64,000 nt of DNA, taken from Cloeon dipterum. Taxonomy: Eukaryota; Arthropoda; Insecta; Ephemeroptera; Baetidae. The position numbers and the translations under genes are program-made. Location of the stretch: assembly GCF_949628265.1 (NCBI RefSeq), contig NC_088788.1, positions 6,634,001 through 6,698,000 on the forward strand, given 5' to 3'. Below, piece by piece: positions 1-64,000 of the stretch; position 1 is the first letter of the stretch; each line of letters starts with the position of its first letter. The notes beneath the pieces were generated by a model. It was not told the origin of the DNA and made no database searches. It was given only the letters and a program-made list of their open reading frames with translations.

Positions 1-725
1 GAAGCCGTCGTTTTCAACAGACGACGTGTCTGGCACTCGTGCAGGAATCTGCTTTTCTTGGGCTGGATTTTCAGTAGCCAGACTCAGCGCGCCAAGCTGT
101 GCTTCAACTTCGGACAGTTGTTGTTCAGTTTGGTTTGTCTCCAGTTTGTTTTCAACATCTTTAACTGAAAAATTTAAAAGTAATTAATTAAAAATATATT
201 TGAGCGAGAGTAAAAAAAAAATGCAAGACATGTGTACCTGATAATCCGCGAGAAAGAGACTCTTCTTCTGACTCTCCACTTTGGTCAGGTGTATTCTGTT
301 TCGACTGGAGTTGCCCATTTTCAGACTCATGGCCAACCTTTTCAGTCTGGCCAAGATCATTTCTGCAATAAATATCACATCGAAATTAATAACCATATTG
401 AATTTAAAATAAAAAATACCTTTTGTTACTGTTTGATAGGCAATTCTGGTTGTTGCACGAACCTTTCACAGTGACTTCACTCGCACAAAATAAGCATTGA
501 ATCGTTATGGAAGGCCTTTTGGACTCTTCCGCTGGTCCACTCCTTTGGTCAGGCTGACGAACATCTTCGCTCTTTCTGGATTCAATGCGGCTGTGATAGA
601 AAACGTCGTGTTATTCCAGCAAAAAAAAATCTGAAAGACTCTTACCTTTTGTCATTGTTGGACAGGCAATTCTGGTTTCTGCACGAATTGCTGTTGATAT
701 CACTCGCGCAGAACACGCACTTCAT
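1..725 (-). CDS. Gene G: duplicated Cys-module protein, 5' part only
   Basis: I do not recognise the product. Four exons join in frame on the minus strand: 725-646, 590-420, 362-238 and 164 to the window edge. The ATG at 725 opens directly into a Cys module (CVFCASDINSNSC, then C after four residues; C-x2-C-x8-C-x4-C). Exon 2 carries a second copy (CLFCASEVTVKGSC, C-x2-C-x9-C-x4-C), so the module is duplicated within one protein. The rest is Ser/Glu/Gln-rich and looks disordered. The same module begins genes E, C and B, which is why I chose this start and place G in that family. The four-Cys spacing suggests a small zinc knuckle; metal binding is inferred. The 3' part lies outside the window. 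Confidence 0.72.
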
Positions 726-734
726 CGTTGAGGG

Positions 735-1084
735 GGTTTCTCCTAAAAAAAGCAAAAATATTAAAGAAGCCTATTTCACTCCCCAGCATTTCTAATTAAA
801 ATTAAGACGACAGTTCCAAAATCCTTCAATCTCTTAAATTAAACATGTCTCACCTACAAGATCGTCTCCTGGGAAGTGCACTCTATGCTCTCTATTTCTC
901 TTTGGGATGTCTAGTTTCTCATTAAGCTCTCAGGATAAATTAACAGGCCGAAAATATCGAGAGCTTTTCCCACGTCTGTATTGGAGAACGATCGCATAAT
1001 AAAATTTATCACCGCATGCGTAGTGGGGATTGCGATGTGAAGCATCAATGGAATTTGATGAATTAAAATATTAAATTGTTCTCA
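735..1084. other. AT-rich 5' flank of gene G, no gene seen
   Basis: Upstream of the gene G start I see no open exon with plausible splice sites on either strand. The stretch probably holds the G promoter; I could not pick out a convincing TATA box or initiator. Confidence 0.4.
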
Positions 1085-1385
1085 TTCCGTCGCCGGCCCG
1101 CGCGCGATGACCTCTGATAAATGTGTTTGTCTCTCGTGTCGTGAAAGAGTGGAATGATATTATGCCACCCGCTTTGAAGGACTGCTCTGCGGCACAGTTT
1201 CCTTCCATCTACCAGGCGTTCGTGCGATAGCAAGATTTTAATGTTGTTACTTTATGAATTTTATCAGGCTTGGGCATACTTCCATGGCAGGATTTAGTCA
1301 TTTGTTTTTCTTTCTCACATTATTTCCATTGTTATTGACTTTGTGATACATTAATGTTTTAGCTATATTAAAAAATTGACACAAA
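1085..1385 (+). mobile_element. 5'-truncated LINE 3' end (relic)
   Basis: A short plus-strand reading frame ends at the TAG near 1,229 and has the look of a non-LTR reverse transcriptase C-terminus: SRVVKEWNDIMPPALKDC, then a short tail and stop. The V-x3-WN-x-(L/M)-P pattern is common at the end of jockey/CR1-like ORF2 proteins. About 150 bp of AT-rich sequence follows, ending in A-rich DNA, as expected of a 3' UTR. The reverse-transcriptase core and endonuclease are absent, so this is a dead 5'-truncated insertion. The family assignment is tentative because only about 35 residues are informative. Confidence 0.45.
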
Positions 1386-1469
1386 CAAACTAAAAAACAA
1401 AATTTGTCCAGAAATTTCCTTTTGGGTGAAAATCAAAATCAAACCATGAAATTTAGAAAGCCTTATTGC

Positions 1470-1800
1470 AGTAATTGTTTTATTTTCCAAATCTTCAAAT
1501 TTGTAATCGATGATTTAAATAAACTAAGTCTACAAATGGTATGTAAAACGGTACAGGTAAAATCAATTTTTGTGCATGCATTTCATTTCTTCCAAATGAA
1601 TTTCATTTTTTGCATAATTATACTGCAATATTTGATTTACATTCAAAATCTTCAAATTTGGAATCATCGATTTAAAACTAAGTCTAAAAAATGGTATATC
1701 AAACGGTACAGGTAAAATAAATTTTTTTGCGTGCATTTCATTTCTTCCAGGTGAATTTCATTTTTGCACATGTGTGTAAATTTTGCTTATTCTCTAAAAA
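1470..1800. repeat. Two-copy tandem duplication of about 165 bp
   Basis: Two adjacent segments share the same order of words: CTTCAAATTTG, ATCGATTTAAA-like, ACTAAGTCTA, ACGGTACAGGTAAAAT, then GCATTTCATTTCTTCC. They differ by scattered substitutions and small indels. The repeat lies just downstream of gene E, and no coding potential is evident. Confidence 0.6.
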
Positions 1801-1847
1801 TCATCTATATTTTTTGATCAGCGCAGCAAGATGATTATCTCGCTGAT

Positions 1848-3196
1848 TTAAAATTGGTCCGCACGGGGATATTTTATAATTCTGCCACAATTCTCAACTC
1901 TAGGGCGGTTCACGAACTGGAGCAACTGACAATAATCGCAGCAGAACTGAAGATCTTTACTGCCTATGGATTTAGGGAGTAAAGTGCGAATTCCCCGGAT
2001 CTCATCAGTGATGTAAATTCTATTACTGCTGTGCAAATATTTTAAGTGTTTCATGAATTCGCATTCACGTACGTATCGTATTTCACACATCAAACAATAG
2101 TACTTAAACTTCCTTTTAAGTCTTGTTATACGCGCGTCAGGGAAACACGGCGAATGACGGCCTTCACAACGCGCTTTGTAAAATACTCCATCGCAAAGTT
2201 TGCATTGTTGGAATTCGTCAGCCAAAGCTCCGGTGGGCCCGATAGCGGTTACTATGGAATTAGGACGAACCAGAAAGGATATTCCTTTTTGGTGCATCGT
2301 TGCTAGATGAGTGGTGATATTTTCGATTTGTAACTCGCATATCACACAGAAACGTTTGTTAGATATGTCGCTTCCCATCTGCTCGGTAGAAACTGGCTGC
2401 AAGGTCGAATTAGGGTTCGTTTCATCTGCTTTTTCCGGAGCATTTGGACCAACTTCAACGGGGAGTACTGTGGAAGTTTTCTTGTTACGTTTCAAGGGTG
2501 ATTTGTCAAACCCCATCAGCGATTCGCCTGAATCAGAAACTAATACTACTGGACATTCCAAAATAGAAAGATCCTCCTCAGAGGTGGACTCAGACTGAAG
2601 ATAAGATCTCTTGCGCGTAGGGCTGAAGGGGAGCTGATTTCCTACTTGAATAGCTTCAGGTTCGTTGGAATGCGTCTCTGGCAACCCCTGTAGAGCCAAA
2701 CTCTGGGCACCGGCCTCTGGATCCGTTCCATTTTGTTCCTCTGCTGAAAATTTAGGACAAAATTGCTAGGTTTTAATTTAAAAAAATTAAATATAGATCT
2801 AAAATCTAGAATATATTTAAAATTTTACAAACCTGAGAGCGTTTTGAATTTAGCCTTAAATTTATTTTCTTTCTCATATTCTGTGAAAAGGCTTGTATGT
2901 TGGCGACGTACATCAACGGAGGCGTCACATTGACCCTCATCTTCCTGGATACTTGGTTCATGTTCCCGAGGCTCAGCAGCAGAAACTTCATTCGGCAGCT
3001 TACGAAGGCGTTTATCCTGATCTTGGTTCATGCTCCTTATATATAGATCGAATAAAATATTGAATCGCAAAAAGATGATATTTATTTCTTACTTATTGGT
3101 ATTTGAGTGGCAACGCTGGTAACTACACACTCGTTTTGAGTTTGAATCAAGATAATAAAATCCAGTATCGCAAGTCTCACAGAGCTCATACTCCAT
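1848..3196 (-). CDS. Gene E: Cys-module and zinc-finger family member, apparently intact
   Basis: Three exons join in frame: 3,196-3,093, 3,035-2,833 and 2,743-1,848, giving about 400 residues. The start is set by the N-terminal module CETCDTGFYYLDSNSKRVC followed by C after four residues (C-x2-C-x14-C-x4-C), equivalent to the modules of genes G, C and B. The middle is acidic and Ser-rich with a basic patch near SPLKRNKK that could be a nuclear signal. The C-terminal third carries Cys/His units: FCVICELQ...HLATMH, CKLCDGVFYKARCEGRH, YCLMCEIRYV...HLKYLH and FCCDYC. Two of them fit C2H2 fingers; the others are variant. This is the most complete and simplest family member here, without internal repeats. 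A nuclear, DNA- or RNA-binding role is inference from the fingers. Confidence 0.75.
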
Positions 3197-3261
3197 CACG
3201 TGAATATTTTTCGTCTCTGTAAAATGGAAGACGTAGGTAGGTATTAAACGTATGAAGTGGA

Positions 3262-3693
3262 CTCTCCAGTTGTATAAACCCTCAAGTGTTCGAAGTCACC
3301 AACAGATGGCACCACAGTAGACTTTCGTAATTAATTTAATTTTAAGGCACATCCGCTGTTATTTCAGACTCAATCCTGCCACTGTGCATTCTTCACTCAA
3401 TATAATTTCTTTTGACGCGCTGAATACCAAAATCAGTCAAGCCATTCACCGTAGGAACGTTGGAAAAGATTTTATATTTAAAAAAAAAGATTTTAACGAT
3501 TCTACGGCGGATGGATTAACCGATTTAGATTTTCAGCACCCCAAAAGAAATTACAATAAGTGAAGAATGCACTATGGCAGGATTGAGTCTGAAGTCGCAG
3601 CGGAAGAGCCTTAAAACTAAATTTATTACTAAAGTATACCGTGGCGCCATCTGTTGGTGGCTTGGAACACTGAGGGTTTATGCAACTGACGAA
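3262..3693. mobile_element. Foldback MITE of about 430 bp
   Basis: The outer ends are inverted copies (AGTTGTATAAACCCTCA at the left; TGAGGGTTTATGCAACT at the right), and the similarity continues inward for more than 150 bp on each side (for example CAACAGATGGC against GCCATCTGTTG, and GACTCAATCCTGCCA against TGGCAGGATTGAGTC). The arms diverge slightly and enclose an AT-rich centre. There is no coding capacity, as expected of a non-autonomous DNA transposon. I could not define a clean target-site duplication, so the superfamily stays open. Confidence 0.7.
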
Positions 3694-3952
3694 TTCCCCA
3701 AATTATTTTTTTCCAAGGAAATACCAAGAGTAAATTTCATTCATGCCGCGAAAAATTGGCCGATCGTTCGCCCCGCCAACTTTTACATTCTTCTGGTTCC
3801 TCTGCATCGCACGCATGATTTAGCTGATCGGAGTGAAGTTAGCTCTAGAGGGGATAGTACTCGGACAGGACTACCAACTGGAGCAAAAATTCATTCCAAC
3901 TTGCTGGCTCGAGCGCGCTATAGAGAGGGATATAAAAGTGGGTGGGGAGAAC

Positions 3953-3990
3953 GACAGGCCAATTTTACCGTTGGAAAAATTGGCCTGTCA
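3953..3990. repeat. Perfect hairpin, 14-bp arms
   Basis: GACAGGCCAATTTT and AAAATTGGCCTGTC face each other across a loop of about 10 bases. It lies just outside the right arm of the MITE in a stretch with no gene. It could be the remnant of another foldback element. Confidence 0.6.
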
Positions 3991-3993
3991 TTC

Positions 3994-5560
3994 CTTATAA
4001 ATGCAACGATAATAAATAAGCTGTGTTTCCGAGGCACAAACGATGTGATTTTTTTTATATTAAAAGTTGAATATGTTATTAAATATTATATTCAAGTACT
4101 CTCTATTCTAAAATTAATTGAAGGATTGCTAAAATCATTCATAATGATTCCAATATTTTTTTTTCGACTAAACGATTAAAAACGAACAAAAAATACAACA
4201 AAGGCACACTTCATTGTAAAATAAATAAGTATTTTTAACAACAATTTTACCTGGCGTGCACAAAAATACGCTTCAACTGTGAGCCGCGTCACCCAACGTT
4301 GACTCCGTTTGAAATGCGGCGTCTATATGTGTCTCTGCCTATCTCTTCTGTTTACAGCAGAGAGGCTCAGGTGAAGGAGAAAAATATCTAACATTTTTGG
4401 GCCACTCACATTTCCTTCTCGAGTTCCTGGAATTGTTCTGCCTGCCTCAAATTCTACACATTTTCAGGGAGATAATTAAAATAAATTTTTACTTCTGCAT
4501 GTATATTTAAAAAAATATCTTTAGTGCTCTTCGCTCTAAAACTCGTGAATTCTGTCATTTTGTCAGCGAATATTTTATTTGTGAGCAAAGTAATTAAATG
4601 TAGAGATTTTCATGAAATGTTTAGCAACGAAAATAAATATTTTAATCATGATAAATGTGGCTGTTCATTTTTGAACTCGAAAACTTGACACTAAATGCAG
4701 TATAACATCAAATCATTTCTGTGTTTTAGGAATAAGATTATACGAATTCCTCTTCTGTGTAACAATTATTGCGGATCAAATAATTGATAAACGTCATTTT
4801 ATCTTTGAAATTTGAAATTGCCGACTCAAGTGTGGAAGGTCCGCATTCGTGTGAACTAGAGTGCTTAAAATGAATGAACCTACTCTGGGAACCATCTTTT
4901 TGCAAGGACCACATTTAACCAAGTCAAAAAATGAGGAATTCGGAGCCAGTACGAGAACGCCGAAATTGGGACTGAAATTATCGTCATGTTTTTTTTAGCA
5001 GCTCTGATTCTCCATAATTAATAATTGTAGACGTCTGGGTCTGGATAGTGATTCTAGCACACCACGCAATAGTTTTTTTAAGGTCGGTTGCAGACGAGAG
5101 GAACTGTTAATTTTAAGTGGAGGCGCAGAAGTGTTTTTTAGTCCTTTACACGAATTAATCTACAATTTCGGCTAAATTTGTCTTTGTAAACGATGCACAA
5201 TCCTCTTTTACTCTCTCAGTTCTACTATCACAATATTTCTATTTGAAAACTTATTTAATCAGATTATAAAACGATCAGAAGTAATTTTAAATGATGGTTG
5301 CAATGATCGCAATGATTAGTTCTTGTTACAAAAGGAATTTATTTCTTACATAAATGCATACTAAAAGAATACATCTCTTAATTATAGTTTTTCTTACTTA
5401 GTGAACGATGCACGATAATCTTATCTCTCATACACACTGCTCTTAGGACATTTTCATTGTAAAATTAATATACACCAACTCAAAAGTGAATTAGGTGTAT
5501 ATTTTACATGATGATGCAACATTTATAGGTATGATGATTCTCTGCATTGGTGGTAATCGT
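3994..5560. other. AT-rich intergenic DNA downstream of gene F
   Basis: I see no convincing exon. Part of it (about 4,750-5,000) matches 6,550-6,800, so it belongs to the local segmental duplication recorded separately. The rest is simple AT-rich sequence. Confidence 0.4.
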
Positions 5561-8320
5561 ATATCTTGCATAATCTTCATGTGTGCTTAATTTTTCTCTT
5601 TTGGGAGTGAGCAACGGTCCAGGCGTTTTAGAGCTTTGCTCCAGTCGTGAATTGCTATTTCGTTCATTTGTTGAATCAGGAGCTGAAAATAAATGACGTT
5701 GTACACTTTGAAAAGGTGCTATTCATAGTTTAAAATTACCTTTCGGTTCTGCTAGTGGGACTTCAATTAATGTGTCACTTCCCATTATCGTGAAATGATA
5801 ATCTCTGCGTGTCGCTGGAAATTAAAAAATAAAAACAGATAATGATTTACAGAGTGTACAATATTCCAGATTAAAATAATTTTCAGGTATGTATGAATAA
5901 TCAGTTTCTTGTTATACATACTAAATAGTATTAATTGACAGCTATACAATTAAGTCTCCTGGCTTTTAAACTGTAAATCGTAGCACTTAGAACTTCCCAT
6001 TTGTTTTATTAAACTAACGACATTCCTGTGCATCCTTGACATTGACTATTCATCTTCCAGAGAAAACAATAAAATCCCTGGATTAAATTAAATATTTAAC
6101 TGTGAAAATGTAATTTACGACGGAAAATTCAAAAAAGATACAATGGCTAAGTTAGCTTATTTAGCTGAGAAAAATGCATAATTTAAATTACCTTGCTTCA
6201 AAAGTGATTTGCTCGCGGACAATGAACCTCTCCACTCAGCTCAGCTTCGTAATATATTATGCCAGGCTTCCAGCGACTCGCAGGCAAAGCGAGTAGACTC
6301 ACAGAGTGTTTCGCATGTCACAGATTGCGCTCCTCGCATCACTCGAGTATTTGAGATAGTACGTACCGACTCAGGAGAGGCAATTTCACCGCTCCCGAAA
6401 TGCATTCTTGGCAACAATTTTAATAAAATTCAAAGCAAGAATTTCATTTTTCCAACACACTGTAAAAATAAATGAATCATAAATATTACCTAATAAAACA
6501 TTTTTTTTATAAATTTTTAACAAAAATAAATTCGAAATCCTCTTATTGTTGCTTCTGTATAACAATAATCGCGGATCAATTACATAGCTGATAATGTATC
6601 TAGTGCCTCTTCAAATAATTTTAGACTTTGAAAAAAACTGCACGTCAAACACAAGAAATTGCCGACTCCAGTGTGGGAGGTCCGCATTTGTGTGAACCAA
6701 TTCTTGGAACTACCTACTTGCAAGGACCTTTATCTCACCAACTAAACAAATGAGGAATTTCTTTTCGGAGCCACTATGAGAACACTAAAATTAGGACAAA
6801 AATTAATATTAATGTTTATATTTGTGCAATTTTTAGATTTCTGGATAGTGATTCTCGCACGCCACGCGCATTAGCTTTCAATTTTAAGAGCATTGGATGA
6901 AGAGAAGGAGCAGAAGTGATTTTTTAGCTACGCGTAAATCAATAAATTTAGCCAAATTTTTATTTGTTAACGATTTACAACCTTCCTTTACTCTCACAGT
7001 TCTCTTATCAGAATATTTTAAAACTTTTGTTCAATAAAAAGGGTATGAGCAGAAGCATATTTAAACGATGTTGCAAATATTGGACTGATACTAAATTTTT
7101 TATTTGTTCCAAAAAAGGAATTTATTTATTATACAGAAATGATTATTAAAAGAATGATCACTTCTCTTAATATATTATCTTACTTAGTAAAAACTATGCA
7201 CACATACACCTTTGCTCTTACAGTTCTCTTATCAAAAAAATTTTCATTTCTAAAAAAATTAGGTCAAATTCAAATGTTCACAACTGCAGATGCAATTTTA
7301 AATGATGTTGCAACAATGGCGGGTATCATGCTTCATTGGTTTTAAAGTATGTAAATTTCTTACAGAATCTCCATGAGATGATAATCTATTTCTTTTCTTA
7401 GTCGGAGAATTATTCAAGGGCTGTTTTGGTGGTGCTGCTTTGGCCAAGTTCTGGAATTCGGGAGCGAGCAACTCTTTTTCAGTTGTTGAACTTTGCTCCA
7501 AAAGAGGATTGTTGTTGTTTGTAAAATCGCTTTCTGGAAAGAAAAGGTTCGCTTATAATAATTTGAAGAGGTGTTTCCATTATAAAATAGTATAAATCGA
7601 AGCAGGCCGAACTGGCACGGAACACTAACCAGCAGCTTCCAAATTTGGTGAAATTTCTCCTGAAGATCCTTCCTCATCAGGAACTATGGATAAATAATAG
7701 TTGAAATCAAAAGTTGGACCGTCTAAGATTCTTGAATTTCTGCATATTTTTAGGGATAAATTAAAAATGTTAAAATTATATTCTCAATGAAAATTCTCAC
7801 CCGTCATCCCTTACAACGCAAGAGCCGCCCGACATGGTCTTAGAATTAGTCACGTGATGTTCGAATGGTGTTACCATTACCAAGTTCTGCATTACGTAAG
7901 AATGCAAAGGCTCAGGCGTCTCTTCTTCAGTTGTTGAGCTTTGCTTCAAAGGAGGGTTGTTGTCTGATTCATTTGCGGAATCGCTTTCTAGAAAAAAATA
8001 TAAGTTTGTTTTTTTACTTTAAAGGGCTAAAATTACTGTTCGATTCATCTTTAACTCCTTTTGATTCGACATTTTCCGATTCAGGCGTCTTTTCTTCAAT
8101 TATTGTGCTTGGTCCCAACGGAACATTGCTTTTTGGTTCATTTGTTGAATCTAGAGCTGAAAAAATAAAAGATTGCATTACACTTTGAAGGGGTGCTATT
8201 CATAGTTAAAAATTACTGTTCGATTCTGCTTTTTTCACTTCTTTTGATTCGACGATTCCCATCATTGTGAATTGATATTCTCTGGGTGTCGCTGGAAACT
8301 GAAAGACACTATAATGATTT
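5500..8320 (-). CDS. Gene F: Ser/Asn-rich multi-exon gene or duplicated pair, relative of the family
   Basis: A chain of small minus-strand exons with good acceptors is visible near 8,297-8,210, 8,157-8,045, 7,988-7,802, 7,690-7,630 and 7,534-7,370, then a second set near 5,817-5,745 and 5,682-5,560. Repeated peptide motifs such as DSTNE, SDSANES and EQSSTTE link the exons to one another. The paired exons TRRDYHFTIMG and TPREYQFTMMG show that one set is a copy of the other. I found no Cys module and no zinc fingers, so the true ends are uncertain. It could be one long gene, two short tandem genes or a decaying member; Ser-rich composition and locus position are the only links to the neighbours. 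Confidence 0.4.
6190..6410 (-). promoter_or_regulatory. Leader exon and promoter candidate of the left gene F copy
   Basis: A conserved block ends in a consensus donor (GAAGCAAG followed by GTAATT) and is matched at about 8,650-8,850 in the other duplicate. Conservation without a shared open frame suggests a 5' untranslated exon with promoter sequence rather than coding DNA. Confidence 0.35.
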
Positions 8321-8649
8321 TAGAGAATAAAAAATTCCTTAAAATTTAAGCTTCCCCAGGGAATCCTTTTGTGTATGTATAATCAGTGACTCGTATTACT
8401 AAATAGTATATGAATCGGCAGCTAAAATACGTTTCCCGGATTCTAAACAATAAACCAGTGCGCCAGAATTTCTTTCCCTTCGATTTATAACTAAAGGCAT
8501 TCCTGAGCATCCTTGAGTTGGACTATTCATCTTCCAGAGAAAACAAAATGTGCTCTGGTTGAAATGAAACATTTAATTGATGATTAAAAATTCCACAAAA
8601 ATAAACATAGCACTAAAGCTAAAGCTGGGAAATGCATAGTTTAAATTAC

Positions 8650-8850
8650 CTTGCTTTAAAAGTGATTTGTTCGCAGACAATGAACCTCTCCACTCAGCTC
8701 AGAACTACGTAATGTGCCTGGCTTCTAGCGGCTCGCAGGCAAAGCGAAAAGATTCACAAAATGTTTCGCATTGCGTTCCTCGAATCACTCGCGTATTTGA
8801 GATAGTTCCTACTCATGAGTAGCAATTTCATCGCTCCGCCTGGAATACAT
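8650..8850 (-). promoter_or_regulatory. Leader exon and promoter candidate of the right gene F copy
   Basis: Counterpart of 6,190-6,410, with the same donor and the same conserved words (CTCTCCACTCAGCTCAG, CTCGCAGGCAAAGCGA read on the plus strand). It sits upstream of the first gene F exon at 8,297. Confidence 0.35.
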
Positions 8851-8899
8851 CTATAGCAACAAATTTAGTAAATGTGAAGGCATAATTTTAACCAACACA

Positions 8900-9683
8900 C
8901 AGTAAAAATAAATTTGAAGCATACCTGAAAAACAATTTCCTCATGAGAGATGCCTTACTGTTTCTATCATAGTTTTGTTTCAAAACACCCTCGAAATTCA
9001 AGACTCGTCAAATGATGATTATTTATTTTGCAGATACATATATTTTTTCAATTTAATAATTTTCTGGTCTTCTACATTGAAGTTAAATTTTCAATCCAAA
9101 AATGAAAACATATAATTTATATAAATGGATAAAAAGAATAAACCCACAAAATGATAGGAGTGCTGAGACATAAGTTAAGATTTAATCATTCTGATTTAGA
9201 AACTAAATTGAATCTCTAGTAAGGACCTTAATTAATAACAGGCCGTGTTTGATAATTAACACTCGCATGGATTTTAAGCTCATGTAGTTTCCTTGTTTTA
9301 AAAACATAGCTGAATTCATTTGGTATATTTTCTGCCATATTTTGTGACCTGCTTTTATAGGAAAGATTTCAATAGGAATTTATGGAAAAAAAGGTTTATA
9401 AGAGTGTAAGGGCGCTGTACTTTGATTTGCGTCTTTTCCTTAAATTGTGACGTATCAATTCACTTGAGATTACGTTCAAAATATTTTTCAGTTTAAAAAT
9501 GTAAGTTTGAGGTTTGCGGCTAAATAATTAAAATCGCGCATAGTCAGTTCAAAATATTTTACTGAAACATGAATCTTCATGGAAGCTTTTTACCAACCTA
9601 TTTTGTGTCTCCTGAGGATGTTTGTGTTAATCGTGGGAACCCATTCTTTTCATGTTGTAAACTACCTCCTCACAAAAACGGCA
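8900..9683. other. Gene C 3' flank, nearly identical to gene B 3' flank
   Basis: No separate gene is seen. From about 9,080 to the end of gene C the sequence closely matches 15,980-16,590 downstream of gene B, showing that B and C were duplicated together with their 3' flanks. Just past the gene C stop (9,684) the minus strand still encodes a finger-like peptide, CRFCEEVVYNMKRMGSHD, discussed under genes C and B. Confidence 0.55.
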
Positions 9684-12600
9684 TTATTCTCGCTCACCGT
9701 TGTTGGCATCTTGCTGTTGAAATTGGGATGAACGTGGAGGTGGGACTGCTCCCTTACCTACGGGTTCACGTACATTTATGTTCAATGAGGTTGCACAGGC
9801 ACCATCAGCTGTTTCAGGATTTGTATTGCATGCTTCGACACACATGTTTCGATGTAGTATTCCAGTGGGTACTGGGATAATTGTCAGATCTCCGATATGA
9901 TTAGATCTAGTTACTGTTGGATTTTGATTTTGTTGCGGGACTGTTATCTGACTTTGGTAATGCTGAGGTCGTGGAACCATTGCGGATGAAGAAACTTCAC
10001 CAATTGGAAAATCAGGCCATCTTGGGGTAGCAGATCTAGTTGCTGTTGGAATTTGAATGTGTTGCGGGACTATTCTCTGACTTTGGTAATGCTGAGGTCG
10101 TGGAACCATTGTAAATGAAGAAACTCCACCAATTGGAAAATCAGGCCATCTTGGGGTAGCAGATCTAGTTGCTGTTGGAATTTGAGTGTGTTGCGGGACT
10201 ATTCTCTGAATTTGGTAATGCTGAGGTCGTGGAAATATTGCGGATGAAGAAACTCCACCAATTGGAAAATCAGGCCATCTTGGGGTAGCAGATCTAGTTG
10301 CTGTTGGAATTTGAATGTGTTGCGGGACTATTCTCTGACTTTGGTAATGCTGAGGTCGTGGAACCATTGTAAATGAAGAAACTCCACCAATTGGAAAATC
10401 AGGCCATCTTGGGGTACCATATCTAGTCACCGTTGGATTTTGATCGTGTTGCGGGAATGTTCTCTGACTTTGGTGGTGTTGATTATGTTGCAACTCCAAA
10501 GAAAATGCAGAAGCTGAACCAGTATGAGTTATGGAGCGATCCACGCATAAGGATGGAAGTTTTTGTTGCAATCTCTGAATTTTTGTATTGACGGAGGTTA
10601 CGGATGGAGATGCAGAATAAGCTGCACCAATATGAGGATCCACGTATGGAAGTCCAAGATTGTGTTGCACCTTCCAATGTTCTGTAACATCAGAAGATGC
10701 AGAAAAATGATTGCCAACTCGAGCATACAGAGGTGGTTCAGGCTGGCTCGCTCTCTGACTGTAGGATTGCTGATGTTGTAATGCCGATGAGGATGTAGGA
10801 AATCCACCAGGATTGCTGTCGTGCCTGGTGGTCGATCGGTTTGCTGGTGACGGGAGATGATTCCGGTCGATGAAGCGCAGTTCGTCGATCTGTGGTGGTG
10901 GAGGGGTTCCGGTTGCCGTGTTGGCCTTTAGGCTCGTGTTAGAGCTCTTCAGGAAGGACTCCATATATTGCCCAAAAAGATTTAAATTTATGTTGTCTGA
11001 AATAAGAATAAAAATAAATTGATTTTTCGTGTTAAATTTTTGATTGTATAGGTACTAGCAAGAGAATAGTTATTATTTAGCTCTATTTTCTAATCATTGA
11101 TAATGCGCATTGATCCTTATAGCAGAGGGGAAGAGCAAACAAATTTGAACGCTTGAGAGAGCTTCACAATTATGCCAAACAGATATTTTTAATCGCCTTA
11201 ACGCGTATCACAGACAAAGGTTCAGCCAATATTCGTTGAGACGTCATCATAGCATTGGGCGCACTGGTGGGAATCATAATTATGGATTTGGCCATTTTTT
11301 AAGTAATTGGGGCGCTCAATGAAATTATTTTTTTAACATGTATCTCACAAAGAATAATGGTTTAGTACCAAAAATTCGTTTGGCAAGATTTACATTTTTC
11401 TGAACGCGTGGATGGCTGTCTTTTCTAAAGATTTATTGACATGAAGTTATAAACTTACCTGTCCCTAAACTTTGCCTTGGACGAGGTAACTTAAGGTTGG
11501 GATTATCTATGGTGGAAGACCCTTGTTCCTCACTTGTATCGTAGCTGCTCCCATCACCTTCTATTCGGAAATTAAATATTTTATTTAAAGAAATTATGTT
11601 GTCATAATGTAAGTACCTGCAGTCGATATGTTTCCTGTGGTGGATGAAGATACTCCACCGATTGAAAGTTCAGATCTTGTTGGGGTAGCAGATCTAGTTG
11701 CTGTTCTGTCTGTAACGTCTGAAGATACTGGAGCATACGGGATTTCAAGAGGTGTTTCAGGCTGGCTCGCTCTCTGACTATAGGATCGCTGATGTTGTAA
11801 TGCCGATGAGGATGTAGGAAATCCACCAGGATTGCTGTCGTGCCTGGTGGTCGATCGGTTTGCTGGTGACGGGAGATGATTCCGGTCGATGAAGCGCAGT
11901 TCGTCGATCTGTGGTGGTGGAGGGGTTCCGGTTGCCGTGTTGGCCTTTAGGCTCGTGTTAGAGCTCTTCAGGATGGACTGCATACGTTGCCGTAAAAGAT
12001 TTATATCGATGTTGCCTGAAATAAGAATAAAAATAAATTGATTTTTCGTGTTAAATTTTTGATTGTATAGGTACTAGCAAGAGAATAGTTATTATTTAGC
12101 TCTATTTTCTAATCATCGATAATGCGCATTGATCCTTATAGCAGAGGGGAAGAGCAAACAAATTTGAACGCTTTAGAGAGCTTCACAATTATGCCAAACA
12201 GATATTTTTAATCGCCTTAACGCGTATCACAGACAAAGGTTCAGCCAATATTCGTTGAGACGTCATCATAGCATTGGGCGCACTGGTGGGAATCATAATT
12301 ACGGATTTGGCCATTTTTTAAGTCATTGGGGCGCTCATTGAAATTATTTTTTTTAACATGTATCTCACAAAGAATAATGGTTTAGTACCAAAAATTCGTT
12401 TGGCAAAATTTACATTTTTCTGAACGCGTGGATGGCTGTCTTTTCTAAAGATTTATTGACATGAAGTTATAAACTTACCTGTCCCTAAACTTTGCCTTGG
12501 ACGAGGTAACTTAAGGTTGGGATTATCTATGGTGGAAGACCCTTGTTCCTCACTTGTATCGTAGCTGCTCCCATCACCTTCTATTCGGAAATTAAATATT

Positions 12601-14486
12601 TTATTTAAAGAAATTATGTTGTCATAATGTAAGTACCTGCAGTCGATATGTTTCCTGTGGCGGATGAAGATATTCCACCGATTGAAAGTTCAGATCTTGT
12701 TGGGGTAGCAGATCTAGTTGCTGTTCTGTCTGTAACGTCTGAAGATGCGGAAATATGATTGCCAACTGGAGCATACGGGATTTCAAGAGGTGGATCAGGC
12801 TGGGTCGCTCTCTGACTATAGGATTGCTGATGTTGTAATGCCGATGAGGATGTAGGAAATTCACCAGGATTGCTGTCATGCCTGGTGGTCGATCGGTTTG
12901 CTGGTGGCGGGAGATGATTCCGGTCGACGAAGCGCAGTTCGTCGATCTGTGGTGGTGGAGGGCTGCCGGTGGCCACGTTGGCCTGCAGGCTCGTGTTGGA
13001 GCTATTCAGGATGGTCAGGTCCAAGGCACCCTCCATATGTTGCCGAAAAAGATTTAAATTGATGTTGTCTGAAATAAGAATACAAAATTAATTGATTTTT
13101 CGTGTTAAATTTTTAATTGTATAGGTACTAGCAAAAGAATAGTTATTATTTAGCTCTAATTTCTCATCATCGATAATGCGCATTGATCCTAATAGCAGAG
13201 GGCAAGAGCAAACAAATTTGAACGCTTGAGAGATTCATAAGCTGTTGAAAATATGTAACGAATTATTTAAATTTAAGCTTTCCCAGCAGAAGAATATGGG
13301 GTTTTCGCTATAACTGCTCTTGCTTATGGCAATTGTTTTTTTTTTTTGATTCCAAAAGCTTCCCGCTGGCTCTATTTGTTAAAGATTTGTCATGGCGTAA
13401 ACTTACGTGTAGGTAAATTTTGCCTCGGAATGGGAATCAAAGGGTTGTGATTATCACTGGTGGAAGATTCTGGATTTCGGCCCGAGTTATGTATCTCTCT
13501 GATTATTGGGTAATCAATTACCGATGGTCTTGTAGCTTGATTATCAATACCCGCACATTTGCGTATTTTAGAGGAAGAAGCAAGCGATCTCGAAAGTGAC
13601 AAATCATCAGAGGCTAAAAAATAAGCAATGCATTATTAAATTCAATCTTTCCAGCCAACACCATAGCTTTAAATAATGTAATAATTGCGTTACTCAAAAT
13701 GAGATTTATACTTAATATAATTTTTAATATAATAGAGCCTAATATTATATATTTAAAATGCAATGTTTCAGACTAGAGTCCAATCCCCACTTTTTGAGAC
13801 ATCCTATCACTGCTCAGGAGTGAGTGGGGAGAATAGGGACCGAGGAATTTGAAAACTTTTAAGTAATTTGTCTGCCTCTTGGATTTAGTTTAAATATTTT
13901 ATGTGATTCAAACAAAACTATTATATTATTGGTTTATCACTAGAACCAATTCTGCAGTCTAATTGTAGAATTGAAGATCCGCCAACTGTCCCGAGATCAT
14001 CATTTGGACTAGCAGGTTGCTCCTCCTGAAGGGTTTCAAGATGGTTTTCAAAATTGGAATCGTCGATTTTTAAAATTTTGGAAGGAGTTGAAGTAGGCGA
14101 ATCGTCTCTTCCTAGAAATCACGATTATAATTATTTCACACGCTTGCAGCAATGGCATAGGAATGTCTTTAAATGAATCAGTAAACATAAGTTTTAACCT
14201 TCGATTTTTCGTCTTAGTGTAGGCGTCGGTAATTCACTTTGGTCAGTGCTCAATCCAGATGAAGGGGGAGCTTTCTTAGCTTCTTGGCTAGATACGCCAT
14301 GTTCGGGCGATGGTTGTTCTTTCTTTCCAGAATTATCAGACATATTTCTGAGAAAAAATAAATAATTTACTCGACAAGTTAGAAATATTCGTGAGGCTCT
14401 CTTGGTATTTACTTGCTGCGGCAGATCTTATTAGTGCAAGTATCATCTTTCATGTTTTTCTGACAGTTTGGGCAAATTCCCGACAT
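9684..14486 (-). CDS. Gene C: Cys-module protein with 43-residue repeats, ends before the zinc finger
   Basis: The ATG at 14,486 opens the module CPNCQKNMKDDTCTNKIC (C-x2-C-x7-C-x4-C). Further exons lie at 14,486-14,413, 14,347-14,199, 14,111-13,947 and 13,613-13,407, then two copies of a Ser/Pro-rich exon type (about 13,070-12,640 and 12,020-11,620) alternating with a short acidic exon (EGDGSSYDTSEEQGSST), and a large last exon from about 11,000. The last exon holds four tandem 43-residue units (core RSATPRWPDFPIGGVSS). The frame ends in GERE then TAA at 9,684; directly after the stop, in the same frame, is a finger-like CRFCEEVVYNMKRMGSHD segment. Comparison with gene A shows that the preceding finger is also deleted. 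The product is therefore a low-complexity protein with the N-terminal module only, unless the stop is read through. Function unknown. Confidence 0.65.
9950..10480 (-). repeat. Coding minisatellite of gene C, about 129-bp unit, four copies
   Basis: Units recur at about 129-bp spacing (the word GGGGTAGCAGATCTAGTT on the plus strand recurs near 10,024, 10,155 and 10,282, with a variant near 10,413). Each unit encodes about 43 residues with the core RPQHYQSQRIVPQH. The unit length is a multiple of three, so copy-number change keeps the frame. The same unit length is used in genes A and D. Confidence 0.75.
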
Positions 14487-14489
14487 TTC

Positions 14490-14718
14490 AAAAAATTTTT
14501 TACTCTTATAGTAGCTGTAACAAATAAGAAAGAATAGATATGATAGAAATGCGAAAAATTTGTAGAATATCATGCTTTAATTTAAAAAATACCAATAGTC
14601 AACACCAAGTAAACTACACCTGATTCTAAGTTTGAAGAAATATTCTAAATGCTTCTAATTTGTTTGTTACTTTAAAAAACATAGAAATCATTCACTTTCA
14701 ATTTAACGATTAATTCTG
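14490..14718. promoter_or_regulatory. Gene C 5' flank, promoter candidate
   Basis: AT-rich sequence upstream of the gene C ATG that matches the flank above gene B (about 26,070-26,300). The shared block presumably carries the duplicated promoter. I cannot assign a TATA box with confidence. Confidence 0.35.
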
Positions 14719-15165
14719 TTTTTTTTTTTGCACTTTTTATCCCTGTCCGAGGACCGGAGGACCGGGAAGGGCGCGCACTGCACTAGCACGAATGCAGCTG
14801 AAACCCGGGTCCCAATAACACCGCGAACGGATGACATGGGCGCACCAGGCCGCACAGGGACCCAGCCCACTCAAGGGCCACTTGCCTCCGCACCGAGGAC
14901 TGCATTGAAATTTGAAACGCTAGACATTTGTCCCGTGAAGCCAAATCACGCATGCTGGAAAGGTGCAAACCAGCAAGTAGCGAGTCGGCGCCGGTGCGCA
15001 TCCCTGCCCGTTGAGCAATTTGAGCATTTCGAGTCACTTAACTAACCACTTTTTGCCATCTCTGACATTGGGTAGCCAGTATTAGATCTCCGAACTGCTC
15101 AAATACCTCTCATTGCTTTGACACTCCTGAGAGTGCCTTAACAATGCGAGCCAACGGGCTGGTTG
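14719..15165 (-). mobile_element. Full-length tRNA-headed SINE, about 445 bp
   Basis: Read on the minus strand, it starts near 15,165 with a tRNA-like head (GCCCGTTGGCTCGCATT, then GTTAAGGC; a B-box-like AGTTCGGAGATC lies about 60 bp on), continues through a GC-rich body and ends in an A-rich tail (plus-strand T run at 14,719-14,729). The paralogous flank of gene B (about 26,290-26,345) lacks it, which places its insertion after the B/C duplication. A 3' part of the same family is present at about 58,512-58,676. The head is too degenerate to be a working tRNA gene. Confidence 0.75.
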
Positions 15166-16590
15166 AATTTTGTAAATGAAAAAAACGAGTCAAACATTAT
15201 ATTTGCTTGTATAAAAAAGCACGCACACACACTAAAAATTATCATTACCAAAAATTAAAGTTACCGTTAATAATTTCTTCTTCAAGTATGCTTAGCCGCA
15301 AAGATCAGAGAATCAGCGTCCATCTTCCAGAAGATCTAAGAATAAAATGAATTCTCTCACAAAATGCTTGGAATATTGGTTTGCAACCCTCAGCTGAATT
15401 ACTCAGATCGTCAAGATTTTTATCTATTCATTGACATAAAATGACACTGCAGCGTTCAAATTCCGCTCTTGAATTTCTTCATTTGCAGCGTGAAATTTGA
15501 TCAATATTGTTCGTTGTTAGATTTTTTGAGAGGGCGAATTCCATGTTAAATAAAATTTAAAAATTTAGGCGTATGAATTTATTCACGAAAAAATTCATGA
15601 CTGTCTTCTTTGATACTTCAAATATTGAACTTACAAACTTTTTCGTGAAATTGAAAAATATAATCTTAAAACGATTTTAGAAATGAGCCTTTAATTTTGT
15701 ACCTGCAATTAAGACTGTGCTGTTTTTTGCACACTTTCCTTGTGGAATGGTCTCCCTTCCAGTCTAAATCCGCTTTTTAACAACATATTTGGAAATATGA
15801 AATTATAATTTATTATAAATTTTCGGAATTATTTGCTTTAAGGTAACATTTATTTTCGGAAATAAGATGAAAGCAAAAAATGTCATTTTTATAAATTATT
15901 GAAAAAAAGATAATTTCATAAAAAAATAATTATAAATATCTCATCCAAAAAGTAGTTCTTCTCACCGAAAATTGCCGGATTTGCAATCCAAAAATGAGAA
16001 CATATAATTTATAGATGGATAAAAAGAATAAACCCACAAAATGATAGAAGTGCTGAGACATAAGTTAAGATTTAATCATTCTGATTTAGAAACTAAATTA
16101 TATCTCTAGTAAGGACCTTAATTAATAACAGGCCGTGTTTGATAATTAACACTCGCATGGATTTTAAGCTCATGTAGTTTCCTTGTTTTAAAAACCAAGC
16201 TGAATTCATTTGGTATATTTTCTGCCATCTTTTGTGACCTGCTTTTATAGGAAAGATTTCAATAGGAATTTATTGAAAAAAAGGTTTATAAGAGTGTAAG
16301 GGCGCTGTACTTTGATTTGCGTCTTTTCCTTAAATTGTGACGTATCAATTCACTTGAGATTATGTACGTTCAATCATGATTAAATAAAATATTTTTCAGT
16401 TTAAAAATGTAAGTTTGGGGTATGCGGCAAAATAATTAAAATCGCGCATAGTCAGTTCAAAATATTTTACTGAAACATGAATCTTCATGGAAGCTTTTTA
16501 CCAACCTATTTTGTGTCTCCTTAGGATGTTTGTGGTAATCGTGGGAACCCATTCTTTTCATGTTGTAAACTACCTCCTCACAAAAACGGC
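15166..16590. other. Spacer between gene B 3' end and gene C promoter
   Basis: AT-rich with no convincing exons. The left part (about 15,165-15,640) matches 26,335-26,770 upstream of gene B, and the right part (about 15,980-16,590) matches the gene C 3' flank. The spacer is therefore a typical repeat junction of the tandem gene array. Confidence 0.5.
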
Positions 16591-16591
16591 A

Positions 16592-19500
16592 TTATTCTCG
16601 CTCACCGTTGTTGGCATCGTCTTGCTGTTGAAATTGGGATGAACGTGGAGGTGGGACTGCTCCCTTACCTACGGGTTCACGTACATTTATGTTCAATGAG
16701 GTTGCACAGGCACCATCAGCTGTTTCAGGATTTGTATTGCATGCTTCGACACACATGTTTCGATGTAGTATTCCAGTGGGTATTGGGACAATTGTCAGAT
16801 CTCCGATATGATTAGATCTAGTTACTGTTGGATTTTGATTTTGTTGCAGGACTGTTCTCTGACTTTGGTAATGCTGAGGTCGTGGAACCGTTGCGGATGA
16901 AGAAACTTCACCAATTGGAAAATCAGGCCATCTTGGGGTAGCAGATCTAGTTGCTGTTGGAATTTGAATGTGTTGCGGGACTATTCTCTGACTTTGGTAA
17001 TGCTGAGGTCGTGGAAATATTGCGGATGAAGAAACTCCACCAATTGGAAAATCAGGCCATCTTGGGGTAGCAGATCTAGTTGCTGTTCTGTCTGTAACGT
17101 CTGAAGATGCGGAAAAATGATTGCCAACTCGAGCATTCGGGACTTCAAGAGGTGGTTCAGGTTGGCTCGCTCTCTGACTATAGGATTGCTGATGTTGTAA
17201 TGCCGATGAGGATGTAGGAAATCCACCAGGATTGCTGTGATGCCTGGTAATCGATCGGTTGGCTGGTGGCGGGAGATGATTCCGGTCGATGAAGCGCTGT
17301 TCGTCGATCTGTGGTGGTGGAGGGCTGCCGGTGGCCACGTTGGCCTGCAGGCTCGTGTTGGAGCTATTCAGGATGGTCAGGTCCAAGGCACCCTCCATAT
17401 GTTGCCGAAAAAGATTTAAATTGATGTTGTCTGAAATAAGAATAAAAATAAATTGATTTTTCGTGTCAAATTTTTTATTGTATAGGTACTGGCAAGAGAA
17501 TAGTTATTATTTAGCTCTATTTTCTCATCATCGATAATGCGCATTAATCCTTATAGCAGAGGGGAAGAGTAAATAAATTTGAACGCTTGAGAGCTTCATA
17601 AGCTGTTGAAAATATGCAACGAATTATTAAATTTAAGCTTTCCCAGGAGAAGAATATGGGTTTTTCGCTATAACTGCTCTCGCTTATGGCAATTGTTTTT
17701 TCTGGATTCCAAAAGCTTCCTGGATCACTTAATTGAAGATTTGTCATGGCGTAAACTTACGTGTAGGTAAATTTTGCCTCAAAGGGTAATGATTCTCACT
17801 GGTGGAAGAATCTGGATTCTGACCCGAGGCATGCCTTATCGTCCCACTGATTTTATTGATTGTTTCTTCATCATCAATTTCTACATTTCTCCTTAAATCA
17901 GGGGTAGAGGCAGGTGAATTTGAGAGCGAGATATTTTCAGGAACTGTAAAAAATAAGCATAAAGGCACCATTGCAATTACATTCAAGCTTTCAATCCAGC
18001 ACATATAGATAGCAGATAGCTGTAGAATAACATTTTTGCATCATTCACAATTATGCCAAACAGATATTTTTAATCGCCTTAACGCGTATCACAGACAAAG
18101 GTTCAGCCAATATTCGTTGAGACGTCATCATAGCATTGGGCGCACTGGTGGGAATCATAATTACGGATTTGGCCATTTTTAAAGTAATTGGGGCGCTCAT
18201 TGAAATTATTTTTATTTTTCAACATGTGTCTCACAAAGAATAATGGTTTAGTACCAAAAATTCGTTTGGCAAAATTAACATTTTTCTGAACGCCTGGATG
18301 GCTGTCTTTTCTAAAGATTTGACAGGAAGTTATAACTTACCAGTCCCTAAACTTTGCCTTCGTCGAGGTAACGTAAGGTTGGGATTCTCTTTGGTGGAAG
18401 ACCCTTGTTCCTCACTTGTATCGTAGCTGCTCCCATCACCTTCTATTCGGAAATTAAATATTTTATTTAAAGAAATTTTGTTGTCATAATGTATGTACCT
18501 GCAGTCGATATATTTCCTGTTGCGGATGAAGATACTCCACCGATTGAAAGTTCATATCTTCTTGGGGTACCAGATCTAGTTGCTGTTCTGTCTGTAACGT
18601 CTGAAGATGCAGAAAAATGATTGTCAACTGGAGCATACGGGATTTCAAAAGGTGGTTCAGGCTGGCTCGCTCTCTGACTGTAGGATTGCTGATGTTGTAG
18701 TGCCGATGAGGATGTAGGAAATTCACCAGGATTGCTTTGATGCCTGGTAGTCGATCGATTAGCTGGTGACGGGAGATGATTCCGGTCGATGAAGCGCAGT
18801 TCATCGATCTGTGGTGGTGAAGGGGTTCCGGTTGCTGTGTTGGCTTGCAGGCTCGTGTTAGAGCTATTCTGGAAGGACTCCATATATTGCCGAAAAAGAT
18901 TTAAATTGATGTTGTCTGAAATAAGAGTACAAAATGAATTGATTTTTCGTGTTAAATTTTTGATTGTGTAGGTACTAGCAAGAGAATATAGTTATTATTC
19001 AGCTCTATTTTCTCATCATCGATAATGCGCATTAATCCTTGTAGCAGAGGGGAAGAGCACAGAAATTTGAACGCTAGAGAGCTTCATAAGCTGTTGAAAA
19101 TATGCAACGAATTATTAAATTTAAGCTTTCCCAGGAGAAGAATATGGGTTTTTCGCTATAACTGCTCTCGCTTATGGCAATTGTTTTTTCTGGATTCCAA
19201 AAGCTTCCTGGCTCACTTAATTGAAGATTATTGTCATGGTGTCAACTTACGTTTAGGTAAATTTTGCCTCAAAGGGTTGCGATTCTCACTGGTGGAAGAA
19301 TCTGGTTTCTGACCCGAGGCGTGCCTTATCGTCCCACTGATTTTATTGATTGTTTCTTCATCATCGATTTCTACATTTCTCCTTAAAGCAGGGGTAGAGG
19401 CAGGTGAATTCGAGAGCGAAATATTTTCAGAAGCTGGACGAGGTAACTTAAGGTTGGGATTATCTATGGTGGAAGACCCTTGTTCCTCACTTGTATCGTA

Positions 19501-22500
19501 GCTGCTCCCATCACCTTCTATTCGGAAATTAAATATTTTATTTAAAGAAATTGTGTTGTCATAATGTAAGTACCTGCAGTCGATATATTTCCTGTGGCGG
19601 ATGAAGATACTCCACCTATTGAAAGATCAGATCTTCTTGGGGTAGCAGATCTAGTTGCTGTTCTGTCTGTAACGTCTGAAGATACTGGAGCGTACGGGAT
19701 TTCAAGAGGTGTTTCAGGCATGGTCGCTCTCTGACTATAGGATTGCTGATGTTGTAATGCCGATGAGGATGTAGGAAATCCACCAGGATTGCTGTGATGC
19801 CTGGTAGTCGATCGGTTGGCTGGTGGCGGGAGATGATTCCGGTCGATGAAGCGCAGTTCGTCGATCTGTGGTGGTGAAGGGGTTCCGGTTGCTGTGTTGG
19901 CTTGCAGGCTCGTGTTAGAGCTATTCTGGAAGGACTCCATATATTGCCCAAAAAGATTTAAATTGATGTTGTCTGAAATAAGAATAAAAATAAATTGATT
20001 TTTCGTGTTAAATTTTTGATTGTATAGGTATATACTAGCAAGAGAATAGTTATTATTTAGCTCTATTATTTTCTCATCATCGATAATGCGCATTGATCCT
20101 TATACCAGAGTGGAAGAGCAAACAAATTTGAACCCTTGATAGCTTCATAAGCTGTTGAAGATTTGCAACGAATTATTAAATTTAAGCTTTCCAAGGAGAA
20201 GAATATTGGTTTTTCGCTATAACTGCTCTCGCTTATGGCAATTGTTTTTTCTGGATTCCAAAAGCTTCCTGGCTCACTTAATTGAAGATTATTGTCATGG
20301 TGTCAACTTACGTTTAGGTAAATTTTGCCTCAAAGGGTTGCGATTCTCACTGGTGGAAGAATCTGGTTTCTGACCCGAGGCGTGCCTTATCGTCCCACTG
20401 ATTTTATTGATTGTTTCTTCATCATCGATTTCTACATTTCTCCTTAAAGCAGGGGTAGAGGCAGGTGAATTCGAGAGCGAAATATTTTCAGAAGCTGGAC
20501 GAGGTAACTTAAGGTTGGGATTCTCTTTGGTGGAAGACCCTTGTTCCTCACTTGTATCGTAGCTGCTCCCATCACCTACTATTCGGAAATTAAATATTTT
20601 ATTTAAAGAAATTGTGTTGTCATAATGTAAGTACCTGCAGTCGATATATTTCCTGTGGCGGATGAAGATACTCCACCTATTGAAAGATCAGATCTTCTTG
20701 GGGTAGCAGATCTAGTTGCTGTTCTGTCTGTAACGTCTGAAGATACTGGAGCGTACGGGATTTCAAGAGGTGTTTCAGGCATGGTCGCTCTCTGACTATA
20801 GGATTGCTGATGTTGTAATGCCGATGAGGATGTAGGAAATCCACCAGGATTGCTGTGATGCCTGGTAGTCGATCGGGTAGCTGGTGGCGGGAGATGATTC
20901 CGGTCGATGAAGCGCAGTTCGTCGATCTGTGGTGGTGAAGGGGTTCCGGTTGCTGTGTTGGCTTGCAGGCTCGTGTTAGAGCTATTCTGGAAGGACTCCA
21001 TATATTGCCGAAAAAGATTTAAATTGATGTTGTCTGAAATAAGAATAAAAATAAATTGATTTTTTGTCTCAAATTTTTGATTGTATAGGTACTAGCAAGA
21101 GAATATAGTTATTATTTAGCTCTATTTTCTCATCATCGATAATGCGCATTGATCCTTGTAGCAGAGGGGAAGAGCACAGAAATTTGAACGCTTGAGAGCT
21201 TCATAAGCTGTTGAAAATATGCAACGAATTATTAAATTTAAGCTTTCCCAGCAGAAGAATATGGGTTTTTCGCTATAACTGCTCTCGCTTATGTCAATTG
21301 TTTTTTTTCTGGATTCCAAAAGTTCCTGGCTCTCTTAATTGAAGATTATTGTCATAGCATAAACTTACGTGTAGGTAAATTTTGCCTCAAAGGGTTGTGA
21401 TTCTCACTGGTGGAAGAATCTGGTTTCTGACACGAGGCTTGGCTTATCGTCCCACTGATTTTATTGATTGTTTCTTCATCATCGATTTCTACATTTCTCC
21501 TTAAAGCAGGGGTAGAGGCAGGTGAATTCGAGAGCGAGATATTTTCAGAAGCTGGACGAGGTAAGTTAAGGTTGGGATTCTCTTTGGTGGAAGACCCTTG
21601 TTCCTCACTTGTATCGTAGCTGCTCCCATCACCTTCTATTCGGAAATTAAATATTTTATTTAAAGAAATTGTGTTGTCATAATGTAAGTACCTGCAGTCG
21701 ATATATTTCCTGTGGCGGATGAAGATACTCCACCTATTGAAAGATCAGATCTTCTTGGGGTAGCAGATCTAGTTGCTGTTCTGTCTGTAACGTCTGAAGA
21801 TGCGGAAAAATGATTGCCAACTGGAGCATACGGGATTTCAAGAGGTGTTTCAGGCTGGGTCACTCTCTGACTATAGGATTGCTGATGTTGTAATGCCGAT
21901 GAGGATGTAGGAAATCCACCAGGATTGCTGTGATGCCTGGTAGTCGATCGGTTGGCTGGTGGCGGGAGATGATTCCGGTCGATGAAGCGCAGTTCGTCGA
22001 TCTGTGGTGGTGAAGGGGTTCCGGTTGCTGTGTTGGCTTGCAGGCTCGTGTTAGAGCTATTCTGGAAGGACTCCATATATTGCCCAAAAAGATTTAAATT
22101 GATGTTGTCTGAAATAAGAATAAAAATAAATTGATTTTTCGTGTTAAATTTTTGATTGTATAGGTATATACTAGCAAGAGAATAGTTATTATTTAGCTCT
22201 ATTATTTTCTCATCATCGATAATGCGCATTGATCCTTATACCAGAGTGGAAGAGCAAACAAATTTGAACCCTTGATAGCTTCATAAGCTGTTGAAGATTT
22301 GCAACGAATTATTAAATTTAAGCTTTCCAAGGAGAAGAATATTGGTTTTTCGCTATAACTGCTCTCGCTTATGGCAATTGTTTTTTCTGGATTCCAAAAG
22401 CTTCCTGGCTCACTTAATTGAAGATTATTGTCATGGTGTCAACTTACGTTTAGGTAAATTTTGCCTCAAAGGGTTGCGATTCTCACTGGTGGAAGAATCT

Positions 22501-25500
22501 GGTTTCTGACCCTCGGCGTGGCTTATCGTCCCACTGATATTATTGATAGTTTCTTCATCATCGATTTCTACATTTCTCCTTAAAGCAGGGGTAGAGGCAG
22601 GTGAATTTGAGAGCGAGATATTTTCAGAAGCTGTAAAAAATAAGCATAAATGCACCACTACAATTAAATTCAAGCTTTCAATCCAGCACATATAGCTGTA
22701 GAATAACATTTTTGGCATTTTTGCATCATTCACAATTATGCCAAACAGATATTTTTAATCGCCTTAACGCGTATCACAGACAAAGGTTCAGCTAATATTC
22801 GTTGAGACGTCATCATTGCATTGGGCGCATTGGTGGGAATCATAATTACGGATTTGGCCCTTTTTTATGTAATTGGGGCGCTTATTGAAATTATTTTTAT
22901 TTTCGTACATGTATCTCACAAAAAATAATGGTTTATTACCAAAAATTCGTTTGGCAAAATCAACATTTTTCTGAACGCGTGGATGGCTGTCTTTTCTAAA
23001 GATTTGACAGGAAGTTATAACTTACCTGTCCCTAAACTATGCCTTGGACGAAATAACGTAAGGTTGGGATTTCTCTTTTGTTCCTCACTTGTATCGTAGC
23101 TGCTCCCATCACCTTCTATTCGGAAATTAAATATTTTATTTAAAGAAATTTTGTTGTCATAATGTAAGTACCTGCAGTCGATATATTTTCTGTTGCGGAT
23201 GAAGATACCCCACCGATTGAAATATCAGATCTTCTTGGGGTTGCTGTTCTGTCTGTAACGTCTGAAGATGCAGAAAAATGAGTGCCAACTGGAGCATACG
23301 GGATTTCAAGAGGTGGTTCAGGCTGGCTCGCTCTCTGACTATAGGATTGCTGATGTTGTAATGCCGATGAGGATGTAGGAAATCCACCAGGATTGCTGTG
23401 ATGCCTGGTAGTCGATCGGTTGGCTGGTGGCGGGAGATGATTCCGGTCGATGAAGCGCTGTTCGTCGATCTGTGGTGGTGAAGGGGTTCCGGTTGCCGTG
23501 TTGGCCTGCAGGCTCGTGTTAGAGCTATTCAGGAAGGACTTCATATATTGCCCAAAAAGATTTAAATTGATGTTGTCTGAAATAAGAATAAAAATAAATT
23601 GATTTTTCGTGTTAAATTTTTGATTGTATAGGTATTTACTAGCAAGAGAATAGTTATTATTTAGCTCTATTATTTTCTCATCATCGATAATGCGCATTGA
23701 TCCTTATACCAGAGGGGAAGAGTAAACAAATTTGAACGCTTGAGAGCTTCATAAGCTGTTGAAAATATGCAACGAATTATTAAATTTAAGCTTTCCCAGC
23801 AGAAGAATATGGGTTTTTCGCTATAACTGCTCTCGCTTATGGCAATTGTTTTTTTTCTGGATTCCAAAAGCTTCCTGGCTCACTTATTTGAAGATTTGTC
23901 ATGGCGTAAACTTACGTGTAGGTAAATTTTGCCTCAAAGGGTTGTGATTCTCACTGGTGGAAGAATCTGGTTTCTGACCCGAGGCGTGGCTTATCGTGCC
24001 ACTGATTTTATTGATTGTGTCTTCATCATCGATTTCTACATTTCTCCTTAAAGCAGGGGTAGAGGCAGGTGAATTCGAGAGCGAGATATTTTCAGAAGCT
24101 GGACGAGGTAAGTTAAGGTTGGGATTCTCTTTGGTGGAAGACCCTTGTTCCTCACTTGTATCGTAGCTGCTCCCATCACCTTTTATTCGGAAATTAAATA
24201 TTTTATTTAAAGAAATTGTGTTGTCATAATGTAAGTACCTGCAGTCGATATATTTCCTGTGGCGGATGAAGATACTCCACCGATTGAAAGATCAGATCTA
24301 CTTGGGGTAGCAGATCTAGTTGCTGTTCTGTCTGTAACGTCTGAAGATACTGGAGCGTACGGGATTTCAAGAGGTGTTTCAGGCTGGCTCGCTCTCTGAC
24401 TATAGGATTGCTGATGTTGTAATGCCGATGAGGATGTAGGAAATTCACCAGGATTGCTGTCGTGCCTGGTGGTCGATCGGTTGGCTGGTGGCGGGAGATG
24501 ATTCCGCTCGATGAAGCGCAGTTCTTCGATCTGTGGTGGTGGAGGGGTGCCTGTGGCCGCGTTGGCCTGCAGGCTCGTGTTGGAGCTATTCAGGATGGTC
24601 AGGTCCAAGGCACCCTCCATATGTTGCCGAAAAAGATTTAAATTGATGTTGTCTGAAATAAGAATACAAAATTAATTGATTTTTCGTGTTAAATTTTTAA
24701 TTGTATAGGTACTAGCAAAAGAATAGTTATTATTTAGCTCTAATTTCTCATCATCGATAATGCGCATTGATCCTAATAGCAGAGGGCAAGAGCAAACAAA
24801 TTTGAACGCTTGAGAGATTCATAAGCTGTTGAAAATATGTAACGAATTATTTAAATTTAAGCTTTCCCAGCAGAAGAATATGGGGTTTTCGCTATAACTG
24901 CTCTTGCTTATGGCAATTGTTTTTTTTTTGATTCCAAAAGCTTCCCGCTGGCTCTATTTGTTAAAGATTTGTCATGGCGTAAACTTACGTGTAGGTAAAT
25001 TTTGCCTCGGAATGGGAATCAAAGGGTTGTGATTATCACTGGTGGAAGATTCTGGATTTCGGCCCGAGTTATGTATCTCTCTGATTATTGGGTAATCAAT
25101 TACCGATGGTCTTGTAGCTTGATTATCAATACCCGCACATTTGCGTATTTTAGAGGAAGAAGCAAGCGATCTCGAAAGTGACAAATCATCAGAGGCTAAA
25201 AAATAAGCAATGCATTATTAAATTCAATCTTTCCAGCCAACACCATAGCTTTAAATAATGTAATAATTGCGTTACTCAAAATGAGATTTATACTTAATAT
25301 AATTTTTAATATAATAGAGCCTAATATTATATATTTAAAATGCAATTTTTCAGACTAGAGTCCAATCCCCACTTTTTGAGACATCCTATCACTGCTCAGG
25401 AGTGAGTGGGGAGAATAGGGACCGAGGAATTTGAAAACTTTTAAGTAATTTGTCTGCCTCTTGGATTTAGTTTAAATATTTTATGTGATTCAAACAAATC

Positions 25501-26067
25501 TATATTATTGTTTTATCGCTAGAACCAATTCTGCAGTCTAATTGTTCAATCGAAGATCCGCCAACTTCCCCGAGATCATCATTTGGACTAGCAGGTTGCT
25601 CCTCCTGAAGGGTTTCAAGATGGTTTTCAAAATTGGAATCGTCGATTTTTAAAATTTTGGAAGGAGTTGAAGTAGGCGAATCGTCTCTTCCTAGAAATCA
25701 CGATTGTAATTATTTCACACGCTTGCAGCAATGGCATAGGAATGTCTTTAAATGAATTAGTAAACATAAAAGTTTTAACCTTCGACTTTTCGTCTTAGTG
25801 TAGGCGTCGGTAATTCACTTTGGTCAGTGCTCAATCCAGATGAAGCGGGAGCTTTTTCAGCTTCTTGGCTAGATACGCCATGTTCGGGCGATGGTTGTTC
25901 TTTCCTTCCAGAATTATCAGACATATTTCTGAGAAAAAATGAATAATTTACTCGACATGTTAGAAATATTTGTGAGGCTCTCTTGGTATTTACCTGCTGC
26001 GGCAGATATTATTAGTGCAAGTATCATCTTTCATGTTTTTCTGACAGTTTGGGCAAATTCCCGACAT
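16592..26067 (-). CDS. Gene B: Cys-module protein with massively amplified Ser/Pro exons
   Basis: The ATG at 26,067 opens CPNCQKNMKDDTCTNNIC, the same C-x2-C-x7-C-x4-C module as gene C. Exons near 25,927-25,785, about 25,692-25,520 and 25,197-24,990 match gene C almost base for base. Then follow six to seven copies of a Ser/Pro-rich exon (core SSNTSLQANTATGTPSPPQI) at about 24.6, 23.5, 22.1, 21.0, 19.9, 18.9 and 17.4 kb, alternating with an exon whose core is SNSPASTPALRRNVEIDDEE. Donors and acceptors are kept at most copies, so very long Ser/Pro-rich isoforms are possible. The last exon has two to three 43-residue units and ends in GERE then TAA at 16,592, again just before an in-frame finger-like CRFCEEVVYNMKRMGSHD. 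I do not recognise the function; a repetitive, disordered, rapidly evolving protein is all that can be said. Confidence 0.65.
18340..24650 (-). repeat. Tandem exon-pair array inside gene B
   Basis: A unit of about 1.06 kb (up to 1.4 kb in some copies) holding one Ser/Pro exon, an intron and one acidic/Ser exon is repeated six times. Copies at 19.54-20.60 kb, 20.60-21.66 kb and 21.66-22.7 kb are almost identical even in the introns, so the expansion is recent or kept uniform by gene conversion. Two copies (18.3-18.5 kb and 23.0-23.1 kb) split the fused acidic exon into two separate exons, which shows the ancestral layout. Confidence 0.8.
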
Positions 26068-27535
26068 TTCGAAAAATAAATTTTCGACTCTTACAGTAGC
26101 TGCAAGAAAAAATAAATATGATAGAAAAGCGGAAAATTTGAAGAATGTCATGCTTTGATTTTAATAAATTCCAATAGGCAACACAAAGAAAACTACGCAT
26201 GATTCTAATTATGGAGAAATATTCTAAATACTTCTATTTTGATTGCGGCTTTAAAAAACATCTAAACCATTCATACTTTCAATTTAACGATTTATTCCAT
26301 GTTCATATTTATTTAAATCTAAAATCTATGAAATAGTTCCTGAATTTTGTAAATGAAAAAACGAGTCAAACATTATATTTCCTTGCATAAAAAAGCACGC
26401 ACACACACTAAAAATTATCATTACCAAAAATTAAAGTTACCTTTAATAATTTCTTCCTGAAGTATGCTTAGCCACAAAGATCAGAGAATCAGCGTCCGTC
26501 TTCCAGAAGATCTCAGAATAAAATGAATTCTCTCACAAAATGCTTGGAATATTGGTTTGCAACCCTCAGCTGAATTACTCAGATCGTCAAGATTTTTATC
26601 TATTCATTGACATAAAATGACACTGCAGCGTTCAAATTCTGCTCTTGAATTTCTTCATATGCGGCGTGAAATTTGATCAATATTATTCATTGTTAGATTT
26701 TTTAAGAGGACGAATTCCATGTAAAATAAAATTTAAAAATTTAGGCGCATGAATTTATTGAACTTACAAACGTTTTCGTGAAATTGAAAAATATAATCAT
26801 GAAACGTTTTTAATATTGCTATGCAAGCACTTGAAAATTTCTGGAACTTAAATTTGTTCTAGATTCCATATACTAATTTAAGATAAGAAAAATCATCTAA
26901 TGGAATGGATCGTGAAAAATTCTCAGACCAGGCTCCATAAAAAATCTTCTCGGTTTGTGGCTTCTAGAGAACAGTATTGGCAACCAAAATGCTTGGAATA
27001 TTGCTTTGCCCTAACCAAATTTCTTAGATTTTACAAGATCCCAGATCTGCGGAAGAAGAAGCGAAATTCCGCTTCAACAAACACACCCGCTAGCAATGCG
27101 ACGTGTGTGGGAATAAAGACGAGTGCGACAAAAACGAACTTCTTATGCAACGCGCTTCGCACGTCCGTTAGGCACGTTGCCAACCTAACAAATTTTGCAG
27201 ATGGATTATAGCAGTGAGATTTGAGAATTTATAGATTGAACTGAAATTTTACGGTCAGGAATTAAAACGCGAAATGGTTTCTCATGAATTATAGAATTCT
27301 TTTTTTCTTCTTAGTTTGACTCGCTACATCGCCCGGTTCTTCGTCAATTCTATTTTTCCAGAATGAAATCTTATTGAAGTCTGCAAGACTTAATTTTCAT
27401 TTAATTAAATGCTATTCGGAAAATCATTTCACGTTTAATTCCATCCGCTACACATTTTTAAAAGTCGCATAAATTAAAAGCTCTTTATGTAGTTTCCTTT
27501 TTATTTAAACCGAGCTGTATTCTTATGATATTACT
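26068..27535. other. Gene B 5' flank, left of the giant element
   Basis: AT-rich DNA with no convincing exon. It is closely similar to 57,080-59,300, the spacer between genes A and D (shared words include AGATAAGAAAAATCATC and AAAATGCTTGGAATAT). It is therefore the left half of the normal inter-gene spacer; the right half resumes at about 52,226, on the other side of the mobile element. Confidence 0.6.
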
Positions 27536-27544
27536 CTATAAACA

Positions 27545-27566
27545 GAATAGCGTCACTTATGGCATC
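27545..27566 (+). repeat. Left terminal inverted repeat
   Basis: Contains the 15-bp word GTCACTTATGGCATC at 27,552-27,566. It is the single left-end copy of the motif that occurs six times at the right end. Confidence 0.75.
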
Positions 27567-27984
27567 CTTCTGAATATTTTTATTGTTTTGTTTACAAAAA
27601 TGATAGTAATGAATTCGCTTCATACTTGCTGTGGGCGTCAATGCGGTTGGGGGGGTGTTAAAAAATATTTTTTTGGATTTTTTGGGGTTGGGGTTGGGGG
27701 TGAAAAAAATGGTCAAAGTTGACGAATTTCAGAGGTTGGCATTATCAAGGTGATGGGCGTCATCCAAGCTGGACGGTTGTAAATGGGTGGGGATGGTGCC
27801 AAAACAACCGGTTTTTCGAGTGTGGTATGGGAAGGTGGCAGCACCAGTGGTGTTGTGAGCGCTGCGCGGTAGTGATTACAGACCATCTGGCGCATGCGCC
27901 TTGACATCATTTGTGATTGTGCCATGAGTGCTTTTCTAAAAGTCGCCGCCATTGTTGTCTGAGTTTATGCCCTGAATTTATGCC
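27567..27984. other. Left subterminal region with G-rich runs
   Basis: There is no gene. The plus strand has a run of seven G at 27,649-27,655 and GGGGTTGGGGTTGGGGG at 27,684-27,700, spaced like a potential G-quadruplex. Nothing equivalent is obvious at the right end. Confidence 0.5.
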
Positions 27985-30900
27985 GCGGGCAAAGTTTTAA
28001 GTCCCCGTAGGCGCCCAGCGTTGCATGCAGCAGGGCCAGGTGTATGCCCTGGGCGCCCTGCTTGCTGCCAAGCACCGCTAACTTGGCAGTTGGAGAGTGT
28101 TAGGGGACCGAGCTGGGTGAGGACGGAGTTGGCTGCGTGGCGGGGTGAGTGGAAACAGTTTTAAAATTGAAATATGTGTAAGGCATTGATTTTTGGCCTT
28201 CCTTATTGCGCTATATCATGTATTTTATGGACAGTGACTGATTAACTTTGTTTTCAGGCATGTGAGAGTCCAGACGGCGGCACGAGAGGTGCAGCAGTCA
28301 GTCTGAGACGCCCCGCCAGCAGCCGTGCCAAGGCTGGGAGTCCCCAGGAGCACCTCTGGGGCATGCTGCAGTGAGAGGCGGTTGCCCTGGGCGCCCTGCT
28401 AGCCGCCAAACACTTCGAAGCTGGCAGTTGGAGAGTGGTTGGCGACCGAGCTGGGTGGCGAAGGAGTTGTCTGCGTGTTGGGGTGAGTGAAAACTGTTTT
28501 ACATGTGCAATATGTGTTTGGCATTCAGCTGTGGCCTTCCTTATTGCGCCATGTTGTGTTTTTTGTGCGCTGTGACTGATTCACTTTGATTTCAGGCATG
28601 TCTGAGTCCAGACGGTGGCACGAGAGGTGCAGCAGTCAGTCTGAGACGTCCCGCCAGCAGCCGTGCCAAGGCTGGAGCACCTCTGGGGCATGCTGCAGTG
28701 AGAGGCGGTTGCCCTGGGCGCCCTGCTAGCCGCCAAACACTTCGAAGCTGGCAGTTGGAGAGTGGTTGGCGACCGAGCTGGGTGGCGAAGGAGTTGTCTG
28801 CGTGTTGGGGTGAGTGAAAACTGTTTTACATGTGCAATATGTGTTTGGCATTCAGCTGTGGCCTTCCTTATTGCGCCATGTTGTGTTTTTTGTGCGCTGT
28901 GACTGATTCACTTTGATTTCAGGCATGTGAGAGTCCAGACGGTGGCACGAGAGGTGCAGCAGGCAGTCTGAGACGCCCCGCCAGCAGCCTTGCCAAGGCT
29001 GGGAGTCCCCAGGAGCACCTCTGGGGCATGCTGCAGTGAGAGGCGGTTGCCCTGGGCGCCCTGCTAGCCGCCAAACACCTCGAAGCTGGCAGTTGGAGAG
29101 TGGTTGGCGACCGAGCTGGGTGGCGAAGGAGTTGTCTGCGTGTGGGGTGAGTGAAAACTGTTTTACATGTGCAATATGTGTTTGGCATTCAGCTGTGGCC
29201 TTCCTTATTGCGCCATGTTGTGTTTTTTGTGCGCTGTGACTGATTCACTTTGATTTCAGGCATGTGAGAGTCCAGACGGTGGCACGAGAGGTGCAGCAGT
29301 CAGTCTGAGACGTCCCGCCAGCAGCCGTGCCAAGGCTGGAGCACCTCTGGGGCATGCTGCAGTGAGAGGCGGTTGCCCTGGGCGCCCTGCTAGCCGCCAA
29401 ACACTTCGAAGCTGGCAGTTGGAGAGTGGTTGGCGACCGAGCTGGGTGGCGAAGGAGTTGTCTGCGTGTTGGGGTGAGTGAAAACTGTTTTACATGTGCA
29501 ATATGTGTTTGGCATTCAGCTGTGGCCTTCCTTATTGCGCCATGTTGTGTTTTTTGTGCGCTGTGACTGATTCACTTTGATTTCAGGCATGTCTGAGTCC
29601 AGACGGTGGCACGAGAGGTGCAGCAGTCAGTCTGAGACGTCCCGCCAGCAGCCGTGCCAAGGCTGGAGCACCTCTGGGGCATGCTGCAGTGAGAGGCGGT
29701 TGCCCTGGGCGCCCTGCTAGCCGCCAAACACTTCGAAGCTGGCAGTTGGAGAGTGGTTGGCGACCGAGCTGGGTGGCGAAGGAGTTGTCTGCGTGTTGGG
29801 GTGAGTGAAAACTGTTTTGCATGTGCAATATGTGTTTGGCATTCAGCTGTGGCCTTCCTTATTGCGCCATGTTGTGTTTTTTGTGCGCTGTGACTGATTC
29901 ACTTTGATTTCAGGCATGTGAGAGTCCAGACGGTGGCACGAGAGGTGCAGCAGGCAGTCTGAGACGCCCCGCCAGCAGCCTTGCCAAGGCTGGGAGTCCC
30001 CAGGAGCACCTCTGGGGCATGCTGCAGTGAGAGGCGGTTGCCCTGGGCGCCCTGCTAGCCGCCAAACACCTCGAAGCTGGCAGTTGGAGAGTGGTTGGCG
30101 ACCGAGCTGGGTGGCGAAGGAGTTGTCTGCGTGTGGGGTGAGTGAAAACTGTTTTACATGTGCAATATGTGTTTGGCATTCAGCTGTGGCCTTCCTTATT
30201 GCGCCATGTTGTGTTTTTTGTGCGCTGTGACTGATTCACTTTGATTTCAGGCATGTGAGAGTCCAGACGGTGGCACGAGAGGTGCAGCAGTCAGTCTGAG
30301 ACGTCCCGCCAGCAGCCGTGCCAAGGCTGGAGCACCTCTGGGGCATGCTGCAGTGAGAGGCGGTTGCCCTGGGCGCCCTGCTAGCCGCCAAACACTTCGA
30401 AGCTGGCAGTTGGAGAGTGGTTGGCGACCGAGCTGGGTGGCGAAGGAGTTGTCTGCGTGTTGGGGTGAGTGAAAACTGTTTTACATGTGCAATATGTGTT
30501 TGGCATTCAGCTGTGGCCTTCCTTATTGCGCCATGTTGTGTTTTTTGTGCGCTGTGACTGATTCACTTTGATTTCAGGCATGTCTGAGTCCAGACGGTGG
30601 CACGAGAGGTGCAGCAGTCAGTCTGAGACGTCCCGCCAGCAGCCGTGCCAAGGCTGGAGCACCTCTGGGGCATGCTGCAGTGAGAGGCGGTTGCCCTGGG
30701 CGCCCTGCTAGCCGCCAAACACTTCGAAGCTGGCAGTTGGAGAGTGGTTGGCGACCGAGCTGGGTGGCGAAGGAGTTGTCTGCGTGTTGGGGTGAGTGAA
30801 AACTGTTTTGCATGTGCAATATGTGTTTGGCATTCAGCTGTGGCCTTCCTTATTGCGCCATGTTGTGTTTTTTGTGCGCTGTGACTGATTCACTTTGATT

Positions 30901-31380
30901 TCAGGCATGTGAGAGTCCAGACGGTGGCACGAGAGGTGCAGCAGGCAGTCTGAGACGCCCCGCCAGCAGCCTTGCCAAGGCTGGGAGTCCCCAGGAGCAC
31001 CTCTGGGGCATGCTGCAGTGAGAGGCGGTTGCCCTGGGCGCCCTGCTAGCCGCCAAACACCTCGAAGCTGGCAGTTGGAGAGTGGTTGGCGACCGAGCTG
31101 GGTGGCGAAGGAGTTGTCTGCGTGTGGGGTGAGTGAAAACTGTTTTACATGTGCAATATGTGTTTGGCATTCAGCTGTGGCCTTCCTTATTGCGCCATGT
31201 TGTGTTTTTTGTGCGCTGTGACTGATTCACTTTGATTTCAGGCATGTGAGAGTCCAGACGGTGGCACGAGAGGTGCAGCAGGCAGTCTGAGACGCCCCGC
31301 CAGCAGCCGTGCCAAGGCTGGAGCACCTCTGGGGCATGCTGCAGTGAGAGGCGGTTGCCCTGGGCGCCCTGCTCGCCGGC
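27985..31380 (+). repeat. Left terminal exon-intron array, eleven units
   Basis: One diverged unit (27,985-28,258) is followed by ten units starting at about 28,259, 28,597, 28,923, 29,260, 29,588, 29,914, 30,251, 30,579, 30,905 and 31,242. Each has a GC-rich block of about 213-224 bp ending at a strong donor (GTGAGTG) and an intron-like part of about 113 bp ending in TTTGATTTCAG. Units differ by CATGTGAG or CATGTCTG at the start, a 10-bp insert (GAGTCCCCAG) and one extra T before the donor. A higher-order unit of 991 bp (three units) is repeated three times almost perfectly. The array points inward. Confidence 0.85.
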
Positions 31381-31449
31381 CATGCTTCGGTCTTCATGCT
31401 GGTGGCAGCCATTGGAGGGACTGTGCAGGAATGGAATGTAATGAATGGA

Positions 31450-31483
31450 AATAAATACACAGTTATGAAGTAAAAATTTTATT
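31450..31483. terminator. Convergent polyA signals
   Basis: AATAAA on the plus strand at 31,450-31,455 follows the last array unit. AATAAA on the minus strand (plus-strand TTTATT at 31,478-31,483) lies 50 bp past the methyltransferase stop. The array transcript and the methyltransferase transcript would end tail to tail within about 30 bp. Confidence 0.6.
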
Positions 31484-31532
31484 GAATATGACTCGTGTTG
31501 TTATGAAAGAGGAGAATGAGGCGTACGTTTTG

Positions 31533-34390
31533 TTAGATTTTGAATGCACGTCCGAGTGATTCAGCCAGAAGGGGGGGTACCGCGTTTCCAATCTGTAGAG
31601 CAATATTATTAATTATCAAAGGGCTTTAATGACTTAGATAGGCTACCTGTCGCTGAACTTGAGCTATGGTCCCTTTGAATTTGAAGTTGTCTGGAAAGGT
31701 CTGTGCTCGTGCAAACTCTCGTATTGTCAGGGTTCTATTGTAGATAGGATGGATGATTGTCCCAGTCTTAGAAGCAAGGGTTGGTCTTGTTAAAACTGTC
31801 ATGAAGAGGTCGGACCATCGCAGTCTGCCATAAGCTCCTTTCCAGTCACCATTAGAGCGAGAGGACTTTACCAGTGACTTAGGTGCAAGGGGCATGCCTC
31901 TAATGGAAGTAGAGAAGAGGAAGATTAATTTTAAATAAATTTTAAGCGAAGTTAGCGCAAACGTTTTGAAGCATTCCTCGTGTTCTGACTGAGGTAGGCA
32001 TCGCCAGTCTGACCCTGGCGGGATCATTGTGATCCTTTTTTGGTCATCTGGATTCAGTGACGTGGGGAGCTTATGCAATCGCAAAGTGTCACTGCCATTC
32101 CTCATCTGTGAAGAAATGTTATTAATAGTTTCGGATTGAAATGATTGTTATACTCACTTTGAATTGGAAAGTTGAGTTGATTGAGTTGTAGCTGATTTTG
32201 TTGCCGCTCTCTTGTGGCTCAACATCTGGCAAATCAGCAATGGCGTGGTGCACAGTAACTTTTTGAAAGTAAGCTTCCTGTTTGTCCGTGAATGACTGTA
32301 GGGGGAAGGAAGCTACGAATTAGGCAGTGGTGGAAAGCATGAATTGGTACCAGAGTATGACTGGCTGCTTTGACACTTGTGACTTCCAGACCAGAGTAAT
32401 GGGTGCTTATTGGTGCTGCAGCCAGCCGTCTGCTGTCGAGGGTGCCAAACAGGAAGAACCTAGCAGATTGGGAAATGTTGTTAGTGGGATTAGTGAAGTT
32501 TTGGAGAGGACAACCTAGGGCGTTGTTGAGGTGCGCCGAAATCAGCAGCCTGTAAGACATTGAAGTTGAAATAATAACCCAAGTCTTTGGTTGCCTGCAG
32601 CGCTGCCAGAAAGTGTTTTCCACCATCCTCTGTGATGAAGGATTTGACATTTTCCATCAAGAAGCACTTAGGCCTGAAGTAGGCGACGATTTCCAGAAAC
32701 ACTGGAACTTGTGATTTCTGAAGAATGGCATGAAAGAAACAATGGAAAGTTGATTTTAGTGAATTCTAAGTAGTTACGTTTGTGACTGAGGTGTTGTTGT
32801 TTTTGAATCTATTTAATTTGGAGAATCCTTGGCACGGCGGTCCTCCAATAATCATTTCCACCTCGCCGGTTTGTGGCAGCTTCTGTCCCTTTTTTGTGAA
32901 CAATGCTCCCTATTTTGGATTTAGGAGTATTAATCTTCCTTGGTGTTGTGCTCGAACAAGTTACCGTTTTTAGTTCTTTCAACCAGTCAATGGCTGAACT
33001 TTGGTACACTGTTGCTTGTCTGAAGTTGGCAGCGAAGGATTTGCACGCTGTAGGGTCTGCGTCAACTGCCCAAAGGCAGGTTGTCAGGTGGCTCATCTCC
33101 AACCCTAGGGATAATCCTCCGCAGCCGCAGAACAGATCTAGGCATCGGAGTGGATTTGATTCGAGTGACGGAGTAACACTCTTTGTTGAAGCAAGGGAGC
33201 CATCAAGCATCGAAAGCTGTTAGCATAAATGAATTCAATTACTAATTTTGGGATGGAAGCAGGCAATACAACTTGGTTGGTTTGCATGTCTAGGAGACTG
33301 TTGCAGATGTATGTGGCCGTTCCGTATTGATCGATGTCGGTTGTGTACTTCACTTCCAGTGTGTTATGGAACGAGACGTTAACGACCGCGACGAAAAGTG
33401 CACCAGAAATTTCAGTTTCTGTGAATGGTAGTGAAGATGGTTTTAAAAAAAGCGGAGGGTTTTGTTAAATGAGTATATTCACTGTATGAAGACAAGTGTA
33501 GAAGATTTGCAGGCGATTCTTGCGAACAACTGTTGGTCTCAGGAGGTCTGACAAAGCAAGTGACAGCCAACCGAATCTTTGATGCAGCGAGTACCTGGTC
33601 TGATTTTTTGTCACCGGTTTTTTTGACCTTGATTTTGTCAACGCGGACAACGCGGAGTAATTTTTGTCCAGGCACTTCTGGCAATTGCTCTGATTTGAGT
33701 GTTGTGGCTAAGCATGTCCCCTTCTCAATAGCAACGGACGAGCCGAACCGCACCTGTGACACCATAATGAAACATTTGATAGAGTTTTTGTTGGCCTTTT
33801 GAATATTAAAATGATGTGTTACAGAAGTTAGGCCATTCAATCCGTCCGTTGTGACGTGCGCCAGCATCTTTCGTTTGCTTGAATACCTGCAAGGGCACCA
33901 CTTGTCTTGTTCGTTGAAAATCATTGTTGGTAGGAACGAGGATCCATCAAAACTGCACGAGTGTTTAATCGCTAATTAGGCAAAACTTGTTGTTTAAGTG
34001 TATTATAAGTACTAGAGTCTGCAGAAATATGAAGCATCTGTAGAAGCCTCCTGCATGGATGGTAGAACTCGAATAGTATCACGGAGGGCCCTGTCTTCCA
34101 CGTAATGGCATCCTTTAATTTGGACCAACTCATTTGGCGGTCCGTTCTGGATGAGAGTCTTAGCAACTCGCCTATGGGAATAAATTAGAGCTGCGAGATA
34201 TTGTAATGGTTCGTTCGAAAAGACTCACTCGAGCACTGTGATGTGGTAAATTGCCGGGGACCTGAATGCCTGATCTTCCTCTGCACTGACAATTTTGCAG
34301 AACTGATTGCCAAATTGGGCATATGATCCAAGTGGCCGCATTTTTGAGAAATTGCGTGGCAACAGTGTGTCACTTGAAGCAATTTATGCG
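31533..34390 (-). CDS. DNMT1-type cytosine-5 DNA methyltransferase carried by the element
   Basis: It transfers methyl from S-adenosylmethionine to C5 of cytosine in DNA. The catalytic motifs are in family order and in frame across short introns: motif I DLFCGCGG (about 33,120-33,143), motif IV with the catalytic Cys GGPPCQGFS (32,820-32,846), motif VI ENV (about 32,650), motif VIII QQRPR (about 32,525), a DNMT1-style SDLP-like ADLPDV segment (about 32,230), DNMT1-type GLYGRL/W equivalent AYGRLRW (about 31,830) and motif X GNAVPP (31,571-31,589), stop at 31,533. [14 protein letters not shown] before motif IV closely recalls DNMT1. A BAH-like region lies upstream (33,380-33,780; [17 protein letters not shown]). 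Introns of about 55-60 bp restore the frame each time. I see no CXXC finger or replication-foci domain, so it is shorter than a host DNMT1. The N-terminal start is unresolved (33.9-34.4 kb). Confidence 0.9.
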
Positions 34391-34519
34391 CAGAATTAGT
34401 GTAAGCACGAAGGACAGCCTTGGAGAATTGCAGTAAAAGTCCAAAATTGGAAGGTTGAGCAGAGTTGCTGAAAGTGATTCATGAGATTTTGCAGATGCAC
34501 TCCACGCCCACTGCAGTAA

Positions 34520-37070
34520 CCGTTTGGGCTTGCAGATCAACTGCCACGGCAATGCAGATCCAGTTCAATTTAACTGTCGGAAAAAAAAATTTAATTCCGC
34601 ACCACATCCACTTAATTTTTGTGTAATTATTCGCGGAATAATTCGGGAAGCAATTTTTATCGAAATCGTCGGCCAAAATCCGAAAATTACTGTTTCGGCC
34701 ATGGCGGTTACGCTGCCACGGCAATGCAGATCCGCTGCCAGTTTAGCACTTTGATCGCCAAATAAAGCTGAGTGCGATCCTAGTCGCGTTGCATGGTGTA
34801 ATTTCTAATGTCGCTCAAAAAATTCAAATTTCACTGTTTCATTAAAAATTTTTGTAAAGTTAGTTGAGGAATCACTCGGGAAGCAAGTTGATGTGGAAAT
34901 TTCGCCCAAAAACCGAAAATTACTGTTTCGGCCATGGCGGTTACGCTGCCACGGCAATGCAGATCCAGTTCAATTTAACTGTCGGAAAAAAAAAATTTAA
35001 TTCCGCACCACATCCACTTAATTTTTGTGTAATTATTCGCGGAATAATTCGCGAAGCAATTTTTATCGAAATCGTCGGCCAAAATCCGAAAATTACTGTT
35101 TCGGCCATGGCGGTTACGCTGCCACGGCAATGCAGATCCGCTGCCAGTTTAGCACTTTGATCGCCAAATAAAGCTGAGTGCGATCCTAGTCGCGTTGCAT
35201 GGTGTAATTTCTAATGTCGCTCAAAAAATTCAAATTTCACTGTTTCATTAAAAATTTTTGTAAAGTTAGTTGAGGAATCACTCGGGAAGCAAGTTGATGT
35301 GGAAATTTCGCCCAAAAACCGAAAATTACTGTTTCGGCCATGGCGGTTACGCTGCCACGGCAATGCAGATCCAGTTCAATTTAACTGTCGGAAAAAAAAA
35401 ATTTAATTCCGCACCACATCCACTTAATTTTTGTGTAATTATTCGCGGAATAATTCGCGAAGCAATTTTTATCGAAATCGTCGGCCAAAATCCGAAAATT
35501 ACTGTTTCGGCCATGGCGGTTACGCTGCCACGGCAATGCAGATCCAGTTCAATTTAACTGTCGGAAAAAAAAATTTAATTCCGCACCACATCCACTTAAT
35601 TTTTGTGTAATTATTCGCGGAATAATTCGCGAAGCAATTTTTATCGAAATCGTCGGCCAAAATCCGAAAATTACTGTTTCGGCCATGGCGGTTACGCTGC
35701 CACGGCAATGCAGATCCAGTTCAATTTAACTGTCGGAAAAAAAAATTTAATTCCGCACCACATCCACTTAATTTTTGTGTAATTATTCGCGGAATAATTC
35801 GCGAAGCAATTTTTATCGAAATCGTCGGCCAAAATCCGAAAATTACTGTTTCGGCCATGGCGGTTACGCTGCCACGGCAATGCAGATCCAGTTCAATTTA
35901 ACTGTCGGAAAAAAAAAATTTAATTCCGCACCACATCCACTTAATTTTTGTGTAATTATTCGCGGAATAATTCGGGAAGCAATTTTTATCGAAATCGTCG
36001 GCCAAAATCCGAAAATTACTGTTTCGGCCATGGCGGTTACGCTGCCACGGCAATGCAGATCCGCTGCCAGTTTAGCACTTTGATCGCCAAATAAAGCTGA
36101 GTGCGATCCTAGTCGCGTTGCATGGTGTAATTTCTAATGTCGCTCAAAAAATTCAAATTTCACTGTTTCATTAAAAATTTTTGTAAAGTTAGTTGAGGAA
36201 TCACTCGGGAAGCAAGTTGATGTGGAAATTTCGCCCAAAAACCGAAAATTACTGTTTCGGCCATGGCGGTTACGCTGCCACGGCAATGCAGATCCAGTTC
36301 AATTTAACTGTCGGAAAAAAAAAATTTAATTCCGCACCACATCCACTTAATTTTTGTGTAATTATTCGCGGAATAATTCGCGAAGCAATTTTTATCGAAA
36401 TCGTCGGCCAAAATCCGAAAATTACTGTTTCGGCCATGGCGGTTACGCTGCCACGGCAATGCAGATCCAGTTCAATTTAACTGTCGGAAAAAAAAATTTA
36501 ATTCCGCACCACATCCACTTAATTTTTGTGTAATTATTCGCGGAATAATTCGCGAAGCAATTTTTATCGAAATCGTCGGCCAAAATCCGAAAATTACTGT
36601 TTCGGCCATGGCGGTTACGCTGCCACGGCAATGCAGATCCGCTGCCAGTTTAGCACTTTGATCGCCAAATAAAGCTGAGTGCGATCCTAGTCGCGTTGCA
36701 TGGTGTAATTTCTAATGTCGCTCAAAAAATTCAAATTTCACTGTTTCATTAAAAATTTTTGTAAAGTTAGTTGAGGAATCACTCGGGAAGCAAGTTGATG
36801 TGGAAATTTCGCCCAAAAACCGAAAATTACTGTTTCGGCCATGGCGGTTACGCTGCCACGGCAATGCAGATCCAGTTCAATTTAACTGTCGGAAAAAAAA
36901 AATTTAATTCCGCACCACATCCACTTAATTTTTGTGTAATTATTCGCGGAATAATTCGCGAAGCAATTTTTATCGAAATCGTCGGCCAAAATCCGAAAAT
37001 TACTGTTTCGGCCATGGCGGTTACGCTGCCACGGCAATGCAGATCCAGTTCAATTTAACTGTCGGAAAAC
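34520..37070. repeat. 172/406-bp satellite inside the element
   Basis: A 172-bp unit (GCCACGGCAATGCAGATCC through an A-run to GGCCATGGCGGTTACGCTG) is repeated; some units carry an extra 234-bp block containing TTAGCACTTTGATCGCCAA, giving 406 bp. Starts of the word GCAGATCCAGTTCAATTT are spaced 406, 172, 172, 172, 406, 172, 406 and 172 bp. Copies are almost identical. The array lies between the 5' side of the methyltransferase gene and the 3' end of BEN-like gene 1. Open frames in it are by-products of its periodicity. A promoter, replication or pairing role is possible but not shown. Confidence 0.85.
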
Positions 37071-37260
37071 AATCAGCAACGGAGGGAAAGGGTTAACGTA
37101 GCGTGATTTTGTTTATAACGAAACGTGTTGCACGAACAATTGACAAAATTGTATTAGAGCAATATGGAAATTGCGACAAACTGTAGAAATTAAAATCGTG
37201 TCTGCTGCGAGCAATGCCATGGAATGTTAAAGAAAACAATGAAATTTTTGGAATGGTTAA

Positions 37261-37266
37261 TTTATT
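37261..37266 (-). terminator. PolyA signal of BEN-like gene 1
   Basis: Minus-strand AATAAA about 95 bp past the stop at about 37,357. Confidence 0.5.
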
Positions 37267-37356
37267 TGTGGTAACAAGCAGTGTATCACGCATATGAAAA
37301 TAATTACAATGCAAAATGTAACTGAAGGTAGCTGCCAATCAGTATCGGACATGGAA

Positions 37357-39037
37357 ATCAATCCGAATCGTCTTCGGACTCTGAGGAGCTTGTGTCTTCT
37401 TTGGTAGGTTTGAACTTTGGGCGCCGCTCCGTCATCAGATTGATGAGCGCTTTCTTGGCAATGCGCTTGATGTCGATTTCCTTGATGGTGACCTCTTTCG
37501 ACCTGATGTACCACTTGTACTTGGTGTTGGCAATGATTTTTCCGGCCAGGTCTGCAAAGGAAAGAATTATTCAATTAATTGTAAATTTTTAATCAAGAAA
37601 GACTTACCGAGAAACTCATTCTTCAGCTCTTTGGGAAGTGCCATGGTTGCCTTTTGCCGCCTTGTGCTCCTGGTGCCTCCGTAGCTGAAATACAGGAGGT
37701 TCTCGATCCTGAAGAGGTTGATTGCCACGTGCCGCATCACCGAGTACAAGGATCCGCTGCCATCCTCGTAGCACTCATCGATGTCGTCCTGCTCGATGCC
37801 GATGTTGCCCTTCTTTGAAGTGACACACGATGGAACCTGAAAAGAAATAAAGATTAAAATCATTAATTATTCAGTGTTAGGTATAACTCACCTTTTTTGG
37901 TAGGTTGGGGTCATTCAGCAGAACCTTCTGCCAACCGTGCTCGCTGAGTCGTTGGCCGACAGCGTGCATGTTGGTCCTAGAACAAGAATTGTGAAGTACA
38001 AGCATGACGAGCGTTTCAAATTTGGTCTTACCAGTAAGTGGCCTCTGTGTGCTTGCTGGTTCCAGGCTCAGCGACCGCCTGTTGGAGAGAGTGGACCGTC
38101 TCGAGGTTCTGGTGCTTGAATTCCCTCCGAGCCTTCTTGAGGTGAGCCACTCTTTGATCGTTGACAGCCGCTTCGTCACGCAACGTTTGGTTCTCCTCCA
38201 TGAGACGGGCCTTCTTTGCTTCTAGGGAGGCTACCCGCTGCACGAGTTCCAACTTGGCCGCTGCCAACGCAGCGTTCCTCGTCCTCAGAGCTGAAAATTG
38301 CACAATAGTTATTAAAAGATGTTTCCTCAACAGTAATATAACCTGTAGCTCACCTGCCACTTGCGCAGCAAGTTCGTCGTCCTCTGCCGGCTCCATACGA
38401 GCGTCTGCCATCTCTGGACTGTCCGAAGCTGGAGGTGGTCGGAGAGGTCGCTTCTGACGCTCACTGTCTGTGTGGCTCGAAGTCGACGCACCGGACTGGC
38501 TGTCTTCTTCTTCTGGATAGAAGAGCATTAATGTCATGCAATCTGGGTAGTAAAAATAAGAGTGCTTACCTTGAACGTACTCACTGCCGGAGTATTCGTC
38601 AGACTGTTCTGACTCTTGTTCCTGGCCCTCCTCTTCGCTTGGCTTCTTGTCCTGGAATAGTCGTCGCTTGGTTTGGGGGGGGACAGCTGCGTCAGGCCTG
38701 GTGGGGGACTGTGCTGTGGTTTCTTCGCGGACTGCGTTCGAAAGAAATGAGCGAAATTTAAATACAAATAGGACAACATGCAATTAACTTTTTTACTCAC
38801 CCGACTCTCTTCCTTGACCAAGACCAACTACGACCTCCGTAATCGAATCATGCAGGGGATCACCTGAGTGGAAATAAATGAGAGTTGAGTATTGCAGCTT
38901 ATAGGGGGGGTTGATTTTAACTCACATGACGGACTGTTGTGGACGAAGTCGAGGGCCAGTGGGTCCCTTTCGGGCGCACTCATGTCAATGGTGACCGAGT
39001 CTGCCAGGCCTTCCATGGTTTCCGACTCTTGTTGCAT
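37357..39037 (-). CDS. BEN-like gene 1: acidic and coiled-coil protein
   Basis: Eight exons with consensus splice sites run from the ATG at 39,037 to the TGA at 37,357 (about 39,037-38,927, 38,862-38,800, 38,733-38,573, 38,514-38,355, 38,291-38,032, 37,979-37,893, 37,840-37,608, 37,555-37,357). The N-terminus is acidic and Ser/Glu-rich (SEEEGQEQESEQSDEYSGSE). A strong coiled coil follows (LVQRVASLEAKKARLMEEN). The C-terminal half (IGIEQDDIDECYEDG, then SLYSVMRHVAINLFRIENL and a Lys-rich TMALPKEL) has the spacing of a BEN domain, and the tail is acidic. BEN domains bind DNA or chromatin factors and occur in insect regulators and in viruses. The BEN call is by eye and moderate. A minus-strand exon with a good donor near 39,565 may be its 5' leader. 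Confidence 0.65.
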
Positions 39038-39559
39038 GCTGAAACTGAGAAACCTATGTCAAAAAATAGTGCAACGTGCCCCGGCAATGCAAGTGGCGGC
39101 GTTGTCTGCCACAAATTCTACAAAAGTAGCAATCGTACAACTTGCGATACATAACGGCGGACTGACACCCTTTGCCAACGAATTCGGAATGTACTTGTTG
39201 AGCGTTATGAATGTAAAAAAATTAGTCTACATTAATTTTCACTCACATGCAGCCTTACATTTGCATACATTCGTCCAAATTTCGCTACAGACATGCATAA
39301 ATACGTACACACATAAATAACACTAACGCATTCAGTGCAGTCAAAAGATGCAAAATTACGCAGGCCATGAAATTGTGCATTACATTCGATTCAGCTTTTT
39401 CCGCGGGCATGCATCACTTTAACTTACATGATTCCTATTTCTTATTGGATGTATGACATGCATAACGCACATGCATTAATTGTAAAGAATGCAATTGGGT
39501 TGAAATTGATGTTGAACTGTTGTAATTGACATTTCTACTCATTATATGACGGAAATTTA

Positions 39560-39816
39560 CATACCTGTAGCCTCTTTCTGCACCCGAGGGACAAAGACGG
39601 ACCGGAGATAGCGCGAGTGTCAAGAGTGAAAATTTTGCCGCCCTCAATGCAATGCTCCTTCACCGCATTCACTTGGGAGTGTTGGCCTGCTTTGCCGCAT
39701 AGGCAGTGCTGCCGCCTAGCTAGGTGTTGATTTTGTTTTTCGCTCATGTTCCTTTGTTTCTTCCAAGTTCCAGTGCCTTTAGGCAAATTGTGATTGAAAG
39801 TTTTAGTAAATCTCAT
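39560..39816 (-). promoter_or_regulatory. Probable 5' leader exon of BEN-like gene 1
   Basis: An open minus-strand stretch ends in a consensus donor (CTACAG followed by GTATGT near 39,564) about 0.5 kb upstream of the BEN-like gene 1 ATG. Its ORF (short, Cys/His-containing) could be translated, but a spliced untranslated leader is the simpler reading. Confidence 0.35.
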
Positions 39817-39870
39817 TCCTAGAACCGTCTCCCAGTTTCAATTAAAACGAATTAATTAGAAATTACACAT

Positions 39871-39876
39871 TTTATT
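39871..39876 (-). terminator. PolyA signal of BEN-like gene 2
   Basis: Minus-strand AATAAA about 65 bp past the stop at 39,941. Confidence 0.5.
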
Positions 39877-39940
39877 GTTCCACGAACGGTACGAAACCTT
39901 CGGAAGAAATCAGATTACATTGAATTTTAAATGCGGAAAA

Positions 39941-41030
39941 TCAGTGCAGTGATTTTCGATAATTGTCTGTACTCCTGATGTGCTGCCTGAGCCTCCGCAG
40001 GCTTTCCTTGATAGTGGAAATGCTCGTGCAGTCCTCGCTGAAGTTCTCCTTCCTTGGGTCCGAGCTCGGAACACTCGATGCTACGTCACTGACGATGGCT
40101 GAAACCATGAGTGAGTCCAGAATGAGGGCACAGAAATTCAAAATTAATTTTGTTACTGACAGCAAATGGCGTGCATCGTAGGAGGATGGAGTTGTTGCAG
40201 GCCGTGTCCCTCTTCGATGCCGCAGGTGATAATGGCGGGTCCCGTGAAATGACGACACACGAGCCGCCACAACAGCTCCCGAGCTGACCGAGCGCCTCTC
40301 GAGCATAGATTGACATATTCCTTGTCGAGGAAGGCTGTCCCTTGACAACATTCTACAAATAAGACCTGAAAGCAATGCATGTTTGAGGGAGTTTGCAATT
40401 CTGACTGAGATTTTATTATTTTTGAATACCCTACGAGGCCAATAAAATTTTTCCCCTCCTAATTTTGAACAACTGACTCACTCGTAAGCAAATATTATAA
40501 CATGTTTGAGCGTTGTGTTACAATATAATATTTTTTGTTGCGTCATTTAGTGAAAAATTATACTCGATGGAGGGACGGATAACCAAAATTTTACTAACCT
40601 TCGTTCCGTCCTTGCTGATGTCGCCAGGGGTTTTGAATTCCAACTGGTTTTGGAAAAAATCATGCTCTTTTCTAACTGGAAAGGGATGTTCGCACATTAT
40701 ATTACAATTACACCGGATTGTACGCGAAATTTGCTCACTTTCATGTCTCAGCGTGGCCATTTCCACTTCGCACTCGTACATTTGCCGCTGCGTAGCATTC
40801 TGAACTGCAACTTCCAAGTGGAGCACCTTCATCTGTGCATCGACCTCCATCCTCCTAGCGTCCTTGTAGGTCTCCCAAAGATTCTCTGGGATGGCTGGAA
40901 TGACCTGAAATGGCGAGCAGTCCAACGTGTTGTGCCCCAGTACGCAGACATTGCATGGATAACAGCTCACCGTTTCCTCTTTCGCGAGGCAGTGGGTGCA
41001 GTTACACGGTTTCTTGGTCCGACGAAGCAT
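39941..41030 (-). CDS. BEN-like gene 2: coiled-coil plus BEN-domain protein
   Basis: Five exons join in frame from the ATG at 41,030 to the TGA at 39,941. The short first exon has a Cys cluster (CNCTHC). The next codes a coiled coil (VDAQMKVLHLEVAVQ). Then comes a BEN-type region: LEFKTPGDISKDGTK, EYVNLCSRGARSARELLW, RLVCRHFTG and HGLQQLHPPTMHAIC, matching the BEN pattern of a helical core, an LF/HF-type turn and an L-x-P-x(2,3)-I end. A small Ser-rich, basic tail follows. It shares the coiled-coil plus BEN layout with its neighbour but little sequence, so the two may be old duplicates. A chromatin or DNA-binding role is inferred. Confidence 0.7.
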
Positions 41031-41288
41031 ATTGGAGGGCCAGATAGAAGCGGATGGCCGTTAGTTGCGATTTCCAAGTTGTGTGATTTGCACCTCGTGT
41101 CAAGTCAGAGTGATGCAACAATGGCCACGCTACTATCTGCAACTGGTAACAACTGGAGAACTGATTTTCGCGCCAGGCCCTTCTGGCAGTGGATGTGCAG
41201 TGGATCTGCAGTGGATGTGCAGCGGATGTGCAATGCCCTTGCGGATTTACGCGCCAAGCAACACGCGCCCCGCTCAATCGGTTCAGCC
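41031..41288. promoter_or_regulatory. Divergent promoter with 12-bp repeats
   Basis: Only 258 bp separate the start of BEN-like gene 2 (minus) from the start of the recombinase gene (plus), so the two probably share control. The recombinase side has four tandem copies of a 12-bp word (core AGTGGATGTGC, about 41,187-41,240), candidate binding sites for one of the element's own proteins. Confidence 0.5.
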
Positions 41289-44200
41289 ATGCAGTCCGAC
41301 AAGGTGAGAATTTTCTGAAATCGAGAATTTCAACAATTTCTTGAGCCATCCTCATAAGGAAAGCAGTTACTAGCGACCTGAAAAAGCATCTCTGCTTGGG
41401 ACTTGCACGTTTCATCGATTTGGACCGTCAATTTTCTAAAAATAATTGTTCTTTCGCTTGTTTGCGATCCGTGAAGTGAATGATTTTTTAAAATTGTCAT
41501 CTGCTTCTAATTTCTCGAACGCAATCAATTGTCAATCTAGCTTTCGCAGTATCATTTAAGAATTTAATTAACTGTTCCGATTTGCGCAGTTCAAGTTCAT
41601 GGTGCTGGTCAGTACTGAGGGTGTTGTGTCACTGAAGAAGATTGAAAAAAATGCGATCCCCCCGACCTTTAATGACGTTGTCAAGAACAAAGATGGCCAT
41701 GACAGTTTGGTTGTCTTCTCTGGCGGTAAGAACATTCCGTTTTGAGAATTAATTCCAAGTAAGGTGCACGAAACAATTCATTCTTTATCAGAGTCTGGCG
41801 CCGCCTTCAGCGTTCTGAGCAAGACGAAGAACGATGCAGTGAAGATCAGCCGCTACCAAACGAAGTTGATTGCAATGCTCGCCTCCCGAGTGTAAGTTGT
41901 CCGTTTACTTGGCAATCGCTGTAAACTCATTTTGATGTGCTGAATGCCGCTGCCAACAAAATTAATGTAATGAACCGAATAAAATAAAATAATTCATTTC
42001 GCACAGTTCTCGGCAGTCTGTTGGCGCCCGGATGACTTCGGAGCCGCCTCTAGAGGTGCCTCTTCCTAAGGTTGTGCCTGCGCCACAACCTACACCTGGC
42101 CAGCAGGTGCCAGCTTTGTCAACTCCTGGCGCCAGCATGGGACAGTTTGGTCGAACAAGTGATTTCCTGCCTCGCGCACTGCTCGATTCCCCTCCAATGG
42201 ACTATGAGTACGCTAGACTGATGAGTCCTGTGCCACCTGGTGGCCAGTGTGGGAGACATCTGCCTTCGAGTGAAGAACCCGCCATCGCGCACTCTACAAA
42301 ATCGGCCGAGTTTGGCAGTGCTAGGCGCGCACACACCCAAGGAAGCCGATCCCTCGTGTCGCGTTCGTTTGTAGTCGAACCAGTAGCGGGATGCAGCGGG
42401 TGGAAGCCGGTCGAGAGGAAGAAGCCTCGTCCGTTGGAAGGCCCTGATGTTGCAATCCCAAGATGGGGCGCCGCTCACAAATCCATCCGAGCCGGCTTCG
42501 ACGAGTCGTCAACAGACACAGCAGAGTCGGATGACTCCTCGTCGCAAGAAATGACAGATGAGGCGGCTGCCAGCCGAGTTTCGAAGCCGCAGGGAAACCA
42601 GGCGGCTATAATTGGTAATAGTCTTTCCGAGGGAATAATTGCGTCTATCTACGGTTCCTCGGCTTCCTGGACTGAAAGTACATTTAAAATTTCCACTTTT
42701 TAGCTCGGACTGATCAACAAACACCTGAGAAGAAAGTGATCAATGACGCGGTGCCTGCGACGCCAGGCAATGAGTGTAAGTAATACCTCCATCTTCCTGG
42801 TGGTTCTTGCAAATTCATTCCGCGATTAAAAGAATGAAACACCAGTTCTAACACGCGTTGTATTTGCATTTCAGTGCCCCATGACAAGTTGCACTTAATC
42901 AAGATTACTTTCTTCTCTATGGAAAGGAAGAATGACATGCCCGACTTCTTCCTCATCGCAGACAGCCAGTCCCCAGGACTGCAGTCGCTTCCTGAGCTGC
43001 ATCGGCTGACCCAGGACAGAAGTGGTGATCCGAAGGTTCTCCGTAAGGCTGAAATCGTCTACAGTGAGTATTGCAACCAAGTAAACTCTCCTTGGAGTGT
43101 GAAGATGCAATTTTTCAGGCCAGCTGTACATCACAACAGAGGCCCTTTATGCACTGATGAATGAACTGCTCTCTGCGGACCAACTGCTAGCACAGTCTGT
43201 GCCACCAGGCGCCACTTTCCTGACATCTACCTTTCAATCCCTGGATATTGATCCTGCAGAGGGAGTGGTATACATCTTTGGCGTGCATGCTGGCACGGAG
43301 TGGCGAGCATTCGACCTGTTCAGCGGGGTACTGAAGAAACACACGAGAAAAGTTTACGAAACATTCACAAAAGCGGGTAGGCAATGTAAAAATAATGACT
43401 GCAGTTTTTTCTTACGGTACCAACTGTCCAATTGCAGCTGGTTCGAGAAGATTTGCCGCCATGGGCGGTTCATGCCTTACTCTGTCCCCTCACAAGAAGG
43501 TGAAGACCACGCCCGTCAAGATCTTGGCTCTTGCCGCCGGCGTGAAAAAGAACCAATATTGCTATTTCTGCGGAAAGAACTTTAGGGGGAACATCATGAG
43601 GCATCTGCGGTTGGGCCACATGCAGGAGCCAGAAATCCAAGATCTGTACGCTGCGAAGCCATCCGCGGAACGAATGAGAGCTTTCTTCAGTGAATTGCGG
43701 CTCCTTGGTAACGAGCAGCACAACGCCACAGTATTGCAGTGCAGGCAGGGCACGCTGGTACCGTCGCGGCGCAGCCAGACAGCCAGCGTTCGCACAACAA
43801 ACAAGTGCCCCTACTGCCTGACACTTCACACGAGCCGCAATTTCAAGAGGCACTTGCAGATTTGCCGCACTCGGCGAGGCGTTGAGGCCCGAGAACCAGC
43901 ACCACCGGTTGACCTGCTCGAGTTGAACCGCATTGAGCAACTCCGGACAAATTTGGACCAGAGCTACACGGTTGCGGTGGACAAAATCCTTAACAACATG
44001 CGTGACAAAAGGATCGCCAGCTTCATCATCACAGATGATCAGCTGGTGATCAGAGTGGTAAAAAATTTTGGCCTGCAGCAGGAAACTGGCAACAACGGAG
44101 TGCAAATCAGCCGGAGGAATATCCGCCTTCTCTACGCTTTGTACACCGCTTTCAAGGTGCATGCAGAAATCCCTGGATTAGTAACCTCGCTGAGGGACAT

Positions 44201-46135
44201 CTGCAAGCGGTCCGTTTGGCAGGGGCTTCCCAGCAACCGACCGGCAAGCAAGACTGACCGAATCATCGAGGTCATCCACACCATCTGCGGCGGTGAGGAA
44301 AACAGGGTAGATTTCAAGCGGCCCAATGACGTCATGACGCTCAGCTCACTCATCAGACAAGTAGCGAGTGAGTTGCAGCAGGAGCGGTTCGAGGACGAAG
44401 CCGAGCGTAAATTGTGGACCGAAGAGTGCCGGTTGCTGATCGAATACCTGGAAACTAAGAGGTACCGTATTTATACGACAACAAGGGCTGCAAAGCAGAA
44501 GAAAAACAGCGAGAAGCTCCACAAGACGCACGTGTCACCCCACGACCTGCAACTCTACAACGCGCACCTTGAAGGAATGTGCAGCTACCACCACATTCAC
44601 CTGCAGAAAGCGAAGAAAGAGTCAGAGTTTGAGTGTCACTACAAGGCGTTGGCAACACATTTGAACCTGGCTTTCTGTTCCTTCAACGCTCGCAGGGCGA
44701 CTGAGGGAAGCTTCGTTACTCTGCAGAACTATGAGGAGAGAAACAATTACTCGGGGAAGAACAGCGATGCGCTATCAAAAGCGCAACAAGAACTGGCCGA
44801 GCGGTACGACGTGCTTACCTCCACCGGGAAAGGGTCTACCAAAGTTCTTTCCCTCTTAAAACCAGAATGGCGCGACTACTTCACAACCCTGTCTGACAAA
44901 GGAGTGCGTGCTGCGGCGGGCATTCCGGAGAGTTGCATTTACCTGTTCGGCACGAAAAACGGAAAACCGATGGACGTGAGAGGGCCGCAGAAAGCAGCTG
45001 CTGAAGCGTGCCTTGCAGAACGACCTGATGACCTCAGGGCGCGTGCCATCAGGACGACCTTCGCGACAACTTTGGGCCAGATGGAGCTTAGCGGACCTTC
45101 AAAGAAGCTCCTGTGCCTGTTGATGGGACACTCAATCACGGTCCACGACCAGTACTACGATCTTCCGACGGGCCTTGGTTTCAATCTGATGGTCGGCAGA
45201 GCACTAGAGATTTTCCAAGATGGTAACATTCAAAAGCACAAGGGAACCACCTTGGAACAGGCAGCAGAGATCAGAACAACCGCTGCCCAACCGGACAATG
45301 CTGACCCGGAAGACGAGTAAGTGTATTTCCCGTAAACAAAACTTGGACAGCCGCCTATGATTTACCGGCTGAAAAAAATCTTCTTCCACGTTTCCCCCTA
45401 TTCCACGTATTAACATTACCTTTCTCCTTCTTCCATCAGCTTCAGCATCGAGGACCTCCAAGATGCCATTCTCTTTGAGGACGTGGATGAGGAAGCCGCA
45501 GAGGCAGAGCTTGCTGTGAAACCACAGCCGACTAAACCACGGCGGGGACGCAAACCCGGGAGCAAGAACAAGGTCAGAGCTCCGAATAAACCGACGCTAC
45601 GCAAGAATACGAAAAAGTATAACAAGGGATCTTGATGGCTGGATGAGTAACTTATAATGATCACTTTAACAGAGCAGCGCAGTCCGAAAGTGAGGCAGAA
45701 GAAACTGAAACGAGCAGCAATGAGTCCGCCGCAGAGACCAACATCTCGGCTGATTCAGGGTAATTTAATTCAACTGACTAGATTCGCAAAGCTAACACCA
45801 CCTTACAGATCCGTGCATGAAACTAGCAATGCAGAAGCGCAGGTACAGGTTCCCACGTTGACGGTGCCACAGAAACGACGCCCAGGCCGACCGCGGGGCT
45901 CCAAGAACAAAACTGTTGCCAAAGGAAAGGAAGCATCTGCCCCTGTGACGGCAGACAGTGACGCTGCTGCTGACATCTCAAACCAGGAAAAACGGTTTCC
46001 CAAGAAGCGCGCAAGTTCCAGCATTACCAGGTATTTCTTATAGAAGTGTTGAAACAAATTCAGTTAACTCAATGTTTCTCCAGGGTTTCAAGTTTGCCTG
46101 AGAAGAAAAGAGGACGCCCAAAGAAAGTTCAGTAA
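41289..46135 (+). CDS. Zinc-finger tyrosine-recombinase-like protein with AT-hooks
   Basis: This is the probable mobilising enzyme. Twelve exons: 41,289-41,303, 41,590-41,725, 41,792-41,891, 42,007-42,614, 42,704-42,775, 42,875-43,063, 43,119-43,376, 43,438-45,316, 45,440 to about 45,573, 45,673-45,759, 45,809-46,030, 46,084-46,135. All phases agree except that the 9/10 junction is unclear. Exon 8 holds a C2H2 finger (CYFCGKNFRGNIMRHLRLGH), a second Cys/His unit (CPYCLTLHTSRNFKRHLQIC) and a C-terminal recombinase-like domain: box I FNARRATEGSF, box II IRTTFATT, MGHSITVH and DQYYDLP with the candidate nucleophile Tyr. Box II has Arg where many recombinases have His. The layout recalls a poorly described animal family with an RHL-type finger and an MGH...YYRLP-like end. 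Exons 9, 11 and 12 give AT-hooks (RRGRKPG, RRPGRPRG, KRGRPKK). About 1,250 residues; exons 2-7 match nothing I know. Confidence 0.82.
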
Positions 46136-46279
46136 TATTCTAACTAGAAGTTTTGTTTGTTGCCAACCAATGCCCAGTTATGTAAGGATCACGCTTTATT
46201 CTCCTTTCATTTGTTACCAATTGTTACTTCCTCCTCTGTTAAATGCTCATGTGAATGGTTGTGCCTAGGAAGTACGTGT

Positions 46280-46285
46280 AATAAA
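46280..46285 (+). terminator. PolyA signal of the recombinase gene
   Basis: AATAAA about 145 bp after the stop at 46,135. Confidence 0.5.
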
Positions 46286-46511
46286 AACCGTCAACCAGTT
46301 ATTTCAAGGATTCACTAGTTTATGTGTCTAAGGTCACCAAGTATGGTCAGTTCAAAATACATTATATATCATTACATGTAAAATAAGGTTATCAAAATTC
46401 ATAAGATTAGTATCAAAAACAGTGTCGAGGTAATTATTCAAAGGGAAGCGTTTCACGCCATATGAAATCACCAATAAGTCCCGAAAAGTTGGAAATAAAT
46501 AAGTAGCATGT

Positions 46512-48704
46512 TTAGAACTGTGCCGGGAGGGGTTCAGCCCTGGTTGGGAGGATTCCCCAAAAGCCAACACCACTCCTGATGAAGTGGGCCCTGGAGCCTA
46601 CCAGGATCACGATCTCCTTGGCACGGCTGATCAGAACATTGACCCTGTTTGGCTCCCTCAAGAAGCCCACCCCATGATCACGCGCGTTGTCTTCTCCACG
46701 GTCGCTTCGTACCAGTGACACCACAATTACAGGCCGCTCCTGGCCTATCACCTCGTCCGCAGTGAAGACAGTGATGTCACGGGGGAGCTTCTCCCGGAGC
46801 ACCGCCACCTGAAACATAGACGAAGAATTATCAACATTGCACCACTAGTTACAATTCGGCACACAACATACCTGCTTACGGTACGGTGCAAGCACCGTAA
46901 CCTGTTGGGGGGGGATGCACCGGCACAGCGAGTCCACCACGGACACCACAGCGTCGGCTTCCACTACGTTGAAGAGGGACCTGGTGAGGGGGTCGCGTTG
47001 CATTGCACCATCAATGTCCACCCAGCGGATGGCGCTCTGGTTCGCGTCGAGTCCCAGTCTCTCCAGCCCGAAACGCAGCAGCAGCAGGCTGTTGGAGGGG
47101 AGGCTAGCTGGGCCAGGGATCTGAAATGCAAAACAAAAGTCATAACAAAACAGTCACTCGAGCATGTCATGCTTACCATCAGTCCGTTGTAAAACAGGCA
47201 GGAGACCTCCCTCACCAACTTCTCGTGGGCCCGATAGTTGAGACGCAGCATCACACCAAGCCCCTCCTTCGGCCTCAATCTGAAACATGATTAGGTAATT
47301 ACCGTTCCATCCAGCCTCAATGCTACTTACCCATCATCCTCGAAGAATCCACTGTCGGCGGCCAAATCGAACAGACTGTACTTGCCATGCATGCTTTCGG
47401 CCACCTTGCTGAAACAGCGTGGCCGAAGCTGCTTCCGGTCCCCGGCAAGCACAGTCTGCACAGGCTCTCCATTCGCCGTCAGAGCCGCAAAGGCCTCTCC
47501 CAGCTTGATGTAGGCTGCCTCGTCCAGCTGAAAAAAAAATGAAATGTAATCAAAACAAAATTGTACAATTGATTAAAACTTACCAGCAACAGAAGGGGCG
47601 GTGGATTCCTCTCACCAAGGGTCAGCCCGATGCGAGCAATGGCGATGGGGGTCCCGATGACCACGCTGGTGGTGATGAGGTGTTGCATCCGGGAAGCTCG
47701 CTGCGAGATGTCTCTGAGGGGGTCGGTCCCCTTCACGTGCTCATGCTCCGAGTAGAGGCGCACCAGTTGCTCGCTCCTCATTCCCAACCGCAACAACCTT
47801 TCGGCGGTCGACCGAACCCCCAGGTTGGACGGGACCACGTAGTAGATGCTGAAAACAAAGGAAAATCAATTAGTTAACAAGTTACACAAACCAATAAGAT
47901 CTCACAGAGCGTCAAGTGTCCTCTTCTCCTTGTGGTGGGTAGCCAACTGAAGCACGACCTCGTCCAAGGTTGCGGATTTTCCCGTTCCTGGGGGGCCGAC
48001 CAGCAGGTATGGGACGTGGGGCCGCCTGTGCTCCAGGATCTCCACCACAGCCCTCCTCTGCTCCTGGTTGAGCATCTCGTCCATGAATCCCTCTCCTCGC
48101 TTCAGCGCTGCAAGATGGTGGTCGTCAACCTGCGGCAGAAACAATTGGGTCAGTAAAGCTATCAACACACAATCAAAGTGATTTCTCACCAGTGGGATGC
48201 CGCACTCCTTTGTTCCCAAGCCACCTCCCTGGAAGTAGTCGGCAAGGGCACTCAATCCATCGACGGAGCCGGTGACCCTAAGACGGTGCCCCACCAAGGT
48301 TGGCAGGAACTGCAGGCGGCACCGCTGGTTCCACAGGGCAACAAGGAGCTCCCGGTCCAACAGCTTGGCTCCGTCACCCTCGGTGAGCGTAACTGTCCCA
48401 CGGTCATGGCTCCTCACCAGCATCTTGCCTGCAGTTGCAACAATTACACCTAAGCAGTCAATTAAAAAAATGATACGTACCACCAACGGGCCTGCCGCCA
48501 ATAACCTCGAGCTGACACCACTCGCCAACAGTTGCTTCGAGGCAGACGTAGACTTCAGGTGTCGGCTCCACTTCCAGTCGTGCCTCCCATACAGCTCGTC
48601 GGTCTGGTCGGCCTTGGTCAATGCATGTCACCTTGGCAATGCCACCAGCTCTGTCCAGGAGGGTCTCCAGCTTCGCGAGGTCGAGGTACAGGCCGGTGAT
48701 GACG
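46512..48704 (-). CDS. Superfamily 1 helicase, UPF1/MOV10 type
   Basis: An ATP-driven nucleic-acid helicase. Eight exons are visible (about 48,704-48,485, 48,428-48,190, 48,129-47,908, 47,850-47,584, 47,529-47,331, 47,278-47,177, 47,120-46,874, 46,808-46,512). Motifs in order: Q-like LNQEQRRAVVEIL, Walker A GPPGTGKS (about 47,975-47,998), Walker B LDEAAY, motif III GDRKQLRP, motif IV RLNYRAHEKL, motif V TADEVIGQERP followed by VIVVSLVRSD, and motif VI EPNRVNVLISRAK. All are intact. This pattern belongs to SF1B helicases such as UPF1, IGHMBP2 and MOV10/Armitage. The first exon seen starts at an acceptor, so the N-terminus is upstream, either in the terminal array or in the small gene at 51.1-51.8 kb. 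A role in element replication or RNA handling is inferred. Confidence 0.88.
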
Positions 48705-48821
48705 CTGGAGAAAAACAATTATTTCAAAAGGATACCACAACAATCGTTTCCCCACATATCATACATCCCCCGCAAAATGAAAATTGCTCAGCAACCATTT
48801 CAGCTACCACCTAAATGCACA

Positions 48822-48825
<4 letters not shown>

Positions 48826-48860
<35 letters not shown>
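48826..48860. repeat. (CA)n microsatellite
   Basis: About 17 CA dinucleotides between the helicase and the right array. Confidence 0.95.
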
Positions 48861-48861
<1 letters not shown>

Positions 48862-49050
48862 ACATTGGCACACTGGGTTAAATCATTTTCAGCAAATCGT
48901 ACAGGAGTAAAACAATTTCACATTTCCACCTGCTAAACGTTAGGTCACGCAGAAAAGCATTACCACTCAGTCGGTCAACCACAAGCAAAAGGAACACCGC
49001 AGGCAAGCACACCGGGAGGGCACGCTGCTATCGAACAGCTCGTACTAACC
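48861..49050. other. Spacer between helicase and right array
   Basis: There is no exon I can support. On the minus strand this is the intron-like stretch after the innermost array exon, whose donor would be GGCAGG followed by GTTAGT near 49,048. Confidence 0.4.
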
Positions 49051-50934
49051 CTGCCTTCCTCCCAACTCCTTCGCCACCCAGCTCGGTCGCCAACCACTCT
49101 CCAACTGCCAGCTTCGAGGTGTTTGGCGGCTAGCAGGGCGCCCAGGGCAACCGCCTCTCACTGCAGCATGCCCCAGAGGTGCTCCTGGGGACTCCCAGCC
49201 TTGGCAAGGCTGCTGGCGGGGCGTCTCAGACTGCCTGCTGCACCTCTCGTGCCACCGTCTGGACTCTCACATGCCTGAAATCAAAGTGAATCAGTCACAG
49301 CGCACAAAAAACACAACATGGCGCAATAAGGAAGGCCACAGCTGAATGCCAAACACATTTTGCACATGCAAAACAGTTTTCACTCACCCCACACGCAGAC
49401 AACTCCGTCGCCACCCAGCTCGGTCGCCAACCACTCTCCAACTGCCAGCTTCGAGGTGTTTGGCGGCTAGCAGGGCGCCCAGGGCAACCGCCTCTCACTG
49501 CAGCATGCCCCAGAGGTGCTCCTGGGGACTCCCAGCCTTGGCAAGGCTGCTGGCGGGGCGTCTCAGACTGACTGCTGCACCTCTCGTGCCACCGTCTGGA
49601 CTCTCACATGCCTGAAATCAAAGTGAATCAGTCACAGCGCACAAAAAACACAACATGGCGCAATAAGGAAGGCCACAGCTGAATGCCAAACACATATTGC
49701 ACATGCAAAACAGTTTTCACTCACCCCACACGCAGACAACTCCTTCGCCACCCAGCTCGGTCGCCAACCACTCTCCAACTGCCAGCTTCGAGGTGTTTGG
49801 CGGCTAGCAGGGCGCCCAGGGCAACCGCCTCTCACTGCAGCATGCCCCAGAGGTGCTCCAGCCTTGGCACGGCTGCTGGCGGGACGTCTCAGACTGACTG
49901 CTGCACCTCTCGTGCCACCGTCTGGACTCAGACATGCCTGAAATCAAAGTGAATCAGTCACAGCGCACAAAAAACACAACATGGCGCAATAAGGAAGGCC
50001 ACAGCTGAATGCCAAACACATTTTGCACATGCAAAACAGTTTTCACTCACCCCACACGCAGACAACTCCGTCGCCACCCAGCTCGGTCGCCAACCACTCT
50101 CCAACTGCCAGCTTCGAGGTGTTTGGCGGCTAGCAGGGCGCCCAGGGCAACCGCCTCTCACTGCAGCATGCCCCAGAGGTGCTCCAGCCTTGGCACGGCT
50201 GCTGGCGGGGCGTCTCAGACTGACTGCTGCACCTCTCGTGCCACCGTCTGGACTCTCACATGCCTGAAATCAAAGTGAATCAGTCACAGCGCACAAAAAA
50301 CACAACATGGCGCAATAAGGAAGGCCACAGCTGAATGCCAAACACATATTGCACATGCAAAACAGTTTTCACTCACCCCAACACGCAGACAACTCCGTCG
50401 CCACCCAGCTCGGTCGCCAACCACTCTCCAACTGCCAGCTTCGAAGTGTTTGGCGGCTAGCAGGGCGCCCAGGGCAACCGCCTCTCACTGCAGCATGCCC
50501 CAGAGGTGCTCCTGGGGACTCCCAGCCTTGGCAAGGCTGCTGGCGGGGCGTCTCAGACTGCCTGCTGCACCTCTCGTGCCACCGTCTGGACTCTCACATG
50601 CCTGAAATCAAAGTGAATCAGTCACAGCGCACAAAAAACACAACATGGCGCAATAAGGAAGGCCACAGCTGAATGCCAAACACATATTGCACATGTAAAA
50701 CAGTTTTCACTCACCCCACACGCAGACAACTCCTTCGCCACCCAGCTCGGTCGCCAACCACTCTCCAACTGCCAGCTTCGAGGTGTTTGGCGGCTAGCAG
50801 GGCGCCCAGGGCAACCGCCTCTCACTGCAGCATGCCCCAGAGGTGCTCCAGCCTTGGCACGGCTGCTGGCAGGACGTCTCAGACTGACTACTGCACCTCT
50901 CGTGCCACCGTCTGGACTCTGACATGCCTGAAAA
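49051..50934 (-). repeat. Right terminal exon-intron array, six units
   Basis: Inverted counterpart of the left array: units of about 326-337 bp on the minus strand, exon-like blocks starting at about 50,934, 50,600, 50,262, 49,935, 49,609 and 49,272, each preceded by a TTTGATTTCAG-type acceptor and followed by a GTGAGTG donor. The outermost unit has a different upstream sequence (a CA-rich tract). Some units are 213 bp and open in the frame starting ACQSPDGGTRG or ACESPDGGTRG; others carry the 10-bp insert and lose that frame. The array reads inward, towards the helicase gene. Confidence 0.85.
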
Positions 50935-50944
50935 TAAATCCATT

Positions 50945-50975
50945 CGGACACACATACACACACACACACTCACAC
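50945..50975. repeat. CA-rich microsatellite
   Basis: Interrupted CA repeat just outside the outermost unit of the right array. Confidence 0.85.
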
Positions 50976-51098
50976 ATCTGGGAAAAGAACAATTGGTTAT
51001 ATTATAATTAAACAAATTATGCTGCATGCCTCCAGACATCCTTCAATCACCTGCCAGGTAAAGAAACTGAAAGTACAACCCTTCGTCTACAATCCTAC

Positions 51099-51794
51099 CT
51101 TGGCAAGAGCATTGATCGATCCCCACGGAATACCCAATTTTCGATCCCTAGCAGATTCAGGTGATCTTCGTACCTACATAACACCATTCATGTCTTTTAA
51201 AATTGAAATACGTCTCCCATGACCACTTACGAATACTCCAGTTCCGATTCGGCATCCTTTACGTACGCCGGAATCATTGCCAAATCGTGCATCCTAATGC
51301 TACGGCGCGATACAAATAGATGCCGGCCCTCGTGCGTTGTCCGGACCCTGGAATCCAGGGTATGATATTGGTTTTGTCTTTCTCGGCACCTCCGGTTCAG
51401 ATCGCGGTAGCCCTGCTGGCTTTCCGGGAGCCGCCTGAAACGATTTAGCATGCTAAATAACCCACCCATCTACAAATACATTCCATCTACTTACATTCCC
51501 AAACCGGACCCCTCGATTTTCCCAATCTGCACTGCAGAAAAACAACCAGGGAGCACCTGTAAACATTCCAAAACCAATGTCACCCTTCAATTACTAACCT
51601 CCATCAGCTAATACACTACAAACAGCATGCAAATAATCAGGGACAACACTTACCGCACTGAAACCAGGCAGCCGCTCGTTCGCGCATCGCCTCTTGTCCA
51701 ACTCATCCTTCTGTATCGCGTCCTTCACACGACTCAGGTCGAACCTCCAGTCCAGGGAGCACTGATCACGCCCGTTTTCCATTCCAAAAAGCAC
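51099..51794 (-). CDS. Small right-end gene, possibly the helicase N-terminus
   Basis: Four exons with good splice sites join in frame: from an ATG at 51,794 or 51,782 (MENGRDQCSLDWRFDLSRVK) to about 51,655, a short exon ending near 51,500, about 51,436-51,231, and 51,151-51,099. The product is about 150 residues, rich in Arg and charged (RDLNRRCRERQNQYHTLDSR; RHLFVSRRSIRMHDLAM). The last exon ends in a donor (GCCAAG followed by GTAGGA) rather than a stop, so the transcript should continue into the array or the helicase; its phase 0 fits the outermost array exon. I recognise no domain. It may be the N-terminal part of the helicase or a separate small protein. Confidence 0.5.
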
Positions 51795-51799
51795 TCAAA

Positions 51800-52086
51800 A
51801 CACACGAAATAATAAAAAATGCACCCGCACGCGGTCTAAAAACGCTGACAACGAAGCACAAAATGGTGGTGCGGATGCCGATGCTCAGTTGTTTCAGCGA
51901 TGCAGCACCCACCTCCAACTCGGTGATCCCGTATAAAAAAACCGGTTACGATTATTGCGCAACGGTTCTTCCGGCCGGTGAACGCGTCGCGAACCGAAAT
52001 AGTAGCTCCGCCCAGTACCGCCCCACCACAGGCCACGCCTAAGTGCTGCCAACCTAAGAAATCGTTTGTTTATGTATTTTTCGCGT
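51800..52086 (-). promoter_or_regulatory. GC-rich promoter candidate at the right end
   Basis: A GC-rich stretch (for example CCGGCCGGTGAACGCGTCGC) upstream of the small right-end gene, between it and the 15-bp motif cluster. It probably drives the leftward transcript through the small gene and array into the helicase. Confidence 0.4.
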
Positions 52087-52212
52087 GATGCCATAAGTGA
52101 CTGTCACTTATAGCATCTTTTCCGTCACTTATGGCATCTTTGATAGGATGCTATAAGTGACAGAATTTTAACAACAGATGCCACAAGTGACAGAAATGAT
52201 GCTATAAGTGAC
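52087..52212. promoter_or_regulatory. Cluster of six 15-bp motifs, candidate recombinase sites
   Basis: Copies of GTCACTTATRGCATC or its reverse complement lie at 52,087-52,101 (rev), 52,103-52,117 (fwd), 52,124-52,138 (fwd), 52,147-52,161 (rev), 52,177-52,191 (rev, one variant base) and 52,198-52,212 (rev, part of the right terminal repeat). Copies 1 and 2 face each other across 1 bp. Copies 3 and 4 face each other across an 8-bp spacer (TTTGATAG), the geometry of a loxP/FRT-type core. A recombinase-binding role is inferred. Confidence 0.7.
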
Positions 52213-52226
52213 ACTACTCAAATACT

Positions 52227-52979
52227 GGAATATTTTGTGATCTACTTATAGGAAAGGATTTCAATATGATTTTACAGAATGAAACGTGTTTTTTAAGGGT
52301 GTATTGGAACGATTTCTGTATTTTTATTTGCAACATTTCCTTACATTGTAAACTATCAATTCACTAGGAATACGTAAAACCTCGCTAAAATATTCAGTTG
52401 AAAGAACAAAAACTGAGTTCAAGGTTTGGCTGAATCATAAAAATCATGTGCATTAAAAAGTTCACAGGTTATTTGTACACACAAGTGGGTAGCCACTTGG
52501 CGCTGCACGCGCCCAGAAAATTTCTGTATTTTTATTTCCATCTTTTTCTTAAATTGTACAATATCTATTCACTAAGTAAGATTACGTAAAATCTTGATTC
52601 GCTAAAATGTTCAGTTGTAAAAAACAAAAACTAAGTACAAGGTTTGGCTAATTCATAAAAATCGTATGCATACAAAGTTCAAAAGTTCAAAAGTTTATGT
52701 ACATATACATGGATTGTTTGTGTACCAACCTATTTCGTGTCTCTTTGGTACATACTTTTGTCTAATTTCAAGTTTCTAATTTTAATTCGCTTGTCCATTA
52801 CACGATATTTTTGGACGCACTTTAAAAGTAAAGAGGCTGCGTTATTGCAGTATTCCTGCAGACCCATTGCGGTATAAATGTCTGCAGGGCAGTTACAGGG
52901 AGTTATAATGTTTTTGATTGAACGATTGTCCATATATTGGCTCTTCTCATGAGAATTCACCTGTTTTTCCTATGTTACA
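52227..52979. other. Gene A 3' flank, right of the giant element
   Basis: Host AT-rich DNA. It matches 59,310-59,650 downstream of gene D (GGAATATTTTGTGATCTACT at the start). Two internal segments (about 52,290-52,470 and 52,510-52,690) are degenerate copies of each other. On the minus strand, remnants of the last zinc-finger segment of the family are readable between 52,730 and 52,960, beyond the gene A stop. Confidence 0.5.
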
Positions 52980-55900
52980 TTATGGACGGTTGGGGCATTC
53001 GTGGGAGTCTAATCTGCTCGTGTAAACTACCTTCCCACAATAAATGCATTTTTTTACCTGATTTGGCACGTCCTCTCCTAATGGGCCCACTAAGGTATTT
53101 GAATCGTGGTCCAAATGAAGCTCAACTGCACAATTGTGCAAATTTGATTGTAGATGAGCGATGAGGGAATCACTGGAAATCTCACAGATCACACAAAAGC
53201 CTTTTATGTCGGGTGATTTCTCAAGTTTTCTGGCATCATATATCAGTTGATATGGGTGATCAAGTTGAGGTGGGACTGCTCTCTGACCTACGGGTTCCTG
53301 TACATTTTCGTCCATTGAGGCTGCACAGGCACCAGCTGTTTCAGGATTTAAATTGCCTGCTTCGACTTGCATGTGTGGATGTTGATATCCAGTGGGTATT
53401 GGGATAATTGTCAGTCCTCCGTAATTCTGAGGTCGTGGAACCGTTGGTGATGAAGGAACTCCACCAGTTAGAAGATCAGACTTTCTTGGGGTAGCAGGTC
53501 TAGATGCTATTGGATCTCCAACGGTTGGCTGGACTGTTCCCTGCCTTTTGGATTGCTGATCATTTTGAAATTCCAATGAAGTTGCACCAATAGAAAAATT
53601 AGACCTCCACAGGGTAGCAGGTCTAGACACTTTTGGATCTTCAACGGTTGGCTGGACTGTTCCCTCCTTTTGGTAATGCTGACGTCGTGGACCCATTGGG
53701 GATGAAGGAACTCCACCAATAGGAGAATCAGACTTCCTTGCGGTAGCAGGTCCAGATGCTTTTGGATCTTCAACGGTTGGCTTGACTGTTCCCTCCTTTT
53801 CGTAATGCTGAGGTCGTGGACCCAATGGGGATGAAGGAACTCCACCAATAGGAGAATCAGACTTCCTTGCGGTAGCAGGTCTAGAGGCTTTTGGATCTCC
53901 AACGGTTCGCAGGACTGTTTCCCGCTCTTGGTAATGCTGAGGTCGTGGACCCATTGGGGATGAAGGAACTCCACCAATAGGAGAATCAGACTTCCTTGCG
54001 GTAGCAGGTCCAGATGCTTTTGGATCTTCAACGGTCGGCTGGACTGTTTCCTCCTTTTGGTGAGGCTGACGTCGTCGACCCCTTAGGGATGAACGAACTC
54101 CACCAGTTAAAAGATCAGACCTACTTAGGGTAGCAGGTCTAGATACTATTGGATCTCCAACGGTTGGCTGGACTGTTCCCTGCCTTTTGGATTGCTGATC
54201 ATTTTGAAATTCCAATGAAGTTGCACCAATAGAAAAATTAGACCTCCACTGGGTAGCAGGTCTAGACTCTTTTGGTTTGACCAGGGTTGCTCGCTGATGT
54301 TGTAATGCTGATGAGGATGCAGAAGCTCCACTAGTAGAAGGGAGACTAGGATGTCTTGGGGAGGCAAACCTAGTTGCGAATTTAGTAGGTGGCGGGATAA
54401 TGTTGGTCTGGCTATCAGGGGGTCGCATTAGACGATTTACATTGGTGTCGCCTGAAACAGGAGAACAAAATGAATTGTATTATTCCTGCGGTTAAATTTA
54501 ATATAGTACATATTGGAACTAACAAGAGAATTTTATTATTTAGCTGTATTTTTTCTAAATATCGATTCGCATTATAATTGAGCTTTTAATTGCAAGGGAA
54601 AAAGCTAGAAAATTTGAACGCTCGCCAGCATCAGAAAACTATAAAAAAATGTGAAGCATTATTAAATTCAATATTTCCAAGCATTATATGCTGGTTAAAT
54701 CGCAATATCTTTAATGGTAAATAGTTTTTCTGGATTCAAAAAGTTACTTGGCTCACTGCTTTATTAAAGATTTTTTATGGCGTGAACTTACCACTCTGAG
54801 TGCTCTGCGATGAACGTTTGCGATTTTCACTGGTGAAAGATTCTGGTTTCCGACCCGAGGAAAGTGTACTCGGTAGCGACAAATCTTCAGAACCTAAAAA
54901 AGTTAATTAATGCATTAAAATTCCAGCTTTCCAGCCGACAAAATGGCCACAAAAACACGAAAATAAAGTATATGCTTCACTCAAAAATAAAATTTTTAAT
55001 ATAACAACTAGGCCATAGTATTTCATTTAAAATAGATTGCCACGTTGCGATTTTTCGAATCAGCCAATCCATTACAGACTTATTTGCAACCCCCATTATT
55101 TATTGCGACGCCATCACTGCTCAGGGGTTAGAAAAGAGCATAGTGATCAAGGGATTTGAAAATTTTACAGTAAATTTGGCCAGGATTTAGTTCAAATATT
55201 TTTTGACATCTGACTAACAAGTAATATTGGTTTATCGCTAAAAGAACCAAACACTACTGGCCGTCCTTATTGAAGATTATTAATGACGTAAACTTACTTC
55301 CCTGAGTGCTTTGCGTTAAAAGTTTGCGATTTTCACTGGTGGAAGATTCCGATTTCCGACCCGCGGCAAGTGTTTTATCAGATCTTCTTGTTTGATTACT
55401 CATATCTGGACGAGGGGAAGAAGCAAGCAAACTCGGTAGCGACAAATCATCAGAACCTAAAAAAAAATAATTCTGCATTCAAATTCCTGCTTTCCAGCCG
55501 ACAAAATAGCTACGAAAACACCAAAATAATGTATATGCGTCACTCAAAATTAACATTTTTAATATAACAACTAGGGCATAGTATCTTATTTAAAACATAC
55601 TGCCACGTTGCGATTTTTCGAATCAGCCAACCCATTACAGACTTAAATACAGCCCCCATTATTTATTGCGACGTCATCACTGCTCAGGGGTTAGAAAAGA
55701 GCATAGTGATCAAGGGATTTGAAAATTTTACAGTCAATTTGACCAGGATTTATTCCAAATATTTTTTGACATCTGACTAAAAAGTAGTATTGGTTTATCG
55801 CTAAAAGAACCAAACACTACTGGCCGTCCTTATTGAATATTTTTAATGACGTATACTCACCTCTCTGAGAGCTTTGACAAGGAATGGATGATGAGATGGT

Positions 55901-57030
55901 GCGATTCTCACTCTCTGAAGACTCTGGTCCCAAGTAGTGGTCTATTAATTGTGCCATATTCATTGACATTTCATCAGCTGCTGACTCTGTTCTGTCAGTC
56001 TCGAAATCCAAACTGTCAGCTATAGATAGGGAAGCGATCGACATAACATCGGAACCTGTAAAAAAATTTTAATGAACTGTTGGAATTTCATTCTAGCTTT
56101 CCATCCAGCTATAAAATAACATTTGAGACATTCACAACTTTATTACTTAAAACAAATTTCCAATAGCTTTTTTTAATCAGCTAACACGAATTATACAGAC
56201 CTGCCTCACTGAGTGAATCAACAGATTTCATTGATCTTGTGTCCACATTATCGTTTTCCACATTGCTCCCAAAGTCAGGAGAAGGAGCAGGCGCATATGG
56301 AAGCGAGTTATTATTATCAGGAGCTGTAAAAAACCACATTATGCACTGTTACCACATTACATTCAAGCATTATCCTTCCAGTTTTAAAATAGATTTTGCG
56401 TCATTTCACAAATATACAGATTGCCATTGCTTTTTATAATCGGCTTGCACGAATTTTACAGACCCATATTTATATTGTGACATCGTCACTGCTTTGGGCA
56501 CTGGCGGGAGGGGGGTAGGAGCCATAGTTAAGGATTTGATCATTTTTAAGTTATTGGGATTGGGATGCCTCTTGAAACTTTCTTTTTATATTCAGACATC
56601 TGACAAATAAACAGTTATGATTAAAATTAAATTTTGGTCTCACTAGAGAATTCTAATTTTCGCTATCAAATTTATTTTCTGGTTTCCAAATTAACAGGCT
56701 GTCTGTTCTGAAGATTTTCATGATTTAAACTTACCGCCATGTACACGATCCCTCGGTAAAGACATTGAACGGTAGGGATTCTCACTGGTGGACGATTCTG
56801 GTCTCTTGCCACAGGAATTTCTTCTTACCCCTTTGGTTTTATCAATTGGCGGTGATTTTGGTTTTTCAGCATCGTTTTTCGCTTTGCTCTCATCACTAGA
56901 TTGGCCATGTTCGGGGAATGCGTGCTCTTTCTTTCCAGATTTATCAGCCATTTTTCTGAGAAATAGAAACGATTTACACAACATTATTAGTAGATTTATT
57001 CCTGAGCCTCTCATATTGGTATTTACCAGC
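52980..57030 (-). CDS. Gene A: Ser/Pro repeat protein with one to two zinc fingers
   Basis: Exons on the minus strand: 56,956-56,735 (MADKSGKKEHAFPEHG), about 56,326-56,200, about 56,056-55,862, 55,457-55,297, 54,894-54,793 and the last exon 54,451-52,980. An N-terminal Cys module remnant is readable just upstream (about 57,075-57,028; CITCWRIMNSCNNRFC, C-x2-C-x6-C-x4-C), but I find no ATG for it, so translation probably starts at 56,951 and lacks the module. The last exon has a Ser-rich lead, six to seven 43-residue units (core ARKSDSPIGGVPSSP) and then FCVICEISSDSLIAHL and CIYCGKVVYTSRLDSHEC before a TAA at 52,980. Finger sequence continues past this stop in degraded form, so the C-terminus is shortened relative to genes D and E. 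Function unknown. Confidence 0.65.
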
Positions 57031-57079
57031 AAAACCTGTTATTGCAAGAATTCATAATTCTCCAACAGGTAATGCAATT

Positions 57080-58511
57080 TGAAAAATTAGTTTATTTGAC
57101 CCTTACTAGCAATAAGAAAGAATAAATATTTTAGAAATGTGGTCAATTTAAGGAATGTCAAGCTCCAATTTTAATAAATTCCAATGGGAAACACCATAAA
57201 AATTACACCTGATTCTGAGTTAAAAGAAATACTATAAAATCTTCCCTCTTGATTGCAACTTAAAAAAAGAATTGAAATAAATGCTTCCAATTCAACGATA
57301 TAAACCATGTTTGTACATATTAAATTCTAAAATCTATAAAATTTTGTAAAAAAAAAACGAGTCAAACATTATATATTTGGTTGTATACAAAAGCACGCAC
57401 AAACACTCACTACAAATTATCATTACCAAAAAATAAGTTACCTTAAAGTCCTTAAACCGCCTTAAACAATTTGTCCCTCAAGTATGTTCAGCCGCAAAGG
57501 TCAGAGAAGCAGCGACTGGCTTCCAGGAGATCTCAGGATAAAGTGAATTCACTCACAAAATGCTTGGAACATTGGCTCGCAATCCCCAGCCGCATTACTC
57601 GGATATCTTCACAGATCGTCTAGATTTTTATCTATACCATCTATGCATTGACATAAAGTGACACTACAGCGTTCAAATTCTGCACTTGATTTTCTCCATT
57701 TGCGGCGTGGAATTTGATAAATATTATTCATTGTTAGAATTTTTAAAAGAGCAAATTCCATGTAATATAAAAATGCAGGCAAGTGAATTATTCACGAAAA
57801 AATTCAAGGACTCTCTTCTTCAATTCTTCAAATATCTATTTTTTCCCACAATTTTTTGTTAAAAAGGAAAATAAATGCATGAGAAGTTGGTAGAAAAAAG
57901 CCTTTAATTTTGTTCCTGTATTTCATACCGTGCTGTATTTTTACACTCTCTATACTTACTTGGTGGTTCAGTCTTGCAATCTAAATGTTCCTTTTTAATT
58001 AATAGCATTTCAGCTTTGAACAACAGAGATTGGGAAATTATGCTATCTTAATGTCAATCTTAGGAATTATTTGCTTTTAGGTAATAATAAAATTATCTTC
58101 GGATCTACGACGAAAGTAAAAATATGCAATAATGAAATAATCCTTATTTCTGGCTTCGTTAAAAATAAAGATGTTTCCGAACACAATATTTATTAATAAT
58201 TCGTCCAAAAAGAAGTTCGCGCCGATCAGGATTTATTGATTTTACTCTTGATCCAGGAAAAATGCGACGAATTCTCTACTTCGCCAAATTTGTTTTTCCA
58301 AAGTTTTGGCAAGAAATGCCAGCAGATCCGTCCCCTCAGCAGCATAAATTAATGGACTCTATTTTTTATCTCAAAATCAGTAAAACTCCTTGATGATTAC
58401 AGTCTTCATTTCAAGTCAGTTGAGCAAAAATACTATACTTGAAAATTTGTGGAACGCAAATTTATTCAAGAATCCGTATTACTAGTTTAAGATAAGAAAA
58501 ATCATCGCATG
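57080..58511. other. Gene A 5' flank and spacer
   Basis: AT-rich DNA with no convincing exon. The part nearest gene A matches the flanks above genes B and C (for example AAAGCACGCACA and AAAATTATCATTACCAAA-like words), so the duplicated promoter probably lies within about 400 bp of the first exon. Confidence 0.45.
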
Positions 58512-58676
58512 AAAGCGGAGGCAAGTGGCCCTTGAGTAGGCTGGGTCCCTGTGCGGCCTCGTGCGCCAATTCAATCCGTTCACGGTGTTATTGGCACCCG
58601 GGTTTCAGCATTCGTTTTAGTGCAGTGCGCGCCCTTCCCGCTCCGAGAGGACAGGGATAAAAAGAGCAAAAATAAA
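58512..58676 (+). mobile_element. 5'-truncated SINE, same family as 14.7-15.2 kb
   Basis: GGAGGCAAGTGGCCCTTGAG through CGCGCCCTTCCCGCTC to an A-rich tail matches the 3' third of the full-length SINE. The corresponding spacer near 26,895 lacks it. Confidence 0.75.
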
Positions 58677-59657
58677 AATTATCGTGAAATTATCTCAGAC
58701 AAAACTCCATAAAAAATCTTCTCGGTTTGCGGCTTCTAGAACTGCATTGGCAACCAAAATGCTTGGAATATCTCTTTGCGCTACCCAAATTTTTAGGATT
58801 TTCAAAGATCCCAGATCTCGTCGGCGTGAAATTCCTCTTCTTTTAACAAACCCTGCTTGCTATGCGTTATGTGCGTGGGAATAAAGATGAGTGCGACAAA
58901 AATGAACATGCAAGTCTGTCAGGCCACCCAACAAATTTTGCAGGTGGAATAAAGCAGCGGGATTTGAGAATTTATAGATTAAAATGAAATTTTACGGTCT
59001 GCAATTAAAACGCGAAATCTTTTAGTAATGGTTTCTCATGGATTATTAGGATTCTTTTTTCTTAGTTTGACTCGCTACGTTGCCCGGTTTATCGTCAATT
59101 TTAATTTTCCAGAATTAAATCTTAATAAAGTCTGCAAGACTGAATTTTCATTAAATGCTATTCGGAAAATCATTTCAAATTTAATTCCATCCAATATACT
59201 AGAAACATGTTTGGAAAATATGATTTTTAAAATTCGCCTTAATTAAAAGCTCTTTATGTAGGTACCTTTTTTATGTAAACCGAGCTGTATTCATATGATA
59301 TTTCTTGGAATATTTTGTGATCTACTTATAGGAAAAGATTTCAATAGGATTTTACAGAATGAAAAATGTTTTTTAATGGTGTATATGAATGATTTCTGTA
59401 TTTTATTTCCATATTTTTCTTAAACTGTACAATATCTATTCACTAAGATTACGTAAAATCTTGATTCGCTAAAAATATTCAGTTGTAAAGAACAAAAACT
59501 AAGTACAAGGTTTGGCTGAATCATTAAAATCGTGTGCATTAAAATGTTCAAAGTTTTTGTACTCATACATGGGTTTTGACGGATGAGTATTTGTTTGTGT
59601 TCCAAGCTATTTTGTGTCTTTTTAGTAGATATGTTTTCTACTTTCAAGTTCCCAATT
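58677..59657. other. Spacer between genes A and D; carries the empty-site equivalent
   Basis: No gene is seen. The segment 59,280-59,345 is continuous where the giant element interrupts the same sequence at 27,535/52,226, so it serves as a natural record of the uninterrupted site. Confidence 0.6.
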
Positions 59658-62600
59658 TTAATTCACTTTTCCACGACACAATATTTTTGGACGCATTTTG
59701 AAAGTGACAAGGTCACAATTGTTGCAACATTCCTGCAGATCCGTTTCAGCAATATTTTTAGGGCACAGAGTAAAAACTCCTTTGATACGAAGAAAGTTCA
59801 TATATGAGCAACTCAAATGAAATTGTTCATAATGGTTAAATATTCCATCTTCGCCTTCGAAAGACGTGAAATACATTTGACACATCAAACAATAAAAATT
59901 GCCTGTTCCCTTGTTAAATGACGGATGCTGGAGGCATTCGTGGGATTCTTTTCTGCCCTTGTAAACAAACTTCTCACAAACACCGCAGTTATATAGCTCC
60001 GAATCTATATTTGTTCCTTTTAGGGCCACTATGACATTTTTTTTATCAGTGGCTAAATTAATGTCAACCATATAGTTGTGCAAATTTGATGTGTAATGCT
60101 CCAAGATGGCATCACTATAAATCTCACACATCACACAATAGCCTATTATGTCGCGTTTTATCTCACCGTTGTTGGCATCATCTATATGTTGAGATTGGGG
60201 TGCAAGTGGAGCAAGTGGGACTGCGCTCTGACCTACGGAATACTGTACATTTTCATTCATTGAGGCTGCACAGGCACCAGCTGTTTCAGGATTCGAAATG
60301 CCTGTTTCGACTTATATGTTTGGATGTGGATCTCCAGTGGGGGGTGTGGTAATGTTCCGATCTACGAAATTCTGAGGTCGTGGAACCGTTGCAGATGAAG
60401 ATACTCCACCAACTGGAGAATCAGACTTCCTTGCGGTAGCAGGTCTAGATGCTATTGGATCTCCAACGGTTGGCTGAACTGTTCCCTGCTTTTGGTAATG
60501 CTGAGGTTGTGGAACCATCGGGGATGAACGAACTCCACCATTAAGAGAATCAGACTTCCTTGCTGTAGCAGGTCGAGATGCTATTGGATCTCCAACGGTT
60601 GGCTGGACTGTTCCCTCCTTCTGGTAATGCTGAGGTTGTGGACCCAACGAGGATGAACGAACTCCACCAATAGGAGAATCAGACTTCCTTGCGGTAGCAG
60701 GTTTAGATACTATTGGATCTCCAACGGTTGGCTGGACTGTTCCCTCCTTCTGGTATTGCTGAGGTACTGGACCCATTGGGGATGAAGGAACTCCACCAAT
60801 AGGAGAATCAGACTTCCTTTCGGTAGCAGGTCCAGATGCTTTTGGATCTTCAACGGTTGGCTTGACTGTTTCCTCCTTTTCGTAATGCTGAGGTCGTGGA
60901 CTCAATGGGGATGAAGGAACTCCACCAATAGGAGAATCAGACTTCCTTGCGGTAGCAGGTCTAGAGACTTTTGGATCTCCAACGGTTCGCAGGACTGTTT
61001 CCCGCTTTTGGTAATGCTGAGGTCGTGGACCCATCGGGGATGAACGAACTCCACCATTAGGAGAATCAGACTTCCTTGCGGTAGCAGGTCCAGATGCTTT
61101 TGGATCTTCAACGGTTGGCTGGACTGTTTCCTCCTTCTCGTATTGCTGAGGTACTGGACCCATTGGGGATGAACGAACTCCACCATTAGGAGAATCAGAC
61201 TTCCTTTCGGTAGCAGGTCCAGATGCTTTTGGATCTTCAACGGTTGGCTTGACTGTTTCCTCCTTTTCGTAATGCTGAGGTCGTGGACCCAATGGGGATG
61301 AAGGAACTCCACCAATAGGAGAATCAGATTTCCTTGCGGTAGCAGGTCTAGAGGCTTTTGGATCTCCAACGGTTCGCAGGACTGTTTCCCGCTTTTGGTA
61401 ATGCTGAGGTCGTGGACCCATCGGGGATGAACGAACTCCACCATTAGGAGAATCAGACTTCCTTGCGGTAGAGGTTCTAGATGCTTTTGGATCTCCAACG
61501 GTTGGCTTGACTGTTCCCTGCCTTTTGGATTGCTGATAATTTTGTAATTCCAATGAAGTTGCACCAATGGAGAAATCAGACCTCAACAGGGTATCAGGTC
61601 TAGACTCTTTTGGTTTGAGCGGGGTTGCTCGTTGATGTTGTAATGCTGATGAGGATGCAGAAGCTCCACTAGTAGAAGGGAGACTAGGTTGTCTTGGGGA
61701 GGCAAACCTAGTTGCGAATTTAGTAGGTGGCGGGATAATGTTGGTCTGGCTATCAGGGGGTCGCAGAAGACGATATACATTGGTGTCGCCTGAAACAGGA
61801 GAACAAAATGAATTGTATTATTCCTGCGGTTAAATTTAATATAGTACATATTGGAACTAACAAGAGAATTTTATTATTTAGCTGTATTTTTTCTAAATAT
61901 CGATCCGCCTATTAATTGAGCTTTTAATTTCAATGGAAAAAGCTAAAAATTGTGAACACTCGCCAGCATAAGAAAACAATAAAAAAATATGCAAAGCATA
62001 TTATTAAATTCAATATTTCCAAGCATGATTATGCTGGTTAAATCGCAATATCTTTAATGGTAAATAGTTTTTCTGGATTCAAAAAGATACTTGGCTCACT
62101 GCTTTTTATTAAAGATTTTTTATGGCGTGAACTTACCACTCTGAGTTTTCTGCGATGAACTTTTGCGATTTTCACTGGTTAAAGATTCTGGTTTCCGACC
62201 CGAGGAAAGTGTTTTACCTAGTACATCAGATCTTCTTGTTTGATTACTCATTTCTGGACGAGGGGAAGAAGCAAGCAAACTCTCTAGCGACAAATCAACA
62301 GAATCTAAAAAAAATAATTCTGCATTCAAATTCCTGCTTTCCAGCCGACAAAATAACCACAAAAACACCAAAATAAAGTATATGCGTCACTCAAAAATAA
62401 CATTTTTAATATAACAACTAGGGCATAGTATCTTATTTAAAACATATTGCCACGTTGCGATTTTTCGAATCAGCCAACCCATTACAAACTTAAATGCAAC
62501 CCCCATTATTTATTGCGACGTCATCACTGCTCAGGGGTTAGAAAAGAGCATAGTGATCAAGGGATTTGAAAATTTTACAGTCAATTTGGCCAGGATTTAG

Positions 62601-64000
62601 TTTAAATATTTTTTGACATCTGACTAAAAAGTATTATTGGTTTATCGCTAATAGAACCAAACACTACTGGCCGTCCTTATTGAAGATTATTAATGACGTA
62701 AACTTACTACCCTGAGTGCTTTGCGTAAAAAGTTTGCGATTTTCACTGGTGGAAGATTCCGGTTTCCGACCCGCGGCAAGTGTTTTATCTAGTACATCAG
62801 ATCTTCTTGTTTGATTACTCATATCTGGACGAGGGGAAGAAGCAAGCAAACTCGGTAGCGACAAATCATCAGAAGCTAAAAAAAATAATTCTGCATTCAA
62901 ATTCCTGCTTTCCAGCCGACAAAATAGCTACGAAAACACCAAAATAATGTATATGCGTCTCTCAAAAATAACATTTTTAATATAACAACTAGGGCATAGT
63001 ATCTTATTTAAAACATATTGCCACGTTGCGATTTTTCGAATCAGCCAACCCATTACAGACTTAAATGCAACTCCCATTATTTATTGCGACGTCATCACTG
63101 CTCAGGGGTTAGAAAAGAGCATAGTGATCAAGGGATTTGAAAATTTTACAGTAAATTTGGCTAGGATTTATTCCAAATATTTTTTGACATCTGACTAACA
63201 AGTAATATTGGTTTATCGCTAAAAGAACCAAAAACTACTGGCCGTCCTTATTGAATATTTTTAATGACTTAAACCTACCTCTCTGAGAGCTTTGACTCGA
63301 AATGTATGATGAGAGGGTGCGATTCTCACTCTCTGGAGACTCTGGTCCCAAGGGGTGTACTATTATTTCTGTCAAACTCACTGACACTTCATCAGAATTC
63401 GCTGACTCTGTTCCATCAGAATTGGCTGACTCTGTTCCATCAGAATTCGCTGACTCTGTTCCGTCAGAATTCGCTGACTCTGTTCCATCAGAATTCGCTG
63501 ACTCTATTCCATCAGAATTCGCTGACTCTGTTCCGTCAGAATTCGCTGACTCTGTTTCATCAGAATTCGCTGACTCTGTTCCGTCAGAATTCGCTGACTC
63601 TGTTCCGTCAGAATTCGCTGACTCTGTTCCATCAGAATTCGCTGACTCTGTTCCGTCAGAATTCGCTGACTCTGTTCCGTCAGAATTCGCTGACTCTGTT
63701 CCGTCAGAATTCGCTGACTCTGTTTCATCAGAATTCGCTGACTCTGTTCCGTCAGAATTCGCTGACTCTGTTCCGTCAGAATTCGCTGACTCTGTTCCGT
63801 CAGAATTCGCTGACTCTGTTTCATCAGAATTCGCTGACTCTGTTCCATCAGAATTCGCTGACTCTGTTCCGTCAGAATTCGCTGACTCTGTTCCGTCAGA
63901 ATTCGCTGACTCTGTTCCATCAGAATTCGCTGACTCTGTTCCGTCAGAATTCGCTGACTCTGTTTCATCAGAATTCGCTGACTCTGTTCCGTCAGAATTC
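59658..64000 (-). CDS. Gene D: largest family member, 5' end beyond the window, frame stopped before the zinc fingers
   Basis: Exons: a repeat exon from beyond 64,000 to about 63,280, then 62,878-62,708, 62,304-62,138 and the last exon from about 61,790. The last exon has about nine 43-residue units (core RKSDSPIGGVPSSP), then PTGDPHPNI and an in-frame TAA at about 60,312, where gene A reads CAA. The frame then stays open to 59,658 and codes the fullest finger region in the window: YCVMCEIYSDAILEHY, CGVCEKFVYKGRKESHEC, FYCLMCQMYF...HYEQFH and CCNNCD. A single base change would explain the stop; readthrough, polymorphism or recent damage are all possible. Exon order mirrors gene A, its closest paralog. 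Confidence 0.65.
60370..61570 (-). repeat. Coding minisatellite of gene D, 129-bp unit, about nine copies
   Basis: Units recur at about 129 bp, each encoding about 43 residues. They alternate between types (ending HYQKRETVLRTV, HYEKEETVKPTV or QYEKEETVQPTV), which suggests growth by duplication of two- or three-unit blocks. Gene A has the same array with six to seven units at 53,440-54,260. Confidence 0.8.
63388..64000 (-). repeat. 24-bp coding minisatellite, at least 25 copies
   Basis: The plus-strand unit is CAGAATTCGCTGACTCTGTT plus four bases, repeated with almost no drift to the window edge. In the gene D frame it encodes the octapeptide SDGTESAN with an occasional G-to-E change. The matching exon of gene A (56,056-55,862) has a single, non-repeated DRTESAADE segment, so the expansion is specific to D and recent. 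The open frame seen in another phase (RILTEQSQ) is a by-product. Confidence 0.9.

Follow-up and report, generated by a model that had tools for sequence, protein, structure and literature searches.

What kind of element could bring a tyrosine-recombinase gene together with genes for a DNA methyltransferase and a helicase in an insect genome? The question is raised by a 64-kb stretch of the mayfly Cloeon dipterum genome (the window; C3:6634001-6698000), in which the original prediction placed a 24.7-kb unit at positions 27545-52219. We searched the genome (190,111,064 bases, 10 contigs) and identified five near-identical copies of the element, two on C1 and one each on C2, C3, and C5. The left end of the copy in the window (copy A) has 100% matches at C5:31.8 Mb, C1:5.7 Mb, C1:37.8 Mb, and C2:34.4 Mb, and these four places also match its right end. 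Over a central piece of 9.5-9.9 kb per copy, the others differ from copy A at 7, 10, 10, and 27 bases; the flanking DNA is unrelated among the five (copies A-E). Two related unoccupied sites indicate clean insertion: a paralogous site (L042, containing ...GATATTACTGGAATATTTTGTG...) lies about 14.6 kb beyond the right end of copy A, and a repeat of its own target adjoins the insertion of copy B.

The differing flanks and the unoccupied sites are evidence against both an assembly join and a host gene cluster. The element is a real, mobile unit that has dispersed recently in the C. dipterum genome. The same five copies and two sites define the limits of copy A as 27536-52224, flanked by CT cores at 27534-27535 and 52225-52226; the predicted unit is discrete, with its coordinates corrected accordingly. 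Older, broken copies are listed at C2 35.7-37.1 Mb and C5 1.05-1.2 Mb, among them one at C2:35676658-35702993 that keeps both ends and, across about 26 kb, matches each of the three genes. The anticipated recurrence of recombinase and helicase at unrelated loci, within about 25 kb and between the same ends, was found within this genome in the five copies and in a second, distant family, and neither of the outcomes named as contradicting mobility (a syntenic block without matching ends, an assembly join) was seen.

The recombinase gene (40662-45632, plus strand; LOC135941083) encodes a protein of 1359 aa (P0004), and its long exon stretch spans 43434-45317. By eye, we discerned two zinc-finger-like motifs in 43560-43865 (43560-43619 and 43806-43865), the Cys and His residues of which are invariant among four sequences. 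The candidate catalytic residues, on the same strand at 44682-45167, comprise Arg (44682-44708), Lys (44826-44846), Arg (45042-45071, where the HxxR motif usually has His), and His plus Tyr (45120-45167); we take this assignment, made by eye from known tyrosine-recombinase motifs, to be likely. Fold comparison revealed the tyrosine-recombinase catalytic fold in P0004, in support of the predicted zinc-finger tyrosine-recombinase-like gene, and the protein combines the catalytic fold and residues expected of a tyrosine-recombinase DNA transposon. Pfam searches gave weak matches only, all below the curated cut-offs. Homologues outside C. dipterum are few: one metagenome protein (41% identity) and one other protein (23%).

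The predictions for the two partner genes held. The multi-exon methyltransferase gene occupies 31533-34400 on the minus strand (catalytic domain, approximately 31533-33150; the 5' limit is approximate), and its product matches Pfam DNA_methylase and, in the PDB, DNMT1 (E = 6e-65). BAH domains, which seemed possible by eye upstream of it, were dropped after Pfam found no family (0) in 33412-33975. The SF1B (UPF1/MOV10-type) helicase gene, identified by a UPF1-like helicase match, spans 46512-51794 on the minus strand, with exons at 46512-48770 and a conserved short block at 51597-51794 that we took as its 5' end. Besides one C. dipterum protein, a protein search with the helicase retrieved three distant matches (27-30%). 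We scanned all 29 open reading frames (ORFs) of at least 110 aa in 31379-49060, and none of the 29 matched BEN, nor did P0004, so that the two BEN-like chromatin genes of the original prediction found no support. The same 29 ORFs gave no match to profiles of reverse transcriptase, DDE transposase, or integrase, none to protein-primed DNA polymerase, retroviral-type integrase, or capsid, and no Pfam match to viral structural or replication domains.

Inverted 327-bp tandem arrays lie near both ends of the element: approximately 10 units at 28045-31378 (plus strand) and approximately 5.6 units at 49063-50933 (minus strand), with copy numbers that vary between element copies. The right array falls between the 51597-51794 block and the helicase exons that begin at about 48770, so that the helicase gene region seems to enclose it. 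These arrays had been read as inward-facing terminal exons. Their inverted arrangement is confirmed, and they do contain repeats of the donor-like hexamer GTGAGT (10 left, 5 right). The one array unit translated has a stop in all three sense frames, in one of them only at the second codon, so the arrays may or may not be coding. Antisense frames of 130 aa are present in three left-array units. The internal satellite, with a 172-bp unit at about 34541-37000, is present as predicted.

The ends of the element are not those of a classic inverted-repeat transposon. At the left end (27534-27566, plus strand), the core CT is followed by two variable bases, ATAAACAG, and one copy of the 15-bp motif GTCACTTATGGCATC (27552-27566), whereas the right end (52087-52226, minus strand) contains six copies of the motif, in both orientations, and then CTCAAATACT. 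Within the 64-kb window, GTCACTTATGGCATC has seven matches with at most two mismatches, one at 27552 and six in 52087-52212, all of them at the two ends of the element. The outermost 12-16 bp of the ends are not inverted repeats, and the motif lies inside them; this arrangement takes the place of the claimed 22-bp terminal inverted repeats. We read eight left ends (A-E, L041, L044, and L008) among the left-end matches listed and 10 right ends (A-E, L041, L043/L015, L018, L019, and L021) among the right-end matches listed, and found the CT core at all 8 and all 10, respectively. All eight left ends proceed from CT through two variable bases to ATAAACAG (in L008, a variant of it), and at all 10 right ends the final CT directly precedes the flank; for L019 and L021, this boundary was set by analogy, and L015 and L018 have the same nearest flanking bases.

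The variable bases are CT in four copies and CC, TG, TT, and GT in the others. Compared with the first two bases of the right flank of the same copy (six copies), they differ in A, D, E, and L041 and are equal in B and C. Being mostly unlike their own right flank, they appear to be carried along by the element, and by analogy they appear to resemble a coupling sequence, the short spacer that a tyrosine recombinase takes from the previous site. In copy A, TACT is common to the element and the target, so the exact cut there is ambiguous by two bases. No target duplication longer than the short shared core was detected at the ends read, and in most copies only CT is common. The internal position of the motif, its one versus six copies, and the mostly CT-only sharing are not the features of a classic terminal-inverted-repeat transposon. 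A short shared core without a longer target duplication is what a tyrosine-recombinase DNA transposon leaves, and the end structure fits recombinase chemistry.

The same genome contains a second family, approximately 33 kb long, with a recombinase 36-52% identical to that of the first; it shares the three genes and resembles the first family in the layout of its ends. Its recombinase loci lie at C4:6.65 Mb, C2:36.87 Mb, C2:36.20 Mb, C5:1.13 Mb, and C2:36.42 Mb. At four of the five, a helicase match lies within 14 kb of the recombinase, and at the fifth (on C5) a 49-residue helicase piece lies at a distance of about 13 kb. Two other helicase loci of the second-family kind (C2:34499296 and C2:36457753) have no recombinase match nearby among the matches listed. 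The C4 unit extends from about 6631080, at the start of matches to six other copies, to 6664127, at the end of matches to four others. In this unit, to which the second-family methyltransferase comparison is confined, matches free of stops were obtained for 5 of the 6 exon pieces of the methyltransferase and 7 of the 8 of the helicase. When 335 ORFs of the first element (at least 45 aa) were compared with the C4 unit (E = 0.01), the matches fell mainly in the recombinase, methyltransferase, and helicase or on their opposite strands. A few isolated marginal matches lay beyond the three genes. Gene order and directions are not the same in the two families. At the two second-family copies read, the core is CC, and a single base varies three positions inside (TCT versus TCA). 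The motif of this family, GTCACGAAGAGACTC (at most three mismatches), is single at the left end and has six copies at the right end; a further seven form an internal cluster.

Considering that the same three genes occur in both families, the methyltransferase and helicase seem to be conserved core components of the element and not random cargo, and the three-gene set is old and stable across the families. The description of the element as cargo-carrying is accurate as to the presence of both genes but apparently not as to their status. Selection was estimated by Nei-Gojobori dN/dS against older copies. The values were 0.106 for the recombinase (579 codons, one stop codon dropped); 0.103 (262 codons, against L044) and 0.314 (84 codons, against L041) for the methyltransferase, with saturation against the second family; and 0.128 (508 codons, L043), 0.265 (505 codons, L041, stop dropped), and 0.173 (432 codons, second family) for the helicase. 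These values are rough, since the distant comparisons approach saturation at silent sites and the copies used for comparison have partly decayed; every one of them is well below 1, showing that all three genes are under protein-level constraint.

We conclude that the element is very probably a self-mobilising tyrosine-recombinase DNA transposon with three conserved genes, encoding the recombinase, a DNMT1-type methyltransferase, and a UPF1/MOV10-type helicase. The strongest competitor, itself unlikely, is a giant Crypton, that is, an animal CryptonA or CryptonI that gained the methyltransferase and the helicase. Cryptons are likewise recombinase-encoding DNA transposons without reverse transcriptase; in those of animals no terminal repeats were detected, and a circular route has been proposed for Cryptons (PMC3212892). 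The element also leaves only very short shared sequence, as that origin would have it. Against it, we found no Pfam match to DUF3504 in P0001-P0005 at E up to 1. Furthermore, animal Cryptons reportedly have no C-terminal domain past the recombinase (PMC3212892), whereas here two families of 25-33 kb hold the same two extra conserved genes and carry motif clusters at their ends. The recombinase is not the only gene, as it is in Cryptons apart from some fungal and oomycete ones that add a peptidase.

Fungal Starships are similar in being giant, mobilised by a tyrosine recombinase, and loaded with other genes; according to PMC12134995, their captain is the leading 5' gene, of the DUF3435 type, and their cargo is highly variable. 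In the mayfly element, a profile search, a method of limited reach among recombinases, gave no DUF3435 match in P0001-P0005 at E up to 1, about 13 kb of the element precede the recombinase gene on the left and about 6.6 kb follow it on the right, so that it does not lead the 5' end, and the three-gene set is common to two families. Cytosine methyltransferases are known from the dinoflagellate SymbioDIRS-Dnmt3 and SymbioLINE-Dnmt and the charophyte KnitGypsy-Dnmt3, with a tyrosine recombinase also present in SymbioDIRS (PMC5890265). Those are retrotransposons, in contrast to the mayfly element, which has no reverse transcriptase in the ORFs scanned and a methyltransferase of the DNMT1 type. DIRS, Ngaro, and PAT elements were rejected for lack of a reverse transcriptase, and Polinton/Maverick elements for lack of a polymerase, integrase, and capsid, in the 29 ORFs scanned.

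Descent from, or kinship with, an endogenous large DNA virus, for example the crustacean endogenous nimaviruses, is highly improbable. Endogenous nimaviruses are indeed large arthropod elements that integrate via a zinc-finger tyrosine recombinase (PMC10871703), and the mayfly recombinase may therefore be part of a broader arthropod group. The 29 ORFs contain no viral structural or replication domain (by Pfam only), and the insertions occupy CT sites, not the telomere repeats or 28S rDNA reported for nimaviruses. Viral contigs gave 72 pattern matches and 0 confirmed relatives, the viral fold library had no match at E of 0.001 or better (the best was a phage integrase at 3.7e-3), and the two families have mainly the same three genes in common.

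Even less probable is a composite of nested elements moved by another enzyme, with the recombinase gene as a passenger. Arrays and a satellite inside the unit, and array copy numbers that differ between copies, would suit such an assembly, but the ORFs scanned matched no profile of a DDE transposase, integrase, or reverse transcriptase, the recombinase, methyltransferase, and helicase are what both families keep, and the ends fit the recombinase. Segmental duplication of a host gene block, to which the repetition of the block in the genome might point, is contradicted by identical ends, unrelated flanks, and unoccupied sites and has almost no likelihood left.

For the self-mobilising transposon that we favor, the following route can be envisaged. 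The recombinase would most likely bind the 15-bp motifs at both ends; the end motifs of both families are likely recombinase binding sites. It would excise the element by joining its ends, probably as a circle, which would then insert at a CT dinucleotide elsewhere, and the two-base spacer carried along would come to lie just inside the left end, by analogy with the coupling sequence of Tn916. In Tn916-type transposons, which are bacterial and conjugative, variable coupling bases likewise lie next to one end after insertion. The element would work like a Crypton, a Starship, or Tn916, but it matched none of their family profiles. The methyltransferase might act on the element's own DNA and so control silencing, and the helicase might ease replication or interfere with small-RNA silencing, MOV10-type helicases being active in small-RNA pathways. 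The CpG observed/expected ratio is 0.81 in the element, 0.67 in the second family, and 0.78-1.09 in the flanks; the depletion is uneven along the element and does not decide between silencing control and replication help.

Within the accessible parts of the literature searched (including PMC6431247 and PMC7250882; bioRxiv and most subscription journals lay outside reach), we found no recombinase DNA transposon with a DNMT1-type methyltransferase and a helicase in an animal. The notion of an undescribed class draws its support from this search and from the absent family-profile matches, not from phylogeny. We tentatively suggest, as a possibility that we hold at somewhat less than even, that the two families represent a separate superfamily of animal tyrosine-recombinase transposons, with DNMT1 and a MOV10-like helicase as fixed parts, in which the element's own copies of two host genome-defence activities would control silencing or copying.

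Both fungal Starships (PMC12134995) and crustacean endogenous viruses (PMC10871703) provide examples of giant recombinase transposons with additional genes. A recently active insect element in which DNMT1 and a helicase are constrained in two distant lineages would make it possible to test directly whether transposons turn the silencing tools of their hosts to their own use. The three-gene signature should reveal the element in other animals, where it may hide among gene models annotated as "uncharacterized," as it does in C. dipterum.

The terminal arrays of 327-bp tandem repeats near the left and right ends of the element (window positions 28045-31378 and 49063-50933) vary in copy number among the five near-identical copies, A to E, as judged by seed counts. 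The plus/minus counts were 10/6 in A, the window copy, and, taken from the strand opposite to that of A, 15/10 in B, 13/12 in C, 16/12 in D, and 13/11 in E.

Copy A sits amid four minus-strand frames (9684-11054, 16592-17503, 52980-54479, and 60312-61817) that overlap 129-bp tandem repeats. End-sequence matches in the genome placed further occurrences of its flanking sequence at C3:6693306 and C3:6700821, on the contig that contains the window. A 24-bp tandem repeat of about 25 copies occupies positions 63392-64000 and continues past the window end.

Among the matches listed, which represent lower bounds for both the element and its ~33-kb relative, old copies of the two families were found mostly at 35.7-37.1 Mb of contig C2 and 1.05-1.2 Mb of contig C5 of the Cloeon dipterum genome. 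The older related locus L041 (C2:36390700-36400500) is a relative of ~8.8 kb, far shorter than the full element, and contains three consecutive occurrences of one helicase segment.
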